Position numbers and translations under genes: made by a program
Shown here: one piece after another, positions 1 to 64,000 of the stretch
How positions within the stretch are numbered: position 1 is the first letter of the stretch
Layout: each line of letters starts with the position of its first letter
Assembly (NCBI RefSeq): GCF_947500325.1
Contig: NZ_CANMRQ010000005.1
Span: 124,001 to 188,000 of the forward strand
Direction: 5' to 3'
DNA from: an uncultured Lacinutrix sp.
GTDB taxonomy: Bacteria; Bacteroidota; Bacteroidia; Flavobacteriales; Flavobacteriaceae
DNA: 64,000 nt
Notes under the pieces: model-generated
Seen by the model: the letters and a program-made list of their open reading frames with translations, nothing else
Told to the model about the DNA's origin: nothing
Databases searched by the model: none

Positions 1-943
1 CTGCAAAATGAGAATTGTATCTAGGATTAGGATCTGCACTCATAACAGTATGCACTTTCCACATTTCTCTATGGTTCTGTTTAGAGAATAATTGTTTTTT
101 TAAATCATCTCCAAACTTTCCTTTATTTAACTGTACTAACATCCATTGAGACATATCGTCTACGTTAGAAAATATCCCGCCAGCTGCACCATTCATCATT
201 TCTTTAAAAGTAGGGATTATTCTAATTTCCCCTTTTTCTACAGCATGAGAAGCAGATAAATTACTAGTATCTTTTATTCTATCTAAAGATGCATAAGTAT
301 TATCCATATTTAATGGCTCAAGAATATTTACTTTAATAAACTCTTCCCAAGTCATACCACTTTTTCTAGCTATTAATTCTCCTGCTACTAGGTATAATAA
401 ATTATCATAGTCCCATTTGGTTCTAAAAGCAGATTCTGGTTTAAAATACTGAAAACTTGTTAGTAAATCGTTCATTGTAAAATCTGTACCATCCGGAAAG
501 AACATTAAATCACCCATACCTAATCCTAAACCACTACGATGCGTTACTAAGTCTTGAATATTAAAATTATCTTCAACATACTTATTATACATTCTAAACT
601 CCGGGATGTGATCTTTAACTTTATCTAGCCACGTTATTTTTCCTTCTTCAACCAAAATAGCTAATGCAGCAGTAGTAAATGCTTTACTATTAGATGCTAT
701 TGCAAATTGTGTATGCTCATTAACAGGACTTTTGGTGTTAATAGATTTTACACCATAGCCTTTATTATGTATTACTTTGCCTTCTTTTACAATTGCAACA
801 GCACAACCAGCTACATTAAATTTACTCATGGCATAGTTTACTAATGAATCTAATTGTTTAGTATTCATTTGTGCATTTACAATGGTAGTAAATGCTATTG
901 CAAATAATACTAGAGTTGTTGTTTTTAATGAGTCCATTTTCAT
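1..943 (-). CDS. Serine hydrolase, beta-lactamase/class C family (partial)
   Basis: Partial gene: the start is at 943 and the frame is still open at the left edge, so about 314 N-terminal residues are present. The N-terminus is a signal peptide ending near VNAQ. The S-x-x-K motif of the penicillin-binding-protein/class C beta-lactamase fold is seen as SNSK, followed by the tyrosine motif YDN within WDYDNLLYLVAGE. The family covers D,D-peptidases, esterases and D-aminopeptidases that act outside the cytoplasm through a serine acyl-enzyme, and the substrate cannot be told here. The C-terminal third motif lies outside the window. A second in-frame ATG at 937 is an alternative start. Confidence 0.85.
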   Translation of the reverse strand, partial: MKMDSLKTTTLVLFAIAFTTIVNAQMNTKQLDSLVNYAMSKFNVAGCAVAIVKEGKVIHNKGYGVKSINTKSPVNEHTQFAIASNSKAFTTAALAILVEEGKITWLDKVKDHIPEFRMYNKYVEDNFNIQDLVTHRSGLGLGMGDLMFFPDGTDFTMNDLLTSFQYFKPESAFRTKWDYDNLLYLVAGELIARKSGMTWEEFIKVNILEPLNMDNTYASLDRIKDTSNLSASHAVEKGEIRIIPTFKEMMNGAAGGIFSNVDDMSQWMLVQLNKGKFGDDLKKQLFSKQNHREMWKVHTVMSADPNPRYNSHFA

Positions 944-991
944 GATAAAATAAGTATTTATAAGAATGAGTCGCCTGTTAAAGATAGGCTA

Positions 992-2227
992 TTAAACTTT
1001 ATTCTTCTCTTCAATCCATTTGCTCATAAACTTAGTACTTTGTAATGTATGGTGCATAAGCATGCTTCCCATAAAATTACTTTTTCTATGTACATCAAGT
1101 CCATTTTTAAGTGCTTCTATTCTATGAAGAAAATCGGCCGTAAATAATTGTTTATCAAAACGAAGATTAATAATATCTACGCCATGTTTTTGCTTTGCAG
1201 TCCAAAAGATTTTATTGGTATATAATTCTACTGCAATTTTTGCAAAATCTATAGGATCGTCTTCAATAAACCCATTAGGTTCTAAATTACCATACATGCC
1301 TTCTGCTCCAATACTAGTAGTAATACAAGGAATTCCGTTAAGCATAGCATCTACAATTTTACCTTTTAAACCTGCTCCATAACGTAATGGTACTAAACAA
1401 ATTTTATAGTTCTTCATAACCTCATCAATATCATCAACAAAGCCTTTAATATAAAAGTCTTGACTTTCATCATTTAATTGTGTCACTTTTGCAGACTCGT
1501 AAGCACCATAAATATGCATTTCTGCTTTAGGTAATTTTTTCTTGATATATGGCCAAATAGATTCTTTTAGATATTTAATACCATCCATATTGGGTTCATG
1601 CAAAAAATTACCAACCGTAACAAAATGTTCACGTTGTTTAAAGTTTGGTAATGCATTCTGCTGCTTTAAAGAGACCGCTTCAAGTAAAAAAGGTAAATAA
1701 CATAATAAATGCTCATCTACTTTAAACTGATGCATTAAAATTTCAACTTCTACTTGAGAAATCATTATACTTAAATCACATCTATAAATACTAGCTATTT
1801 CACGTTTAGCAGTATCATTATATAAATAATTAGTATCAAATATAGCTTGCTCTTTTAAAGCTTGAAACCTACCTTTTCTTAGACAATGTAAATCTTCTGT
1901 ATCTAATAATCTTAAAGCATTAGGACAATGCTGTGCTACACGCCACCCAAATTGTTCTTCAATCATAAAACGATCGAAAAGTACTATCTCTGGATTTAGT
2001 GTTTTTATAAAATCATCAAAACTAGAATCATTTAGTTCTATAGTTTTAGTTTTTACTCCAATACTTTTTAAATCGAAAGCATTGTCACTTTTAGCACAGG
2101 CTGTTGCAAAAGTTATATCGTAATTTTTAGATTGAAAAATCTCAATAAGATGCATCATACGGCTTCCGGCGGCAGAACTTTTAGGTTCTGGCCATACGAA
2201 ACCTATAATTAAAATATTATTATTCAA
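992..2227 (-). CDS. GT4-type glycosyltransferase
   Basis: A 411-residue GT-B fold glycosyltransferase, expected to move a sugar from a nucleotide donor to an acceptor at the cytoplasmic face. The N-terminus has the Rossmann-type opening ILIIGFVWPEP. The C-terminal donor domain carries the typical GLKGKIVDAMLNGIPCITT segment at about residues 285-303, where family members bind the nucleotide-sugar. The start is a TTG at 2227, with no ATG before the conserved N-terminus. It is followed by the serine hydrolase 48 bases downstream on the same strand. Donor and acceptor are unknown, and the gene is 20 kb from the glycan region. Confidence 0.85.
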   Translation of the reverse strand: MNNNILIIGFVWPEPKSSAAGSRMMHLIEIFQSKNYDITFATACAKSDNAFDLKSIGVKTKTIELNDSSFDDFIKTLNPEIVLFDRFMIEEQFGWRVAQHCPNALRLLDTEDLHCLRKGRFQALKEQAIFDTNYLYNDTAKREIASIYRCDLSIMISQVEVEILMHQFKVDEHLLCYLPFLLEAVSLKQQNALPNFKQREHFVTVGNFLHEPNMDGIKYLKESIWPYIKKKLPKAEMHIYGAYESAKVTQLNDESQDFYIKGFVDDIDEVMKNYKICLVPLRYGAGLKGKIVDAMLNGIPCITTSIGAEGMYGNLEPNGFIEDDPIDFAKIAVELYTNKIFWTAKQKHGVDIINLRFDKQLFTADFLHRIEALKNGLDVHRKSNFMGSMLMHHTLQSTKFMSKWIEEKNKV

Positions 2228-2289
2228 GAGGGAGAGAATTAATTAAGTTTTATTTTATGTATATATATAACTGTATTTTAAGTTAAAAA

Positions 2290-2763
2290 TTATTCTGGTC
2301 TTGGTGCCAATGCATAACCAGCTCTTACAAGATTAGCCCAATCTACAATAGCTTTTATTTGCTCTTGAGTTAAATTAGCATCTCTATGCGTATAAGTATA
2401 ACTTGGCAAAGGCATTTTTTTAGCTTCAACTTCTTCTACTAGCTCATCAAATTTATGGTCTTTTTTTTGTATTGAATAATTTTCCCACTTAGAAACGTTG
2501 AAATGCTTTTTTCCATGTTTAACGTGGTCTGCTAACCAATAATTCACCGGTGTAATATTATTATACCATGGATAATTAGTATTATCACTATGGCAATCAA
2601 AACAATTCTCTTTAAGTATTAGCTTTACATTTTCTGGCGGATTAGTTTCTGCTAAAAAGGCATTAACAGACTCTATAGAGCCACTGTTTTTTTCTGGCCT
2701 AAAAAATTGAGCAATTACGAAAGCTACTAATAAGACCAAAAGTATTTTTTTTACAATTTTCAT
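2290..2763 (-). CDS. Haem-binding domain protein, membrane-anchored
   Basis: A 157-residue protein with one N-terminal membrane anchor (residues about 5-20) and a single c-type haem motif C54-F-D-C57-H58, followed by the NYPWYNNITPVNYWL segment typical of the Bacteroidota haem-binding domain (Haem_bd). Haem would be attached covalently on the periplasmic side. The likely role is electron transfer or haem sensing in the envelope, and no partner is evident nearby. It is divergent from the gene at 2803, with only 39 bases between the two. Confidence 0.8.
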   Translation of the reverse strand: MKIVKKILLVLLVAFVIAQFFRPEKNSGSIESVNAFLAETNPPENVKLILKENCFDCHSDNTNYPWYNNITPVNYWLADHVKHGKKHFNVSKWENYSIQKKDHKFDELVEEVEAKKMPLPSYTYTHRDANLTQEQIKAIVDWANLVRAGYALAPRPE

Positions 2764-2802
2764 TTTTGTTACATTTAAGCAATAAAAGTAATTAAAATCC
2801 TT

Positions 2803-3375
2803 TTGACAACAGAAGCTTTATACCAAGAATTAAATTACGTGAACCATTCGCGAGAGAAACGGTTATACTATGCAAATCTAGTGATCGATAATCCTAATTT
2901 AATTCCTAAATTATTAGATATTCTCTTTATGGTTGATGATAAAATTTCACCAAGAGCAGCATGGGTTTTCGAATTTATGTGTGGTGAAAATTTAGAAGCT
3001 ATTATTCCTTATTTAGATATTTTTACAGAAAATCTTCATAAAGTACATTTAGATTCGGCAGTTAGACCAGTTGCTAAAGTTTGCGAATACTTAATTAAAG
3101 CATTTTACGGTAAAACAGAAACTAAAATAAAAGTCGCATTATTACCAAAGCATCGAGAAAAAATTATTGAAGCTTGTTTTGATTGGATGATAAACGACGA
3201 AAAAATTGCTCCAAAAGCTTATGCGATGAATAGTCTTTTTTTATTAGGCTATGATTACAACTGGATCCACTCTGAATTAATTATCATTTTAGAACGTGAT
3301 TATCAAATGCAAAGTTCAGGTTTTAAAGCGCGTGCAAGGCATATTCTAAAAAAATTAGAAAAGAAAAAATTATAG
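2803..3375 (+). CDS. HEAT-repeat-like helical protein, unknown function
   Basis: A 190-residue soluble protein, predicted almost wholly helical, with repeated helix pairs resembling HEAT/ARM repeats (for example NPNLIPKLLDILFMVDD and KISPRAAWVFEFMCG). There is no signal peptide or membrane segment. The start is TTG, since no ATG precedes the first helix. It lies about 100 bases before purB on the same strand. I do not recognise a named family beyond the repeat-like character. A scaffold or adaptor role is possible but not shown. Confidence 0.6.
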   Translation: MTTEALYQELNYVNHSREKRLYYANLVIDNPNLIPKLLDILFMVDDKISPRAAWVFEFMCGENLEAIIPYLDIFTENLHKVHLDSAVRPVAKVCEYLIKAFYGKTETKIKVALLPKHREKIIEACFDWMINDEKIAPKAYAMNSLFLLGYDYNWIHSELIIILERDYQMQSSGFKARARHILKKLEKKKL

Positions 3376-3476
3376 TTAATAATTGCTTGATAACTAAGTA
3401 AAAGTTACGTTATACAGCTTCGGTCTTCTGTCTAAAAAAGTTATCTTTACTGCTTTCAAAAAAAGCAACACACACT

Positions 3477-4820
3477 ATGTCATTAACTCACTTAAATGCC
3501 ATCTCACCTATTGATGGTCGTTATAGAAATAAAATCGATAACTTAACTAATTATTTTTCTGAAGAAGCACTTATAAAATATCGTGTATTAGTAGAAATAG
3601 AATATTTTATTGCGCTTTGCGAACAACCTTTACCTCAACTATCTGGAGTAGATTCTTCAATTTTTGAAAGTTTAAGAGCTATCTACAAAGACTTTTCTTC
3701 TGAAGATGCTCAAGCTATAAAGGATATTGAAAAGGTTACTAATCATGATGTTAAAGCTGTTGAATACTTTATTAAAGAACAGTTCGACAAATTAAATCTT
3801 CAAGACTATAAAGAATTTATTCATTTTGGTTTAACCTCTCAAGACATAAATAACACAGCCGTTCCTTTAAGTATTAAAGAAGCTATGAACGATGTCTATG
3901 TTCCAGAATATTTTGAAATACTAAAGCGTCTAAAAGCATTAGCAACAGAATGGAAAGATATCCCAATGCTTGCAAGAACACATGGGCAACCAGCATCTCC
4001 AACGCGTCTAGGTAAAGAGATTCAAGTTTTTGTAGTACGACTAGAAGAGCAATTTAATTTATTGAATGATATTCCAAGTGCTGCAAAATTTGGTGGAGCA
4101 ACAGGAAATTTTAATGCCCATAAAGTAGCATACCCTTCAATAGATTGGAAAGCTTTTGGAAGTACTTTTGTTCAAGAAAAATTAGGTTTACAACATTCGT
4201 TTCCTACAACTCAAATTGAACATTACGACCATATGGCTGCTTTGTTTGATTGCTTAAAGCGAATTAATACTATTATTATTGATTTAGATCGTGATATTTG
4301 GACCTACGTATCAATGGATTACTTTAAACAAAAAATTAAAGCTGGAGAAGTTGGAAGTAGTGCTATGCCACATAAAGTAAACCCAATAGATTTTGAAAAT
4401 TCTGAAGGAAATTTAGGTATAGCTAATGCCATTTTTGAGCATTTATCTGCAAAACTACCTATTTCACGTTTACAACGCGATTTAACAGATAGTACAGTAT
4501 TACGAAATGTAGGTGTGCCTTTTGGACATACTTTAATTGGTTTTAAATCTACTTTAAAGGGTTTAGGGAAGTTACTATTAAATGAAACTAAATTTGCTCA
4601 AGACTTAGAAAATAATTGGGCTGTAGTAGCTGAAGCGATTCAAACTATTTTACGTCGTGAAGCATATCCTAATCCATACGAAGCTCTAAAAGGTTTAACA
4701 AGAACAAATGAAGCAATTACTAAAACATCTATTTCAAATTTTATTGATACTTTAGAGGTTAGTGATAGTATTAAAACTGAGCTTAAGGCTATTTCTCCAA
4801 GTAATTACACAGGCATATAA
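3477..4820 (+). CDS. purB: Adenylosuccinate lyase
   Basis: PurB cleaves adenylosuccinate to AMP plus fumarate, and SAICAR to AICAR plus fumarate, in cytosolic purine synthesis. At 447 residues it is the normal length. The fumarase/aspartase superfamily signature GSSAMPHKVNP is at about residues 291-301, on the mobile loop that carries the catalytic serine. The conserved THGQPASPTRLGKE block (about residues 169-182) and the HFGLTSQDINNTA block are also present. ATG start. A small membrane protein gene follows after 3 bases, probably in the same transcript, which ends at the hairpin near 5,090. Confidence 0.97.
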   Translation: MSLTHLNAISPIDGRYRNKIDNLTNYFSEEALIKYRVLVEIEYFIALCEQPLPQLSGVDSSIFESLRAIYKDFSSEDAQAIKDIEKVTNHDVKAVEYFIKEQFDKLNLQDYKEFIHFGLTSQDINNTAVPLSIKEAMNDVYVPEYFEILKRLKALATEWKDIPMLARTHGQPASPTRLGKEIQVFVVRLEEQFNLLNDIPSAAKFGGATGNFNAHKVAYPSIDWKAFGSTFVQEKLGLQHSFPTTQIEHYDHMAALFDCLKRINTIIIDLDRDIWTYVSMDYFKQKIKAGEVGSSAMPHKVNPIDFENSEGNLGIANAIFEHLSAKLPISRLQRDLTDSTVLRNVGVPFGHTLIGFKSTLKGLGKLLLNETKFAQDLENNWAVVAEAIQTILRREAYPNPYEALKGLTRTNEAITKTSISNFIDTLEVSDSIKTELKAISPSNYTGI

Positions 4821-4823
4821 ATT

Positions 4824-5033
4824 ATGTTTACTAATAGACAATCATTATTTCTATCTGGCGTAGTCGTTATAGGTTTTTTCCTGTCTGGCCTTTTAGGAAT
4901 ATTAGATTACTTTATCACAAAACTTGTACTAGCTAGTTTATTCTTATTGGTTATATTTAATTTATTTATGACTAAAAAAGACATTTCAAGTGAAACTGAT
5001 GATGCAAATCCTGATGATAAAGAAGAAATGTAA
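4824..5033 (+). CDS. Small membrane protein, unknown function
   Basis: A 69-residue protein with two predicted membrane helices (about residues 8-27 and 31-50) and an acidic cytosolic-type tail (SSETDDANPDDKEEM). It starts 3 bases after the purB stop, so it is probably co-transcribed and translationally coupled with purB. No recognised domain. The strong coupling and clean hydrophobic pattern argue for a real gene. Confidence 0.6.
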   Translation: MFTNRQSLFLSGVVVIGFFLSGLLGILDYFITKLVLASLFLLVIFNLFMTKKDISSETDDANPDDKEEM

Positions 5034-5045
5034 ATTATAAAAAAG

Positions 5046-5065
5046 ATTCCTGCTTTCGCAGGAAT
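5046..5065. repeat. Inverted repeat ATTCCTGC-N4-GCAGGAAT
   Basis: A perfect 8-bp inverted repeat with a TTTC loop, just after the purB operon and before the factor-independent terminator. Similar CTGC/GCAG hairpins are, as I recall, scattered in intergenic DNA of many flavobacterial genomes, like REP elements. Only one copy is seen here. Confidence 0.55.
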
Positions 5066-5072
5066 GCATTAA

Positions 5073-5100
5073 AAAAGGACTGCGCCAACAGTCCTTTTTT
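5073..5100. terminator. Bidirectional intrinsic terminator between purB operon and DUF4252 gene
   Basis: The hairpin GGACTG-loop-CAGTCC is flanked by A6 on one side and T6 on the other, so it can end transcription in both directions. It lies between the convergent purB-side operon and the gene ending at 5144. Confidence 0.85.
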
Positions 5101-5143
5101 CTATTTATATATCAACATATAAACTCTAATATATAAACATGAA

Positions 5144-5689
5144 TTATTCTTTAAAATAATCCATAAGCTTATCAAGCTGGCTCCCATCAACATCTGCATT
5201 CTTCATTTGATCCATAAGCTTGTATAATTCTTCAGGTTTCATATTATCACCTAAAACTCTTACCACTGCAAATCCTGTTTCACGAGAACTTGCTAAAACT
5301 AAAAACTCATCTACAGTATCATCATTTCCAATAGTATTTACTCTAAATTTAAAGCCACTATCGCTAAATTCCATTAGTTCTTCATACTTTTCATTTTTAA
5401 AAACAGCTTTAGCTTTTTCAAATTCTCTAGTATAACTCTCGTCATCTCCATTAGTAGTTTTGTAAGCAATAATACTTATTTTCTCAAATGAATTATAAAC
5501 TTCTAATTCCTCTTCACTTAATTCTGCCTGAGACAAATCAACCATTTTAGGAGATAAATCTAATGTTAAGAACTCAGGTCTATCTTGATGATCTACAACG
5601 TAGGTTTGTATTGAACCTTCGTCTTTACAGCTAACTATAGCTAATGCTAAAAGCAGCGTATAACATATGGTTTTTAATTTCTGGTTCAT
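5144..5689 (-). CDS. DUF4252 lipoprotein
   Basis: A 181-residue protein with a lipoprotein signal peptide (LLLALAIVSC, lipid-modified cysteine at about residue 21) and a DUF4252-type body, recognised from alternating short strands and helices ending in DQMKNADVDGSQLDKLMDYF. It follows a second DUF4252 gene by 8 bases and sits downstream of an ECF sigma factor and its membrane partner. That arrangement suggests an envelope-stress or surface-associated regulon. The molecular function of DUF4252 is not known to me. Confidence 0.8.
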   Translation of the reverse strand: MNQKLKTICYTLLLALAIVSCKDEGSIQTYVVDHQDRPEFLTLDLSPKMVDLSQAELSEEELEVYNSFEKISIIAYKTTNGDDESYTREFEKAKAVFKNEKYEELMEFSDSGFKFRVNTIGNDDTVDEFLVLASSRETGFAVVRVLGDNMKPEELYKLMDQMKNADVDGSQLDKLMDYFKE

Positions 5690-5697
5690 AACTGTTA

Positions 5698-6258
5698 TTA
5701 TTTTTTATCTAACTTATCTCCGCCTGGTAAATTCATCTGCTTAGTTAACTTAGAAACTTGATTTAAATCAATATTACCAGTTAAAGAGATAACTACAGTT
5801 TCAATGCTTCTCTTCTTACCATTAATAGTTACTTCAGAATCTTTCATCATAGCTTCCAAACCATTAACAAACATTAAAAGTTCTGCAACGTGATCGCTAT
5901 CTTTTCCTTCTTTAACGTAGAATTTAACAATCATTCCATCATCTTTCACTTCCATTAATTCTTCAAGAGAATTAGAACGTGACTTTACCCATTTAGTAAT
6001 ATCTCCAGCTATAGCTTTATTGTCTGTAGCAATAGTTTTAAAACTAGTAATGCTGTTTACCATATCTATATAACCCTGTGATTCTTTATCATCCGATTCT
6101 ATGTCCATTTTAGCTAACATTTGAAACATTTTTGGTTTAATAGATACATAAGTAACATCACTATTATCGCTATACTTAGCAAAAATATCGTTTTGAGCCA
6201 TTGCAGTTAATGGCATTAATAGTATTGCAAAAGCAAATACAATTAGGGACTTTTTCAT
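5698..6258 (-). CDS. DUF4252 secreted protein
   Basis: A DUF4252 paralogue of the next gene, with a cleavable signal peptide (MKKSLIVFAFAILLMPLTAMAQ) rather than a lipobox. I chose the ATG at 6258, which puts the MKK signal peptide first. An upstream in-frame ATG at 6285 adds nine polar residues before it. The C-terminus (NLNQ-type helix, then KQMNLPGGDKLDKK) resembles that of the neighbour. Last-but-one gene of the apparent sigma-partner-DUF4252-DUF4252 operon. Confidence 0.8.
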   Translation of the reverse strand: MKKSLIVFAFAILLMPLTAMAQNDIFAKYSDNSDVTYVSIKPKMFQMLAKMDIESDDKESQGYIDMVNSITSFKTIATDNKAIAGDITKWVKSRSNSLEELMEVKDDGMIVKFYVKEGKDSDHVAELLMFVNGLEAMMKDSEVTINGKKRSIETVVISLTGNIDLNQVSKLTKQMNLPGGDKLDKK

Positions 6259-6304
6259 TGTGTTTAATTTATTTATAGTGTTCATTTTTGTTCTTTTTAA
6301 TTTG

Positions 6305-6376
6305 TTAATACTGTAAAAATGTGTTCGCGTATTTATGTTCTTCTATAGAATAAACATCATCTTGCGCTCGGTTCAT
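6305..6376 (-). other. Possible 23-codon leader ORF in a duplicated untranslated region
   Basis: Minus-strand ATG at 6376, stop at 6305. The bases before this ATG (AGTATTAACAATTAAAAA...ATGAAC) closely repeat those before the DUF4252 start at 6285 (AGTATTAACAAATTAAAAA...ATGAAC). It could be a translated leader peptide or just a remnant of a local duplication of the ribosome-entry region. No homology can be judged at this length. Confidence 0.25.
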
Positions 6377-6421
6377 TTTTTCTATTTTTAATTGTTAATA
6401 CTTTAATCCTAAGAGTGCAAT

Positions 6422-6883
6422 TTATTTTTTAAATATGCGTCCCATTGGATTGTTAATCTCTTTTAAATAGTCAACTTGTGTGCCAGCTTTATTTATAGCA
6501 TCTAAATAGCTCACTTGCGACGTAGCTTTATTTAAGTGTTTAGACACTAAAGCTAAAGCAGCTTTTGCATTATTGTAGTCTAATTTATCCTTAGCTGTGA
6601 TTTCTTCAGCCTTATTAAAGTAGACACTTAACATAAGAACCGCAACTGCTGCGACAGATAACCACTTAAAATTAAATTTCCTTTTAGTGTTTAGTGGAAT
6701 GTCTTTAGTGAACTGTTCTTGGTGGTTTACCAAAAAATACTGAAACATTGGTTTATACATTTCTAAATGCGGCGCTACAGTTTCTTGCGAAAAATAGTTT
6801 TTTAACTGCTGCTCTTCAATTAGTGATGTCTCACCGTTTTCGTACTTTTCAAGTAAATGTTCTATATTCTTATTTAACGCCAT
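6422..6883 (-). CDS. Single-pass membrane protein, likely anti-sigma partner of the ECF factor
   Basis: A 153-residue protein: a cytosolic N-terminal helical part (residues 1-75) starting MALNKNIEHLLEKYENGETSLIEEQQL, one membrane helix (about 78-92, WLSVAAVAVLMLSVYF), then a helical exterior tail. Its start overlaps the 3' end of the ECF sigma gene by 14 bases, which suggests translational coupling. N-terminal EE/L-rich helices before a single membrane pass are typical of flavobacterial genes paired with ECF sigma factors. The anti-sigma role is inferred from layout, since no ZAS zinc motif is visible. Confidence 0.65.
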   Translation of the reverse strand: MALNKNIEHLLEKYENGETSLIEEQQLKNYFSQETVAPHLEMYKPMFQYFLVNHQEQFTKDIPLNTKRKFNFKWLSVAAVAVLMLSVYFNKAEEITAKDKLDYNNAKAALALVSKHLNKATSQVSYLDAINKAGTQVDYLKEINNPMGRIFKK

Positions 6884-7379
6884 AATTATGGGTTTTAGTT
6901 AATTGTTCTCTTATTGTTTTTCTCGCTCTAGATAAAGCAACTCGCACTGCTGTTTCATTCATATCTAGCATTTTTGCAATCTCTTTAAAATCGTATTGTT
7001 CAATATCTCTTAATTGTATTACCATTTTTTGTTGTTCTGGCAACTGCTCCATAATTTTCCCAACCCAACCTATACTATCATTTAATTCAACTTGCTTCTG
7101 TAAAGCAACATTATGGTCTTGGTAATTACTATGTACTATTTTCAAATTTTGAGCTTGTTTAGATTTTAATTTATCGAAACAAAAATTCTTTGTCATTGTC
7201 ATTGCAAAAGCTTCAATATTTCGATATTTTTTAAAATCATTATTCTTATTCCACAATTTAATTAACACTTCTTGCGTTGCATCTTCAGCTTCTTCTGTAG
7301 AAACTAGAAGTCGCTTTGCTAAACGAAAGACCTTGTCTTTAAAAGGTGTCACAATATTTATAAATTCTGACTGCGTCAT
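6870..7379 (-). CDS. ECF-type RNA polymerase sigma factor
   Basis: A 169-residue sigma-70 family ECF protein. Region 2 is at the N-terminus (core binding and -10 recognition, including RNIEAFAMTMTKNFCFDKLK). Region 4 is at about residues 112-160 with helix-turn-helix DFKEIAKMLDMNETAVRVALSRA, which contacts the -35 box. It heads an operon with a membrane partner and two DUF4252 genes. The upstream DNA shows an ECF-like promoter (TGTAAC, 16 bases, CGTC), consistent with autoregulation. Confidence 0.93.
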   Translation of the reverse strand: MTQSEFINIVTPFKDKVFRLAKRLLVSTEEAEDATQEVLIKLWNKNNDFKKYRNIEAFAMTMTKNFCFDKLKSKQAQNLKIVHSNYQDHNVALQKQVELNDSIGWVGKIMEQLPEQQKMVIQLRDIEQYDFKEIAKMLDMNETAVRVALSRARKTIREQLTKTHNYGVK

Positions 7380-7405
7380 TTAATTTGGTTGGTTTATGTT
7401 ATTAC

Positions 7406-7431
7406 GACGATACACTTTCAATTTTGTTACA
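7406..7431 (-). promoter_or_regulatory. Candidate ECF-type (autoregulated) promoter
   Basis: On the minus strand, TGTAAC (7431-7426) and CGTC (7409-7406) are separated by 16 bases, the usual -35/-10 form and spacing for ECF sigma promoters. It ends 26 bases before the sigma-factor start codon. No housekeeping TAnnTTTG element was seen at this place. Confidence 0.45.
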
Positions 7432-7504
7432 AAAAATTTTTTGTTTCATAAAAAGTAAGTACATTGTAATCACACCTACAATAAAAAAAAGAAAAATTAT
7501 TATA

Positions 7505-8920
7505 ATGAAAAAAGCTGCAAAAGTCCTATTTCTATTAGTGTTTACTGTTTCATTATCTGGTTGTTTTGATGATTTTGACGACACTACTGTATCAACCTCT
7601 TCTATTAACGATTTTGTTTATAGAGCAATGGATATTTTTTACCTCTATAAAGAACAAGTACCAGATTTAGTTGAAGATAAACAATCTGGTTCAGATTATA
7701 ATGGCTATCTAAATAGTTTTAATTCTCCTGAAGCTCTGTTCGAAAGTTTAATTTTTGATCGTCAAAATGTAGATAGATTTAGTTGGATTACTAGCGATTA
7801 TATTGCTTTAGAGCAACAATTTAGTGGTGTCTCTAAATCTAATGGTATGGAGTTTGGCTTATTAAGATACACAGCTGGTAGTGATGATATTTTTGGTTAT
7901 GTACGTTATATTTTACCAAATACAAGTGCCTCTAATACAACTTTGCAACGTGGTGATTTATTTTATGGTGTAAATGGCACGCCATTAACTGTAAATAACT
8001 GGAGAGATTTACTTGGACAGGATAATTATACTATTAATTTAGCTACATATGATGATAATGGTACAACAACTACAGATGATGATACTGTTAATCAAACAAC
8101 AAACGAGATTAGCCTTAGTAAGGTAGTTTATACAGAAAACCCTGTTTTTAAAACAGAAATACTTCAAGTAGAAGGAGAAAATGTTGGCTATTTAATGTAC
8201 AATAACTTTGTTTCTGATTTTAATACCGCTCTAAATGATGCATTTGCAAACTTTCAAGGTAATAGCATTCAACATTTAGTTTTAGACTTACGTTACAATC
8301 CTGGTGGCTCTGTAAATACTGCTACGCTTTTAGGAAGTATGATTACTGGACAGTTTAATGGTGATTTATTTTCGAAATTAGTTTATAACAATCAATTACA
8401 AGCTAATAATACCGATTTTAACTTTACTAATAGTTTTGATAATGGAGCTATTAACAGTTTAAACTTAACTAAAGTCTATGTTTTAGCTACAGGATCTTCT
8501 GCATCTGCTAGTGAGATGGTAATTAATAGTTTAAGTGAATATATTGAAGTTGTACATATTGGTAGCAATACTGTAGGTAAATCTCAAGCTTCGATAACGC
8601 GTTATGATTCTCCTGACTATTCTAGAAATAATGTAAATCCAACACATACTTATGCATTACAACCGCTAGTAGCAATAAGCGTAAATGCAAATGATGGTGT
8701 TGTACCATCTAATGGATTAGCTCCAGATATTTCGCTTAATGAACAAGTTAATAATTTAGGTATTCTGGGTGATGAGAATGAGCCGCTATTAGCAGCTGCC
8801 TTAGCAGATATAGCTGCTACTAATAGAGTTTCTACTACTAGACAAAGTATGCAAATAGAAAACATTGGTGATAGTAATGATCTATTACCCCATAAGAAAG
8901 AAATGTATATTGAGCATTAA
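7505..8920 (+). CDS. S41 family C-terminal-processing-type peptidase, lipoprotein
   Basis: About 471 residues from the chosen ATG at 7505, where the lipoprotein signal peptide MKKAAKVLFLLVFTVSLSGC begins. An upstream ATG at 7385 would add 40 residues without signal character. After a central PDZ-like part (about residues 100-190, with RGDLFYGVNGTPL), the tail-specific protease domain carries the GSSASASEM segment (about residues 333-341) that holds the S41 catalytic serine, and LDLRYNPGG. S41 enzymes cut proteins near their C-termini, here presumably in the periplasm or on the cell surface. The substrate is unknown. Confidence 0.9.
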   Translation: MKKAAKVLFLLVFTVSLSGCFDDFDDTTVSTSSINDFVYRAMDIFYLYKEQVPDLVEDKQSGSDYNGYLNSFNSPEALFESLIFDRQNVDRFSWITSDYIALEQQFSGVSKSNGMEFGLLRYTAGSDDIFGYVRYILPNTSASNTTLQRGDLFYGVNGTPLTVNNWRDLLGQDNYTINLATYDDNGTTTTDDDTVNQTTNEISLSKVVYTENPVFKTEILQVEGENVGYLMYNNFVSDFNTALNDAFANFQGNSIQHLVLDLRYNPGGSVNTATLLGSMITGQFNGDLFSKLVYNNQLQANNTDFNFTNSFDNGAINSLNLTKVYVLATGSSASASEMVINSLSEYIEVVHIGSNTVGKSQASITRYDSPDYSRNNVNPTHTYALQPLVAISVNANDGVVPSNGLAPDISLNEQVNNLGILGDENEPLLAAALADIAATNRVSTTRQSMQIENIGDSNDLLPHKKEMYIEH

Positions 8921-9623
8921 AACTTATTTTAATTGGAGCTCTGGTAAAGATTCGGCTTTAGCGCTTTACTATTTGTTACAAGATTCTAATTATTCTATAA
9001 ATAAGCTGGTAACTTCTGTTAATAGCCATTATAATCGTGTATCTATGCATGGTTTACCTATTAATTTATTAGAAGCACAAACCAATGCTATTGGTATTCC
9101 ATTACAATTAATTAAACTACCAGAGCAACCTAGTATGCAAGATTACGAGGCAATAATGGATACTACGGTAAACACATTAAAAGCTGAGCAATTTACACAT
9201 GCCGTTTTTGGAGATATTTTTCTAGAAGATTTAAAACGTTATCGAGAGGACAACTTATTAAAATATAATATAAAAACAGTTTTCCCTTTATGGAAGAAAG
9301 ACACTACTAACTTGATAAATGAGTTTATAGACCTAGGCTTTAAAGCTGTAATAGTTTGTGCTAATGCTAAGTATTTTTCTGAAGATTTTGTTGGACAAAC
9401 CATAACTAAAGAATTGATACAAAACTTACCTAAAGCTGTCGATGTTTGTGGAGAAAATGGAGAGTTTCACACCTTTTGTTATGATGGCCCCATTTTTAAA
9501 GCACCTATCGCTTTTTCAATTGGGGAGAAAATATATAGAGAGTATAATACACCAAAAACAGAAGACTCTGTTTGCGATTCCGGCAAAACAGGTTTTTGGT
9601 TTTGCGATTTGGTATTAAAATAA
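8910..9623 (+). CDS. Dph6-related ATP pyrophosphatase (adenylating N-type ATPase)
   Basis: About 237 residues. The PP-loop S10-S11-G12-K13-D14-S15 (NWSSGKDSA) binds the ATP pyrophosphate in this fold, and the E(N)GEFHTF segment near residue 190 is typical of the Dph6 branch. Eukaryotic and archaeal Dph6 make diphthamide amide on EF-2; bacteria lack diphthamide, so the substrate here is different and unknown. I chose the TTG at 8910, which overlaps the end of the S41 gene by 11 bases and puts the conserved KTYFNWSSGKDS at the N-terminus. An earlier ATG at 8865 would overlap by 56 bases and add unrelated residues. Confidence 0.8.
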   Translation: MSIKTYFNWSSGKDSALALYYLLQDSNYSINKLVTSVNSHYNRVSMHGLPINLLEAQTNAIGIPLQLIKLPEQPSMQDYEAIMDTTVNTLKAEQFTHAVFGDIFLEDLKRYREDNLLKYNIKTVFPLWKKDTTNLINEFIDLGFKAVIVCANAKYFSEDFVGQTITKELIQNLPKAVDVCGENGEFHTFCYDGPIFKAPIAFSIGEKIYREYNTPKTEDSVCDSGKTGFWFCDLVLK

Positions 9624-9652
9624 AAAAGCCTGCATTAATGCAGGCTTTTTTT
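9622..9652. terminator. Bidirectional intrinsic terminator
   Basis: An A6 run, a perfect hairpin GCCTGCAT/ATGCAGGC, then T7, between the convergent Dph6-like gene and the BtuG-like gene. Confidence 0.9.
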
Positions 9653-9675
9653 ATTACTGGTTTACTATACACTTT

Positions 9676-10725
9676 TTAGTTAAAATAAAAACCATTAGGA
9701 GCATTACCTTGAACCGTTCTAGATTCTAATAAATCACCATCTATACTATATTCAAAAGCTTGACCATTAGAATTAAAATCACCTGCATCTGAAATATGAA
9801 TTACCCCATTTTCAACATTAAAACCGTACATAGATCCAAAAGCAGACGTCGATACATATGTAGCTATTGGAGTTGTAGAAATTGTTGTGTCATTTATTCC
9901 TAAACTATACACTGATGTTCCAGAAGTAAAATATAACATACCATTTTCTAAATCTAAATTCTTAGGAGATGTCAATACTGTAGGTATATCTATAGGTGTA
10001 TCTAAAACATTATTAGTTAAATTAACTTTAATAAGTTTTTGAGAACTAGTTAATGTATATAACGTATTACCTTCTATTGACATAGAATTTGGAGAATTTC
10101 CAGCACCTAAATCTATAGGAGTAATAACTTCAGTAGTAGGATTTAAAACAGTAATCGCGTTACCACTACCAAAAGTTCCATTCATAATATAAATATTACC
10201 GTTATTATTAGTTATTCTTTCTACATAATCTCCAACAGCTATTTGAGATGTTGAATAATCCTCTAAATTAATAACAGTAATAAAATCATCTGTTCCTGTA
10301 GAAAAGGAATCTTGATTTGTTACATAAGCTTTTCCATTTAGAACTGTACCATATCTTGGTGTACTAATATTTGAAGTAATAGTAGTTATGTACTCAAAAG
10401 TATAACGATTGTATACAGTTACAGAATTTGTTGAACCTGAAACAATAAATGCTCTAGTATCATCAAAGAATATATTTTGTAAAAAAGTTCCTATTTCTGC
10501 TTGATCTGGGTTTTCTATTCTAAATACATCATCGGTTTGAGTTCCGTTTTCACTTATATAAGTAACAGAAGCTGTCATTGTATTAGAACCGCCTTCATTT
10601 AATATAAAGTATCCATTTTCATAAGCACCTAAAGGTTCTGGAGTCGTTATTGCATCATCATCATTACTACACGATGATAAAAAGGCAATACTAACTAAAA
10701 ATAAAAATTTGCTTACTTGTTTCAT
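9676..10725 (-). CDS. YncE/DUF5074-type beta-propeller lipoprotein, BtuG-like
   Basis: A 349-residue lipoprotein (lipobox ending SSC, cysteine 19) made of repeated four-strand blades, for example FIVSGSTNSVTVYNRYTFEYI and YGTVLNGKAYVTNQD. It is encoded 12 bases after the B12-riboswitch-controlled TonB receptor. In Bacteroides, BtuG is a surface beta-propeller lipoprotein that binds cobalamin very tightly on top of BtuB. Fold, lipidation and position make this the likely flavobacterial counterpart. The assignment rests on fold and context, as I could not compare sequences directly. Confidence 0.72.
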   Translation of the reverse strand: MKQVSKFLFLVSIAFLSSCSNDDDAITTPEPLGAYENGYFILNEGGSNTMTASVTYISENGTQTDDVFRIENPDQAEIGTFLQNIFFDDTRAFIVSGSTNSVTVYNRYTFEYITTITSNISTPRYGTVLNGKAYVTNQDSFSTGTDDFITVINLEDYSTSQIAVGDYVERITNNNGNIYIMNGTFGSGNAITVLNPTTEVITPIDLGAGNSPNSMSIEGNTLYTLTSSQKLIKVNLTNNVLDTPIDIPTVLTSPKNLDLENGMLYFTSGTSVYSLGINDTTISTTPIATYVSTSAFGSMYGFNVENGVIHISDAGDFNSNGQAFEYSIDGDLLESRTVQGNAPNGFYFN

Positions 10726-10737
10726 TGTTTTTGTTTA

Positions 10738-12570
10738 TTAAAAATTAAAATTGATATAAAAATTGTAATGTCTTCCTGGCATAAAACGACCAGCTATACT
10801 TTCGTAGTTTTCGTTAAATAAATTATTGACTTTAGCTCCTAATTTATATTGTTTACCTAAACTATAATCTAAACCAAAATTAGACACATAATACTCATCA
10901 ACATTAAATTTAGGATTATTATCAGATTGCGTAAAAACATCTCCAACATATAAGTATTGATAATATGCTGACCATTTTTTATAATTATAACCGAGATTAG
11001 CAGTAACTTTATAAAAAGGAACATATATAAGTTGTTTCTTAGTTTGTTTGTTTTCTGAAATAGTATAGGCAAAAGTAGAATTGAATGTAAGTTTGTGATT
11101 ATTAAAAGCTTTATTAGCTTCAAGCTTAGTTTCTATACCATAAGTAACAACTTCATCTGTATTAATTGGTTTCCAAACGCCATCTATAGGTAACCATCTT
11201 ATCATATCTGTAATATCGTTATAAAAACCAGTAATATTAAAACCAATATTCTTAAACTGAAATTGTTGACTAACTTCAATTTGTTTTGAAGTTTCCGGTT
11301 TTAAATTCAAGTTACCACTACCTTCCCAATACAAATCGTTAAATGTTGGTATTCTAAAGTTTTTAGAACCGTTTATATTTATTGAATACACTTTAAATGG
11401 TTTGATTTTTAAGCCTATACTATATAGAAATGGGCTTGTGTAACTATTAGTAGTTTCTTGTCTTACAGTTGTCTCATATAAGAACCAATGAACAATTTTA
11501 TGTTTAAATAATAGGTTAAACGCTCCAATTCTTCTGTTAACACTTTGAATACTTGTTCCATTACCTTTGTTTTGAGTGTAAGCTACAATAGCATTTAAAA
11601 GCATACTTTTATCAAAACTATATGAAGCATCATATTTTAGGATAGAACTATTAACTTTAGCTTCAGAAAAATCTGATCTTTGTATATTTTGAAAGTATTT
11701 ATAAGCTTCTGTTAAATAAGCTAGTTTAATTTTAGATGTAAATTTCCCATAAAAACCATTCCACTCTAATAAATGTCTAGTATCAAAATTATCATACTTT
11801 GAAGGTGTTTCAGAAGGAAGCGCTAATGAAAAATTGCGACTTCCATCATAAATATTTGAATATAGCTTTAGTATGTTAGATTCATTAAATTTAAAACCTA
11901 CATTAATTGATGCATTTTTATTATTAAACTGTCCGTTTAAATTTTGATTATCACTATCAACGTAATCATAATCATTATCACTATTCACGTAACCTAAAGC
12001 TGCGTTTATACTCCATTTTTTATTAGCAAAATCCCCTTTATAATTTGTGTTTAACGTGTTAAAACTTCCATAATTAATATTTAAATTATTAGAGAGTTTT
12101 TCTTTAAAACTAATGATATTATTTAAATGTACACTTCCTCCTATAGCTCCACTTCCATACAAAACACTACCTCCTCCACTTCTTAATGTAACCTGATCTG
12201 TAACGGTTACATTAATAGTATTAAAATCGGTTTGGCCATTTAATTGCGAATTAATATTAATACCATTCCAAACAACAGAAGTTTGTTGAGCTGTAGTACC
12301 TCTAAAAGCAACTGAAGAAACCATACCCAAACCATTTTCTTTAAAATAAATTGGACTATTATTATTTAATAAATCTGTTAGTGATGATTTACTTTTTTCT
12401 ATAATACTGTCATTAAGTGTTAATAATGATTGTGTATTAGTAAAAGTTTTTAATTGAGAATCAGAAATCAACACTACTTCTTCAAGTTTTTGAATAGAGT
12501 CTTGCTTAGTTTGTGCCATAGAGCAAAAACCAACCAAAATAAATACTAAAAATAGAATTCCTTGTTTCAT
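10738..12570 (-). CDS. btuB: TonB-dependent outer membrane receptor, cobalamin (BtuB-type)
   Basis: A 610-residue TonB-dependent receptor, the usual BtuB length. It has a signal peptide (MKQGILFLVFILVGFCSMAQ), an N-terminal plug (about residues 45-155, with VSSVAFRGTTAQQTSVVWNG and LRSGGGSVLYGSGAIGGSV), and a 22-strand-type barrel ending in an aromatic terminal strand (FYINFNF). It moves its ligand across the outer membrane with TonB energy. The B12 riboswitch in its leader identifies the ligand as cobalamin or a related corrinoid. It forms an operon with the downstream BtuG-like lipoprotein. Confidence 0.92.
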   Translation of the reverse strand: MKQGILFLVFILVGFCSMAQTKQDSIQKLEEVVLISDSQLKTFTNTQSLLTLNDSIIEKSKSSLTDLLNNNSPIYFKENGLGMVSSVAFRGTTAQQTSVVWNGININSQLNGQTDFNTINVTVTDQVTLRSGGGSVLYGSGAIGGSVHLNNIISFKEKLSNNLNINYGSFNTLNTNYKGDFANKKWSINAALGYVNSDNDYDYVDSDNQNLNGQFNNKNASINVGFKFNESNILKLYSNIYDGSRNFSLALPSETPSKYDNFDTRHLLEWNGFYGKFTSKIKLAYLTEAYKYFQNIQRSDFSEAKVNSSILKYDASYSFDKSMLLNAIVAYTQNKGNGTSIQSVNRRIGAFNLLFKHKIVHWFLYETTVRQETTNSYTSPFLYSIGLKIKPFKVYSININGSKNFRIPTFNDLYWEGSGNLNLKPETSKQIEVSQQFQFKNIGFNITGFYNDITDMIRWLPIDGVWKPINTDEVVTYGIETKLEANKAFNNHKLTFNSTFAYTISENKQTKKQLIYVPFYKVTANLGYNYKKWSAYYQYLYVGDVFTQSDNNPKFNVDEYYVSNFGLDYSLGKQYKLGAKVNNLFNENYESIAGRFMPGRHYNFYINFNF

Positions 12571-12607
12571 AAATCTTAAAATCTTTTTCCCGAAGATTTT
12601 TTTGATG
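12571..12607 (-). promoter_or_regulatory. Expression platform of the cobalamin riboswitch (competing hairpins)
   Basis: Between the aptamer and the start codon the minus strand has AAATCTT (12599-12593) followed by two copies of AAGATTT (12584-12578 and 12577-12571). The second copy touches the btuB ATG. The left arm can pair with either copy, and pairing with the second would bury the start. This is my reading of base pairing, not a computed fold. Confidence 0.4.
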
Positions 12608-12790
12608 TTGAAAATGGCAGGTCTCCTGACTCTCGTCTTATTATCTGTCTTCCCAGAACATTTTTCCAGTGACTTGAAGGTTGATAATAAGCATTCACAA
12701 TAGTGAACTAAGATTACAGTTGCGGGAACAGCTCAAGATTTTCACTTGATTCCCTTTTAATCAATTTCGCTTCATTGCAAAATAGAACCA
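12608..12790 (-). ncRNA. Cobalamin riboswitch
   Basis: The minus strand shows the conserved cobalamin aptamer blocks in order: GGGAATC (12754-12748), GTGAAAATC (12745-12737), AGCTG, CCCGCAACTGTAA (12726-12714), AGTCACTGG, TCTGGGAAGACAG, and the B12 box GAGTCAGGAGACCTGCC (12632-12616). Adenosylcobalamin or a relative binds the RNA and lowers expression of btuB and its BtuG-like neighbour. The outer limits are approximate. Confidence 0.96.
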
Positions 12791-12800
12791 AAAATCGGTG

Positions 12801-12835
12801 CAAAAATAACCTTTTTGTTTAATGTTACACACAAA
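12801..12835 (-). promoter_or_regulatory. Promoter for the riboswitch-btuB transcript
   Basis: Minus strand: TTTG (12835-12832), a 23-base spacer, TATTTTTG (12808-12801), matching the Bacteroidota -33/-7 consensus with a spacer at the long end. The predicted transcript would start near 12,794, just before the aptamer. Confidence 0.6.
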
Positions 12836-12849
12836 AGATTAAATAATAT

Positions 12850-12857
12850 TACTTTTG
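12850..12857 (+). promoter_or_regulatory. -7 element for the BtuFCD-type operon
   Basis: TACTTTTG matches TAnnTTTG and lies 20 bases before the TTG start at 12877. No well-spaced TTTG -33 box is present. It overlaps none of the riboswitch, so the ABC genes have their own transcript, which lacks the aptamer. Confidence 0.4.
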
Positions 12858-12876
12858 GTATCTAAAACTTTCCATT

Positions 12877-14034
12877 TTGAAAAAAGTAGCCTTTTTATTT
12901 ATATTCATTATTTTTTATTCTTGTAAACAAGATAAAGGTATTAGCGTACCATTGCCTCCATTAGAAACTGTAACTAAGGCAAATACCACTAGTATTGATT
13001 ATGCTGAAGGTTTTACAATTATTAATAATAGTAATCATGATATTTTAGAGATTAAAAGTCCATGGCCAAACAGTGAACAGACGTTTCGTTATGTTTTAAT
13101 TTCTGCTGAAGAGGCGGCCAAAACGACATTTATGAGCGATCAATATGATGGTATTATTTTAACACCTATTAAAACAATAGTAGTAACCTCTACAACACAT
13201 ATTCCTGCTTTAGAACTTTTAGGTGTCGAAGAAACGCTAAGTGGTTTTCCTGGCACTGATTATGTATCGTCTGAAAAAACAAGAACAAGAATTGAGAATA
13301 AAGAAATAAGAGAGTTAGGAAAAAACGAAGGTATTAATACAGAAGTTTTATTAGATATCAATCCAAATGTTGTCGTTGCTTTTGGAGTTGATGGCAAAAG
13401 CAAATCGTTAGAAACTATAAAAAAGGCTAATATTCCTGTAATTTATAATGGTGATTGGGTTGAAAAGTCACCTTTAGCAAAAGCAGAATGGATTAAATTT
13501 TTTGGAGCACTTTATAATAAAAACAAAGAAGCAGATTCTATTTTTAAACGAATAAAAAAAGACTATAATACAGCCAAAACTTTAGCAAAAAATGCTAGAA
13601 ACAAGCCAACAATTTTATGTGGTGCAATGCACAAAGATGTATGGTATTTACCAAATGGCACTAGTACAGAAGCTCAGTTTTTAAAAGATGCTAATACTAA
13701 TTATTTATGGAGTAACACCACTGGAAAAGGAAGCCTGTCATTAAACTTCGAAGTCGTTTTTGAAAAAGCAAAAAATGCCAATTTATGGTTAAGCCCATCA
13801 TATTACACTAGTATTGAGGCACTAGAAAAAGCAAATGCACATTACACAAATTTTGATGCTTTTAAAAATAAGAAGATATATACTTTTTCAAATACTACTG
13901 GTAAAACTGGCGGCGTTTTATACTACGAATTGGGCACAGCAAGACCCGATTTAGTGTTAAAGGATATTATTAAAATTTGCCATCCAGAATTACTTAAAGA
14001 TTACAAACCTTTCTTTTTTAAAGCTTTAGAATAA
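12877..14034 (+). CDS. btuF: ABC transporter substrate-binding lipoprotein, BtuF-type
   Basis: A 385-residue lipoprotein (MKKVAFLFIFIIFYSC, lipid cysteine at 16) of the cobalamin/siderophore periplasmic-binding family (Peripla_BP_2), two lobes joined by one long helix. The TTG start is required, since no ATG precedes the signal peptide. It delivers ligand to the permease and ATPase encoded directly downstream. Divergent placement next to the B12 riboswitch favours cobalamin over a ferric siderophore, though the family alone cannot decide. Confidence 0.82.
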   Translation: MKKVAFLFIFIIFYSCKQDKGISVPLPPLETVTKANTTSIDYAEGFTIINNSNHDILEIKSPWPNSEQTFRYVLISAEEAAKTTFMSDQYDGIILTPIKTIVVTSTTHIPALELLGVEETLSGFPGTDYVSSEKTRTRIENKEIRELGKNEGINTEVLLDINPNVVVAFGVDGKSKSLETIKKANIPVIYNGDWVEKSPLAKAEWIKFFGALYNKNKEADSIFKRIKKDYNTAKTLAKNARNKPTILCGAMHKDVWYLPNGTSTEAQFLKDANTNYLWSNTTGKGSLSLNFEVVFEKAKNANLWLSPSYYTSIEALEKANAHYTNFDAFKNKKIYTFSNTTGKTGGVLYYELGTARPDLVLKDIIKICHPELLKDYKPFFFKALE

Positions 14035-14035
14035 A

Positions 14036-15067
14036 TTGATTACAAACAAATCATATAAAATTCCTTTTTTAATATTAGCAATCCTTTTATTACTTCTTTT
14101 TCTTGTTAATGTAAGTTTAGGTTCAATCTCTATTCCTTTAAAAACAATTATTAATAGTTTTTTTACTACAGCAGAAAACTATACTAATCAAGAATATATT
14201 ATTCAAAATTACAGGTTACCAAAAGCCTTTACCGCTATACTTGTTGGCTCCGGTTTAGGCATTTCTGGATTATTAATGCAAACATTATTTCGTAATCCTT
14301 TAGCGGGACCTTTTGTATTAGGAATAACATCTGGCGCTAGTTTAGGAGTTGCTTTGGTTATTATGGGCTCTTCAATTTTTGGTGGGTTATTAGCTACATT
14401 TTTAATCTCTAAATGGAGTATAGTAATTGCTGCTAGTTTAGGTAGTTTTCTAGTATTATTAACTGTCTTAATTGTATCGTCAAGAGTTAGAGATACTATG
14501 GCCATTTTAATTATTGGTCTTATGTTTGGAAGCATTACTGCGGCTGTAGTTAGCGTGCTGTCTTATTTTAGTTCTGCAGAAGAATTACAGCAATACATTT
14601 TTTGGGGGTTTGGAAGTTTAGGTGATTTACAATGGAATGAATTAAAAGTCTTTACTATAATATACTGTATAGGAATACTATTCAGTATCGCTTCTATAAA
14701 AGCATTAAACACACTATTATTAGGTGAAAACTATGCAAAAAGCTTAGGTTTGAAGCTAAAACAAAGTCGACTATTAATTATAATTGCTACAAGCTTGCTA
14801 GCGGGAACTATTACAGCTTTTACTGGTCCAATTGCTTTTATAGGTTTAGCCGTACCACATTTAACGCGTCAAATATTTAATACTTCTAATCATAAAATAT
14901 TATTACCAGCAGTATTCTTATTTGGTGCTATTATTATGCTTATTTGCGATAGTATTGCTCAATTACCAAGTACAGATTATACACTACCAATTAATGCTAT
15001 TACCTCTTTAATTGGAGCACCTGTAGTTATATGGTTACTTGTGAGAAAAAAGAAGATGATTTTTTAA
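14036..15067 (+). CDS. btuC: FecCD/BtuC-type ABC transporter permease
   Basis: A 343-residue permease with about ten membrane helices, the normal length for the FecCD/BtuC family. The conserved RLPKAFTAILVGSGLGISGLL, NPLAGPFVLGITSGASLG and FIGLAVPH blocks are present. It forms the inner-membrane channel for the substrate brought by the upstream lipoprotein. It starts at a TTG one base after the upstream stop, and its stop overlaps the ATPase start (TAATG), so the three genes are translationally coupled. Confidence 0.9.
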   Translation: MITNKSYKIPFLILAILLLLLFLVNVSLGSISIPLKTIINSFFTTAENYTNQEYIIQNYRLPKAFTAILVGSGLGISGLLMQTLFRNPLAGPFVLGITSGASLGVALVIMGSSIFGGLLATFLISKWSIVIAASLGSFLVLLTVLIVSSRVRDTMAILIIGLMFGSITAAVVSVLSYFSSAEELQQYIFWGFGSLGDLQWNELKVFTIIYCIGILFSIASIKALNTLLLGENYAKSLGLKLKQSRLLIIIATSLLAGTITAFTGPIAFIGLAVPHLTRQIFNTSNHKILLPAVFLFGAIIMLICDSIAQLPSTDYTLPINAITSLIGAPVVIWLLVRKKKMIF

Positions 15068-15861
15068 TGACAAAAGAAAACCAAAATATAATCCTTAATA
15101 CCACAGCACTTTCTATTGGATATCAATCTAAAAAGAAAGATAATATTGTAGCCTCAAATATAAATATTGAATTACAGCAAGGTGAATTAATTGGTTTAGT
15201 TGGCGCAAATGGTATTGGGAAATCTACACTATTAAGAACGCTTACTAAAGTTCAACCTCCAATAGATGGTGATATTGCTATTCATTCAAAATCTTTAAAT
15301 AATTATACTTCTATAGAATTAGCTAAAGCATTAAGTCTTGTATTAACTGAAACTATAGCATCTAAAAATTTATCTGTTTTCGAATTGGTAGCTTTAGGAA
15401 GACAACCTTATACCAATTGGGTTGGTAATTTATCTAATGATGATATTTCTATTATAAATTTAGCAATTGAGAAAACTAATTTAACCGATTTAAAGCATAA
15501 AAAATGTTTTGAATTAAGTGATGGACAACTTCAAAAAGTAATGATTGCTCGTGCTCTAGCTCAAGATACATCATTAATTATTTTAGATGAACCTACAACT
15601 CATTTAGATATGTATCATAAAGCTTATGTATTGAAACTACTACAAAAGCTAGCAAAAGAAACAAATAAGACCATTCTTTTTTCTTCTCATGAAATAGATT
15701 TAGCGATACAATTATGTGATTCTTTAATTGTTATGACTAATAATGGTATTATTCAAGACTCTCCAACAAACCTTATTAAACAAGGTGCATTTAATACTTT
15801 ATTTCCTCAAGACTTAATTGTTTTTGATGAGCATACTGGAGCTTTTAGAGTGAAAAAATAA
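15067..15861 (+). CDS. btuD: ABC transporter ATP-binding protein, BtuD/FecE-type
   Basis: About 264 residues from the ATG at 15067, which overlaps the permease stop by one base. An earlier in-frame ATG at 15031 lies inside the permease gene. It carries Walker A GANGIGKST (46-54), signature LSDGQ (150-154, the common first SGG variant), Walker B LIILDEP (170-176) and the switch histidine in SSHEI (about 208). It drives import through the upstream permease. No terminator hairpin is clear after it. Confidence 0.92.
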   Translation: MTKENQNIILNTTALSIGYQSKKKDNIVASNINIELQQGELIGLVGANGIGKSTLLRTLTKVQPPIDGDIAIHSKSLNNYTSIELAKALSLVLTETIASKNLSVFELVALGRQPYTNWVGNLSNDDISIINLAIEKTNLTDLKHKKCFELSDGQLQKVMIARALAQDTSLIILDEPTTHLDMYHKAYVLKLLQKLAKETNKTILFSSHEIDLAIQLCDSLIVMTNNGIIQDSPTNLIKQGAFNTLFPQDLIVFDEHTGAFRVKK

Positions 15862-15882
15862 CTAATATTTAAAATATTTCTT

Positions 15883-16527
15883 CTAATTAATCACTTTAAC
15901 ACCATCAACTCCATTTAAAGTGAATTCGAAAGTACGCTCATGGCTTTCCCAATTAAATGCAAATTTAGCATCCGTTTTAATTTTTACATTCAATACCAAT
16001 TGTGGAATTGGATTTTGTTTGGTTCCCATATTAGAGACATAAGTGCTATCTATTATAGCACTACCATTAATAATCCAAGGAAAATTTGCATCGCATTTTA
16101 TAAAAGTAATATGCACATTAGGAATCCATTTCCCTCCAAAACTTGGATTAGTAGCCTTATAAGTACCTGCAGCTTTAAATTTCACAGTGTAACAATTAAC
16201 GCCCGCAAAGTTATTAAGTTTATAGGTTATTTCTTCAGATTCAAAATTCTTAGCTAATTCATAATTTTCCCAGTTATCATCTTTCGCAGACAATACTCTA
16301 GATGTGGTTGCTTCTGTAGCTGCTTCTGCTTTAGAATCTTTAATAATATCCCACACAAATTTTGATACCTTAATAATATCATCTACACTTCCTTTAGAAG
16401 CCATTCTTACTCTACTATTCCTTAAGGACTTTTCTTTAGCAGCTAATTCTTTAAGTGTTCCTTCATTAGAAATCACTTCTTTACCACCAACTAATACAAC
16501 TTCTACAAATCGCTCTTCTTGTGACAT
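15883..16527 (-). CDS. Hypothetical protein, no recognised domain
   Basis: About 214 residues from the ATG at 16527 (MSQEERFVEVVLVGGKE). An upstream ATG at 16551 is less likely because it lies upstream of the transcript start (near 16,547) expected from the -7 element at 16554-16561. There is no signal peptide or membrane helix. The N-terminal third is helical (ELAAKEKSLRNSRVRM). The C-terminal half is rich in beta strands, with aromatic and threonine residues that suggest a beta-sandwich (for example VNCYTVKFKAAGTYKATNPSF). It is a single-gene unit. Function unknown. Confidence 0.65.
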   Translation of the reverse strand: MSQEERFVEVVLVGGKEVISNEGTLKELAAKEKSLRNSRVRMASKGSVDDIIKVSKFVWDIIKDSKAEAATEATTSRVLSAKDDNWENYELAKNFESEEITYKLNNFAGVNCYTVKFKAAGTYKATNPSFGGKWIPNVHITFIKCDANFPWIINGSAIIDSTYVSNMGTKQNPIPQLVLNVKIKTDAKFAFNWESHERTFEFTLNGVDGVKVIN

Positions 16528-16553
16528 ATATTTTATTTTTTTTAGTTTCAAAT

Positions 16554-16561
16554 CAAAAATA
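16554..16561 (-). promoter_or_regulatory. -7 promoter element of the hypothetical gene
   Basis: Minus-strand TATTTTTG matches TAnnTTTG. The expected transcript start is about 7 bases downstream (about 16,547), which supports the start codon at 16527 over the one at 16551. A -33 TTTG at standard spacing is not evident. Confidence 0.4.
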
Positions 16562-16701
16562 TAATATTAACTACTCATAAAATAAAGTACATCAACTCGG
16601 TTTTAATATCAGGTATTTCTACTTGTAAAGTTGAAATTATTACTAAATTAAGAATATAAAACTAGTACTTAGTTTCCGCAAAAATCTGTTTAAATTTTAA
16701 T

Positions 16702-16709
16702 TACCTTTG
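16702..16709 (+). promoter_or_regulatory. -7 promoter element of rmuC
   Basis: TACCTTTG matches TAnnTTTG, 20 bases before the rmuC ATG. No clear -33 box. Confidence 0.4.
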
Positions 16710-16729
16710 ATTTAATTTCAATTAAATAA

Positions 16730-18049
16730 ATGAACGACAATTTCATTCTTATTCTTGCCATACTTATTTCTGCTGCTATTGGTGGCTATTTAGGAATACT
16801 ATTCAATAAACTAAAAAGTAAAAGTGATAAAAGTACTCTAGAAGAGCGTCAAAATCAAATGGGTTTATCTATAGAGTCTTTAAAACGTAATCTTGCTAAA
16901 GTAGAAAATGAACGAGAAGACATTAGAAGAGAAAAAGAGTTTTTAAATACTGAGTTAGCTCGAAAAAACTCTGAATACGAAAACCTTCAGCAATTAAACC
17001 TAAAAAGAGATGAAGATTTAGCAAAACAACAAGAACAACTTCGTAAAGATTTTGAACTATTAGCTAATAAAATTCTAGAGGAAAAATCTGAAAAATTTAC
17101 ACTTCAAAATAAAGAGAATATCAAGAATATACTAAATCCACTTCAAGAGAAAATTCAAGTTTTCGAAAAGAAAGTAGATGAAACACAGAAGGAAAGTATA
17201 AGTATGCATTCTGCTTTAAAAGAGCAATTATTAGGTTTAAAAGATTTAAACCAACAAATGACAAAAGAAGCCACCAATTTAACAAAAGCCTTAAAAGGAG
17301 ATAGTAAAATGCAAGGTAATTGGGGAGAATTAGTATTAGAACGCGTATTAGAAAAGTCTGGCTTAGAAAAAGACCGTGAATATTATGTACAACAAAATTT
17401 CACTTTAGATGATGGTTCTCGTGTTTTACCAGATGTAGTTTTACATCTACCAGATAACAAACGAATGATTATTGATAGTAAAGTATCTTTAACAGATTAT
17501 GAACGTTATGTAAATGCAGAGCTTGAAGAAAGGGACCAATATTTAAAAGCGCATATTAACTCAATAAAAAGGCATGTTGAACAGCTATCTGACAAAAACT
17601 ACCAAGATTTGTATGATATCGAATCTCCAGACTTTGTGTTATTATTCATTCCTATTGAACCCGCTTTTGCCATTGCCATAAATGAAGACAATTCACTCTA
17701 CAACAAAGCATTCGAACGTAATATTGTTATTGTAACTCCTTCTACTCTTTTAGCTACATTACGTACTATAGATACCATGTGGAATAATGAAAAGCAACAA
17801 CGAAACGCTATAGAAATAGCTAGACAAGCTGGAGCACTTTACGATAAATTTGAAGGACTTGTTAAAGATTTAACTGGAGTTGGGAAGAAAATAGATGACG
17901 CCAAAAAAGATTACTCTGCTGCAATGAATAAACTAGTTGAAGGGAGAGGCAATCTAATTACAAGTGTTGAAAAACTTAAAAAAATGGGGGCCAAAGCAAA
18001 GAAAGCATTACCAGATGCTATTATAAAACGAGCTAACGAAGAAGATTAG
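16730..18049 (+). CDS. rmuC: DNA recombination protein RmuC
   Basis: A 439-residue RmuC homologue: an N-terminal membrane anchor (about residues 4-26), a long coiled coil (about 30-150, rich in E, K, L and Q), then the conserved RmuC nuclease-like domain (about 190-400, with MQGNWGELVLERVLEKSGL, LPDVVLHLPDNKRMIIDSKVSL and FVLLFIPIEPAF). E. coli RmuC limits inversions at short inverted repeats and is a putative endonuclease related to the PD-(D/E)XK fold. It heads a likely three-gene unit with the next two genes. Confidence 0.94.
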   Translation: MNDNFILILAILISAAIGGYLGILFNKLKSKSDKSTLEERQNQMGLSIESLKRNLAKVENEREDIRREKEFLNTELARKNSEYENLQQLNLKRDEDLAKQQEQLRKDFELLANKILEEKSEKFTLQNKENIKNILNPLQEKIQVFEKKVDETQKESISMHSALKEQLLGLKDLNQQMTKEATNLTKALKGDSKMQGNWGELVLERVLEKSGLEKDREYYVQQNFTLDDGSRVLPDVVLHLPDNKRMIIDSKVSLTDYERYVNAELEERDQYLKAHINSIKRHVEQLSDKNYQDLYDIESPDFVLLFIPIEPAFAIAINEDNSLYNKAFERNIVIVTPSTLLATLRTIDTMWNNEKQQRNAIEIARQAGALYDKFEGLVKDLTGVGKKIDDAKKDYSAAMNKLVEGRGNLITSVEKLKKMGAKAKKALPDAIIKRANEED

Positions 18050-18076
18050 CTAAAAATTATAAAAACACCATAATAC

Positions 18077-18436
18077 ATGATAAAATTTCTTTTTAAATCA
18101 CTAATAGTAATACTATTAATTGTTGCTGCCTATTTCAGTTTCATATACTTTATAAGTTATAGCGAAGGTGTACGTGCTGGTGAATTAGTAAAATTCAGCA
18201 ACAAAGGTGTTATATTTAAAACTTGGGAAGGAGAAATTAGTCAAGGTGTTAGTGAATCACAAATTTTTATATTTTCGGTTGAAGATAAAGAAACTAAAGT
18301 AATAGAAGACCTTAACAAATATCAAGGTCGTTTAGTAAAACTAACTTATTTCGAACGTTATAAATCATTATTTTGGCTGGGTGACACAAAATACTTTATT
18401 ACTAAAGTAGAACTAAATACTCCCGATAATTTATAA
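18077..18436 (+). CDS. Small single-pass membrane protein
   Basis: A 119-residue protein: one N-terminal membrane helix (about 5-28), then a compact beta-rich exterior domain containing GVRAGELVKFSNKGVIFKTWEGE. Similar flavobacterial proteins are often labelled 6-phosphogluconate dehydrogenase in databases. At this size and without a Rossmann motif that label cannot be right. It lies 27 bases after rmuC and 3 bases before the thioesterase gene, so it is probably co-transcribed. Function unknown. Confidence 0.7.
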   Translation: MIKFLFKSLIVILLIVAAYFSFIYFISYSEGVRAGELVKFSNKGVIFKTWEGEISQGVSESQIFIFSVEDKETKVIEDLNKYQGRLVKLTYFERYKSLFWLGDTKYFITKVELNTPDNL

Positions 18437-18439
18437 CAT

Positions 18440-18994
18440 ATGGAAGCATACAAAAAAGTTGACGCCTCTCGCATAAGTATTTCAGAATTAATGTTGCCTT
18501 CACATTCAAATTTTAGCGGTAAAATTCATGGTGGTTATATTTTAGGTTTAATGGACCAAATAGCTTTTGCATGCGCAAGTAAACATTCTAAAATGTATTG
18601 TGTTACTGCTTCTGTAGATACTGTAGATTTTTTAAACCCAATAGAGGTTGGTGAATTGGTAACCATGAAAGCTTCGGTTAATTATGTAGGCAAAACGTCT
18701 ATGGTAGTTGGTATTAGAGTTGAAGCAGAAAATATTCAAACTGGAAAAATTAAACATTGTAACTCGTCTTATTTCACTATGGTTGCTAAAGACAATAATG
18801 GAAAATCTATAGAAGTTCCTGGTTTAATTTTAAATGATAAAACAGAAGTAAAACGCTATCTTAAATCATTAAAACGAATAGAGACTAAAAAAGCAAGACA
18901 AGAAGAGTTTGATCATCAAAACTTTTCTCATCAAGATTATTTAGAGCAACTAAAAGGTTATAAAGTAAAAATAGAGCTTCCAGAAAATTATTAA
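18440..18994 (+). CDS. Acyl-CoA thioesterase, hotdog fold (YciA/BFIT-like)
   Basis: A 184-residue hotdog-fold thioesterase. The conserved segment NFSGKIHGGYILGLMDQIAF (about residues 22-41), with its catalytic Asp on the hot-dog helix, is followed by VTASVDTVDFLNPIEVGELV, typical of the YciA/ACOT group. It hydrolyses acyl-CoA to free acid and CoA in the cytosol. A charged C-terminal extension (about 130-184) is longer than in E. coli YciA (about 130 residues). Confidence 0.9.
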   Translation: MEAYKKVDASRISISELMLPSHSNFSGKIHGGYILGLMDQIAFACASKHSKMYCVTASVDTVDFLNPIEVGELVTMKASVNYVGKTSMVVGIRVEAENIQTGKIKHCNSSYFTMVAKDNNGKSIEVPGLILNDKTEVKRYLKSLKRIETKKARQEEFDHQNFSHQDYLEQLKGYKVKIELPENY

Positions 18995-19068
18995 AACTCC
19001 TTTTTTTTTAAATCCAGAAAAGTATCACAACTTTTCCGTATTTTAGTTTCCACGGTAATAAAACACAG

Positions 19069-19461
19069 ATGATTATGAAAAAAATAAAATGGATTGCTTT
19101 ACTCCTAATTGTTGTGCTTGCATATTTAGGTTATAATTACATTTATCAAGACCATAGAAACATTAGTGAAGAAAAAGCAGCATTTTCTGTAACAGCTGTT
19201 AGCCTTCAAGAAAAATTTAGTAATGACACACAGGCTTCTGAAACAAAATTTTTAAATAAAGTTATTGAAATCACTGGACAAGTATCAGAAATTAATGAAA
19301 CAGATTTCACTTTAGACGATGCCGTATTTTGTAGTGTAGACAAGTCTAATGCATTATCTAAAGACAACTTGTCTAAAACAATTACCATAAAAGGCCGTTG
19401 CATTGGTTATGATGACCTTTTAGAACAAATAAAACTTGACCAATGCACAATAATTAACTAA
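19069..19461 (+). CDS. OB-fold (tRNA_anti-like) membrane-anchored protein
   Basis: A 130-residue protein with an N-terminal membrane anchor (about 4-22) and an OB-fold domain of the tRNA_anti-like family (about 55-128, with FLNKVIEITGQVSEINETDFTLDDAVFC). ATG at 19069, with an equally possible ATG at 19075. It is the first of four closely spaced genes (spacings 7, 9 and 50 bases) with a DUF5777 barrel, a c-type cytochrome-like lipoprotein and a YceI protein. Role unknown; probably in the envelope. Confidence 0.75.
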   Translation: MIMKKIKWIALLLIVVLAYLGYNYIYQDHRNISEEKAAFSVTAVSLQEKFSNDTQASETKFLNKVIEITGQVSEINETDFTLDDAVFCSVDKSNALSKDNLSKTITIKGRCIGYDDLLEQIKLDQCTIIN

Positions 19462-19468
19462 AAACATA

Positions 19469-20320
19469 ATGAAAAAATTTCTATTATTCTCTTTAATATT
19501 CATTCCATTATTTTTATTTTCTCAAGATGATTTACTTGGTGAAATAGACCAAGACTCTCCTGAAGACAATTATGCGACAGCTACATTTAAGGGTTTAAAA
19601 ATTGTTAATTTTGAATCTACAAAACTTACAGCTAAAAAAGAATTAACTTTAGTAATAGCACACCGTTTTGGTAGTATTGAAAATGGTTTTGATAGTTTTT
19701 TTGGTTTAGATGATGCGTCTACAAGATTTAATTTTATTTATGGTTTGACTGATGCCATAAACATAAGTGTTTCAAGAAGTTCCTTCCAAAAAATATATGA
19801 AGGCGCTATAAAATATAGACTAGTTAAGCAACGCAAAAATGGCTCTCCTTTTACTATAGTAGGTTATAATTCCATATTAATAAACACCGCTCTTGATAAA
19901 AAGAATCTCCCAAAATTAGAGTTCAAAAATCGTATTGGTTATACTGCTCAAATGCTTATTGCTAGAAAATTTAGTAAAAAATTATCATTAGAACTAGCAC
20001 CAACTTTTTTTCATGATAATTATGTTTTAGATAACAATCAAGATAATTCACAATTTGCATTAGGACTAGGTGGTCGTTACAAATTAGGTAAACGTTGGTC
20101 TCTAAATGCCGATTATGGTTGGCATTTAAATAGGTCTAGTACTTCTCCCTTTAAAAACCCACTATCCATTGGTATCGATTTAGAAACTGGAGGCCATGTT
20201 TTTCAAATGCATTTTAGCAATGCACAAGGCATGAATACCAATAGTTTTTTAGGTCAAGCAACAGGAGATTGGGGAGATGGAAACATCTATTTTGGATTTA
20301 ATTTAAGTAGAGTATTTTAA
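19469..20320 (+). CDS. DUF5777 family outer-membrane beta-barrel-like protein
   Basis: A 283-residue protein with a signal peptide (MKKFLLFSLIFIPLFLFSQ) and a body of amphipathic strands ending in an aromatic terminal strand (GDGNIYFGFNLSRVF), as in outer membrane beta-barrels. The pattern (RFGSIENGFDSFFGLDDAST, then repeated strands) matches DUF5777. It sits in the four-gene redox/lipid-type operon. The family has no established function that I know. Confidence 0.82.
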   Translation: MKKFLLFSLIFIPLFLFSQDDLLGEIDQDSPEDNYATATFKGLKIVNFESTKLTAKKELTLVIAHRFGSIENGFDSFFGLDDASTRFNFIYGLTDAINISVSRSSFQKIYEGAIKYRLVKQRKNGSPFTIVGYNSILINTALDKKNLPKLEFKNRIGYTAQMLIARKFSKKLSLELAPTFFHDNYVLDNNQDNSQFALGLGGRYKLGKRWSLNADYGWHLNRSSTSPFKNPLSIGIDLETGGHVFQMHFSNAQGMNTNSFLGQATGDWGDGNIYFGFNLSRVF

Positions 20321-20329
20321 AAAAAAAGC

Positions 20330-20701
20330 ATGAAAAGAATTATATATACAACAGCATTACTCTATACAATTTTATTTGTAGGATGCTCAAATGTAAGTGA
20401 AGAAGATTTACTAGAACCTATTATTACAGGTGAAAAGGTTGTTTATGCAGATATTCAACCTATAATACAAAACAACTGTACATCTTGTCACAGTAATCCA
20501 CCTCAATTTGGAGCTCCAATTGCTTTAGTTACATATGATAATGTAAAAAGCGCTGTTGAAAACTCTAATTTAATTAATAGGATTTCTTTACAATCTGGAG
20601 AAAGCGGAGCTATGCCATTTGGAGGTCCAAGATTACCTCAAGATTTAATCGATTTAATGATACAATGGGAAGCAGATGGCTTGTTAGAAGATGAAGAATA
20701 G
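20330..20701 (+). CDS. Mono-haem c-type cytochrome-like lipoprotein
   Basis: A 123-residue lipoprotein (lipobox LFVGC, cysteine 19) with one CXXCH haem site, C50-T-S-C53-H54, after the DIQPIIQNNC segment typical of small cytochromes that precede membrane-bound oxidoreductases. A likely sixth haem ligand is M95 in GAMPFGG. Probably electron transfer at the outer face of a membrane. It is cotranscribed with the DUF5777 and YceI genes. Confidence 0.85.
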   Translation: MKRIIYTTALLYTILFVGCSNVSEEDLLEPIITGEKVVYADIQPIIQNNCTSCHSNPPQFGAPIALVTYDNVKSAVENSNLINRISLQSGESGAMPFGGPRLPQDLIDLMIQWEADGLLEDEE

Positions 20702-20751
20702 CTACTATTTTTTTGGCAGGCTATTTGATTATTAATTAAAAAACTATTATT

Positions 20752-21303
20752 ATGAAAAAACTTATTGCATTATCACTATTATTAAGCGTTAATTTTGCTA
20801 TCTCACAAAATAAATTTCTAACTAAAACTGGTGTTGTTAACTTTGAAGCTTCAGTACCTTCTTTTGAAGAAGTCAAAGCTAAAAATGAAAATACAACTGC
20901 TATTTTAAATACAGGAAATGGAGAATTTGCTGCATTAGTATTAGTGAAAGGTTTCCGCTTTAAAAATGCTTTAATGGAAGAGCATTTTAATGAAAACTAC
21001 GCAGAATCAGATGAATTTCCAAAAGCTACTTTTAAAGGTACTATTTCGAATTTTAATATTGAAGACTTAAACTCTTCTGAAAAAGAAATGGAATATAATG
21101 GTACATTAACGTTTCATGGGAAAACTAAAACATTAGATGCTAACAGTATAAAAATAACTCTTAATGCAGATAATACAATCTCTTTATCTGGAGAATTCAA
21201 AGCAAATGTTTCAGATTTTGATATAAAAATACCTAAGGTTGTTAGTAATAAACTATCAAAAACGGTGGATGTAAGCTATAATTTTACATTAACAAAAAAA
21301 TAA
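20752..21303 (+). CDS. YceI family protein
   Basis: A 183-residue secreted protein (signal peptide MKKLIALSLLLSVNFAISQ) with the YceI lipocalin-like barrel: FLTKTGVVNFEASVPSFEEV, FRFKNALMEEHFNENYAESDEFPKATFKG, GTLTFHGKTK. YceI proteins bind long-chain isoprenoid or fatty-acid-like ligands in the periplasm. It is the last gene of the operon and ends at the terminator at 21316-21354. Confidence 0.92.
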   Translation: MKKLIALSLLLSVNFAISQNKFLTKTGVVNFEASVPSFEEVKAKNENTTAILNTGNGEFAALVLVKGFRFKNALMEEHFNENYAESDEFPKATFKGTISNFNIEDLNSSEKEMEYNGTLTFHGKTKTLDANSIKITLNADNTISLSGEFKANVSDFDIKIPKVVSNKLSKTVDVSYNFTLTKK

Positions 21304-21315
21304 AAAAAACTCCCA

Positions 21316-21354
21316 TACAAAAAAACCTTCAGTAAAACTGAAGGTTTTTTTGTA
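21316..21354. terminator. Bidirectional intrinsic terminator
   Basis: A perfect 18-bp stem, TACAAAAAAACCTTCAGT and its complement, with a three-base loop. It serves the convergent YceI and T9SS-cargo genes in both directions. Confidence 0.9.
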
Positions 21355-21377
21355 TAATCATTTATTATAATAACGCC

Positions 21378-21737
21378 TTATAACTTTACAAATCGCTTGG
21401 TTAATTTTATATCTTGTTTTTGATTTAAAGAAGTCAATCGTACTAAATACAATCCACTATTCCATTTAGATATATTAATTTTAGTGTTTAAATCACTTAA
21501 TGTTTCAGAAAGTACTTTTTTACCTAATACATCAAAAACGTCTACTTTCAAACCATCATTAGACAAAAATGATACATCAATATTCATCTTATCATTTCCA
21601 GGATTTGGAAAAATGGAAAATTTAACTTGTTCTTGATCAACGCTATTTGATGAACCGACTACTTCATTTGTATTAGTTTGTGCATAAAACACTAAACTAA
21701 ATAATAAAGTAAATATTAATAAAGTAGTTTTTTTCAT
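21378..21737 (-). CDS. Minimal protein with T9SS type A C-terminal sorting domain
   Basis: A 119-residue protein: signal peptide (about 1-19, ending FYAQ), a short passenger of about 20 residues (TNTNEVVGSSNSVDQEQVK), and a full type A T9SS sorting domain (about 40-119: FSIFPNPGNDKMNI, VFDVLGKKVL, WNSGLYLVRL, KRFVKL). The domain directs export through the type IX system to the surface. Cargo proteins usually carry a large passenger; here there is almost none. It could be a small surface peptide or the remnant of a larger gene. Confidence 0.88.
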   Translation of the reverse strand: MKKTTLLIFTLLFSLVFYAQTNTNEVVGSSNSVDQEQVKFSIFPNPGNDKMNIDVSFLSNDGLKVDVFDVLGKKVLSETLSDLNTKINISKWNSGLYLVRLTSLNQKQDIKLTKRFVKL

Positions 21738-21769
21738 GTTTAGTAGTAATTAAAATCTGGGGTATTATC

Positions 21770-21801
21770 TAAAGTTATAAAAATAATATTTTTTATGCAA
21801 A
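21770..21801 (-). promoter_or_regulatory. Promoter of the small T9SS-cargo gene
   Basis: Minus strand: TTTG (21801-21798), a 20-base spacer, TAACTTTA (21777-21770), one base from the TAnnTTTG consensus with near-ideal spacing. It lies 33 bases before the start codon. Confidence 0.5.
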
Positions 21802-22002
21802 AAAAATGCCATAACTCTGATTAAAATGAACTTTAACTAAAAAAATGAGTATAAACTATTCTTTTTTTGCCTTATTACCTTAAACATGATAATTTTAAAA
21901 TATAAATTATTATACAGTTTATTATTTGACTTTAAACAAAAAATAACTGTATTTATTTATGTGTTTATTTAAAAATATAAATTAATTTCACAAAAAAAAA
22001 GA

Positions 22003-22896
22003 TTGCCTGTACTCGAAACATTACTGTATTTTTCTGTTTTTAATTACCCAGTAACTAAAGATGAAATTTTTAACTTTTCCAAAGTTGCCTCGCTTGAAGA
22101 AGTTGATAAACAATTAGAGTACTTATTAAATAAAGGCGTTATTTTTCAATTTGGTCTTTATTTTTCGGTTATAAATAATATACAAGATGTAAATCGTAGA
22201 GAGTTAGGAAACAAAAAGGCTAAAGCGATTCTACCAAAAGCTAAAAAAGTAAGTAAATTTATATCTAAATTTCCTTATGTAGAAAATGTAAGTATATCTG
22301 GTGCATTATCTAAAGGTTATTATGATGACGAAGGTGATTTTGATTTTTTTATTATAACTACTCCTAATAAATTATGGATAGCTAGAACACTATTAATTAT
22401 TTTTAAAAAAATATTTTTACTTAATTCTAAAAAGTATTTTTGTGTTAATTATTTTATTAGTAGTAATCATTTAAATATACCTGAACGCAATAGATTTACT
22501 GCTACAGAAATTACGACTCTAATACCTGTTTATGGGAAAGCGCCTTTTTCTAAATTTATACAAGAAAACAATTGGGCTAAAAATGAATTCCCAAATAAAA
22601 AAATTGTTAATTCTGAAACGATAGAAGCTATAAAAAAACCAATAATAACTAAGTGTATAGAACGTGTTTTCAATACTCATTTTGGAGATTTACTAGATGA
22701 TACTTTTAGAAAAATGACATTGAAAAAATGGAAGATTAATTTTAATCATATGAGTGAAGAAGATTTCAAAATAGCAATGAAATCTACAAAAAATGTATCT
22801 AAACATCATCCTCAACATTTTCAAAAAAAAGTAATAAATGAGCTAGAATATGCTTACAATGATATAACGCAAAAGTATAATTTAGAATACGTATAA
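22003..22896 (+). CDS. Winged-helix plus nucleotidyltransferase-like protein
   Basis: A 297-residue protein. Residues 1-60 look like a winged-helix domain (YPVTKDEIFNFSKVASLEEVDKQLEYLLNKGVIFQFGLYF). This is followed by a nucleotidyltransferase-type core: GALS at 100-103, then acidic residues D112 and D114 in GDFDFF, the pattern of the metal-binding D-x-D. The usual third acid is not identified. The TTG start at 22003 follows an AT-rich leader. It opens an eight-gene plus-strand operon of radical SAM, methyltransferase and SGNH genes (2 bases to the next gene). It could transfer a nucleotide to a small molecule or protein. The substrate is unknown. Confidence 0.6.
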   Translation: MPVLETLLYFSVFNYPVTKDEIFNFSKVASLEEVDKQLEYLLNKGVIFQFGLYFSVINNIQDVNRRELGNKKAKAILPKAKKVSKFISKFPYVENVSISGALSKGYYDDEGDFDFFIITTPNKLWIARTLLIIFKKIFLLNSKKYFCVNYFISSNHLNIPERNRFTATEITTLIPVYGKAPFSKFIQENNWAKNEFPNKKIVNSETIEAIKKPIITKCIERVFNTHFGDLLDDTFRKMTLKKWKINFNHMSEEDFKIAMKSTKNVSKHHPQHFQKKVINELEYAYNDITQKYNLEYV

Positions 22897-22898
22897 TA

Positions 22899-24335
22899 AT
22901 GTTTGACGTACTTTTTTCACACTCTTATTTTTATAAGTTTGACCAAAAGCAATGGGATAACAAAACTCCTTTCCCTCCTTTGGGCACGTTATATGCAGCT
23001 TCATTTCTAAGAGAAAATGGTTATAAAGTATCTCTTTTTGACACTAATTTAATAGATAAACCTGAAAGTATTTTTGAAAAGTTAAAAACGGTAAAACCAA
23101 AATTTTTTGTTCTCTACGACGATGGGTTTAATTACCTAACAAAAATGTGTTTAACAACAATGAGAGAAGCAGCTTTTAAAATGATGTCTATAGCTAAAGA
23201 AGCTGGTTGTATTGTTATAGCGAACAGCTCAGATTCTACAGATCATTTTGAAAAATACTTAGATAATGGTGCCGACTTTATTATTAAAGGCGAAGGTGAA
23301 GAAGCTTTAAAAGAACTAATAGATAGCATTACTTTAAATCAAGCGACTACTACAATTAAAAGTATTGTATATAAAAAAGAAAATGAAATTATAGAAAACC
23401 CTAAAAGGCCTGTACTAAGAGATTTAGATGTATTACCATTACCTGCCTGGGATTTAATAAACATAGATGATTACAAAGCTATTTGGGAGTTAAGTGGTAA
23501 AGCATTCACTTTAAATATTGCAACAACAAGAGGTTGCCCTTTTAAATGTAATTGGTGCGCTAAACCCATATATGGCAATCGTTATAATTCGCATTCACCA
23601 GCTTATATTACAAAACACATTAAATACCTATCCGATACTTTTAATGTTAAACGTTTTTGGATGTGCGACGATATTTTTGGTTTAAAACCTAATTGGGTTC
23701 AAGAATTTAATATTCAATTAAAAACTCATAAATTAAATATTTCATACTATATACAAAGTCGTGTAGATCTGTTACTAAAAGAAGACACTATAGATGCATT
23801 AGTTGAAAGTGGTTTAGAAGAGGTTTGGGTTGGTGCAGAAAGTGGCTCTCAAGCTATTTTAGACGCCATGGATAAAGACACTAAAGTAGAGCAAATATAC
23901 GAAGCCACTAAATTACTTAAAACTAAAAACGTTAGAGTAGCATTTTTTATACAATTTGGCTATTTAAATGAAACTAAAGAAGACATTGATAAAACAATAC
24001 AAATGATTAAAGAACTGGTTCCAGATAATATAGGAGTTTCAGTTTCTTATCCATTACCAGGAACAAAATTTTATGAGAAAGTAAAAGATGATTTAATACT
24101 TAAAGCAAACTGGACCGACTCTGACGATTTAGCAATGATGTTTAAAGGTACTTATAGCACTGAATTCTATAGAAAGTTACAACGCTACGTTCATAAAGAA
24201 TATCGTAAAAGTCAAGGGTTATATAACCTAAAACACTTTAATATTAGTAAAATAAAATCTATACTTAAATTAGCCTACTATTTGCCAAGTGCTTTTTACG
24301 ATAAATTTCTTTTAAAAAAATTAGCGAAACAATAA
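22899..24335 (+). CDS. B12-binding-domain radical SAM protein
   Basis: A 478-residue protein: an N-terminal B12-binding-type Rossmann domain (about residues 1-140, with FPPLGTLYAASFLRENGYKV and FIIKGEGEEALKELI), a radical SAM barrel with the iron-sulfur motif C213-x3-C217-x2-C220 (RGCPFKCNWCAKP), and a C-terminal part. The family cleaves S-adenosylmethionine to start radical reactions, often methylation of unreactive carbon or phosphorus with methylcobalamin. The substrate here is unknown. It resembles the second protein of the operon at 26,087 (both keep xxYG after the Cys motif), so they may act on related substrates. Confidence 0.88.
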   Translation: MFDVLFSHSYFYKFDQKQWDNKTPFPPLGTLYAASFLRENGYKVSLFDTNLIDKPESIFEKLKTVKPKFFVLYDDGFNYLTKMCLTTMREAAFKMMSIAKEAGCIVIANSSDSTDHFEKYLDNGADFIIKGEGEEALKELIDSITLNQATTTIKSIVYKKENEIIENPKRPVLRDLDVLPLPAWDLINIDDYKAIWELSGKAFTLNIATTRGCPFKCNWCAKPIYGNRYNSHSPAYITKHIKYLSDTFNVKRFWMCDDIFGLKPNWVQEFNIQLKTHKLNISYYIQSRVDLLLKEDTIDALVESGLEEVWVGAESGSQAILDAMDKDTKVEQIYEATKLLKTKNVRVAFFIQFGYLNETKEDIDKTIQMIKELVPDNIGVSVSYPLPGTKFYEKVKDDLILKANWTDSDDLAMMFKGTYSTEFYRKLQRYVHKEYRKSQGLYNLKHFNISKIKSILKLAYYLPSAFYDKFLLKKLAKQ

Positions 24336-24344
24336 ATTAGGTTT

Positions 24345-25286
24345 ATGAATTGGAAAATTAAAGCCTTACTTCAAAAAGTTTTATCCGCTACAAAGTTAGG
24401 AGATAATTTAAATCATATTCCAGCTACTTTAAACAAAAAATACAATTACAATACTACTTTATACCAAACACATGAATGCATAAGAAAATTTAGTTATTGT
24501 AACATAGACCTTTCTTTAAAGAAAACAGCATTAGAAATAGGAACTGGCTATTCATTAATTTCTGCTATTGTGTTATCGCTACTTGGATTTCAAAAAATAA
24601 TAACTATTGATATCACTAAAGACGTACGCGTTTCAACATATAAAAAACAAAAGGAATATTTAGATCACCCGGAAATTCTTAAATTAATATACTCTAATAG
24701 TATCTATACAAAGATAGAAGTAATAAATAGGATAAATAAAATTAAAGAAAGTAACACATTAGAAACACTTCTTAAGTTATTAAACATAAAATATATCGCC
24801 CCTTATACGTTTGAAGACATACTTAAAGAACACAAACAAATTGACTATATATCTTCCCAAGTTGTACTAGAGCATATTACACCCAAAACATTAAATAAAT
24901 TATTTAAATTCACAAAAGAGACAATTAGTAAAGGTCAGTTTTGTGTACATACTATTAATTTTATAGATCACTTTACCAATCCTGGTTTTTTTCAAGATAA
25001 AACAATATCTGAATTTAATTTCTTAAAATATTCAAATCGATTTTGGAGATTTTGGGCAGGAAATTCTATAGCATATACTAATAGATTGTCTTATATATAC
25101 TATATTGAATTATGTAAAAAATATAATTTAAAAGTAATTGATTTTATAGGTGAAAATTATAAACTAAGAAAAGAATTAAGGCCTGAATTAATCCATCAAG
25201 ATATTTTAAATAAATATGATTCTAATGTTAATCTTGAAGATTTAACAAAATACCAAAGAGGCACACTAATAATTTCTAATATATAA
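24345..25286 (+). CDS. Class I SAM-dependent methyltransferase-like protein
   Basis: A 313-residue protein with the class I methyltransferase motif I TALEIGTGYSLISAIVLS (about residues 65-82), an acidic end of strand 2 (ITIDI), and a possible motif near IDYISSQVVLEHIT. It lacks a signal peptide, so it is cytosolic. It sits 9 bases after a B12-type radical SAM gene and directly before a second methyltransferase. The acceptor is unknown. Confidence 0.78.
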   Translation: MNWKIKALLQKVLSATKLGDNLNHIPATLNKKYNYNTTLYQTHECIRKFSYCNIDLSLKKTALEIGTGYSLISAIVLSLLGFQKIITIDITKDVRVSTYKKQKEYLDHPEILKLIYSNSIYTKIEVINRINKIKESNTLETLLKLLNIKYIAPYTFEDILKEHKQIDYISSQVVLEHITPKTLNKLFKFTKETISKGQFCVHTINFIDHFTNPGFFQDKTISEFNFLKYSNRFWRFWAGNSIAYTNRLSYIYYIELCKKYNLKVIDFIGENYKLRKELRPELIHQDILNKYDSNVNLEDLTKYQRGTLIISNI

Positions 25287-26081
25287 ATGAAAGCTGATTT
25301 TGACATAGCATCAAGTCAATACGATACTATTTTTACCTTTTCTAATATTGGTAAAGCGCAACGTAATCGTGTATATAAACACATCACTCCATTATTAAAA
25401 CAAAAAAAGAAATTATCTATTTTAGAATTAAACTGCGGTACAGGTGAAGATGCCATACAGTTTGGAAACCTAGGGCATAATGTAATTGCAACAGATATCT
25501 CTAAAGGGATGATTGAAATTGCAAATAACAAACCTCACCCTAAAAATGTTAGTTTTAGCACATTAGATATTAATTTAATTTCCAAAGCTTCATTCTCAAA
25601 TAAATTTGACATTATCTTTTCTAACTTTGGAGGACTAAACTGTTTGTCAAAAGAACAATTAAATACATTCTTAAAAGAATCTATCAACTTACTAAATACA
25701 AATGGTAAATTAATATTAGTTATTATGCCTAAAAATTGCCTTTGGGAAAGATTATATTTTTCGTTAAAAGGAAACTTAAAAAAAGCGAAAAGAAGAAATA
25801 CAACAAAAAGTGTTATAGCAAATGTTGATGGTGTTGGTATAGAGACATGGTATTACAATGCTGAAGATATTGTATCTTTAACAAATGGATTATACACATT
25901 AAAAACTGTAAAACCTATCGGTCTGGCTATTCCGCCTTCATATCTTGAAAATTCTATTTTGGCTAAAAAACCACTATTATCTATTTTTAAAGGCATTGAT
26001 GCTTTATTTACAGGAGCTTTTTGGGCAAAATATGCAGATCATTTTTTAATTGAATTAACAAAAAACGAGCAACAGATATAA
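25287..26081 (+). CDS. Class I SAM-dependent methyltransferase
   Basis: A 264-residue methyltransferase. Motif I is ILELNCGTGEDAIQFGNLGH (about residues 41-60), followed by VIATDISKGMIEIA. Motif IV is FDIIFSNFGGLNCL. It belongs to the UbiE/Methyltransf_11-like group. It starts directly at the stop of the preceding gene, so the two are translationally coupled. The C-terminal segment (GLAIPPSYLENS) may form part of the acceptor site. Acceptor unknown. Confidence 0.88.
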   Translation: MKADFDIASSQYDTIFTFSNIGKAQRNRVYKHITPLLKQKKKLSILELNCGTGEDAIQFGNLGHNVIATDISKGMIEIANNKPHPKNVSFSTLDINLISKASFSNKFDIIFSNFGGLNCLSKEQLNTFLKESINLLNTNGKLILVIMPKNCLWERLYFSLKGNLKKAKRRNTTKSVIANVDGVGIETWYYNAEDIVSLTNGLYTLKTVKPIGLAIPPSYLENSILAKKPLLSIFKGIDALFTGAFWAKYADHFLIELTKNEQQI

Positions 26082-26086
26082 GTTTA

Positions 26087-27484
26087 ATGAGTATTGTACT
26101 TACACATACCTATTATTTATTTGAAGACCCAAAAGAACAATTAATCATGCGGCCCTATGCCCCACTTGGGTTATTATATATATCATCTTATTTAAATGAA
26201 AATGAGGTAGAAAATCATGTGTATGACTCTACATTTTACTCTAAAGAAGAACAACTTGATTTTATTGCTAAAAAACAACCTAAAGCCCTTGCCATTTACA
26301 CCAATTTAATGACTAAGATTAATGTTATAAAACTGGTAAAAACTTTAAATGAAGACCCAAAATATGGATTTCCAAAAATTATATTAGGTGGCCCAGATAT
26401 AACATACAACTGTGAGAACTATTTAAACACTGGAGTCGATTTTTTAATTATTGGAGAAGGTGAACAAACTATGTTAGAATTATACACTGCCATAATTAAT
26501 AATAATGACTATAGTGAAATTGACGGTATTGCTTATTTAAAAGATGGTAATTTAAAAAAAACGCCTCCACGCATGCGAATGAAAAGTCTTAAAGAATTAC
26601 CTCTGCCAAACAGAGCTGCCATTCCTGTAGAGAAATATTTAGAGACTTGGAAAACACATCATGGACAAAGTTCAATGACAGTAAGTACACAACGTGGATG
26701 TCCATACACATGCAAATGGTGTAGTACGGCTGTATATGGACAAAGTTACAGAAGACGTCCTCCGGATATGGTAGCAGCAGAATTACTTATGCTAAAAAAT
26801 ACCTACAAACCAGATAGTATTTGGTTTGTAGACGATGTATTTAGTGTTAGCCATAAATGGATAGAAAAATTTCATGAAGAAGTAATAAAACAAGGCGCTA
26901 TTATTCCTTTTGAATGTATTACTAGAGCCGAAAGATTAAACGATGAGATATTACAACTTTTAAAAGAAGCTGGCTGCTTTAGAATCTGGATTGGTGCAGA
27001 AAGTGGTTCTCAAAAAATAATAGATGCTATGGACCGTCGTGTAGACGTAGATGTAGTAAAAACTGCTATTCAAAAAACAAATGCTTTAGATATAGAAACT
27101 GGAACTTTTATTATGGTAGGTTACCCTGGTGAAGACGAACAAGATATTAATGAAACCATAAACTATCTTAAAGCTGCAAATCCAACACACTTTACTATTA
27201 CAATAGCATATCCAATAAAAGGAACATCTCTATACAATGAAATAGAAGAAAAAATAATAGTACAACCAAACTGGGAAACATCTACAGATAGAGATATTGA
27301 TTTTAAGAGAACTTATCCTAAGAAATTTTATGATTTTGCAGTTCGACGTATAGTAAATGAAGTCAATTTTAATAAGGAGTTATTAAAAGGAAAAAACAAA
27401 AGTATTTTAAAATCTTTAAAGCTTAAAACAAAATCTATAGTAGCGCAAACTGGAATGAAATTATACAAAACGCATGGAAATTAA
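26087..27484 (+). CDS. B12-binding-domain radical SAM protein
   Basis: A 465-residue protein of the same layout as the gene at 22,899: an N-terminal B12-binding-type domain (YAPLGLLYISSYLNENEVE, ILGGPDITYNCENYLNTGVDF, LIIGEGEQTML), then the radical SAM motif C205-x3-C209-x2-C212 (RGCPYTCKWCSTAVYG) and the SAM-binding stretch FRIWIGAESGSQKIIDAM. Methyl transfer to carbon is the commonest known activity. It overlaps the next methyltransferase gene by 11 bases, implying tight coupling. Confidence 0.9.
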   Translation: MSIVLTHTYYLFEDPKEQLIMRPYAPLGLLYISSYLNENEVENHVYDSTFYSKEEQLDFIAKKQPKALAIYTNLMTKINVIKLVKTLNEDPKYGFPKIILGGPDITYNCENYLNTGVDFLIIGEGEQTMLELYTAIINNNDYSEIDGIAYLKDGNLKKTPPRMRMKSLKELPLPNRAAIPVEKYLETWKTHHGQSSMTVSTQRGCPYTCKWCSTAVYGQSYRRRPPDMVAAELLMLKNTYKPDSIWFVDDVFSVSHKWIEKFHEEVIKQGAIIPFECITRAERLNDEILQLLKEAGCFRIWIGAESGSQKIIDAMDRRVDVDVVKTAIQKTNALDIETGTFIMVGYPGEDEQDINETINYLKAANPTHFTITIAYPIKGTSLYNEIEEKIIVQPNWETSTDRDIDFKRTYPKKFYDFAVRRIVNEVNFNKELLKGKNKSILKSLKLKTKSIVAQTGMKLYKTHGN

Positions 27485-28229
27485 TGCGCTACATAAAGCA
27501 AATAATGTATTGTATTTAACCACAGTACAATCGCAATTTTCTAATATGTACATTGCTGTTCGAGAAAAAGAACAACGCCTTTTTACAGATGAAGAAATTA
27601 GTAATCTTCCGTATACATCCATACAAAATGTACACGCTAAAGAATGGAAATTACGCCAAAAATCGACAACACGATTTACATACTATCTAGAAACAAAACA
27701 ACAACCACAAATCATTTTAGATATTGGTTGTGGAAACGGTTGGTTTTCTAAAGAAATGGCTCTTGTCTCTAAAAAAAATCACATTATTGGTTTAGATGTC
27801 AATACTGAAGAATTAGAACAAGCCTCACGAATTTTTAAGTATTCAAACTTACAATTTGTGTATGGAAACATTTTTGAAATCGATTCTTTTTCAAAACAAT
27901 TTGACATCATAACATTAAATGGAAGCGTACAATATTTTCCAGATTTTAAAGAATTATTCCAAACATTACAATCGTTTTTAAAACCTAAAGGAGAAATTCA
28001 TATTATTGACAGTCCTTTTTATGCATCGCATAAAATTATAGAAGCTGGAAATAGAACCTTAGACTATTATACAACACTTGGTTTTCCAGAAATGGCTGCA
28101 AATTATCATCACCATGAAATAAAATATGTTTCAAATTTTGATGTATTATACAAATATCAAAGAAGTATTATTAATAAATTATTAGGTAAAAAAGATTCCC
28201 CCTTTTCTTGGTTTCGTTACACCAAATAA
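27474..28229 (+). CDS. Class I SAM-dependent methyltransferase
   Basis: A 251-residue methyltransferase with motif I ILDIGCGNGWFSKEMALVS (about residues 80-98), acidic GLDVN, then FDIITLNGSVQYF (motif IV). It belongs to the Methyltransf_11/25-like group. It overlaps the preceding radical SAM gene, and the pair may act in sequence on one substrate. Acceptor unknown. Confidence 0.88.
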   Translation: MEINALHKANNVLYLTTVQSQFSNMYIAVREKEQRLFTDEEISNLPYTSIQNVHAKEWKLRQKSTTRFTYYLETKQQPQIILDIGCGNGWFSKEMALVSKKNHIIGLDVNTEELEQASRIFKYSNLQFVYGNIFEIDSFSKQFDIITLNGSVQYFPDFKELFQTLQSFLKPKGEIHIIDSPFYASHKIIEAGNRTLDYYTTLGFPEMAANYHHHEIKYVSNFDVLYKYQRSIINKLLGKKDSPFSWFRYTK

Positions 28230-28259
28230 AACATTATTAAAGATTTATAAATTTACCTC

Positions 28260-29345
28260 ATGAAGTATTTACAAACAAGACTCTTAAAAAGACTAGCCTT
28301 TTCAGGACTTGTTTTTGTTCTTTTATTAGTTATAGCAGAAATAGTGCTTTCTTGGCTAAAAATATTTCCTAACGATTATTATACTAATACACCAAATGCA
28401 AGCAATAAGTATAGTGAAAACCCAAGTAAAATAGATGGTATTTCGGGGTTTTATGAGATATCATACGATGCTCTAGGTTCACGATCTGTTTCAGATTACT
28501 CAAAAGCAACTAATAAGATTGTTGCTATTGGAGGAAGCACAACAATCTGTTCTGTATTAACTCAAGAAAAAACTTGGACTGCTTTACTTGATAAAAAACT
28601 AGGAGACACTTATTGGGTTGGTAATTTTGCTAGAAGCGGAAATAGTAGTAATCACCATGTATTTCAATTTCAACATATTCTAGACAAGCCCGAGTTAAAA
28701 GATACAAAAGTAGTATTGATGTTAGTTGGTGTAAACGATTGTCGAGGCTACTTAATCTCTAAAGACAAGTATATGCATATGCCTGATATACTAGTTAAAA
28801 AAAGTGCTTTTGGCCATATCCCAAATTCAGAATTACCTTTCTTAAAAAGACTAACATTATTCAAACTGGCAAAAAAAGCAAGGCAGAGAATTCTCTTTCA
28901 TTCCCAACCTAGAAGACCTCTTGATTATTTAGAAACGTATGTGAGCGAAACAGAACCAATTACTAAACTTCCGGATTTAACAGATGGTTTAAATCATTAT
29001 GAAAATAATTTAAAAAAAATTATAAGAGAAGCACAAAAACGAGATATTTCAGTAATTTTTATAACACAGCCTACGCTTTGGCAAAAAAACTTATCAGATA
29101 AATATAAAACCTTACTTGCTGCAAGAGCTCATTATAATAAAACACCTTTGTATACAGGTGAAGCTTTAAATAAAATTATGACTATTTTCAATAAACGCTT
29201 GATCAAAGTATGCATTCAAACTAATACAGAGTATATTGACTTACAATTACCAAAAAATCAAACTATTTTTTATGATGATATGCATTTTAATGAATCTGGA
29301 GCCGAAATTGTTGCAGAAAAAGTATATCAATTTTTAAAAAACTAA
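28260..29345 (+). CDS. Membrane-anchored SGNH hydrolase (copy 1 of a tandem pair)
   Basis: A 361-residue SGNH/GDSL-fold protein: an N-terminal membrane helix (about 13-35), then catalytic blocks: S93 in GGST, glycine in GNSSNHH, asparagine in GVND, and D339-x-x-H342 in DDMHFNESG. SGNH enzymes hydrolyse or transfer acyl esters, and anchored ones often act on surface glycans from the periplasm. The following gene is a clear paralogue, so this is a tandem duplication. The substrate is unknown. Confidence 0.87.
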   Translation: MKYLQTRLLKRLAFSGLVFVLLLVIAEIVLSWLKIFPNDYYTNTPNASNKYSENPSKIDGISGFYEISYDALGSRSVSDYSKATNKIVAIGGSTTICSVLTQEKTWTALLDKKLGDTYWVGNFARSGNSSNHHVFQFQHILDKPELKDTKVVLMLVGVNDCRGYLISKDKYMHMPDILVKKSAFGHIPNSELPFLKRLTLFKLAKKARQRILFHSQPRRPLDYLETYVSETEPITKLPDLTDGLNHYENNLKKIIREAQKRDISVIFITQPTLWQKNLSDKYKTLLAARAHYNKTPLYTGEALNKIMTIFNKRLIKVCIQTNTEYIDLQLPKNQTIFYDDMHFNESGAEIVAEKVYQFLKN

Positions 29346-29348
29346 TTT

Positions 29349-30452
29349 ATGAAATACTTATCCTTGTCTTTTTTAAAAAAACTTGCCTTATCCGGACTTG
29401 TTTTAGTAATTTTAATAGTATTCGCAGAAATCATTCTTTCTGCTCTAAAAATATTTCCAGACGATTATTTTACAATGACTCCAAATTCTGGTTTTACTTG
29501 GATAATTAATCCTGATGAAATAGAAGGCATTCAAGGAGATTCAGAAATTGCATTTGATGCACTTGGCGCACGGTCTATTTCTAATATAGAAAACAAAGAA
29601 CATAAAATAGCTGTTTTTGGAGGAAGTACTACCGCTTGTTTTGCATTATCACAAGAACGAACTTGGACAGCTTTATTAGAAAAAAAATTAGGAGACAAAT
29701 ATTGGGTTGGTAATTTTGGACGACCAGGAAACAGTAGTAATCATCATATACTACAGATAGATCGCATTTTAGATAAGCCAGAATTAAATAATGTTGAAAC
29801 GGTATTGGTTATGCTAGGTGTTAATGATTTTGTTGGTTATTTAGTCTCTTCAGAACAATATTTACATTCCTCGGATACTGAATTACAAAAGTTTGCTTTC
29901 CAGCATACACCGCCAAGTAAAGAATCTTCATTTCGTCAAAAATCCACTGTATATAGATTGATGGCCAAAGCAAAAAAAAAGATTAAATTCTATTTTTCTC
30001 ACCAAGAATATTTAACTAAAACTTCAGATGATATTAAAGCTATAAAACGAAAATCTGAAACTGTTGATAGTCTCCCATCATTAACTTTGGGTTTAGAACA
30101 TTATCAAAAAAACATTGAAAGAATCATCCAATTGGCCAAAGAAAAAAACATAGATTTGGTTTTCACTACACAAGCTACGATGTGGAAGCCTAATTTAGAA
30201 GAAAAGTATGAAAAATTACTACTAACAAGTGGTTTTAAAGACAATAAGAAATTCTATAGCACCGAAGCTTTTTACAACGGAATGCGTGCTTTTAATGAGC
30301 GTTTAATAGCTACTTGTAAAGAAAACAATATATCATATATAGATATTGAAGATCTTCCAAAAACTACAGTATCATTTTATGACGATTTCCATTTTAATGA
30401 ATCTGGAGCTAAATTAGTTTCTGAAAAAATCTACAAAGGTTTAAAGAAATAA
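29349..30452 (+). CDS. Membrane-anchored SGNH hydrolase (copy 2 of a tandem pair)
   Basis: A 367-residue paralogue of the preceding gene, 3 bases downstream. It shares the N-terminal anchor, GGSTTAC, NFGRPGNSSNHH, GVNDFVGY and the C-terminal DDFHFNESG. The central region (about 185-235) is the most diverged, so the copies may differ in acyl or glycan preference. It ends the plus-strand operon; the convergent radical SAM gene stops only 5 bases away. Confidence 0.87.
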   Translation: MKYLSLSFLKKLALSGLVLVILIVFAEIILSALKIFPDDYFTMTPNSGFTWIINPDEIEGIQGDSEIAFDALGARSISNIENKEHKIAVFGGSTTACFALSQERTWTALLEKKLGDKYWVGNFGRPGNSSNHHILQIDRILDKPELNNVETVLVMLGVNDFVGYLVSSEQYLHSSDTELQKFAFQHTPPSKESSFRQKSTVYRLMAKAKKKIKFYFSHQEYLTKTSDDIKAIKRKSETVDSLPSLTLGLEHYQKNIERIIQLAKEKNIDLVFTTQATMWKPNLEEKYEKLLLTSGFKDNKKFYSTEAFYNGMRAFNERLIATCKENNISYIDIEDLPKTTVSFYDDFHFNESGAKLVSEKIYKGLKK

Positions 30453-30457
30453 TATGA

Positions 30458-31906
30458 TTATGCCAATTGCTGTTTCTTAAAAAAGATGTCTACCATTTTC
30501 TTTTCTATTGGAAAACTAAAAAACTTGTACTTACATCTTAACTTAGCTAATATTTGCAATGGTTTGTATATTGTTTTTTGTTTAGAGTAGCCAAACTTCA
30601 TATAAAATTTAAACTTTTCAAAGAAATCGTATTTTTCATCACTAACCCATGGACCTACTGATCCAACAAAATCAAAATCTGCCCACTCTTGTATTGTTTG
30701 AGGCAGGACATATCCTTTTTTTACAACATCATCAGTAATTTTGGTACCAGGATAAGGTTTAAAATAAAATATTGGTGTTTGAAAATTAGGGTGCATACTA
30801 TTTAATTGATGCGCTACTTTTACAGTTTCTACTATACTTTTATTTGATTCTTCAGGAAAACCTACAATAAAGGGAAACTGCACTGCAATACCTAAATCTC
30901 TACAACGCTCGGCACACATAAATACATGCTCCAATTTTATATCTTTTTTTAACCAATCCATCATTTCTTGCGAGCCAGACTCTACACCAATTAATAAACG
31001 TCTTAATCCTGAATCTTTACATATTTTAAAGTCTTCTTTAGTCAATCTAGATCCTTGATCGGCACGCATTGTTGCTGCCCAGGTAAATTTCAATTTCTTC
31101 TCAATAATTAATTGTGAAATTTCAATAACTCTATCTCTGTAAGTAAAATAGGTTTCATCTTGTAAGTTAACATCGGTAAATTTATATTTATTATAAAGTT
31201 TCTCTAACTTATTTACCATTATTTCTGGAGAAATAGCAGTCCATTTTCTATTATAAACAAATGGGTCTGCACAAAAGCTACATCTAAAAAAGCAACCTGT
31301 AGATGATATATAATCAAGCTGTCTTCTTCCCTTTTTTTCGAAATATTTTTCTACATCAATTAAATCATAATTAACCTCAGCAAAGGCATCCATTTTAACA
31401 ATGGTTCTTGGCGGGTTTTTTATTATATCACCAGTATTAGTTCTATAACATATACCTTTTACTTTAGATATATCTTGGTTAGCCACATAAGTTTCTACAA
31501 GTTCTTTAAATGTATCTTCTCCTTGACCTTGAACAGTAACATCAATACATAACTCGTCTTTTAATGTTTGTTCTGGAAATAAAGAGGTATGCCAACCTCC
31601 CCAAATAATAGGAATATCTTCTCGTAGGCTTCTAACCGCTTGTGTTACATCTAAGGCATTTCTTATTGGCCTACCAGTTAATGAGGTTACACCAAAACAA
31701 ATCGCTTCATCAATATGCTCTTGAATTACTTTTATTGGATCTTCTTCAATACGACCGTCAACAATAATAACTTCATATTTTTTTGGGTCTAAAATTGAGC
31801 CAATAGCTAATAATGCCAATGGCATATCAAAAAAAACGGCTATCGGATTGTATAAAAGGACCTTATGTCTACTCAAAATAAATGTTTTTTTGTTAAATAT
31901 ACTCAA
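30458..31906 (-). CDS. B12-binding-domain radical SAM protein
   Basis: A 482-residue protein: an N-terminal B12-binding-type domain (MPLALLAIGSILDPKKYEVIIVD, FGVTSLTGRPIRNALDV, IIWGGWHTSLFPEQTL), then the radical SAM motif C205-x3-C209-x2-C212 (TGCFFRCSFCADP), and LRRLLIGVESGSQEMMDWL. It is the closest of the four to the Mg-protoporphyrin cyclase-like (BchE-type) layout. The TTG start lies immediately after the stop of the GT2 gene on the same strand. Substrate unknown. Confidence 0.88.
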   Translation of the reverse strand: MSIFNKKTFILSRHKVLLYNPIAVFFDMPLALLAIGSILDPKKYEVIIVDGRIEEDPIKVIQEHIDEAICFGVTSLTGRPIRNALDVTQAVRSLREDIPIIWGGWHTSLFPEQTLKDELCIDVTVQGQGEDTFKELVETYVANQDISKVKGICYRTNTGDIIKNPPRTIVKMDAFAEVNYDLIDVEKYFEKKGRRQLDYISSTGCFFRCSFCADPFVYNRKWTAISPEIMVNKLEKLYNKYKFTDVNLQDETYFTYRDRVIEISQLIIEKKLKFTWAATMRADQGSRLTKEDFKICKDSGLRRLLIGVESGSQEMMDWLKKDIKLEHVFMCAERCRDLGIAVQFPFIVGFPEESNKSIVETVKVAHQLNSMHPNFQTPIFYFKPYPGTKITDDVVKKGYVLPQTIQEWADFDFVGSVGPWVSDEKYDFFEKFKFYMKFGYSKQKTIYKPLQILAKLRCKYKFFSFPIEKKMVDIFFKKQQLA

Positions 31907-32647
31907 CTATTTAAAGATTTGGAACCTCATGAGTTTCTTTTTGTGCAAAAAATATTGAATTGAAATTTTTAATACTCCTAAACCATAAATCATACTTCTT
32001 TTAAAATTAATAGAAGAGCTTTCACTAGAATAAGTTGTCGGGCATGTTATTTCGGCAATTTCATAACCTTTATTAAAAATTTGACATAACATTTGATTGT
32101 CAAAAATAAAATCGTCAGAATTATGTTCTAGAGTTAAAGAGTTTAATACTTCTGCTGAAAAAGCCCTAAATCCTGTATGATATTCTGATAACTTTTGATT
32201 AATGAGAATGTTTTGAAATAAAGTTAAAAAACGATTCGCTATATATTTATACATAGGCATACCTCCTAACAAAGCTCCTTTTCCCAAAATTCGAGAGCCT
32301 AATACTACTGGGTAAACATTATTTGCAATTAAATACACCATTGAATGAATTAATTTAGGTGTATATTGATAATCTGGATGTAACATAATAACAATATCTC
32401 CTCCCAATGATAACGCTTTTTTGTAACAGCTTTTTTGGTTAGCCCCATACCCCTTATTCTCATCGTGCTTTATAACGTTATTTATTCCTAACGCTTTAGC
32501 TACTTTAATTGTTTTATCCGTACTATTGTCATCTACTAATACCACTTCATCTACTATATCAAAAGGTATTTCCTCATAGGTTTTTTGTAATGTTCTAGAG
32601 GCATTGTATGCAGGAAGAACTACAATAACTTTTTTTTCATTAATCAT
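31907..32647 (-). CDS. GT2 family glycosyltransferase, DPM1-like
   Basis: A 246-residue GT-A glycosyltransferase of the dolichol/polyprenyl-phosphate-sugar synthase type: VVLPAYNASRTLQKTYEEIP, DEVVLVDDNSTDKTIKVAK, GYGANQKSCYKKAL, and HPDYQYTP. Such enzymes move a sugar from a nucleotide donor to polyprenyl phosphate at the cytosolic face. There is no C-terminal membrane part. It could supply the lipid-linked sugar used by the GT-C proteins at 32,749 and 42,139 (inference). A downstream radical SAM gene follows with no gap. Confidence 0.85.
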   Translation of the reverse strand: MINEKKVIVVLPAYNASRTLQKTYEEIPFDIVDEVVLVDDNSTDKTIKVAKALGINNVIKHDENKGYGANQKSCYKKALSLGGDIVIMLHPDYQYTPKLIHSMVYLIANNVYPVVLGSRILGKGALLGGMPMYKYIANRFLTLFQNILINQKLSEYHTGFRAFSAEVLNSLTLEHNSDDFIFDNQMLCQIFNKGYEIAEITCPTTYSSESSSINFKRSMIYGLGVLKISIQYFLHKKKLMRFQIFK

Positions 32648-32737
32648 GATTTTTGGGATGAATTACGTGTATGGTATAAAAAACAATAGTATTTTTTTAC
32701 TATAGCCAATTTAACAACTATATTTATATACACAAAA

Positions 32738-32745
32738 CAAAAATA
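32738..32745 (-). promoter_or_regulatory. Candidate -7 element for the GT2/radical SAM unit
   Basis: Minus-strand TATTTTTG lies about 90 bases before the GT2 start. The leader it would give carries a small inverted repeat, ATAGTA and TACTAT (32686-32703). There is no clear -33 box. Confidence 0.3.
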
Positions 32746-32748
32746 GTA

Positions 32749-34173
32749 TTGAAATCTCAGAAAACCAGCACTTCTTTTTACAAAAATTCAATTCTATTTT
32801 GTATTCCATTAGTTTTTCTTCTTGCCCTTAAATTAATTGGTTTTGATGGTTTATATGGTCAAGATTCTTATGAGTATTTACGCTATAGTATAGCTACTCA
32901 AGATTATATAACTCAAGGAACACATCCTGGCAATTATTTCTGGCCAGTTTTATATCCTTTTATGGGAAGCATATTAAGTTTTATTTTTGGTAACGTCCTA
33001 GCATTACAACTAATAAGTTGTGTAAGTTTTTCTATAACTTCTATTTTTATTTTTAAAACAATTAAATTACTATACACAAAAACCCAATATCATTTTTTCT
33101 ATGTTTTAATTTTCACTGTTTTCTGCCCATTTTTATTAAAAATGGGATTAATTGTTATGTCTGATGCATTGGCCGTAATGTTTGTTGTATTATCGTTTTA
33201 CTTCTTCTTTAAATCATATTATAAAAGTACAAATCTTACTCCTGTTTTTATATTTACCACTTGTGCTTTAATGACAAGGTATGCTTCTTTTTTTATTACG
33301 CTACCTATTATATTTTATGCTTTATATTTAGTCTACAAACAAAGAAAATACAAACAATTTATAATTGCTATACTATTAAGTTTTACAACTACTATTCCTT
33401 TTTTAATTCTTCAATGGGGCGCTTTATTTGATGCTACTTCAAATTATTTTTTAAAAATATGGTCAATAGCTAATTACTTTAAATCTAGTTACACTACACA
33501 AGATGGTACACAATATTACTTATTCCCTAACATAATACATACGCTATATTTATTTTTTCATCCTGGTTTTATTTTTATTGGAAGTATTCTAAGCATTATC
33601 ATGCTAAGAAATTACAAAATATTATCTCCTTTTCATCAAAAGACCCTATTAATCTGTAGTACATTATATATTCTTTTCATAGCAGGAATACCATTTCAAA
33701 ACCCAAGAGTTGTTGGATTAGTGTTTCCTCTTATTTTAATTTTGCTATATCCTGCTTTTATTAAGCTAATGCATATAAAATTTATTAAACGCTTTATTAT
33801 TATTATCGGAGTTATATGTGTAGGATTACAATTAACTTTTTGGAGCCTTACATTTCATTCCATTTTTTCTCGAGCTATAATAGAAAAAGAAATCGCTACA
33901 ATGCTAAAACCATATCAAGGTAGAAATTTGTATAGCTTTGATCTTGATTTGGCTATGCAAGGTCGTGGTTTAGATTTCCAGTACAAAAATATGTATATGA
34001 AACGCTATAAAAATTTCATAACAAACGATTTAATACTCTTTGACCCATTACGATATAAGGTACAATGGAAAGATAAAAATCCAATGATTAATTGGGAATT
34101 TATACAGAACAATTATAAATTAAAAATAGTAGAAACACATCCTGATGGATGGAAATTATATCAAATTGAATAG
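32749..34173 (+). CDS. GT-C (GT39/ArnT-like) membrane glycosyltransferase
   Basis: A 474-residue polytopic membrane protein with about ten helices and the acidic loop-1 motif after helix 1 (GLYGQDSYEYLRYSIATQ) that marks GT-C enzymes. It would use a polyprenyl-phosphate sugar to glycosylate a lipid or protein on the periplasmic side. It opens a six-gene plus-strand unit with a NodB deacetylase, GNAT, FkbM methyltransferase, GT4 and flippase-like gene. TTG start, with no ATG near the N-terminus. Donor and acceptor are not known. Confidence 0.78.
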   Translation: MKSQKTSTSFYKNSILFCIPLVFLLALKLIGFDGLYGQDSYEYLRYSIATQDYITQGTHPGNYFWPVLYPFMGSILSFIFGNVLALQLISCVSFSITSIFIFKTIKLLYTKTQYHFFYVLIFTVFCPFLLKMGLIVMSDALAVMFVVLSFYFFFKSYYKSTNLTPVFIFTTCALMTRYASFFITLPIIFYALYLVYKQRKYKQFIIAILLSFTTTIPFLILQWGALFDATSNYFLKIWSIANYFKSSYTTQDGTQYYLFPNIIHTLYLFFHPGFIFIGSILSIIMLRNYKILSPFHQKTLLICSTLYILFIAGIPFQNPRVVGLVFPLILILLYPAFIKLMHIKFIKRFIIIIGVICVGLQLTFWSLTFHSIFSRAIIEKEIATMLKPYQGRNLYSFDLDLAMQGRGLDFQYKNMYMKRYKNFITNDLILFDPLRYKVQWKDKNPMINWEFIQNNYKLKIVETHPDGWKLYQIE

Positions 34174-34174
34174 T

Positions 34175-35161
34175 ATGCTTTGGATGCGTATAAAATACCG
34201 TTTAGGATTAATCTATAAAACCATTTTATTCAAACTTGGGTTAGGGAAATCTTTATTAAAAAATCGTTATGGTGAACGCATTTTGGTTTTTCATGGTATT
34301 GATAGTTATGGTGAAACAAAACTTAATAGTCGTTTTATTTCAAAACTATTCTTTGAAGAGTTTATAAAATATATCACAACGCATTATAATATAATATCAT
34401 TAGATGATTACTACAATAAGAAATTTAAAAAAAACACTTTAAATATTGCCATTACTTTTGATGATGGTTACTTAAATAATTATAAATACGCAGTTCCTAT
34501 TTTAGAAAAACATAACGTTCCCGCATGTTTTTATATTACCACAATACATAAAAAAGCGCCTTATTTATGGGCAGATTTTCTTGATATAATTTCTTTTAAT
34601 ACTCAAAAAAAAGACGTGTTTTTTGAACAAAAATCATATAAAAAAAATAATAAAAATGAATTTGTAAACAATGGTATGTCTTTGAAAAATATTGCCAAAA
34701 CATTACCCTATGATACAATAAAACTTATGTATGAGATCTTTAATGATGACTGGAACGCTTTACCTCCAAAACAATTTGAAGACTACTGGAAATTAATGAA
34801 TAAAAAGCAAATTAAAGAGATTTCAAAAAACCCATTATTTACAATTGGTGCGCATGGAGAAACACATGTAAGTTTAACCGACATTCCATTAGAAGAAGCC
34901 AAACGTGAAATTTTAACTAGTAAACAACAACTAGAGTTAATTTGCGAACAACCTATTACCGAGTTTGCTTTTCCATTTGGTTACTATAATCATGAAACTG
35001 CAAAATATTGCGAAGATATAGGCTTTAAAAAATTATTATTAGTAGATTACAATACTAAAAATGATGCTAAAAATGAAACGTGGAAAAATCGTTTTGTTAT
35101 GAATCCTTATATATCCTTAGAACAACAGTTAGCATGTTTATTAAAAGGATCATATTTTTAA
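34175..35161 (+). CDS. NodB-type polysaccharide deacetylase
   Basis: About 328 residues from the ATG at 34175, two bases after the previous stop; an upstream ATG at 34145 lies in the previous gene. The NodB fold shows the metal/catalytic Asp pair D96-D97 (AITFDDGYLNNY), the metal histidines in IGAHGETHVSL, and the substrate motif FAFPFGYYN. Enzymes of this family remove acetyl groups from N-acetyl sugars. The short hydrophobic N-terminal stretch (about 10-22) may be an anchor. Confidence 0.86.
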   Translation: MLWMRIKYRLGLIYKTILFKLGLGKSLLKNRYGERILVFHGIDSYGETKLNSRFISKLFFEEFIKYITTHYNIISLDDYYNKKFKKNTLNIAITFDDGYLNNYKYAVPILEKHNVPACFYITTIHKKAPYLWADFLDIISFNTQKKDVFFEQKSYKKNNKNEFVNNGMSLKNIAKTLPYDTIKLMYEIFNDDWNALPPKQFEDYWKLMNKKQIKEISKNPLFTIGAHGETHVSLTDIPLEEAKREILTSKQQLELICEQPITEFAFPFGYYNHETAKYCEDIGFKKLLLVDYNTKNDAKNETWKNRFVMNPYISLEQQLACLLKGSYF

Positions 35162-35162
35162 T

Positions 35163-36089
35163 ATGCTATACAAAGAGATATACCGTCTTAAACAACTTGA
35201 TAAAAATGATTTTCCAGCTGTAAAAGAACTCTTTTGGAAAGTTTTCAAGAAGAAAGTATCTTTAAAATACCTCGAAAATAAATACGACACATCTTATCTA
35301 GGTATAAAATATATCTGCAGTATTGCATATGTAGATAAAGTTCCAGTTGCATTTTATGGAGCTATACCTCAAAAGTTTGCAAATAATGACACATATTTAT
35401 ATGTTGCTCATGCCTGTGATTCTTATACATTAGCAGAGCATCAACGCAAAGGATTACATTATCAATTGGCAAAACTCGCTTATGAGATTATGATAGAAAA
35501 TGACATAAAATATGTCTATGCTTTTCATAGTGAAAACACTTACCGCAGCACTAAAAAATTAGGATGGAAAGAACATGAACACTTACAGCGATTTCATATT
35601 AAAATAAATACAATTCCAATTGCAAAAGTCTTAAATAAACTAGGTTATAATAGTATTTATGATATCTTTTTTAATAAAAAAATTACACAAACTAATTTAG
35701 AAAAATTAAACTCTGAACACAAAGAAAAATATAGACAAGTGTTAACAAAAGAGTTTATTAATTACAAAAATAGTTTTAAAAGCCATTATTGTATTGAAAT
35801 TGAAAACTGTGTCTTTTGGGTAAAAATACAGGCTATTATGCATATAGGTTTATTTTATGCGCCTTCTGATATTGAATTAAAAAACGCCATTCAAAAATTA
35901 AAACGAAAAGCTTCTTTTTTAGGTATTACAGAGTTCCTTTTTCAAGTTGACGCTTCTTCAGTAATGGCTAAACAATTACAAACAATTACTAAACCTAAAG
36001 AATCTTGGCTAGCTGGATATTTGGACTTTGACCCAAAAATCAATTTAAAAGATTTTATATTTACTTATTCAGATTTAGACACTTATTAA
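35163..36089 (+). CDS. GNAT-family N-acyltransferase
   Basis: A 308-residue protein with an N-terminal GNAT acetyltransferase domain. The acetyl-CoA loop region appears as SYTLAEHQRKGLHYQLAKLAYE, followed by YVYAFHSENTYRSTKKLGWKEHE. The C-terminal half (about 160-308) is less clear and may bind the acceptor. It starts two bases after the deacetylase stop (TAATATG). A deacetylase next to an acyltransferase suggests an amino sugar is opened and re-acylated (inference). Confidence 0.78.
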   Translation: MLYKEIYRLKQLDKNDFPAVKELFWKVFKKKVSLKYLENKYDTSYLGIKYICSIAYVDKVPVAFYGAIPQKFANNDTYLYVAHACDSYTLAEHQRKGLHYQLAKLAYEIMIENDIKYVYAFHSENTYRSTKKLGWKEHEHLQRFHIKINTIPIAKVLNKLGYNSIYDIFFNKKITQTNLEKLNSEHKEKYRQVLTKEFINYKNSFKSHYCIEIENCVFWVKIQAIMHIGLFYAPSDIELKNAIQKLKRKASFLGITEFLFQVDASSVMAKQLQTITKPKESWLAGYLDFDPKINLKDFIFTYSDLDTY

Positions 36090-36091
36090 AT

Positions 36092-36937
36092 ATGCAGATT
36101 AAGCTTAAAAATCATACATTTAAAATTGATCCGGGGCAGAATAAGCATTATTGGACTCACATAAATTCTATAGATTGGGAACCACATACATTTTCAATTT
36201 TTGATTACTTTATAGATAAAAACGATACTGTATTAGATATTGGTTCTTGGAGTGGTGTTCTAACCTTATACTCTGCAAAAATTGCCAAAGAAGTTCATGC
36301 ACTTGATCCTGATCCTGTTTGCTTTAGTGAATTAGAAACTAATATTGCGTTAAACCCATCTATCTCAAAAAAAATAAAAGCTCACAAAGTTGCAATTTAT
36401 AATAAAGCACAAAAACTACATTTATCTGCTCGAAAAGCATATGGACAATCTTCTAGTAGTGTTTTAAAACGTAAACGAGATATAGAACATTCATTAGAAA
36501 TAGAAACGATTTCGTTATATGAGTTTTTAAAAAAAGAAAATATTACGAAAGTCGATTTTATTAAAATCGATGTAGAAGGTGCAGAATTTAAAATTTTACC
36601 TACTTTAGGAAAAGCTTTAAAGAAATGTAATTATCCAACATTATACGTCTCGTTCCACTATCATTTTTTAAATGAAAACATATACCATAATCATATTAGT
36701 TCTGGCTTTTTAAATAAATTACTGATGAGATTAGAAACTATTTTTGGTTTTCTATTATTTAAAAATAAGATTCGAAAGGAAATCGCTAATTTATTCAACG
36801 ACTTAAAACCATATGAATACATATATAAAACAGATGGCACTCAAGTTTCTTTTAATGAGTTACATTTAAAACCCGAATTAATAAAAAATACAGATTTAGT
36901 ATTTAGTAATAAAAAATGGAGTTCTAAAAATCTTTAG
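36092..36937 (+). CDS. FkbM-family methyltransferase
   Basis: A 281-residue class I SAM methyltransferase of the FkbM group: motif I TVLDIGSWSGVLTLYSAKIA (about residues 46-65), ALDPDPVCFSELETN, then the FkbM hallmark FIKIDVEGAEFKILP (about 153-167). FkbM enzymes usually O-methylate sugars or polyketides. Placement among glycosyltransferase genes favours sugar O-methylation here. It is two bases after the GNAT gene. Confidence 0.92.
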   Translation: MQIKLKNHTFKIDPGQNKHYWTHINSIDWEPHTFSIFDYFIDKNDTVLDIGSWSGVLTLYSAKIAKEVHALDPDPVCFSELETNIALNPSISKKIKAHKVAIYNKAQKLHLSARKAYGQSSSSVLKRKRDIEHSLEIETISLYEFLKKENITKVDFIKIDVEGAEFKILPTLGKALKKCNYPTLYVSFHYHFLNENIYHNHISSGFLNKLLMRLETIFGFLLFKNKIRKEIANLFNDLKPYEYIYKTDGTQVSFNELHLKPELIKNTDLVFSNKKWSSKNL

Positions 36938-36969
36938 ACTGTATTTTACTTAAGCTAGAATTTGGCACT

Positions 36970-38019
36970 ATGGAAAATAAAAATCAACATATCGTTTTTT
37001 TAACCCCAGGTTTCGCAGAATCTGAAGCCGATTCTACTACCATTCCTGCACTACAAGTATTTTTAAAATCGTTACGTAAAACAATCCCTAATGCCAGTTT
37101 AACAATACTTGCATTTCAGTTTCCTTTTTCTAAAAAGAAATACAATTGGTATGGCATTGAAGTAATACCACTAAATGGGCAAAATAAACGCTATAAAAAA
37201 CTTTTGGTATGGGAAAAAGCATTTAGAATACTTCAAAAAATGCACAAAACTAAAAAGATCGATGCTATTCATAGTTTTTGGATTGGTGAATGTTCACAAA
37301 TTGGGCAACGGTTTTCTATTAAGTATAACATAAACCATATTATAACTGTTATGGGGCAAGATGCCTCAATTAAAAATTTATATGCAAAAAAACTAGTTAA
37401 TTCTAATGCAAAAATAGTCTCTCTTTCTCCAAATCACCAAGCAAAATTATTAGAAACACATAACTTATCTTCAATTATAATTTCATGGCACATAGACACA
37501 TTAAATTTTCCAGATTTACAGGATAATACAATAGATATTTTAGGTGTTGGCTCACTAAATACAATTAAAAATTATAATAATTTTATTGAGATAATTTATA
37601 CAATAACAAAAACATATAAAACATTAAACATTGCAATTATTGGTAATGGTTCTTTACAAAAAGAATTACAACAAAAGATTAAACTTTTAGGTTTAGAACA
37701 TACAATTACTTTACTTGGTGAACTAACTAGAAGTGAAGTTTTAAATACAATGGCAAAATCAAATATCTTATTGCATACCAGTAGTTTTGAATCGTTTGGG
37801 TTTGTTTTCTTAGAAGCCTTATATTCAGGAATGCACCTTGTATCCTATGATGTTGGAATAGCAAAAACATCTAAAAAATGGACTATTGGCAATGACAAAA
37901 GTGAACTTATTGAAGCCTGTAAAAACTTACTTTCATTACCTAATAGACAAAAAAAACGTGTTGAATTAAATTCAGAATCGGCCACTATAAATGCTTATTT
38001 AAATTTGTACAGTGCGTAA
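36970..38019 (+). CDS. GT4 family glycosyltransferase
   Basis: A 349-residue GT-B glycosyltransferase: a donor-domain Rossmann start (IDILGVGSLNTIKNYNNFIE, about 192-212), IAIIGNGSLQKELQQKI, and the EX7E-like segment SSFESFGFVFLEALYSGMHLV (about 273-293). It uses a nucleotide sugar at the cytosolic face. Its last 8 bases overlap the next gene, which begins with GTG. Donor and acceptor unknown. Confidence 0.9.
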   Translation: MENKNQHIVFLTPGFAESEADSTTIPALQVFLKSLRKTIPNASLTILAFQFPFSKKKYNWYGIEVIPLNGQNKRYKKLLVWEKAFRILQKMHKTKKIDAIHSFWIGECSQIGQRFSIKYNINHIITVMGQDASIKNLYAKKLVNSNAKIVSLSPNHQAKLLETHNLSSIIISWHIDTLNFPDLQDNTIDILGVGSLNTIKNYNNFIEIIYTITKTYKTLNIAIIGNGSLQKELQQKIKLLGLEHTITLLGELTRSEVLNTMAKSNILLHTSSFESFGFVFLEALYSGMHLVSYDVGIAKTSKKWTIGNDKSELIEACKNLLSLPNRQKKRVELNSESATINAYLNLYSA

Positions 38020-39154
38020 ATTAATAACCATAGGAATTAATACTATTCAAGGATTTGCAAGTCCTGTATTTAACTTTTTGATAGTGGTTTTTGGTGTCAA
38101 AATCTTTGGAAAAGAAGATTGGGCAAGTTTAATTAATGTAATGCTATGGGTTTTTTTTATAACATTTATATTTAGCTGGGGTAATCGTGATCATTTACTT
38201 CGAAAGTATAGCGAAAAACCAAGCAAAATGTATCATGCCTTTTTTAGCAACTTTTTATCAAGAAGCATATTATTACCATTTTCTCTATTACTATTTCTAT
38301 TTTTCCCTTTACAAATCGCTTTTTGGTCAATACTACTTATTATTCTCATATTTATATATTCATCATTAAGTACATTAGTGGTATATCATCAAAAATTCAG
38401 TTCGCAATTGTTAGCAGAAATTGTAGCCTTTGTAATTATTTTCGGGAGTCTTTTTTACTTTAAATCATTCAATTTAGAAACATTTTTAAAAATATATGCT
38501 TTAGCAATAACAATAAAATTAGTGTTATTAAGTGTGCAAATAAATTTTTGGAAAGAACCTTTTTCGGCAACCATTTCTATACAAGAATACAAATCTGGCT
38601 TGCCCTTTTTTATTCTTGGTCTTAGTGGTTGGCTTCTTTCAAAAATAGATATTTACATAGTAGATTTACACTTAGAAAAATCACAATTATCTGAATACCA
38701 ACTATTAATAACTGCTTTTATAATGTTACAAGCACTAGCGGCATATATTACTATTCCATTTACAAAACATGTCTATCGTGTATCTAGTAAAGTATTAGAA
38801 AAGATTAAATATAAATTATATATAGCAGCGATACCACTTACTGCTACTGGAGGCTTCTTTATTTGGGTAATCATGGAACGTTTTGTAAAATTAGGTTTTA
38901 CCTACAAATATTATGTAGTGGGTGGATTAATTGCTTTGCCATGTTATTTTTATACATTTAATATTATGGAGCTCATGAAAAACCATAAAGAACGTACTAT
39001 TATCTACATTAGTTTTTTGGGCTTTTTCGTAAATATTAGCTTAATTTTTCTTTTAATTGAATCCTATGAGATTTTAGGTGTTTTAATTAGTGTTTGTATC
39101 TCACAATGGCTTTTGTTAATTATGTTTAAATCACACAAACTAATTACTAAATAA
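38012..39154 (+). CDS. Wzx-like polysaccharide flippase (short)
   Basis: A 380-residue polytopic membrane protein with about eleven helices, beginning with the Wzx/MATE-type VFNFLIVVFGVKIFGKEDWASL and having SGLPFFILGLSGWLLSKIDIYIV in the middle. Flippases turn lipid-linked oligosaccharides to the outer face. It is shorter than common Wzx proteins (about 400-500). The GTG start overlaps the GT4 gene by 8 bases and no later ATG keeps the first helix. It is the only flippase candidate in the region. Confidence 0.72.
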   Translation: MRKLITIGINTIQGFASPVFNFLIVVFGVKIFGKEDWASLINVMLWVFFITFIFSWGNRDHLLRKYSEKPSKMYHAFFSNFLSRSILLPFSLLLFLFFPLQIAFWSILLIILIFIYSSLSTLVVYHQKFSSQLLAEIVAFVIIFGSLFYFKSFNLETFLKIYALAITIKLVLLSVQINFWKEPFSATISIQEYKSGLPFFILGLSGWLLSKIDIYIVDLHLEKSQLSEYQLLITAFIMLQALAAYITIPFTKHVYRVSSKVLEKIKYKLYIAAIPLTATGGFFIWVIMERFVKLGFTYKYYVVGGLIALPCYFYTFNIMELMKNHKERTIIYISFLGFFVNISLIFLLIESYEILGVLISVCISQWLLLIMFKSHKLITK

Positions 39155-39214
39155 GTAATTATATATAGTATACATAGGATATTGAAAATTATCATCAAAT
39201 AAAAAACGATAAAC

Positions 39215-40048
39215 TTATTTTTTCCTTCTAAATGTATTCAATATTTTACTAACAAAGTCATCATTAATCCCTAATACCCCTTTAAGTTTAGTATATATTG
39301 CTATCATTTTTTTATCTATCCAAATAAAAACAGTTTTAAATCCATCACTTGGACGCGCACGGTAGTTGGTAGCTCTTCTCTTAAATGAGCCAGACTCTTC
39401 TTCGGTAAAATAATATAAAGCAATTGATTTACGAGTAATACCATCTGGGCACTGCATTGGTTCTGGAAAACCGTGATAGGAATCTTCATCCGTATTAAAG
39501 ACAACGATTCTATTAAAAATGGGTTCAATTTTAACCACACATTCAGACATATCTTTTTGCCATAGTTCCAACGCTCCACCATAAGAAGTTGACCAATCTT
39601 TATTTAAATAAACTAAAACATTTACACGTCGTCTCCAATTTTTTTTATGTGGATGCACGGTAAAGTCAGCATGAATATTTAAATAACCTCCTTTTTCACT
39701 TTGATGAATTCCTCCGCCTTCAATAGTAGTATCTGGTAATAAATTATTTATTCCAGTAAGACGCTCTAAATATTTAATAAACTCGACAGAGTTCAATTCT
39801 TTTATTATTCCATCTTTAATAAATTCAGGAATTAATGATAGTTTATTAAGGCCATGTTTTTTTTCATTTACATGTACATAGTGAATCCAACCTTCATCTT
39901 TAATTTTTGGAAAAACATTCAATGCTTTTTCTGCAGCTTCAGTTTCTAAAAAATCATCTAGTATTATATGTGGATATGGTAAAGCATTTTGATAGTTTTT
40001 AGTATCAATTGCCAACATTTTAGTCCTTTTAGAATAATCTAGAATCAT
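39215..40048 (-). CDS. 2-oxoglutarate/Fe(II)-dependent oxygenase (prolyl 4-hydroxylase-like)
   Basis: A 277-residue protein with the non-haem iron facial triad H126-x-D128 (NIHADFTVH) and distal H192 (DSYHGFPEP), plus the 2-oxoglutarate-binding arginine R206 in RKSIALYYF. The fold is the jelly-roll seen in P4H-like enzymes. It would hydroxylate or desaturate an unknown substrate with O2 and 2-oxoglutarate. It is a single-gene minus-strand unit between two plus-strand units. Confidence 0.86.
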   Translation of the reverse strand: MILDYSKRTKMLAIDTKNYQNALPYPHIILDDFLETEAAEKALNVFPKIKDEGWIHYVHVNEKKHGLNKLSLIPEFIKDGIIKELNSVEFIKYLERLTGINNLLPDTTIEGGGIHQSEKGGYLNIHADFTVHPHKKNWRRRVNVLVYLNKDWSTSYGGALELWQKDMSECVVKIEPIFNRIVVFNTDEDSYHGFPEPMQCPDGITRKSIALYYFTEEESGSFKRRATNYRARPSDGFKTVFIWIDKKMIAIYTKLKGVLGINDDFVSKILNTFRRKK

Positions 40049-40166
40049 TAGATAGTTTCCTTGTATTTTGGTATAAATGTAAGCAAAATATAGGATTCAT
40101 TTTATGCAATAGAATATCCTTTTAATAATTATATCCTTTTTTGATTGTTATATATTTTTAGTTCCT

Positions 40167-41240
40167 TTGTTTCAAATTCTATTGATGAAAAGATTACGTC
40201 TACTACTTATTAATTTATACGTTCTTATTGGATTATTACTATTAGTAGGTATCATAGCATATTTTATAGCAGTACATAGAATGCAATCATTTTTCGAAAT
40301 GACTGGACCAAACCAAGTAGCCTATCTTCAAAAAGACTCCTTAGCTATGTTTGTTCATATTCCTAATATAAAAATTTATGATCATTGGGGAACACCTCAA
40401 CAAAAATTAACTACTGAACGAAGAACAAATAACTTAGGATTTAGAGAGGATAACGATATTATTGAAAAACGACAAAATGAATACCGTATTTTAGTTACAG
40501 GTGATTCGCATACTGATGGCGTTTTAAAACATAACCCACAATCATTTGTAAATATTTGGGAAGAAAAACTAAACGCTTCTGATAGTCTTTCATATTATAA
40601 TTGTATTAATGGAGGTGTTGGTTATTATACCTTTAGAAACTATTTAGGTTTCCTAAAAAAATACACGCATTTAAAACCTGACATGTACATTATCAATGTG
40701 TTTACAGGAAATGATTTTAGAGAAGCTCCAGTTTTTGAAGATGATAGAACTAATATTACCAACGTTTTTAAAAACACATATACACGTATAAAAAAACGAT
40801 TCTATAAAGCAGAAAAAAAGGCAATTCCTTTTACTCAAGGAATTGAGCAAACCTTATATTTTTGTTCTTTCCCAAGTGAAAAAGAAAAATCTTTACGACT
40901 TGCAAAAAAATATATGCAAGAAATAAAAAAAATATGTAAGCAAGAAAACATCCAATTGGTAGTAACTTTATTACCTTCTAAAATTGAAACCAATCCTATA
41001 TTTAAATCCAAAATTCAAAACTTATTTGATTTGAATGATGATGAAATTAAAACTACCGAATTACTCACCAATAATTTCGCATCTTGGTTAAGCTCAGAAA
41101 ATATTTTAAATTATAATTTAAAACAACCTTTGGAGCAAGCCACTGAAAAAGTATTCTGGGACGAAGATTTGCATATCAATGTAAAAGGACACGAAGTTGT
41201 TGGAGATTTCTTTTTTAAAAATATTAAAATAAAGCATTAA
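40167..41240 (+). CDS. Membrane-anchored SGNH hydrolase
   Basis: A 357-residue protein: one N-terminal membrane helix (about 11-33), then SGNH blocks: serine in VTGDSHTDG (about residue 114), glycine in GGVGYYTF, asparagine in GNDF, and D-x-H in EDLHINVKGHE near the C-terminus. An in-frame ATG at 40185 is an alternative start. The sequence differs from the tandem pair at 28,260, so it is a separate lineage. The likely role is de-acylation or acyl transfer on an envelope glycan. Substrate unknown. Confidence 0.82.
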   Translation: MFQILLMKRLRLLLINLYVLIGLLLLVGIIAYFIAVHRMQSFFEMTGPNQVAYLQKDSLAMFVHIPNIKIYDHWGTPQQKLTTERRTNNLGFREDNDIIEKRQNEYRILVTGDSHTDGVLKHNPQSFVNIWEEKLNASDSLSYYNCINGGVGYYTFRNYLGFLKKYTHLKPDMYIINVFTGNDFREAPVFEDDRTNITNVFKNTYTRIKKRFYKAEKKAIPFTQGIEQTLYFCSFPSEKEKSLRLAKKYMQEIKKICKQENIQLVVTLLPSKIETNPIFKSKIQNLFDLNDDEIKTTELLTNNFASWLSSENILNYNLKQPLEQATEKVFWDEDLHINVKGHEVVGDFFFKNIKIKH

Positions 41241-41322
41241 TTATTATAACAGTTTAGAATGAATAAATCGAGAAAAGTAATACGATTTAAATAATTATTA
41301 CTTTTATTTAATAATCTTATAT

Positions 41323-41337
41323 CAAGGGTTACCCTTG
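41323..41337. promoter_or_regulatory. 15-base palindrome CAAGGGTTACCCTTG before a methyltransferase gene
   Basis: A perfect inverted repeat (CAAGGGT, central T, ACCCTTG), 16 bases before the start at 41354 and about 17 bases downstream of a TACTTTTA -7-like element (41299-41306). It could be a repressor operator or a start-adjacent hairpin. No regulator gene is nearby. Confidence 0.35.
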
Positions 41338-41353
41338 TCACATAAATATCAAT

Positions 41354-42067
41354 ATGATTTTAAAAAAAAAATATAAAACCATTAAAAGTGATGTTTTTCT
41401 TAAAAGGATTAAATCTACAATTATTGGAGAAGGCATGTTACATGAAGGGAATATATATTTAATGGACTATGCTATAGAAAATATGCCAAATGATGGTATT
41501 GTTTTTGAAATAGGATCATATGCTGGTTTATCCACCAATGTTATGTTACATTTATTGAATAAGTATAATAAAAAACATCTTTTTATAGGTTGCGATGCGT
41601 GGGTTTATGAAGGCATTAATGATTATAAAGGAATAATTGAAAATCATATAGACGGTAAAGTTGATGTGAGTAGAATAGATTATGTAGCCTATATAAAAAA
41701 TGCATTTATTAATGCAACAAATCTATTGCATCCAAATGCAAAACCATACACATGTCACTTAACTTCTGATACTTTTTTTAAAAAATGGAAAAACAATAAT
41801 AAATTCACTGATGTTTTTAATAGAACATTTAGTATTGATCAAGGTATTTCTTTTTCTTATATTGATGGAAATCATTCTTACGAACAAACTAAAAAAGATT
41901 TTGAAAATGTAGATTCAAAATTAAAATTAAATGGTTTTATTTTAATCGATGATTCTGCTAAACATCTAAATTTTGGGAGTTCTGATTTTATTAAAGAAAT
42001 TAAAAAAAATACTCGATATAAAATAATAGATAATAATCCCAATTATTTAATTCAAAAAATAAAATAG
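41354..42067 (+). CDS. Class I SAM-dependent methyltransferase (Methyltransf_24-like)
   Basis: A 237-residue protein with motif I IVFEIGSYAGLSTNVMLHLL (about 49-68), then FIGCDAW and the metal/substrate motif FSYIDGNHSYEQTKKDFENV (about 175-194), typical of Methyltransf_24/CmcI-like enzymes that methylate small-molecule or sugar hydroxyls. There is a basic N-terminus. It is a stand-alone plus-strand gene between an SGNH gene and a convergent GT39 gene. Confidence 0.84.
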   Translation: MILKKKYKTIKSDVFLKRIKSTIIGEGMLHEGNIYLMDYAIENMPNDGIVFEIGSYAGLSTNVMLHLLNKYNKKHLFIGCDAWVYEGINDYKGIIENHIDGKVDVSRIDYVAYIKNAFINATNLLHPNAKPYTCHLTSDTFFKKWKNNNKFTDVFNRTFSIDQGISFSYIDGNHSYEQTKKDFENVDSKLKLNGFILIDDSAKHLNFGSSDFIKEIKKNTRYKIIDNNPNYLIQKIK

Positions 42068-42138
42068 CAGTCCGCTTTTTTTAATAAATTTCTACTCTAA
42101 ATTTTAGAATTATATAACTAAAGTCAATTGTAGCATAC

Positions 42139-43749
42139 CTACTCTATTTTTTTTGCCATCGTTTTATCATATACCAAATAAATATCATTATTACCTGGTA
42201 ACCATCGACTATAATTTTTACGTTTTAAAATAGTAACTCCAGATGCTGGTTTAAATACAACTGCATATACGGGAATTACATTTTCCCACCATTTTTCTTG
42301 AGTTTCCGAAAATTGATGCCAAATAGTAAACTCTGCTCCACCTTGAATATAGTCTACATCTACACCTGAATCTTTTAACTCATTTAGTATTTCCCAACGT
42401 ATACGATTCCACGCCAAATAATCATGCGTTGCAGCAATCGAAAATACGCCCAATAATATTGTAAAAACTATAGTGATAGTTTGTAAACGCATAGTGATAA
42501 CTTCATGATATTTATAAACTAATACTACAATAACCATAGGAATAACAAAAAGTAAATACCTATCGTAGACACTAACTAGTAAAAATGGGGTTAAGTATAT
42601 TACCATACATAAAACTGAAAAAACAAGTATGGCATTTGTTTTTTTACGTTGTAAGGTGTTAATAGCAATCGTCTTAATACTAAATAGTAAGCCAACACTG
42701 GAAAAAATTCCTAAAATAGTCATGAACCATCGTAGTAGCATCGGCGCTTTTATGTCTGGTGCTAGTTTAAAGTACCCATAGTGATCGTACATAGTTGTTG
42801 GTCCAATACCTAAATCGATCCAAACATTATCTAAAGTTGGAATTGTTTTCCCTACATAAATAAGATACCCAGCACCAAGAATTGTAAATATGATAATAAT
42901 ATATGGTTTTATCCTGTTCTTGAATATATATACTAAATGCATTGGTGATAGTAAAAATCCAACATAACTCAAACAAACTAAAAAATAGATTAAAATACTA
43001 TTTAGTTTTTTCAGGCTTAGATTCTGAATAGCTTCAAATAACTTATATAATTTATCATTGTATCGTTCTTGCAACAATCCTAAATATTGCATAATAAAAG
43101 TATATAGAAAATACAATGTAGTTAGTATCAATAAAGGAAATATAGCCTTAATAAAGTTTTTAATGTTTAGTTTTTTTGTAAAAAGGAATGTTAAAAACCA
43201 AGCCAATGGTAGTACTAATGCTATTTGGCGAATAAGTAATGCCCAACAACTAAATAGAATTGCAATAATTAACGGCTTCCATGTATTACCTTGTAATGCT
43301 TTTAAATAAAAATAAAAACTCCAAATTACAACACAATAAAATGGTACATCTGTCATAAATGAAAATGACAACCCAAGGAACAATGGGTTAACCATAGACA
43401 CTAAAGCACTTAAAAACGCTACTTTTCTTGACGCATTTATTAAGATACAGAGTTGATAAATTCCAAGTATAGAAGCTGCTCCCATAACTAAAGTTGACCA
43501 TCTCAATACTGTAAAAGAAAAACCAAATACTTTGGTAAATAAAGTCCCCCAATAAACATGCGCTAACAAAGTCATCTCTCCCCAATTGTAAAGTTTTAAA
43601 TAACCATCTTTGTATAAGGTTTTTACCGATTTACCATAACACCAATCGTCATTAAGTGGAAAATCTCCTATGGGGTTTATTAACAAAATAAACAATAGCC
43701 AAATAAGAAGTAGCGTAAAGTGATATTGATATTTTCTGATAAATATCAT
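42139..43749 (-). CDS. GT-C (GT39-like) membrane glycosyltransferase
   Basis: A 536-residue polytopic protein with about eleven or twelve helices. The first exterior loop holds the acidic motif NDDWCYGKSV (about residues 34-43), typical of the GT39/ArnT-like GT-C enzymes that take sugar from a polyprenyl-phosphate donor. A soluble C-terminal domain follows (about 430-536). It starts inside the stop of the SGNH gene upstream (ATGA overlap), so the two are co-translated. Confidence 0.8.
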   Translation of the reverse strand: MIFIRKYQYHFTLLLIWLLFILLINPIGDFPLNDDWCYGKSVKTLYKDGYLKLYNWGEMTLLAHVYWGTLFTKVFGFSFTVLRWSTLVMGAASILGIYQLCILINASRKVAFLSALVSMVNPLFLGLSFSFMTDVPFYCVVIWSFYFYLKALQGNTWKPLIIAILFSCWALLIRQIALVLPLAWFLTFLFTKKLNIKNFIKAIFPLLILTTLYFLYTFIMQYLGLLQERYNDKLYKLFEAIQNLSLKKLNSILIYFLVCLSYVGFLLSPMHLVYIFKNRIKPYIIIIFTILGAGYLIYVGKTIPTLDNVWIDLGIGPTTMYDHYGYFKLAPDIKAPMLLRWFMTILGIFSSVGLLFSIKTIAINTLQRKKTNAILVFSVLCMVIYLTPFLLVSVYDRYLLFVIPMVIVVLVYKYHEVITMRLQTITIVFTILLGVFSIAATHDYLAWNRIRWEILNELKDSGVDVDYIQGGAEFTIWHQFSETQEKWWENVIPVYAVVFKPASGVTILKRKNYSRWLPGNNDIYLVYDKTMAKKIE

Positions 43750-44870
43750 TTATTTTTGTAATAACTAAAATTTGATTCAATCTGTTTTTTAGCAAAAGCA
43801 TTTCCTGCTTCACTCCAATGCCCGTCACAGGATAAAAATAGAGTTTCACATTGTTCAATAGTAAAGCTTTCTGTTTGCGGTAATAAATCTAAGTACTCAA
43901 CATTAATACTATCACAAATAGCTTTTAATTCTCTTCCTAATGGGTTTTTCCCGTGTTCACGATAAGCTATAATTTCTTTATAGATTGGAATACTATATAC
44001 CATCACTTTACGGTCACCTGCTAATCTTTTTATTTCCTCTATAGAAAATCGCATGCGGTTAAATTGTTTCTGAGAATAATTAAAATAACTTGGTATTTTT
44101 GATTCATCTAACAACTGGTCTTCCGGAATTGCCTTTATACCTTTCATTACACGCAAATAGCGGTACATATTATAAGAATATGTGAAATTTTTTAAAACCT
44201 TATATATAAAACTATGGTTTACAGGTTTTGCTTTTGATTTATTAATACTGTCGGTGTGGTATACCAATTCATAGTTTGGATAATGACCTTTGAAAAATGG
44301 TTGATAGCGATCTCCTCCAACTTTTAAACTAATCTCATAATCATCATCTATAAAATCATTTGAAGGTAAAACACCCAATAAAATGGCTTCATGTGAATAT
44401 TTTTTAGCTAGTGTTTTATACATCATTAAGTATTGCGTAGGCCCAAAATTTCCTGCCAATCCAAAATTTAAATGTGGTATCTTATTTTGTTTTTCTAATA
44501 GATTCGTCAAACGATCTTCCAATTGCACACCAATTCCTTCCGTAAATGAATCTCCTAAAGCAACAACGCGTTTGGTCACTGTATATTCTTGACGTTCTAT
44601 ATCACGAAGTCCTTTTGAATTGGATTTGTAAATAACATCAAAGCAATATTTTTTTTGTCGATATTCACTATTTGGTAAATGAAGTGTCCCAAAGTTTTCG
44701 TCCAAATCAAACCAAAATCCATAGGTGTTTTGAAAGGTATAAGTTGGTAATTCTATTTTGATTTCAGCAGTACGTATATAAATCGCTAATACAATTTCTA
44801 ATAACACAAATGTAATTCCGAAAATAACAATCAGGTTTTTTAGTAATTTAAAAATGTATTTTTTTAACAA
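43746..44870 (-). CDS. Membrane-anchored SGNH hydrolase
   Basis: About 374 residues from the chosen TTG at 44870 (MLKKYIFKLLKNLIVIFG). An earlier TTG at 44897 lies upstream of the transcript start expected from the -7 element at 44899-44906. One N-terminal membrane helix precedes the SGNH blocks: ALGDSFTEG (about residue 114 from the chosen start), NFGLAGNFG, SNDF, and C-terminal CDGHWSEAG (D-x-H). It is coupled by an ATGA overlap to the GT39-like gene. Substrate unknown. Confidence 0.8.
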   Translation of the reverse strand: MLKKYIFKLLKNLIVIFGITFVLLEIVLAIYIRTAEIKIELPTYTFQNTYGFWFDLDENFGTLHLPNSEYRQKKYCFDVIYKSNSKGLRDIERQEYTVTKRVVALGDSFTEGIGVQLEDRLTNLLEKQNKIPHLNFGLAGNFGPTQYLMMYKTLAKKYSHEAILLGVLPSNDFIDDDYEISLKVGGDRYQPFFKGHYPNYELVYHTDSINKSKAKPVNHSFIYKVLKNFTYSYNMYRYLRVMKGIKAIPEDQLLDESKIPSYFNYSQKQFNRMRFSIEEIKRLAGDRKVMVYSIPIYKEIIAYREHGKNPLGRELKAICDSINVEYLDLLPQTESFTIEQCETLFLSCDGHWSEAGNAFAKKQIESNFSYYKNK

Positions 44871-44898
44871 AATATATTCTATATAAAATTGGCACAAA

Positions 44899-44906
44899 CA
44901 AATATA
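44899..44906 (-). promoter_or_regulatory. -7 promoter element of the SGNH/GT39 unit
   Basis: Minus-strand TATATTTG matches TAnnTTTG. The expected start of transcription (about 44,892) falls after the far-upstream TTG, supporting the start at 44870. There is no good -33 box. Confidence 0.4.
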
Positions 44907-44999
44907 CAGTCTCTCTAAATAGATACTGCACGAAATTTAAAAAATAAAACGCATTCTCATATACTTTATCAAGATAGTATATTTTGCATATTTTAAATG

Positions 45000-45007
45000 T
45001 AAATTTG
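45000..45007 (+). promoter_or_regulatory. -7 promoter element before the SPASM radical SAM unit
   Basis: TAAATTTG matches TAnnTTTG and lies 45 bases before the ATG at 45053. A TTTG upstream is only 13 bases away, too close for the usual spacing. Confidence 0.4.
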
Positions 45008-45052
45008 AGCGGTTTGATTCGTAGATTTACAATAACGTAAAAATAAAGTACC

Positions 45053-46123
45053 ATGGGTGTTGCCACATTAAAAAAAATTAATAAAAAATTTCTTCCAAAT
45101 AATTATCTGTTTGCACCAGATTGGATTATTTTGGGAGTAAATAATGTATGCAACTTACATTGTAAAATGTGCGATGTCGGAACCAAAAGCTTAGATTCAA
45201 ATTTTGCTCAAAATTTAGTAGGGACTCATCCTATAAACATGCCATTACCACTTATCGAAAAAATTATTGATCAAATGGTAGATTCTTATCCTTCTTCAAA
45301 ATTAGCATATGCGTTTACAGAACCATTAGTGTATCCACACTTAGAAGCTTCTTTACAGTATGCTAAACAAAAAGGGGTAGGTACTTCTATTACTACAAAT
45401 GCGCTTACTTTGCGACAAAAAGCTAGTATTGTATCAGATACAGATATTTATATTTCATTAGATGGCCCACAAGACATTCATAACGAAATTAGAGGACATA
45501 AAAAATCATTTCAAAAAGCTGTAGAGGGCATTGAAGCTGTATTAGCTATCAATCCAAATGCTACGATTGGGGTTTTTTGTGTGATTACAGAATGGAATAT
45601 TGGTCATTTAACTGAGTTTTTAGAATTTTTTAAAGACTACCCATTACAACAAATTGGATTTATGCATTCTAATTATACAGAACAGCGTATTGCAGATATG
45701 CACAATGAAGTTTGGGCAAATTCATATCCTGCTACTGCGTCTAATATGGATGAAGTAAATATTGATAATTTTGATTTAGAATTACTTTGGGATGAAATTG
45801 CGACTATAAAATCCTTTTCGTATAATTTTCCAATTAGTTTTTCTCCTGAAATTGCTTCTAAAGAAAAATTATACGAGTTTTATCATAAACCAGAGATAAA
45901 GATTGGAAAAATGTGCAATGACGTTTTCACCAACGTGATGATTAAATCAGATGGTAGCGTAATCCCTTCGCATGGAAGATGTTACAACTTAGAACTTGGA
46001 AATATTTATGAGAAAAGTTTAAAACAAATTTGGAATAGTAACGTTTTGTCTAAATTTCGTTCAACACTTTCTAAAAATGGAGGATTATTGCCTGCATGTA
46101 GTAGATGTTGCAGTGCTTTTTAA
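45053..46123 (+). CDS. Radical SAM/SPASM domain protein
   Basis: A 356-residue protein with the radical SAM motif C33-x3-C37-x2-C40 (NVCNLHCKMCDVG), a TIM-barrel core, and a C-terminal SPASM domain with cysteines in KMCNDV, HGRCYN and PACSRCC for extra iron-sulfur clusters. SPASM proteins act on peptides (RiPP maturation), enzymes, or aminoglycoside-like sugars. No short precursor peptide gene is visible on either side. The sugar-rich context makes a carbohydrate substrate possible. It leads a five-gene plus-strand unit. Confidence 0.88.
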   Translation: MGVATLKKINKKFLPNNYLFAPDWIILGVNNVCNLHCKMCDVGTKSLDSNFAQNLVGTHPINMPLPLIEKIIDQMVDSYPSSKLAYAFTEPLVYPHLEASLQYAKQKGVGTSITTNALTLRQKASIVSDTDIYISLDGPQDIHNEIRGHKKSFQKAVEGIEAVLAINPNATIGVFCVITEWNIGHLTEFLEFFKDYPLQQIGFMHSNYTEQRIADMHNEVWANSYPATASNMDEVNIDNFDLELLWDEIATIKSFSYNFPISFSPEIASKEKLYEFYHKPEIKIGKMCNDVFTNVMIKSDGSVIPSHGRCYNLELGNIYEKSLKQIWNSNVLSKFRSTLSKNGGLLPACSRCCSAF

Positions 46124-46148
46124 TCATTAAATAATACTAAAAAAATTG

Positions 46149-47669
46149 ATGGGAAATAAGATTATTATATTCAATCCAAGAAGTGCTAGAGCGAAGCATC
46201 GTTTGCCAAATACTATCATTCAGGTTGGCGCTGCTATTCATGGAAAATATGATTATATTTTTGTAGATGGCAATATGGAAACAGATCCTTGGGAAACCAT
46301 TGATAGTTATTTTAAAACAGGAGAGTTTAAATACTTTTGTTTGACAGTTATGCCTGGTCCTCAACTAAAACAGGCAATTCCTTATGCTAAAAAAATAAAA
46401 CAGTTATATCCTGACTCTATTAATATTTGGGGAGGCTATTTTGCTTCTAACCAATACAAAGCCTGTATGAATTCTGGTTATGTAGATTATATTATTAATG
46501 GCCCTGGGGATAATGCATTCCCACAATTAATAGATATTCTTGAAGGGAAAAGTGATGAAAAATTACTATTTGTCCGTAATTTAATTTATAAAAATGAGGA
46601 AGATGAAATTATACAAACGGTAAAAGAAAAACTACTAGATCAAGATTCATTACCGTCATACCCATATACTTATTTTAATACGTTTTATCCTCTAGAGCGT
46701 TATTTAGCAAAAACTTTTATGGGGAGAAGAACCTTTGCGTATCATTCAAGTATGGGATGCCCGTTTTCGTGTTCTTTTTGTGCTGTTGTACCTATTTATA
46801 ATGCTAAATGGAAAGCAAAATCGGCAGCTACAATTTATAAAGACCTAACCTATTTTAAAGAAAAATATAATATTGATGCTGTAGAGTTTCATGATAATAA
46901 TTTTTTCACATCTAGAAAACGTGTTATGGAATTTTCTAAGTTGGTAATAGATGATAATATAGAATGGTGGGGAGAAGGACGTATTGATACAATTAACAAA
47001 TATTCGGATGAAGACTTGCGTTATATGAGAAAAGCTGGTTGCCGCATGATGTTTTTAGGTGCAGAAACCGGAAATGACGAAGTATTAAAACAAATGAATA
47101 AAGGAGGCACGCAATCTGGCCAAATGATTAAAGATTTTGTTAAACGCATGAAAGATGTCGATATTATTCCTGAGCTTTCATTTGTTCTTGGACTTCCTGG
47201 AGATAATGAAAAAAAAGTATACGAACAGATCCTTTGGGATATTAATTTTATTCGTGAAATCAAATCAATTAATCCTGATGCTGAAATTATTATTTATCTA
47301 TATAGTCCAGTACCAACAGAAGGATCTGAACTTTACCAACAAATAGTAGATGCTGGTTTCTCTTTCCCTTCAAAATTAGAAGAATGGATTGAGCCTAGCT
47401 GGGAAAAATTCGATTTAAGAAAAAACCCTTTAACACCATGGCTAAAACCATATATGATTGACAAAATTCAAAATTTTGAAACAGTTTTAAATGGTTATTA
47501 TCCAACAGCTTCAGATTTTAGAATTAAAGGTTATAAAAAATGGTTATTGAAATTAGTTTCAGGCTATCGTTTTAAATATGGATGGTATAAGTTTCCCTAC
47601 GAAATAAAAGTATTACATAAAATTTGGAAATATCGCCAACCAGAAATTGAAGGTTTTTATTCAGAATAA
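46149..47669 (+). CDS. B12-binding-domain radical SAM protein
   Basis: About 506 residues from the ATG at 46149; a TTG three bases earlier is less likely. An N-terminal B12-binding-type domain (IINGPGDNAFPQLIDILEG) precedes the radical SAM motif C204-x3-C208-x2-C211 (MGCPFSCSFCAVVPIYN) and CRMMFLGAETGNDEVLKQMN. Known relatives methylate carbon or do ring cyclisations with cobalamin. Among the four in the window it is most like the one at 30,458 (both keep a YN-x-K-W stretch after the cysteines). Substrate unknown. Confidence 0.88.
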   Translation: MGNKIIIFNPRSARAKHRLPNTIIQVGAAIHGKYDYIFVDGNMETDPWETIDSYFKTGEFKYFCLTVMPGPQLKQAIPYAKKIKQLYPDSINIWGGYFASNQYKACMNSGYVDYIINGPGDNAFPQLIDILEGKSDEKLLFVRNLIYKNEEDEIIQTVKEKLLDQDSLPSYPYTYFNTFYPLERYLAKTFMGRRTFAYHSSMGCPFSCSFCAVVPIYNAKWKAKSAATIYKDLTYFKEKYNIDAVEFHDNNFFTSRKRVMEFSKLVIDDNIEWWGEGRIDTINKYSDEDLRYMRKAGCRMMFLGAETGNDEVLKQMNKGGTQSGQMIKDFVKRMKDVDIIPELSFVLGLPGDNEKKVYEQILWDINFIREIKSINPDAEIIIYLYSPVPTEGSELYQQIVDAGFSFPSKLEEWIEPSWEKFDLRKNPLTPWLKPYMIDKIQNFETVLNGYYPTASDFRIKGYKKWLLKLVSGYRFKYGWYKFPYEIKVLHKIWKYRQPEIEGFYSE

Positions 47670-47681
47670 TTAGGTAGATTT

Positions 47682-48338
47682 ATGCTTAAAAAAATTAAAA
47701 AAATAATATTTCCTATAGCTAAATTAGCATTTGATACATATCATTTAAAACATCGAAATTATACATATGAAGGTATTGAAGTAGAAATTAGCTCAGAAGT
47801 ATTTCCGCCACATTTTACTATAAGTACAAAAATTCTTCTCGACTATATAAAACCTCTAAATATAACAAACAAAAACTTTTTAGAGCTTGGTTGTGGCTCA
47901 GGAATTATTTCATTATTTGCAGCTTCTAAAGGTGCAAAAGTAACGGCTTCAGATATTAACAAAATAGCAATTAATGCTCTTAAAGATGCCGCTTCTAAAA
48001 ACAACTTTGATGTTGATGTTTTGTATTCTGACTTGTTTGAAAATCTTTCAGAAAAGCAATTTGATTATATTATTATAAACCCACCATATTATCCTAAAGC
48101 ACCTCAAAGTGATAAAGAACGTGCCTGGTTTTGTGGTGAAAACTTTGAGTATTTCAAAGAATTATTTGCTCAATTACCTCAATACATTGCGCCAAATACT
48201 TGGATGATTTTATCTGAAGATTGTGAAATAGAATATATAAAACAGTTAGCTATTAAAAACGGACTTATCTTTGAACTTCTTCAAGAGAAAAGTGTTGTAA
48301 AGGAGAAAAACTATATCTTTAGTATTCATAATTCATAA
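47682..48338 (+). CDS. Class I SAM-dependent methyltransferase, PrmC/HemK-like fold
   Basis: A 218-residue methyltransferase: motif I FLELGCGSGIISLFAASKGA (about 67-86), ASDINKIAI, and the NPPYYPKAP catalytic-type motif IV (N-P-P-Y), which is typical of methyltransferases that modify amide or amino nitrogen. True PrmC is much longer with an N-terminal helical domain, so this is a small paralogue, not PrmC itself. It sits 12 bases after the radical SAM gene. Acceptor unknown. Confidence 0.85.
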   Translation: MLKKIKKIIFPIAKLAFDTYHLKHRNYTYEGIEVEISSEVFPPHFTISTKILLDYIKPLNITNKNFLELGCGSGIISLFAASKGAKVTASDINKIAINALKDAASKNNFDVDVLYSDLFENLSEKQFDYIIINPPYYPKAPQSDKERAWFCGENFEYFKELFAQLPQYIAPNTWMILSEDCEIEYIKQLAIKNGLIFELLQEKSVVKEKNYIFSIHNS

Positions 48339-48343
48339 CTCTT

Positions 48344-49309
48344 TTGCATAAAACTTCGCGAAACATACTATTAGATATTTTAAAAGTCATCTCAGCGCTT
48401 TTCGTAATTTGTACACATTGTGGTTTTTTATTTGAATATAGCGAAGTAGCTTTTCAAACTATTACAAACGGAATTTTTAGAATTGCTGTTCCGTTTTTTT
48501 TCTGTGTTAACGGTTTCTTTTTATACAATGTATTTAAGAATAATCGTATGCGAATATGGTTAAAACGTGTTGGTATATTATACCTTATTTGGATGTTATT
48601 TTACACTTATTTTTGGGTGTTTTTAAATGATTTTAATTTATTAAAAATTATTACGACATTTTTATTTGGCTTTAATCATTTATGGTATTTGGCTGCGCTT
48701 CTTTTAGGTGGATTAGTACTATATATACTTCGAAATGTTTCAAATACAATATTAATTGTAAGTACGTTAATTTTATTTTTGATTGGAATTACTATTCAAT
48801 ATTTAGGACAGCTTCATATATTTTCACAACAAACCACATTAGATAAGTTGATTAATTATCCACCATTACATCGAAATTTTTTGCTATTCGCATTACCGCT
48901 TTTAAGTATTGGTTATGTATTAAGACGCACAAATTATCATACTAAACTCAGCAAAAAATTTGTCATAAACGCAGTCATTATAAGCTTGATGCTTTTAGTT
49001 GCAGAAAATTTGATTACGTATTATTACATAACAGGCAATCTAATCCTCAACACCTATCTTTCCTATATCTTTTTGGCTCCTGCACTGTTGATTGCTGCGT
49101 TTACTTTTAAAATAACATCCAATCTTAACAGTAAAGTAATATCATTATATTCTATTGCTCTTTATTTAATACATCCGTTAATTATCTTTTTAATTCTTCA
49201 TTTTTTTAAATTAGAATCCACACCTTTAACCTTTGTAACAATTTTATTGTCTGGAATTTTAAGTTACTTGCTGATTGCACTCAATAAGAAATTAAAATAC
49301 ATTTTATAA
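48344..49309 (+). CDS. Acyltransferase-3 family membrane protein
   Basis: A 321-residue integral membrane protein with about ten helices and the N-terminal ILLDILKVISALFVICTHCG block, the AT3 family signature whose histidine (H21 in CTHCG) is needed for acyl transfer. It transfers acetyl or other acyl groups from acyl-CoA to sugars across the inner membrane. The TTG start lies 5 bases after the methyltransferase stop. AT3 proteins often pair with an SGNH domain, and the next gene is an SGNH protein encoded separately. Confidence 0.87.
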   Translation: MHKTSRNILLDILKVISALFVICTHCGFLFEYSEVAFQTITNGIFRIAVPFFFCVNGFFLYNVFKNNRMRIWLKRVGILYLIWMLFYTYFWVFLNDFNLLKIITTFLFGFNHLWYLAALLLGGLVLYILRNVSNTILIVSTLILFLIGITIQYLGQLHIFSQQTTLDKLINYPPLHRNFLLFALPLLSIGYVLRRTNYHTKLSKKFVINAVIISLMLLVAENLITYYYITGNLILNTYLSYIFLAPALLIAAFTFKITSNLNSKVISLYSIALYLIHPLIIFLILHFFKLESTPLTFVTILLSGILSYLLIALNKKLKYIL

Positions 49310-49322
49310 AACTCTTATACTT

Positions 49323-50498
49323 TTGAAAAAGAAACTCAAATTTGTCTATATACTATTCCGAAATGTGTTTATTTCGTTTCTTCTCTTAGAAATTGGATTA
49401 GGTATTTTTTATAATTATCACGATAAAAGTGGTATTGATGGTAATACAGAACGTATTATAGCTTCAGGTATATATAATGGTACAGACCTAGATGATACAG
49501 CCATCAAAGAAATTCATAGAGAACTTCGTGAACAAGACATGATGTGGGAACCATATTTACATTATCGTTTTAAGTCAATGAATGGAAAGCACAATACAAT
49601 TTATGAAAATGGACGTCGAAAAACAGTCAATCCAAGCTTGAAAGATTCGGCAACAGCTTTAAAAATATTCTGTTTTGGCGGTTCTACTATGTACAGTTCA
49701 GGCGCACGAGATGAACATACAATTCCATCAGAGTTATCAAAATTAATTCGCACCTCTTTTCCTAATCAAAATGTAGAAATCACTAATTTTGGCTGCCATG
49801 GTTATACTAGAGCTACTGAGAATATTCAACTCCAACATGAATTAATTAAAAACAATATTCCTGATATTGTCATTTTTTATGATGGTGTAAATGAAGTCAT
49901 CTCTGGCCATCAAAATAATGAAGCTGGAGCACCAACAAATGCATACAATCGACGCAAAGAATTCAAAATTGCACACAGTTATAAAAAACGGATTGCATTA
50001 ATGGTGTATTCAAGCAATTTATATAGATTTACCACTACCCTACAACGTAAATTGTTAACTAAATCTGCCTACAAACAACTCGGTCCACGTTCAGACACAT
50101 TAGCTATAGATATTGCAGATACGTATATTGGATTGGTTAAAATTTCGAAGAGTTTTGAAAATGATTATAATTTCAAAGTATTCAACTTTATGCAACCAAA
50201 TATCTATTCTAAAAAGAATCTTAGTGAATACGAACAAGGAGCTTACGAAAGTCAACAGTATTATGAAAATTTATACAGATTGTCGTATGAAAGAGTTCGT
50301 AACGATTCCTTAATGATAAAAGATAATACATTTGTTGATATTAGCAATGTATTTGATACAGCTAAGCAAACCATTTATTTCGATTTTTGCCACACAGGCG
50401 AACTTGGTAATCAATTAGTTGCCAAAAGAATTTTTGAATATATAAAACCTGAATTATCTATAAAAAACACTACTGACCATGAATTTAATAATGATTAA
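49323..50498 (+). CDS. Membrane-anchored SGNH hydrolase
   Basis: A 391-residue SGNH protein: an N-terminal anchor (about 10-28), serine in CFGGSTMYS (about residue 119), glycine in NFGCHGYTR, asparagine in YDGVNEVIS, and D-x-x-H in FDFCHTGELG. It begins with TTG 13 bases after the AT3 gene, giving a possible acyl-carrier relay (AT3 to SGNH) like fused AT3-SGNH proteins. It ends directly against the convergent gene's stop. Confidence 0.84.
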   Translation: MKKKLKFVYILFRNVFISFLLLEIGLGIFYNYHDKSGIDGNTERIIASGIYNGTDLDDTAIKEIHRELREQDMMWEPYLHYRFKSMNGKHNTIYENGRRKTVNPSLKDSATALKIFCFGGSTMYSSGARDEHTIPSELSKLIRTSFPNQNVEITNFGCHGYTRATENIQLQHELIKNNIPDIVIFYDGVNEVISGHQNNEAGAPTNAYNRRKEFKIAHSYKKRIALMVYSSNLYRFTTTLQRKLLTKSAYKQLGPRSDTLAIDIADTYIGLVKISKSFENDYNFKVFNFMQPNIYSKKNLSEYEQGAYESQQYYENLYRLSYERVRNDSLMIKDNTFVDISNVFDTAKQTIYFDFCHTGELGNQLVAKRIFEYIKPELSIKNTTDHEFNND

Positions 50499-51494
50499 TT
50501 ATTGAATTTTATTTTGTAAAAATGCATGTAATGCATAATTCCCATCGTAATTAATATGTGGATCATTGGCAAAATATAATCTAGAATTCGTTGTATCTTT
50601 TGATTGAAAAAATGTTAGCGGATTTAGATGTCTAACATTTTTATAGCTACTTAAATCTTTTTCTGCTTTATAGAAAAAAGGATAATTATTTTGCTGAATA
50701 ATTTTCTGGTCTCCAAATATTGCCCCAAGTGTTTTCATGTTTTCATAGTAATAATCATTTACTTGTACCGCATGGGGAATCCACAATAAATATACTTGTA
50801 CATCTTTAGGGATAACATCTAAAAAATCTTGCATATGTTCTAACCAAGACAAGTAACGTTTTTTGAAATCCCCTTTTAATAATAATACATTATCTAAATA
50901 AGAAGCATCATATTGTAAAAAACGTTTAGTACGAATGTCATAAAGATTCGCATCAAATTCGTTTTTAACCATACCTTTTAATCTAAAATCTTTTTTAACA
51001 TTAAGAAACGATAAACGCTGGTTTAAATACCCTAAACTTAAAAAATGATCTGAAGCTTCCCAATATAAATTCCTTGCTATAGAAAATTTCTCTAAATCCC
51101 ATAAATGATTAACATCTATTAAGTCGTTACCAACATATACTTGATATAGAATAGCTTTGGGCTTCTGTTTTTTTATTTTTTTTAGGGCAAATGTATTGAC
51201 TTGTTTAATACCAAATCCCGGAACACTATAATTTACTATCGAAAAATTATTAGAACTTTCTCGTAGCATATCTAAATAATTAATCGCTTTGGATGTCGCA
51301 GAAAAAGAATCTCCAAAAACCATTAAATCTACGTTATTATTTTCTAGTTCTTTTTTTGTATTTAAACCTTCACTTTGAATTTTATAGAAGTCTATTACAT
51401 TATAACGATAACATATTTCAAATAAAAATAATGTTACAAGAATTATAATTGAACATTTAAATAGTAGTTTGCAAATTCTTTTTAAAAACAGCAT
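50499..51494 (-). CDS. Membrane-anchored SGNH hydrolase-like protein, carbamoyltransferase-associated
   Basis: A 331-residue protein with an N-terminal membrane helix (about 8-26) and SGNH-type blocks: VFGDSFSAT (about residue 60), NYSVPGFGIKQ, VGNDLIDV, and a short D-x-H (NDPHINYDG). It lies 7 bases after a DUF5989 gene in the carbamoyltransferase set. Comparable sets elsewhere often include an SGNH-type gene (from memory). The active site appears intact, but its role next to a carbamoyltransferase is not known. Confidence 0.8.
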   Translation of the reverse strand: MLFLKRICKLLFKCSIIILVTLFLFEICYRYNVIDFYKIQSEGLNTKKELENNNVDLMVFGDSFSATSKAINYLDMLRESSNNFSIVNYSVPGFGIKQVNTFALKKIKKQKPKAILYQVYVGNDLIDVNHLWDLEKFSIARNLYWEASDHFLSLGYLNQRLSFLNVKKDFRLKGMVKNEFDANLYDIRTKRFLQYDASYLDNVLLLKGDFKKRYLSWLEHMQDFLDVIPKDVQVYLLWIPHAVQVNDYYYENMKTLGAIFGDQKIIQQNNYPFFYKAEKDLSSYKNVRHLNPLTFFQSKDTTNSRLYFANDPHINYDGNYALHAFLQNKIQ

Positions 51495-51501
51495 TTGTTA
51501 A

Positions 51502-51660
51502 TTAAAACAAGGTATAAACAAATGGAGCTATTACTGAATTCTCAGTAAAAAGAACTAATGCTGTTAATAGTACTAAAACAATAATGATAGGTATTAGCCA
51601 AAACTTTTTTTGTTCTATTAAAAAAACACCTAATTGTTTTATGGTTTGATACTTACTCAT
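51502..51660 (-). CDS. DUF5989/SxtK-like small membrane protein
   Basis: A 52-residue gene too short for common gene-finder limits: ATG at 51660, stop TAA at 51502. The sequence begins MSKYQTIKQLGVFLIEQKKF, then one membrane helix (about residues 22-38) and ends with the conserved SVIAPFVYTLF tail, the hallmark of DUF5989. It sits between the SxtJ-like gene (2 bases) and the SGNH gene (7 bases). The sxtIJK set of saxitoxin clusters has the same order; function unknown. Confidence 0.88.
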   Translation of the reverse strand: MSKYQTIKQLGVFLIEQKKFWLIPIIIVLVLLTALVLFTENSVIAPFVYTLF

Positions 51661-51662
51661 AA

Positions 51663-52073
51663 CTAACTTAATTTTTTATAATCTATTTTCCTTGTAACTG
51701 TTTTCCATTCTGGTTTATACGGCTTGTCTTTTCTAGAAAGCCTTAAGATAAGAGATATTGGAGAAAAAAGCACAAAATAAACAGCTCCCATAATTAAAAA
51801 ACTTGAAATAACCCCTAATAATTCACCTATTAATAGCCATATAATCAAGAAAGGTAATAAAATACGTCGGATAGTAAAAGTGATAAATAAGATCAAAAAG
51901 AACGCTGTAATAATTATAATTTGCGATTGATTTAATACAATACCATTTTTATATATAGAAACACCAAAAACGATTACAAGAACGACCAACAATAAATAAC
52001 CAAACTCCTTTTGCTTTTTGGGTTGGCGACTAGATTGTAAAACTTTTTCTAAAATAGATTTAATCCAATTCAT
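51663..52073 (-). CDS. SxtJ family membrane protein
   Basis: A 136-residue protein with about three or four hydrophobic helices (residues 25-43, 51-69, 75-110) after a basic N-terminus, and the SPISLILRLSRKDKP tail found in SxtJ. It overlaps the carbamoyltransferase end by 14 bases, so it is translationally coupled. SxtJ proteins accompany O-carbamoyltransferases in saxitoxin and other clusters; the biochemical role is unknown. Confidence 0.87.
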   Translation of the reverse strand: MNWIKSILEKVLQSSRQPKKQKEFGYLLLVVLVIVFGVSIYKNGIVLNQSQIIIITAFFLILFITFTIRRILLPFLIIWLLIGELLGVISSFLIMGAVYFVLFSPISLILRLSRKDKPYKPEWKTVTRKIDYKKLS

Positions 52074-53814
52074 AACTTAAATTTATAGTTAATCTTTTAT
52101 CTACAGTCGAATTATCTAATTTTGTTAAAATAAAATTACCTAAAACCAAGACATCCATTTTTGTATGAAAGAAACACTTTAAAGCATCTAATGGTGATTC
52201 TACAATTGGTTCACCTCTTACATTAAATGATGTATTTATTAAAATAGGGCAATCTGTTCTTGCTTTAAAGTTAGTCATTAATTGATGTAATAAAGGGTTT
52301 TCTCCTCTATTTAATGTTTGAACCCTTGCTGTATTATCCTCATGTATGCAAGAAGGTATTTTATTTTTTTTATCACTTTTAAATGTAAACAACATGTATT
52401 TAGAAATACTGCCTTTCATATCAAACCATTCATTACAATCTTCTTCAAGAACAATAGGTGCAAATGGTCTAAAGCCTTCCCTAAACTTAATATTTAAATT
52501 AACATGCTTCTTCATATCTTCAAATAATGGACTAGCTAATATACTTCTATGTCCTAAAGCTCTGGGACCAAACTCCATTTCACCTTGAAACCATCCAATA
52601 ATTTTTTTATTCTGTAGCGCTAAAGAAACCGTATCACAAAGTGTCTTATCATCCAATTTCTTATAAATTAAATTATAAGTCTTTAAATACTGTTCTATTA
52701 GAGTATTGTTATATGAAGGCCCTAAATATATTTGATTATTTAGAGTGTTTTTTAAATACACTCTATCTTTTTTTAAATAATGATTCCAGCCAATAAATGC
52801 AGCCCCTAAAGCACAACCAGAGTCACCAGAACCAGGTTGAACCCATACTTCATCAAATATTCTCTCTCCCAGAATCTCTCCATTAGCTTTACAATTTAAT
52901 GCTACACCTCCAGAAAGGCACAAATTATTTAAACCAGTTATAGATTTAGCATAAGTTAGTATAGAAATAATAATATCTTCAATAACGGATTGAATCGAGC
53001 TAGCAATATTACAATAGAAATCGTCCATCTTATCCTCTAAAGCTCTTTGTTTCTTTCCAAAAACGTTACAAAACGTTGAATTTATTGTTGATTTTCCTTT
53101 TTCAAAAGAAAAACAATCTAAGTTTAATACTACTAAACCAGAATCATCATAGCTAACTATATTATCTAAAATAAGTTGTTTGTATATAGGTTTACCATAA
53201 GGCGCTAATCCCATTAATTTATATTCACCAGAATTAACCCTAAAACCACAATATTGAGTAAAAGCAGAATATAGTAATCCTAAAGAATGTGGATAATGCT
53301 GTTCTTTTATAAGATCTATCTTATTATCTTTTCCAATAGCTATAGTTGTACAGGCTTTTTCTCCAACGCCATCAATAGTAACAATAACTGCTTCTTTAAA
53401 AGGCGATGTAAAAAAACTTCCTGCAGCATGAGCTTCATGATGTTCACTGTAAATAATTTCTCCTTTATAATTTAACTCTTTTGTAATCTCACTTGAAACC
53501 CACAGTTTACTTTTTAACCATGACATTAGGGTCTTTCTAAACAAATTAAATGTAGTAGGTGCTTGGTTTTGTAGTGTATTAATAATACGATCAAACTTAA
53601 CGAAAGGTTTTTCGTAAAATACTACCAACGTAACTGCAGAAATATCGATTTCAGCTTGCTTTAAACAAAAATTAATGGCTTTAATTGGAAAAGAAGGATC
53701 ATGTTTTATTCTTGAAAATCGTTCTTCTTGTACTGCTGCTATAACTTCACCTTCTTTAATTAAACAAGCAGCAGAGTCATGATAAAAAGCCGAAATTCCT
53801 AAAATATAATCCAC
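52060..53814 (-). CDS. O-carbamoyltransferase (NodU/CmcH/SxtI family)
   Basis: A 584-residue enzyme of the family that adds a carbamoyl group from carbamoyl phosphate to a hydroxyl through an ATP-dependent carbamoyladenylate. Seen: N-terminal ISAFYHDSAACLI and QEERFSRIKHDPSFP, histidines in EHHEAHAAGS, LSGGVALNCKANGEIL, and WFQGEMEFGPRALGHRSILA near residues 410-430. In NodU it modifies Nod factors; in SxtI, saxitoxin. Here the target is probably a sugar or lipid hydroxyl (inference). Confidence 0.93.
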   Translation of the reverse strand: MDYILGISAFYHDSAACLIKEGEVIAAVQEERFSRIKHDPSFPIKAINFCLKQAEIDISAVTLVVFYEKPFVKFDRIINTLQNQAPTTFNLFRKTLMSWLKSKLWVSSEITKELNYKGEIIYSEHHEAHAAGSFFTSPFKEAVIVTIDGVGEKACTTIAIGKDNKIDLIKEQHYPHSLGLLYSAFTQYCGFRVNSGEYKLMGLAPYGKPIYKQLILDNIVSYDDSGLVVLNLDCFSFEKGKSTINSTFCNVFGKKQRALEDKMDDFYCNIASSIQSVIEDIIISILTYAKSITGLNNLCLSGGVALNCKANGEILGERIFDEVWVQPGSGDSGCALGAAFIGWNHYLKKDRVYLKNTLNNQIYLGPSYNNTLIEQYLKTYNLIYKKLDDKTLCDTVSLALQNKKIIGWFQGEMEFGPRALGHRSILASPLFEDMKKHVNLNIKFREGFRPFAPIVLEEDCNEWFDMKGSISKYMLFTFKSDKKNKIPSCIHEDNTARVQTLNRGENPLLHQLMTNFKARTDCPILINTSFNVRGEPIVESPLDALKCFFHTKMDVLVLGNFILTKLDNSTVDKRLTINLSYELD

Positions 53815-53884
53815 TTACTATTTGTTTTTAATATTTTGGTATATAGTATTGATTTAATCTATTTAAATCATTCCTTTAAATAAC

Positions 53885-53917
53885 AAAACTATAGAAAATT
53901 TAATTTTCTATAGTTTT
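53885..53917. terminator. Intrinsic terminator after carB
   Basis: A 16-bp perfect stem, AAAACTATAGAAAATT and its complement, with a single-base loop (so the working stem is shorter). It separates carB from the carbamoyltransferase set on the same strand. Confidence 0.7.
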
Positions 53918-53942
53918 ATTATTATATAAAATCAATAAGATT

Positions 53943-56795
53943 TTATTTACTCAAATACATTTTACGTCTTGAATATAAATTATAAAACTCATCATCTTTT
54001 AAATCATCAATAAATAATATACTTTCACCAGTACTTTTCATTTCTGGCCCTAATTGTTTATTTACATTATGGAACTTATTAAAAGAAAATACTGGTTGTT
54101 TTATAGCATAACCATCTAATTTTGGATTAAAATTAAAGTCCGTTACTTTTTTATCTCCTAGCATTACTTTTGTAGCATAATTAACATAAGGTTCTCCGTA
54201 GGCTTTAGCTATAAAAGGAACAGTTCTTGATGCTCTAGGATTAGCTTCAATAATATATACCATATCATCCTTTACAGCAAATTGAATATTAATCAAACCT
54301 ACTGTATTTAAAGCTAATGCTATTTTTTTAGTATGGTCTTTTATTTGTTGCATTACTAAATTACCTAAGTTAAAAGGAGGCAACGTAGCATTACTATCTC
54401 CCGAGTGGATACCACAAGGTTCAATATGTTCCATTATCCCAATGATGTATACATTCTCCCCATCACAAATAGCATCTGCTTCTGCTTCAATAGCGCCATC
54501 TAAATAGTGATCTAAAAGTAATTTATTACCAGGAATACTGCGCAATAAATCAACTACATGCTCTTCTAGTTCCTGTTTATTAATAACAATTTTCATGCCT
54601 TGACCTCCTAAAACATAAGATGGACGTACTAATATTGGAAAGTCTAATACATCTGCTATTGCCAATGCTTGTTCTGCAGTTTCTGCTACATCAAACTCAG
54701 GATAAGGAATATTATTTTCTTGTAATAATGTTGAAAAACTACCGCGATCTTCTGCTAAATCTAAAGATTTAAAGCTTGATCCTAAAATTTTAACACCATA
54801 ACGTTCTAGTTTTTCAGCTAATTTTAAAGCTGTTTGTCCACCTAATTGTACAATAACGCCTTCTGGTTTTTCATGTTTAATGATGTCATAAATATGTTCC
54901 CAGAATACAGGTTCGAAATATAATTTATCTGCAGTATCAAAATCGGTTGAAACCGTTTCTGGGTTACAATTAATCATAATCGTTTCATAACCACATTCGG
55001 CTGCTGCTAAAACACCATGAACACAGCAATAATCAAATTCAATACCTTGACCTATTCTATTTGGGCCAGAACCTAAAACAATTACCTTTTTCTTATCTGT
55101 AACAACACTTTCGTTATCTGCATAACGCTTGCCATCTGGAGTTTCTACATCATTTTCGAATGTTGAGTAATAATAAGGTGTTTTTGCTTCAAATTCTGCT
55201 GCACAAGTATCTACTAATTTATAAACACGATTTATTCCTAATTCTTCTCTTTTATTATATACTTGACTTTCTAAACAGCCTAACATATGAGCTATTTGTC
55301 TATCTCCATATCCTTTTTGCTTTGCTTCAAGTAATAAGTCTTTTTGAATAGAATCAATTTCAAATGTAGAGATCTCTTTTTCTAAAAGATATAACTCTTC
55401 ATATTGTTTTAAAAACCACATATCAATTTTTGTGATTTCGTGAATACGACTTAATGGAATTCCCATTTGTATAGCATCGTAAATTACAAATACGCGATCC
55501 CAACTTGCATGTGTTAATTTATCTATAATTTGGTCATAATTTTTATAGCCTTTACCATCTGCTCCTAAACCATTACGCTTAATCTCTAATGACTGAGTTG
55601 CTTTATGCAATGCTTCTTGAAACGAACGTCCAATTCCCATTACTTCTCCTACAGATTTCATTTGAAGCCCTAAAGTTCTGTCTGAACCTTCAAACTTATC
55701 AAAATTCCAACGTGGTATTTTTACAATTACATAATCTAATGTAGGTTCAAATAATGCAGAAGTAGATTGAGTTATTTGATTACTTAATTCATCTAAATGG
55801 TAACCCATAGCCAATTTCGCAGCAATTTTTGCAATAGGATACCCTGTTGCTTTACTTGCTAATGCCGATGAACGAGATACTCTTGGATTAATTTCAATTG
55901 CAATAATATCTTCATTTTCATCTGGACTTACAGCAAATTGTACGTTACAGCCTCCGGCAAAATCACCAATGCTTCGCATCATGTGTATCGCCATATCTCT
56001 CATTTTTTGATAGGTCGTATCACTCAATGTCATAGCTGGTGCAACGGTTATAGAATCTCCAGTATGAATTCCTATTGGATCCATATTTTCAATAGAACAT
56101 ATTATTACAACATTATCATTAGCATCTCTCAAAAGCTCTAACTCATACTCTTTCCAACCAATTAAAGCTTTATCAATCATAACTTCATGGATAGGAGAAA
56201 TTTCTAATCCACGTGTTAATAACTCATCAAAATCTTCTTCCCTATGAACAAATGAAGCTCCTGCTCCACCCAATGTAAAAGAGGCTCTAATAATTAAAGG
56301 AAACCCAAACTCTTGAGCAATTTCTTTACCTTTTAAATATGATGTTGCTGTAGCTTGTGGCGCCATTGGCACTCCAATTTTTAACATCAATTCTCTAAAT
56401 TTCTCTCTATCTTCTGTAATATTAATAGCATCAATATCTACACCAATAATCTCTACTCCAAAATCATCCCAGATTCCTTTTTCATCTACTTCAATACATA
56501 AATTTAATGCCGTTTGCCCACCCATTGTTGGTAAAACAGCATCAATTTGAGGATGTTCTTTTAATATTTTAATTATTGATTTTGAATTTAATGGTAACAA
56601 ATAAACATGATCCGCCATAGATGGATCTGTCATAATTGTTGCTGGATTAGAATTGATTAAGATAGTTTCAATTCCATCTTCTCTTAAGGATCTTAATGCT
56701 TGTGTTCCTGAATAGTCAAATTCGCAAGCTTGCCCAATAACAATAGGTCCTGAACCTATAATAAGTATCGATTTTAATTTTGGATTTTTTGGCAT
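53943..56795 (-). CDS. carB: Carbamoyl-phosphate synthase large subunit
   Basis: About 950 residues from the ATG at 56795; an upstream ATG at 56843 lies before the promoter -7 element. Two homologous synthetase halves show GSGPIVIGQACEFDYSGTQA and GSGPNRIGQGIEFDYCCVH. CarB makes carbamoyl phosphate from bicarbonate, ATP and glutamine-derived ammonia for pyrimidine and arginine synthesis. The C-terminus stops at about 950 residues, whereas the E. coli protein has 1,073, so the allosteric MGS-type domain (about 120 residues) is absent. carA is not in the window. Confidence 0.97.
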   Translation of the reverse strand: MPKNPKLKSILIIGSGPIVIGQACEFDYSGTQALRSLREDGIETILINSNPATIMTDPSMADHVYLLPLNSKSIIKILKEHPQIDAVLPTMGGQTALNLCIEVDEKGIWDDFGVEIIGVDIDAINITEDREKFRELMLKIGVPMAPQATATSYLKGKEIAQEFGFPLIIRASFTLGGAGASFVHREEDFDELLTRGLEISPIHEVMIDKALIGWKEYELELLRDANDNVVIICSIENMDPIGIHTGDSITVAPAMTLSDTTYQKMRDMAIHMMRSIGDFAGGCNVQFAVSPDENEDIIAIEINPRVSRSSALASKATGYPIAKIAAKLAMGYHLDELSNQITQSTSALFEPTLDYVIVKIPRWNFDKFEGSDRTLGLQMKSVGEVMGIGRSFQEALHKATQSLEIKRNGLGADGKGYKNYDQIIDKLTHASWDRVFVIYDAIQMGIPLSRIHEITKIDMWFLKQYEELYLLEKEISTFEIDSIQKDLLLEAKQKGYGDRQIAHMLGCLESQVYNKREELGINRVYKLVDTCAAEFEAKTPYYYSTFENDVETPDGKRYADNESVVTDKKKVIVLGSGPNRIGQGIEFDYCCVHGVLAAAECGYETIMINCNPETVSTDFDTADKLYFEPVFWEHIYDIIKHEKPEGVIVQLGGQTALKLAEKLERYGVKILGSSFKSLDLAEDRGSFSTLLQENNIPYPEFDVAETAEQALAIADVLDFPILVRPSYVLGGQGMKIVINKQELEEHVVDLLRSIPGNKLLLDHYLDGAIEAEADAICDGENVYIIGIMEHIEPCGIHSGDSNATLPPFNLGNLVMQQIKDHTKKIALALNTVGLINIQFAVKDDMVYIIEANPRASRTVPFIAKAYGEPYVNYATKVMLGDKKVTDFNFNPKLDGYAIKQPVFSFNKFHNVNKQLGPEMKSTGESILFIDDLKDDEFYNLYSRRKMYLSK

Positions 56796-56818
56796 TTTAA
56801 TAGTTATGATTGTGTGTG

Positions 56819-56826
56819 CAAAAATA
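56819..56826 (-). promoter_or_regulatory. -7 promoter element of carB
   Basis: Minus-strand TATTTTTG matches TAnnTTTG; the expected transcript start is near 56,812, 17 bases before the chosen ATG. A TTTG 14 bases upstream is closer than usual and overlaps the rpmH terminator tail. Confidence 0.45.
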
Positions 56827-56841
56827 GTTATTATTAGATAC

Positions 56842-56874
56842 AAAAAAAGGCGTTACACCTAAGTAACGCCTTTT
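56842..56874 (-). terminator. rpmH intrinsic terminator
   Basis: A 12-bp perfect stem, AAAAGGCGTTAC and GTAACGCCTTTT, then a T-rich tract on the minus strand. It follows the rpmH stop by about 23 bases. Confidence 0.9.
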
Positions 56875-56896
56875 AAATATTAACAATTGTTAATCA

Positions 56897-57058
56897 TTAT
56901 TTTTTATGTCTAGTTTCAGATGAAACAGATAATTTCTTTCTTCCTTTAGCTCTTCTACGAGCTAATACTTTTCTACCATTAGCAGAAGCCATTCTTTCTC
57001 TAAAACCATGTTTATTTCTTCTCTTTCTTTTTGATGGTTGAAACGTTCTTTTTGGCAT
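56897..57058 (-). CDS. rpmH: 50S ribosomal protein L34
   Basis: A 53-residue basic protein, not called by longer-ORF cutoffs, starting [20 protein letters not shown] and with [20 protein letters not shown], the L34 signature. It binds 23S rRNA in the large subunit. Monocistronic, between a canonical promoter and a terminator. No dnaA or rnpA is beside it, so it is not at the replication origin arrangement seen in many bacteria. Confidence 0.98.
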
Positions 57059-57127
57059 TGTCTTATGTTTTTAAAATCTGAATAGTATTTATTTAACTTA
57101 GTTCTAGTCTTTACCTAAAACTGAGCG

Positions 57128-57158
57128 CAAATATACAACGACTTTTTTATTTCACAAA
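57128..57158 (-). promoter_or_regulatory. rpmH promoter (canonical Bacteroidota type)
   Basis: Minus strand: TTTG (57158-57155), exactly 19 bases, TATATTTG (57135-57128). This matches the -33/-7 consensus fully and leaves a leader of about 60 bases before rpmH. It accounts for part of the 303-base gene-free stretch at 57059-57361; the rest has no feature I can support. Confidence 0.8.
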
Positions 57159-57361
57159 CCTTATTTTGAAAATATTTTATTCTAAATTATTTAATGCTTA
57201 AAACCCAAGTGTTTTGGCTTAAAATAAGCTTAAACAGAAGTATAAAAGCAGTTTATGTAGCTATATATTTCAGAAAAAATGATTTTCTTTGCAGTCTAAA
57301 ATAATAAAAAAACGCTTAATAGTTACTTAGCGCTTTTCAGAATTAATAAAACTAAATAAAA

Positions 57362-57946
57362 ATGTACAATAAAATATTCAAATTAATAATCGCAGGTTTA
57401 ATTTTAGCCGGAGCAATATGGCAATTCACTGAAGGTGGTATTGGTAATGGTATTATGCTAATTTTTTTAGCATTAATATTTGTGTTTTTATACTTTAAAA
57501 ACGAATTCATATTGTTGGCTTTTTTAAGATTAAGAAAGCAAGATTTTCCTGGAGCACAGAAATGGTTAAATAGAATTAAAAACCCAGAAGCGGCATTAGT
57601 TACAAAACAACAAGGTTACTTTAACTATTTACAAGGCATTATGGTATCTCAAACGGATCTTAATGCAGCCGAAAAATTCTTTAAAAAAGCTGTAACTCTT
57701 GGTTTAAGTATGGATCAAGATTTAGCAATGGCAAAATTAAATTTGGCCGGTATTGCTTTTTCTAAACGTAGAAAACAAGAAGCTAGCATTTTAATTAATG
57801 AAGCCCAAAAGTTAGATAAACAAGGTATGCTTAAAGATCAAATTAAAGAAATGAAAGCAAACATGAAACGTGCTCAAGGAGCTCCAAACCAACATTTTGG
57901 CCAAGGTGGATCTATGCGTGCACAACGTCGTGCTTCTCGAAGATAA
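57362..57946 (+). CDS. Membrane-anchored TPR-like protein
   Basis: A 194-residue protein with two N-terminal membrane helices (about 7-25 and 28-47), then helix pairs like tetratricopeptide repeats (for example DLNAAEKFFKKAVTLGLSMDQDLAMAKLNLAGIAF, broken over two helices) and a basic C-terminal tail (MRAQRRASRR). TPR regions usually bind proteins. ATG start. A single-gene unit ending at the bidirectional terminator at 57957. Function unknown. Confidence 0.75.
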   Translation: MYNKIFKLIIAGLILAGAIWQFTEGGIGNGIMLIFLALIFVFLYFKNEFILLAFLRLRKQDFPGAQKWLNRIKNPEAALVTKQQGYFNYLQGIMVSQTDLNAAEKFFKKAVTLGLSMDQDLAMAKLNLAGIAFSKRRKQEASILINEAQKLDKQGMLKDQIKEMKANMKRAQGAPNQHFGQGGSMRAQRRASRR

Positions 57947-57956
57947 TATTAGATTT

Positions 57957-58016
57957 AAATAATCATAAATAAAAAAGAGACTTAATTATAAGTCTCTTTT
58001 TTATTTATGATTATTT
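57957..58016. terminator. Long bidirectional intrinsic terminator
   Basis: A 28-bp perfect stem around GAGACTTA, with A-rich and T-rich lower parts and a four-base loop (57985-57988), between the convergent TPR-like and TSUP genes. Confidence 0.9.
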
Positions 58017-58019
58017 TTT

Positions 58020-58394
58020 CTACTTACTAAAAAACATCTTTATTGCCACTAAAACTAAAAGTATACTAAACACTTTTCTTAATAGCGTTTCATTAATTGA
58101 AATTGCTATTTTAGTACCAAAATAACCTCCTAAAACAAAACATGATGCTATAATTAATGCGTACTTAAAATTAATAGGGTTTTCGCCTGTTTTATGATAA
58201 GTATAAGCTGCTAAAAAAGTAACAGGAACTGCTAAAACGGCAAGACTTGTACCTTGAGCTTCATGCTGTGTATAGCCTAAGGCAAATATCATTAAAGGAA
58301 CCATTATAACACCACCACCAACGCCAAACATTCCACTAAAAACACCTGCTAATAATCCTACAATTATTAGTATAATTATAATCGATAAATCCAT
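58020..58394 (-). CDS. Half-size TSUP (TauE/SafE) family membrane protein
   Basis: About 124 residues with four membrane helices and the TSUP signature GLLAGVFSGMFGVGGGVIMVP (broken by me as GLLAGVFSGMFG and VGGGVIMVP). Full-length TSUP transporters have two such halves (about 250 residues); here only one is present and no second half lies in the flanking DNA. It may work as a dimer. I chose ATG 58394 (MDLSIIIILIIVGLL); ATG 58406 is four residues earlier. The substrate is unknown (sulfite or organic anions in relatives). Confidence 0.8.
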   Translation of the reverse strand: MDLSIIIILIIVGLLAGVFSGMFGVGGGVIMVPLMIFALGYTQHEAQGTSLAVLAVPVTFLAAYTYHKTGENPINFKYALIIASCFVLGGYFGTKIAISINETLLRKVFSILLVLVAIKMFFSK

Positions 58395-58460
58395 TTTAGT
58401 TTTCAATTGTTAGAAGTAAAATATTGTGTAGAACATTATCTAAGTATGGTTAAGTAAACC

Positions 58461-59393
58461 TTAAGGAGCTGTATAATATCCTTCTCTTGGGATCTCTATA
58501 TAATATTCTTTTCTTGATTTATTATTTAGTACGTTTTGCCTTAACCAAGGGTTATGCAATTTTAAAATTTTATAATTAATACCAAAACCTTTAGCAAATT
58601 GAGCAAAATCTTTTACTGCGGTATCTACGGCTACTTTATAGGTTGGGATTTCAGAATACAAATCTTTATCTCTAAAATTAAAACCATATTTATTAGGGTT
58701 AGACAGGATCTCTTTTAATGCAATAATTCTAAACACATATCTACCTGTTTCTTCCCCTAACAATAAGTCGTAATAAGTATTTACTTTTTGAGCTTTTAAA
58801 CGCTTAGAAATACCATAATTCCCTGCGTTATATGCTGCTGCTGCTAAAGTCCAGGTTCCTAAACGGGATTTTGATTTATTTAAATATTTACAAGCTACTT
58901 CTGTTGCCTTTTCTAAATTATAACGTTCATCTACATTTCCATTAACTTCTAATCCATGTTCTCGTCCTGTAGCTTTCATTATTTGCCAAAAACCACTTGC
59001 TCCAGCAGGTGATTTCGCATTTGTTAACCCACTTTCTATAACTGCTAAATATTTAAAATCATCTGGAATACCATGTTTTGCTAGAATTGGTTCTATAATT
59101 GGAAAATACTTTTGAGCTCTTTTAAACATTAACAAGCCATTAGATTGCCAATAAGTATTTACTAATAATTCTTTATCCATTCGTTCTAATATATCGGGAT
59201 TAGAAAGCGGGACTTGCTCTCCAGCAAAATCTAAATAATCAGGCACTTGCAATGCATATACATTATAATCGTTAATTATTTTCTTTTCTAAATTTTCATC
59301 GGTTGGCGCATCTTGAAAAGCATTTATAAAAAGTGCTGCTAAACACACTAACCCCACAAACATCAAGCTTTTCTGTAATAGTTTCATCATCAT
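58461..59393 (-). CDS. Lytic transglycosylase, SLT family (MltD-like without LysM)
   Basis: A 310-residue envelope enzyme with an N-terminal signal or anchor (about 8-25) and the SLT catalytic domain: E120 in AVIESGLTN, then GASGFWQIM, ERYNLEKATEVACKYL and AAAAYNAGN. It cleaves peptidoglycan glycan strands to 1,6-anhydro-muramyl ends. E. coli MltD adds LysM repeats, which are absent here; a short C-terminal region (about 250-310) takes their place. Confidence 0.92.
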   Translation of the reverse strand: MMMKLLQKSLMFVGLVCLAALFINAFQDAPTDENLEKKIINDYNVYALQVPDYLDFAGEQVPLSNPDILERMDKELLVNTYWQSNGLLMFKRAQKYFPIIEPILAKHGIPDDFKYLAVIESGLTNAKSPAGASGFWQIMKATGREHGLEVNGNVDERYNLEKATEVACKYLNKSKSRLGTWTLAAAAYNAGNYGISKRLKAQKVNTYYDLLLGEETGRYVFRIIALKEILSNPNKYGFNFRDKDLYSEIPTYKVAVDTAVKDFAQFAKGFGINYKILKLHNPWLRQNVLNNKSRKEYYIEIPREGYYTAP

Positions 59394-59440
59394 TTCGTTT
59401 TTTATAAAATTATAAATAATTTATCGGAATGTCGTTCTAT

Positions 59441-60103
59441 TTATTCTAAAATTAATTTTGGTAAATTTTCATTGAACCATTTATACCTATCAATTATCAT
59501 AATATGTGTACCTCCTTTTATAGTAATACAACCATTGACGCAATGGTGAGGAAAAACAATATCCTTTTCACCATGGATATGAATTGACTCTGGTATAGCT
59601 TCCTTTTGTTCCCAGTTTATAATTTGTTCTATAGACCAATCTAAATAATATTTATCGTTGACTGATAAATATTTTTTGTATAACTCTATTCTTTTTTTTA
59701 TTAGATCTCCAAATGCAAATTTTGCTAATAAATCTAGATTACTCGCTAATTGAGTTGGTAATAACTTATATGCTTTTGTAGCCTTTAAAATTTTAAACCG
59801 TTTAGGTAATTCGTCTTTTGTTTTAACACTAGAAACTACTATTAGTTTTCTTAACTTAATATGCTTACTCATTTCTTGAACCAAAATACCACCAAAAGAG
59901 ACACCTAATAATACAACGTTATCATGCTTTATCTTTTTAGTCATTCTAAGCGCATAATCGCTTATTGATTCTTGTTTTACTGGTATTTCCCAATGCAACT
60001 TGTGTAATTGGAATTGATTGTTTGGTAGCAAAAGATTATCAAAAATGGATGGGTTCGCCGCCATACCTGGCATTAAATAAACATGTATTATCTCTTGATT
60101 CAT
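59441..60103 (-). CDS. Alpha/beta hydrolase
   Basis: A 220-residue alpha/beta-hydrolase fold protein with nucleophile elbow GVSFGG (serine about residue 69), a likely acid in HGEKDIVFPHH, and the catalytic histidine in GGTHIMI near the C-terminus. The lid is short. Cytosolic: no signal peptide. Substrate unknown; esterase or acyl hydrolase activity is plausible. Confidence 0.83.
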   Translation of the reverse strand: MNQEIIHVYLMPGMAANPSIFDNLLLPNNQFQLHKLHWEIPVKQESISDYALRMTKKIKHDNVVLLGVSFGGILVQEMSKHIKLRKLIVVSSVKTKDELPKRFKILKATKAYKLLPTQLASNLDLLAKFAFGDLIKKRIELYKKYLSVNDKYYLDWSIEQIINWEQKEAIPESIHIHGEKDIVFPHHCVNGCITIKGGTHIMIIDRYKWFNENLPKLILE

Positions 60104-60147
60104 AAGTATTTAACAGAAAAATTAAAGGTCATCATGATATTTTTTTG

Positions 60148-60193
60148 TACTTTTGCAAAGTGTAAAGCTAAAAAATAGTTGGCACTATTTTTG
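60148..60193 (+). promoter_or_regulatory. Two candidate -7 elements before the small GNAT gene
   Basis: TACTTTTG (60148-60155) and TATTTTTG (60186-60193) both match TAnnTTTG, 72 and 34 bases before the ATG at 60227. Neither has a well-spaced -33 TTTG, so I cannot choose. Confidence 0.4.
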
Positions 60194-60226
60194 AATCCCT
60201 AAAAATAATTAAAAATTATAATTTAT

Positions 60227-60523
60227 ATGATTGATGCTGCAGAGTTAGTTGACAATGAGTTTTTACGTCAATTTGAATTAAAAAATGAAAATCATTTTGC
60301 TAAGATTGAATATTCTCTACAAGAACGCAAAATTTTCTTAACAAAACTTATTATTCCAGAAGGTATTAAAGATGAAAATTTCACTGAAGATTTTTTAAAA
60401 TTAGTTTTTACTCATATTGAAGATATGAATAAGAGTATAGTACCAACAAGTCCTGAAATTGCTAAGTTTATAAGACGAAATAGGCAATACAAAAAATTAT
60501 TACCTGTAGGTTTAAGAATATAA
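60227..60523 (+). CDS. Small GNAT-like (Acetyltransf_CG) protein
   Basis: A 98-residue protein of the short GCN5-related acetyltransferase group (Acetyltransf_CG, the fold of E. coli YjdJ and related proteins), about 90-110 residues in the family. The end of the domain is recognised by the PTSPEIAKFIRRNRQYKKLLP segment. The acceptor is unknown. Monocistronic, ended by a hairpin at 60555. Confidence 0.8.
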   Translation: MIDAAELVDNEFLRQFELKNENHFAKIEYSLQERKIFLTKLIIPEGIKDENFTEDFLKLVFTHIEDMNKSIVPTSPEIAKFIRRNRQYKKLLPVGLRI

Positions 60524-60554
60524 TTACATTAGCTATTAACTGTAAAAAATAAAG

Positions 60555-60584
60555 AAAGTTGAAATTAAAATTTCAGCTTTTTTT
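60555..60584. terminator. Bidirectional intrinsic terminator
   Basis: An 11-bp stem, AAAGTTGAAAT and ATTTCAGCTTT, with one G-T pair, a four-base loop and a T-tract. It is shared by the small GNAT gene and the convergent mtaB gene, whose stop codon lies inside it. Confidence 0.75.
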
Positions 60585-61905
60585 ATACACTTACATTTAC
60601 AAATTCGAAACGTACTATACCATCTTCATCAATTTTAGAAAGTTCTACTTGATGTAGTGTATTTACTAATTCTGGATCCCATGGAGCTTTAACTTTTACA
60701 TAGTTTTCTGTAAAACCATGAATATAACCTTCTTTATTTTCGCTCTCAAATAATACTGTTCTTGAAGAACCTATTTGTTTTTCATAAAATGCGCGGCGTT
60801 TTTTTACGCTTAAACCTCTTAGCATTTTACTACGTTTTGCTCTAATATTTTTAGGTACAACGTTTGCCATACTTGCAGCTACAGTATTCTCTCTTTCAGA
60901 ATAAGTAAAAACATGTAAATAAGAAATATCAAGAGTATTTAAAAAGTTGTAGGTTTCTAAAAAATGGGTTTCTGTTTCTCCTGGAAAGCCTACAATCACA
61001 TCTACACCTATACAAGCATGTGGCATGACCTCTTTTATCTTATTAACACGATCTATATATAATTCTGTCATGTATCGACGTCGCATTAGTTTAAGAATTT
61101 CATTATTTCCACTCTGTAAAGGAATATGAAAATGGGGCACAAATGTTCTACTATTAGCAACAAAATCTATCGTCTCATTTTTTAATAAATTTGGCTCTAT
61201 AGAAGAAATTCTAAGACGTTCAATACCTTCAACATTATCTAAAGCCTGTACTAGTTCATAAAACGTATGCTCATGCTTTTTGTTTCCAAATTCTCCTTTA
61301 CCATAATCTCCAATATTAACGCCAGTTAATACAATTTCTTTAATACCCTTTTCTGAAATTTCTTTTGCATTTTTTAGTACATTTTCCAATTCATCACTTC
61401 TAGAAATGCCTCTAGCTAAAGGAATAGTACAATATGTACATTTATAATCACATCCATCTTGTACCTTTAAAAAAGCACGTGTTCTATCTCCTATTGAATA
61501 ACTACCAACATAAAAATCGGCATCATTAATATCGCATGAATGTACCTCGCCAAAATCATTTTTAGTTAAATCGTTTAAATAGTCTGTAATCTTAAATTTC
61601 TCTGTTGCTCCAAGTACTAAATCTACTCCATTAACATCTGCTAATTCTTGAGGTTTTAATTGAGCATAACAACCTACTGCTACAACAAAAGCTTCCGTAT
61701 TTACTTTTTGCGCTTGTTTTACTATCGTTTTAAAACGTTTATCTGCATTTTCTGTTACAGAACAGGTGTTAATAACATAAATATCTGCCATTTCAGAAAA
61801 ATCTACACGAGTAAAACCTTCATTTTTAAAACTCCTTGCTATAGTAGAAGTTTCAGAAAAATTTAGTTTACAACCTAAAGTATAAAAGGCAACTTTTTTA
61901 TTCAT
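60583..61905 (-). CDS. mtaB: tRNA t6A37 methylthiotransferase MtaB
   Basis: A 440-residue radical SAM methylthiotransferase that turns t6A37 into ms2t6A37 in ANN-reading tRNAs. Seen: the UPF0004 N-terminal cysteines C12 (GCKLNFSE), C48 (NTCSV) and C79 (VGCYA); the radical SAM motif C152-x3-C156-x2-C159 (DGCDYKCTYCTIP); and a C-terminal TRAM-like region. The short FYTLGCKLNFSE start fits MtaB rather than MiaB. Confidence 0.95.
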   Translation of the reverse strand: MNKKVAFYTLGCKLNFSETSTIARSFKNEGFTRVDFSEMADIYVINTCSVTENADKRFKTIVKQAQKVNTEAFVVAVGCYAQLKPQELADVNGVDLVLGATEKFKITDYLNDLTKNDFGEVHSCDINDADFYVGSYSIGDRTRAFLKVQDGCDYKCTYCTIPLARGISRSDELENVLKNAKEISEKGIKEIVLTGVNIGDYGKGEFGNKKHEHTFYELVQALDNVEGIERLRISSIEPNLLKNETIDFVANSRTFVPHFHIPLQSGNNEILKLMRRRYMTELYIDRVNKIKEVMPHACIGVDVIVGFPGETETHFLETYNFLNTLDISYLHVFTYSERENTVAASMANVVPKNIRAKRSKMLRGLSVKKRRAFYEKQIGSSRTVLFESENKEGYIHGFTENYVKVKAPWDPELVNTLHQVELSKIDEDGIVRFEFVNVSV

Positions 61906-61980
61906 TTTATAGTTTTATCATTTTCGTGCAGATAGAAATCTCTTATATTTACAGTGACTCGATCTTCTTTTTTGGAAGCG

Positions 61981-61988
61981 CAAATTTA
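61981..61988 (-). promoter_or_regulatory. -7 promoter element of mtaB
   Basis: Minus-strand TAAATTTG matches TAnnTTTG, 75 bases before the mtaB start. It lies close to the divergent gene that begins at 62004, so the two genes share this intergenic DNA. Confidence 0.35.
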
Positions 61989-62003
61989 CAACTAAATTAT
62001 AGA

Positions 62004-63632
62004 ATGATAAAATTGAAAAACAGCCAACATCTACTTATAAAATACTATTTTTCAATAGCTTGTCTATTTTTTTTACTTTTTGCTTGCGGAAATGATAACA
62101 ATTCAAACCAAAATCGGCAAGTTTTTAGATACAATGAACATAAAAATATAGGATCTTTAGATCCGGCATTTGCAAAAGATAACGCAGATATATGGGCAGT
62201 AAACCAACTTTTTAACGGTTTACTACAAATGGATGAGAACTTAAATGTACAACCATCAATTGCTAAAAGTTATAGCGTTTCTGAAGATGCACTCACTTAT
62301 ACATTTAACCTTAGAAATGATGTTTATTTTCATAAACATCATTTATTTGGTAAAGACTCTACAAGAATTGTAAATGCTTCAGATTTTGAATATAGTTTTA
62401 ATCGTTTAATAGATAAAAAGGTGGCTTCTCCTGGCCGTTGGGTTATGGATATGGTCGAGAGTTTTTCTGCAGAAAATAATGATACTTTCAAAATAAAGCT
62501 AACACAACCATTTCCTGCTTTTTTAGGACTACTAACCATGAAATATTGCTCTGTTGTTCCTAAAGAAATTGTAGAACATTATGGTAGTGATTTTAGATCT
62601 AACGCTATTGGTACTGGTCCTTTTAAACTTAAGCGTTGGGAAGAAAATATAAAACTAGTATTTAGACGACATAATAATTATTTTGAAACTGATGACAAGG
62701 GCAAAAAACTACCTTATTTAGAAGCTGTAGCAATTACTTTTTTACCAGACAAACAGAGTGAATTTTTACAATTTATACAAGGTAATTTAGATTTTTTAAA
62801 TTCTTTAGACGCTTCGTACCAAGATGACATTTTAACTTCTCAAGGACAATTAAGAGACAAGTATGTTCAGGATATAGATGTTATTCGCGGTCCATATTTA
62901 AATACAGAATATCTTGCGTTTTATATGGATACTAACCTAAACGAAATACAATCAAAACTATTAAGACAGGCTGTAAATTATGGTTTCGACAGAAAAAAAA
63001 TGATGACTTATCTACGAAACGGTATTGGAATTCCTGCCAATGGTGGATTTATACCTAAAGGTTTACCAGGTTTTAATAGTACTATTGGGTTTAATTATAA
63101 TCCAGAAAAAGCTAAATTACTAATTTCTCAATTTAAAACAGAAACTGGTAATAACTCTCCAGAAATAACAATTACTACAACTAGTAATTATTTGAATTTT
63201 TGTGAATACATACAAAGGGAACTACAAAAAGTGAATTTAAATGTTAATGTTGATGTCATACCTGCTTCTACATTAAAAAGTGCAAAAGCTAATGGTAAAC
63301 TAGATTTTTTTAGAGCGAGTTGGGTAGCAGACTATCCAGATGCACAAAATTATCTATCTCTATTTTACAGTAAAAATTTCGCTCCTAATGGGCCAAATTA
63401 TACGCACTTTAAAAACGAACAGTTTGATAACTGGTATGAACAATCATTTGTAGAAACAAACATTAAAAAAAGAGAAGAACTGTATGCCAAGATGGACAGC
63501 CTTGTTATTAATGAAACACCTATAGTACCTATGTATTATGATGAAGTTATTAGATTTAAAAGAAAAAACATTTCAGGTTTAGGTAACAACCCAACAAACC
63601 TTCTAGAACTAAAATCTGTTAAAAAAGAATAG
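62004..63632 (+). CDS. ABC transporter substrate-binding lipoprotein, oligopeptide (SBP_bac_5) family
   Basis: About 542 residues from the ATG at 62004; an upstream ATG at 61926 adds residues with no signal. The lipoprotein signal peptide ends LLFAC (cysteine 28). The family-5 solute-binding fold shows FRYNEHKNIGSLDPAFAKDN, NQLFNGLLQMDENLNVQPSIAKSY, GTGPFKLKRWEEN and RQAVNYGFDRKKMM. It binds peptides or similar compounds outside the cytoplasm. No permease or ATPase gene is nearby. Confidence 0.92.
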   Translation: MIKLKNSQHLLIKYYFSIACLFFLLFACGNDNNSNQNRQVFRYNEHKNIGSLDPAFAKDNADIWAVNQLFNGLLQMDENLNVQPSIAKSYSVSEDALTYTFNLRNDVYFHKHHLFGKDSTRIVNASDFEYSFNRLIDKKVASPGRWVMDMVESFSAENNDTFKIKLTQPFPAFLGLLTMKYCSVVPKEIVEHYGSDFRSNAIGTGPFKLKRWEENIKLVFRRHNNYFETDDKGKKLPYLEAVAITFLPDKQSEFLQFIQGNLDFLNSLDASYQDDILTSQGQLRDKYVQDIDVIRGPYLNTEYLAFYMDTNLNEIQSKLLRQAVNYGFDRKKMMTYLRNGIGIPANGGFIPKGLPGFNSTIGFNYNPEKAKLLISQFKTETGNNSPEITITTTSNYLNFCEYIQRELQKVNLNVNVDVIPASTLKSAKANGKLDFFRASWVADYPDAQNYLSLFYSKNFAPNGPNYTHFKNEQFDNWYEQSFVETNIKKREELYAKMDSLVINETPIVPMYYDEVIRFKRKNISGLGNNPTNLLELKSVKKE

Positions 63633-64000
63633 ACTCTTCTTTTATTTTTCTTTCGTTTGTTATACCCATTACTATTAAATACTGAGAAATACCATATACT
63701 AACATTATTAATATTTCATGAAACGGAAAGTTTTCATAATAGAAAGATTGTATTAAACTTATACTGTCTGACACTACTGCCGTAAAAACACCAGCTATAA
63801 CTAATAAATAACTACTTTTAATCACCTCATTTTTTCTTAAGAAAGCAAATAAAATCACTATTAAAGAAGCAAATAAATATACCATAGCTGGAATAAAAAA
63901 GTCTCCTAAATTGTCTATTACTAGAAGCATAATTAAAACCATATATATAAAACAAATAATAAAATATGGCATAAGACTAGTTAGATTAAAATCTTTTTCA
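63619..64000 (-). CDS. YhhN (lysoplasmalogenase-like) membrane protein (partial)
   Basis: The C-terminal part of a polytopic membrane protein. The frame stays open to the right edge, so the start lies outside the window; an internal ATG at 63972 is probably not the true start. About 126 residues are present, with several helices and the pattern GDFFIPAMVYLFASLIVILF, VFTAVVSDSISLI and YGISQYLIVMG, as in the YhhN/TMEM86 family, whose members cleave lysoplasmalogens. Its last 14 bases overlap the end of the convergent binding-protein gene. Confidence 0.75.
   Translation of the reverse strand, partial: EKDFNLTSLMPYFIICFIYMVLIMLLVIDNLGDFFIPAMVYLFASLIVILFAFLRKNEVIKSSYLLVIAGVFTAVVSDSISLIQSFYYENFPFHEILIMLVYGISQYLIVMGITNERKIKEESILF

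What the first reader, a model, noticed from the sequence alone, without database searches (positions are those of the whole stretch)
22003..53814. Large undescribed-looking biosynthetic/decorating locus combining radical SAM, SGNH, GT-C and carbamoylation genes
In 32 kb I count four B12-type and one SPASM radical SAM protein, six class I methyltransferases, six SGNH proteins, four glycosyltransferases (one DPM1-like GT2, two GT-C, one GT4), a flippase, NodB, GNAT, AT3, 2OG oxygenase and a carbamoyltransferase set. Wzy, Wzz/Wzc/Wza and nucleotide-sugar synthesis genes were not seen. It does not look like an ordinary O-antigen or capsule locus. Inference: it builds and decorates an unusual surface glycan or glycolipid.
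Basis: partly seen in the sequence, partly recalled or inferred. Interest (0 to 1): 0.85.

Follow-up and report, generated by a model that had tools for sequence, protein, structure and literature searches.

The report
Variable glycan locus with B12-enzyme ends
A 32-kilobase block of a marine flavobacterium most likely builds a heavily decorated surface glycan or glycolipid; relatives show a swappable middle held between two constant sets of vitamin-B12-type radical enzymes whose job is unknown.

Summary
The gene list is right, with small corrections. Near-complete versions keep the gene order in congeners and two other genera, so it is one unit. It sits between rmuC and carB, which lie 1.7-1.8 kb apart in seven congeners without it.

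Comparison of 14 loci changes the picture. The ends are constant: NTase-rSAM1-MT2-rSAM2 on the left, rSAM4-MTS on the right. The middle is swapped between species (glycosyltransferases, SGNH proteins, a sulfotransferase, a heptose-type set). Each of the 14 has one exporter: 11 Wzx/MurJ-type flippases, 3 ABC-type proteins. Two chromosomal homes recur, rmuC|carB and polA|rplM. In two distant relatives the left module sits beside a Wzy_C gene, in one also Wzz.

New is the constant B12-type radical-SAM set: rSAM1 accompanies rSAM4 in 15 of 17 genomes across the phylum and nearly always has a winged-helix nucleotidyltransferase nearby. Inference: this set makes a conserved C-methylated or remodelled unit on which variable parts are built. 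No chemistry is shown.

The parts
22003..22896 (+). NTase: winged-helix + minimal nucleotidyltransferase; constant left end
22899..24335 (+). rSAM1: B12-type radical SAM; constant left end
   Evidence: PF04055 64.8 bits, PF02310 29.8 (below cut-off 32.1); in 24 of 395 phylum genomes
24345..25286 (+). MT1: probable class I methyltransferase, facultative
   Evidence: No Pfam hit; invariant EIGTG; in 3 of 13 other loci
25287..26081 (+). MT2: class I methyltransferase; constant left end
   Evidence: PF13649 56.5 bits; in 13 of 13 other loci
26087..27484 (+). rSAM2: B12-type radical SAM; constant left end
   Evidence: PF04055 85.4, PF02310 39.1; in 13 of 13 other loci
27474..28229 (+). MT3: class I methyltransferase, common
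   Evidence: PF13847 72.6 bits; in 7 of 13 other loci
28260..29345 (+). SGNH1, membrane-anchored
   Evidence: PF13472 44.1; hydrophobic segment 6-38, GGST, DDMH
29349..30452 (+). SGNH2, paralogue of SGNH1
   Evidence: PF13472 55.3; one cluster with SGNH1
30458..31906 (-). rSAM3: B12-type radical SAM, facultative
   Evidence: PF04055 65.9, PF02310 52.4; in 3 of 13 other loci
31907..32647 (-). GT2, DPM1-like
   Evidence: PF00535 71.2; NCBIfam AglJ 63.3 and PpgS 55.1, far below cut-offs
32749..34173 (+). GT-C 1 (PMT_2)
   Evidence: PF13231 29.1 vs 26.1; 9 hydrophobic segments
34145..35161 (+). NodB-type deacetylase
   Evidence: PF01522 76.5
35163..36089 (+). GNAT
   Evidence: PF13527 28.1 vs 25
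36092..36937 (+). FkbM methyltransferase
   Evidence: PF05050 63.5; TIGR01444 92 vs 37.7
36970..38019 (+). GT4
   Evidence: PF00534 72.3
38012..39154 (+). MOP-superfamily flippase (Wzx/MurJ-like)
   Evidence: Model pLDDT 88.2; Foldseek MurJ E 4e-6, WzxE E 9e-6, first MATE E 6e-5
39215..40048 (-). 2OG-Fe(II) oxygenase
   Evidence: PF13640 69.8
40167..41240 (+). SGNH3, membrane-anchored
   Evidence: PF00657 27.8 vs 23.6; GDS, DLH
41354..42067 (+). MT24 methyltransferase
   Evidence: PF13578 48.4; clustered only with a G102 protein
42139..43749 (-). GT-C 2 (PMT_2)
   Evidence: PF13231 47.8; 11 hydrophobic segments
43746..44897 (-). SGNH4, membrane-anchored
   Evidence: No Pfam; GDSL_LA_2486 22.7 vs cut-off 300; invariant GDS, DGH
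45053..46123 (+). SPASM radical SAM
   Evidence: PF04055 54.0, PF13186 42.9; in 8 of 13 other loci
46146..47669 (+). rSAM4: B12-type radical SAM; constant right end
   Evidence: PF04055 58.8, PF02310 29.6 (below cut-off); 69-91% identical in 13 others
47682..48338 (+). MTS methyltransferase; constant right end
   Evidence: PF05175 66.5; in 12 of 13 other loci, not G152
48344..49309 (+). AT3 acyltransferase
   Evidence: PF01757 90.0
49323..50498 (+). SGNH5, membrane-anchored
   Evidence: PF25182 19.6, far below cut-off 80; invariant GGST, N190, D354, H357
50499..51494 (-). SGNH6; place of SxtL in the carbamoylation cassette
   Evidence: No family hit; invariant GDS, GND, DPH
51502..51660 (-). 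52-aa one-helix protein, place and size of SxtK
   Evidence: 74-90% identical stretches next to SxtJ in G001, G004, G009, G031; no NCBIfam hit
51663..52073 (-). SxtJ-family membrane protein
   Evidence: PF19588 28.4 vs 24.4
52060..53814 (-). O-carbamoyltransferase (NodU/TobZ/GdmN type)
   Evidence: PF02543 261.7, PF16861 224; HxxxH at 125; solved relatives E 9e-89 to 1e-66

Best explanation
A variable glycoconjugate locus, probably for the cell surface. Shown by sequence comparison: constant ends (NTase-rSAM1-MT2-rSAM2 / rSAM4-MTS), a swappable middle, one exporter in each of 14 loci, two recurrent chromosomal homes. Inferred mechanism: (1) in the cytoplasm the constant enzymes make or modify a conserved unit by radical, probably cobalamin-dependent, C-methylation or remodelling plus further methylation; the nucleotidyltransferase adenylylates a substrate or regulates the operon. 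(2) GT4 and other cytoplasmic enzymes (FkbM, NodB, GNAT, 2OG, carbamoyltransferase with SxtJ and the 52-aa protein) extend and decorate it on a polyprenyl or other lipid. (3) The MOP flippase, or an ABC-type protein in three relatives, carries the lipid-linked intermediate across the inner membrane. (4) In the periplasm the two GT-C enzymes add sugars from a polyprenyl-phosphate donor made by the DPM1-like GT2, and AT3 plus six anchored SGNH proteins add, move or remove acyl groups. (5) It reaches its final place by machinery encoded elsewhere.
For: Order conserved in congeners and in other genera. In 13 other loci rSAM1, MT2 and rSAM2 are in 13, MTS in 12, NTase in 13. One exporter in 14 of 14 loci, 11 MOP (one split into two ORFs, G001) and 3 ABC; flippase fold MurJ/WzxE-like. 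Swappable middle: GT87, GT9, HAD/epimerase/PfkB-cytidylyltransferase/SIS set, a sulfotransferase, an NKWYS protein. Left module beside Wzy_C (G065, G082) and Wzz (G065). rSAM1/rSAM4 co-occurrence 15 of 17 rSAM4 genomes against 24 of 395 with rSAM1, Fisher p 3e-19, kinship not corrected. Of the best 80 named loci 79 show NTase, 73 MT2 and 6 others the related c77 methyltransferase, 72 rSAM2.
Against: No chemistry or location is shown. The minimal locus of G206 has no recognised glycosyltransferase, so the core product might not be a sugar. In G443, G573, G588 and G592 NTase-rSAM1 has nothing like the middle or right end recognised nearby (only an MT2-like methyltransferase in three and an rSAM2 homologue in G588, and generic ABC matches), and rSAM4 was not found in those genomes. 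PF02310 is just below cut-off in rSAM1 and rSAM4. No initiating sugar-phosphate transferase was seen among the scanned locus proteins. Wzy_C genes are in all 16 genomes searched, also in congeners without the block, so their presence elsewhere in G000 says nothing for the locus. Five of the more distant MOP proteins rest on 15-28% identity and a profile that includes them.
Confidence: 0.7

Rival explanations
1. The product is a modified lipid or other lipid-linked small molecule, not a glycan: the radical SAM core works on an isoprenoid or fatty chain, and sugars, sulfate, carbamoyl and acyl groups are head-group decorations.
For: Below-cut-off NCBIfam relatives include HpnJ, HpnR and rSAM_ladder_B12; the G206 locus has an exporter, a sulfotransferase and an NKWYS protein but no recognised GT; three loci have an ABC-type exporter.
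Against: Equally good below-cut-off matches to BchE, PhpK, ApyD give no substrate; many loci have GTs; Wzy_C/Wzz beside the module in G065.
Confidence: 0.17
2. It is the outer-glycan locus of the Bacteroidota protein O-glycosylation system (LFG-like).
For: Similar constant/variable layout, a Wzx-type flippase, methyl- and acetyl-bearing glycans in that system (PMC12871550, passages).
Against: LFG starts with metG-wzx and ends in two conserved GTs; here the ends and flanks are other genes; rSAM1 is in only 4 of 13 congeners, while the review says that within a species generally all proteins carry the same glycan and speaks of a shared system.
Confidence: 0.08
3. A neighbourhood of unrelated genes, or a diffusible natural-product cluster, without a surface product.
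For: Many tailoring enzymes per GT; carbamoyltransferase set as in sxtI-J-K-L (PMC2679770 passages).
Against: Order conserved over genera; a lipid-carrier type flippase fold; no NRPS, PKS or peptide-precursor family for the 29 locus proteins scanned.
Confidence: 0.05

Closest known systems
Wzx-dependent O-antigen/capsule loci
   Same: Constant ends with a swappable middle, Wzx/MurJ-type flippase, GTs, acyltransferase; two relatives with a heptose-nucleotide-type set; in G065 and G082 Wzy_C beside the left module, in G065 Wzz
   Different: No Wzy, Wzz, initiating transferase or nucleotide-sugar genes seen in the window's locus; constant genes are B12-type radical SAM proteins, methyltransferases and a winged-helix nucleotidyltransferase
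Bacteroidota LFG locus (protein O-glycan, PMC12871550, passages seen)
   Same: Phylum, flippase, conserved ends with variable middle, methyl/acetyl decoration
   Different: metG-wzx start and two conserved GTs at the end there; other genes here
sxtI-sxtJ-sxtK-sxtL carbamoylation set (PMC2679770, passages seen)
   Same: Carbamoyltransferase, SxtJ family, ~52-aa protein, SGNH/GDSL-type protein in the same order in the window, G001 and G004
   Different: In G031, G102 and G134 the SGNH6 gene lies on the other side of the carbamoyltransferase; it is a facultative end of a glycan-type locus (6 of 13 others); saxitoxin core genes were not searched for, and no amidinotransferase family appeared
B12-type radical SAM methylases/cyclases (BchE, HpnJ, PhpK, AprD4)
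   Same: CxxxCxxC and an N-terminal B12-binding-like domain
   Different: Best NCBIfam models score 106-161 bits against cut-offs of 481-600 (best 25 rows shown per protein)
Leptospira rfb locus (recalled; only a search listing seen)
   Same: Recalled: many SGNH and radical SAM proteins in an LPS locus; SGNH4 hits two GDSL models of LA_ (recalled as Leptospira) locus tags far below cut-off
   Different: Not compared here

Membership tests
Wzx/Wzy-dependent O-antigen or capsule locus | Wzx-type flippase in the locus | tested here: met
   Fold MurJ/WzxE-like; MOP in 11 of 14 loci, ABC in 3
Wzx/Wzy-dependent O-antigen or capsule locus | Wzy polymerase in the locus | tested here: not met
   No PF04932 match on contig C5 of G000; beside the left module in G065 and G082, a family that holds ligases too
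Wzx/Wzy-dependent O-antigen or capsule locus | Constant flanks with variable middle between strains or species | tested here: met
Wzx/Wzy-dependent O-antigen or capsule locus | Nucleotide-sugar synthesis genes | tested here: not met
   None in the window's locus; a heptose-type set in G243 and G198
Wzx/Wzy-dependent O-antigen or capsule locus | Product is a surface polysaccharide | not testable with these tools
   Needs chemistry
Bacteroidota LFG locus | metG-wzx start and two conserved terminal GTs | tested here: not met
   Neighbours in the window are rmuC-thioesterase-DUF5777-YceI and carB, elsewhere polA and rplM; constant ends are NTase/rSAM and rSAM4/MTS; metG itself was not searched for in the genome
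SxtI-J-K-L carbamoylation set | O-carbamoyltransferase + SxtJ | tested here: met
   PF02543/PF16861 and PF19588 above cut-offs
SxtI-J-K-L carbamoylation set | SxtK small protein and SGNH/GDSL partner | tested here: inconclusive
   52-aa ORF by size and place only; SGNH6 by motif only
Cobalamin-dependent radical SAM (class B) enzymes | Radical SAM core with CxxxCxxC | tested here: met
Cobalamin-dependent radical SAM (class B) enzymes | Cobalamin-binding domain | tested here: inconclusive
   PF02310 above cut-off in 2 of 4, just below in 2 of 4
Minimal nucleotidyltransferase (MNT/ANT) superfamily | NTase motif S-G...D-x-D | tested here: met
   Invariant in 16 sequences
Minimal nucleotidyltransferase (MNT/ANT) superfamily | NTase fold | tested here: inconclusive

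The most novel reading that the evidence does not exclude
The constant set (winged-helix nucleotidyltransferase, rSAM1, MT2-type methyltransferase, rSAM4) is an undescribed pathway, with rSAM1 seen in at least eleven Bacteroidota families and rSAM1 with rSAM4 in eight, that makes a conserved radical-built, B12-dependent unit (a C-methylated or rearranged sugar, or a lipid anchor) serving as adaptor or carrier for otherwise freely exchangeable surface glycans.
Probability: 0.3. Interest if true: 0.75.

Novelty: new variant of a known kind. Interest (0 to 1): 0.52.

Why it matters
It turns an odd gene list into a testable system: a pair of B12-type radical SAM enzymes with a nucleotidyltransferase, found together across the phylum and embedded in Flavobacteriaceae in a variable glycan-type locus. 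If the core product were known, the chemistry of a large class of marine bacterial surface glycans, and perhaps one reason for their vitamin B12 demand, could be read from genomes.

Tried and rejected
Rejected: chance assembly of genes (order conserved). Rejected: membership in a named B12-radical-SAM equivalog (none of the listed models reaches its cut-off). Rejected as membership: LFG locus, full Wzx/Wzy locus (see table).

Led nowhere: literature. Searches returned no paper; others gave listings (12, 12, 1, 6 and 10 rows) in which no title or abstract opening described this locus; 67 was about sxt genes (5 of 8 rows seen). Passages were seen of PMC4293000, PMC12871550 and PMC2679770 only. 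PDB sequence search found nothing for SGNH4 and SGNH6 at E 0.1 and one weak hit for SGNH5 (CgnD, E 4e-4); for the NTase three weak hits, best E 0.41, an MNT antitoxin. Foldseek for the NTase gave no match below E 0.001; that is not taken as a new fold. Horizontal exchange: against G004, GT2 is 83-87% identical in five Kordia loci and rSAM3 77-80% in four, while polA is 72-74%; three Winogradskyella loci with polA at 87-91% show no rSAM3 orthologue, SGNH2 or NodB in the stretch read (25 of 80 loci printed). This suggests exchange of the middle, but no tree was built.

Rows left out: the 14-locus census omits G009 (same block, many frameshifts) and G227 (contig starts at rSAM4), i.e. 14 of the 16 rSAM4 loci seen. 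The further rSAM4 loci among the 80 and are not in it. The MOP profile was built from nine of the 11 MOP proteins plus that of G036. A1 omits G274 and G206. joins two searches with different E-value limits and takes their draws of 395 genomes to be the same. In some searches neighbours were recognised only by similarity to my query set. The 571 relatives are tblastn matches at E 1e-3 and may include paralogues. G626 shows an rSAM4-like ORF but none at 1e-80. G427 was not read.
Full report
What is there. The window is G000:C5:124001-188000. G009 has a contig of the same length (3905328) as Lacinutrix neustonica HL-RS19 and is in the window's genus, so the window is from that GTDB genus (inference). 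The 30 genes of 22003-53814 are tightly packed, with overlaps at 27474, 34145, 38012, 43746 and 52060. carB (53943) is a housekeeping gene, matched in 13 of 13 genomes of the genus.

One block. rmuC and carB are matched in 13 of 13 genomes of the genus. In seven congeners without the block (G002, G005, G006, G008, G010, G011, G012) the two matches lie 1.7-1.8 kb apart, in G007 6.2 kb. G003 keeps a piece of the carbamoyltransferase (residues 2-335, 84%) between them, read as a relic. In G001, G004 and G009 nearly the same genes in the same order sit elsewhere; differences: MT24 is missing in all three, the SPASM gene in G004 and G009, and in G001 MT1 lies beyond the carbamoyltransferase and SGNH5 is doubled. 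In G031, another genus, a shorter version (no rSAM3, 2OG, SGNH3, AT3, MT1, MT24, SGNH1/2) is at the same rmuC-carB place. G229, whose contig length is that of a Kordia periserrulae contig, has a near-complete version too.

Constant ends, variable middle. rSAM4 is found in 13 of 299 family genomes, 13 of 236 genera, this one included. In 13 other loci rSAM1, MT2 and rSAM2 are in 13, NTase in 13 (12 in the clustering, where the range cut G274's), MTS in 12, SPASM and GT2 in 8, MT3 in 7, carbamoyltransferase in 6, rSAM3, AT3, 2OG, FkbM and SGNH3 in 3. The middle of other species brings GT87, GT9, a set of HAD phosphatase, epimerase, PfkB-cytidylyltransferase and SIS proteins (the pattern of heptose-nucleotide synthesis; inference from Pfam) with two more radical SAM proteins, a sulfotransferase with an NKWYS protein, and ABC-type transporters. 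Each of 14 loci has one exporter: 11 MOP, 3 ABC. The MOP profile was built from nine of the 11, so the fold check of the window's own flippase (MurJ and WzxE first) is the independent part. Among the 80 best named loci (of 571 relatives in a capped list) 79 show NTase, 73 MT2, 72 rSAM2, 38 polA and 21 YceI: two homes, polA|rplM and rmuC|carB. G206 lies at neither.

Beyond the family. rSAM1 is in 24 of 395 phylum genomes from 11 families, rSAM4 in 17 of 395, both in 15; Fisher p 3e-19, kinship not corrected. Of 20 rSAM1 neighbourhoods read (of the 24), 20 contain an NTase homologue, 15 of them right beside rSAM1. In G443, G573, G588 and G592 nothing like the middle or right end was recognised nearby and rSAM4 was not found in the genome. 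In G065 (Wzz, Wzy_C) and G082 (Wzy_C) the left module lies beside such genes.

Reading. A lipid-carrier type exporter, exchangeable GTs and activated-sugar genes, and anchored acyl enzymes point to a lipid-linked glycoconjugate. The constant radical SAM/methyltransferase/nucleotidyltransferase set points to a conserved unit. That this unit is C-methylated, or a sugar at all, is inference; a lipid is the main rival. The six SGNH proteins have their catalytic Ser and Asp/His, so they are probably active transferases or esterases. The carbamoyltransferase with SxtJ, a 52-aa protein and an SGNH protein repeats the order of sxtI-J-K-L here and in G001 and G004, not in G031, G102 and G134; it looks like a general carbamoylation cassette.

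B12. A cobalamin riboswitch (12599-12807, minus, 97.5 bits) heads a TonB receptor, and Peripla_BP_2, FecCD and ABC genes follow: a likely B12-uptake region next to the rmuC home. ORFs of matching size and start lie beside rmuC in G003, G007 and G010, which lack the block, so this neighbourhood is not evidence of a functional link.

Novelty. The layout is of a known kind; I found no description of the constant gene set in searches, which cover only open papers. Hence 'new variant of a known kind', interest 0.52.

Noticed in passing
window 12599-12807 (-) and 8865-15861: Cobalamin riboswitch before a TonB receptor, with DUF5074, Diphthami_syn_2, Peripla_BP_2, FecCD and ABC genes: a likely B12-uptake region beside the rmuC home of the locus.
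   Followed up: partly
L042 (G003:C25, about 82557-83561): A 5' piece of the carbamoyltransferase between carB and rmuC in a congener without the block: probable relic of a lost locus.
   Followed up: partly
L031:17879-18997 (-) and homologues in G218, G290, G243, G198: A ~370-aa lipoprotein-like protein next to rSAM2, with a CxxCH haem-type motif in the copy read (G274), no Pfam hit; matched in 29 of 80 named loci, absent from the window.
   Followed up: partly
L023/L024 (G243) and L039/L040 (G198): Heptose-nucleotide-type gene set plus a GT9 protein and two further radical SAM proteins in the variable middle.
   Followed up: partly
L036:4336-5974 (G206): Minimal locus: core genes, flippase, a sulfotransferase and an NKWYS protein, no recognised glycosyltransferase.
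   Followed up: partly
L005/L006 (G009): Same block with many frameshifts; carB and rmuC of this assembly carry internal stops too, so probably sequencing errors.
   Followed up: no
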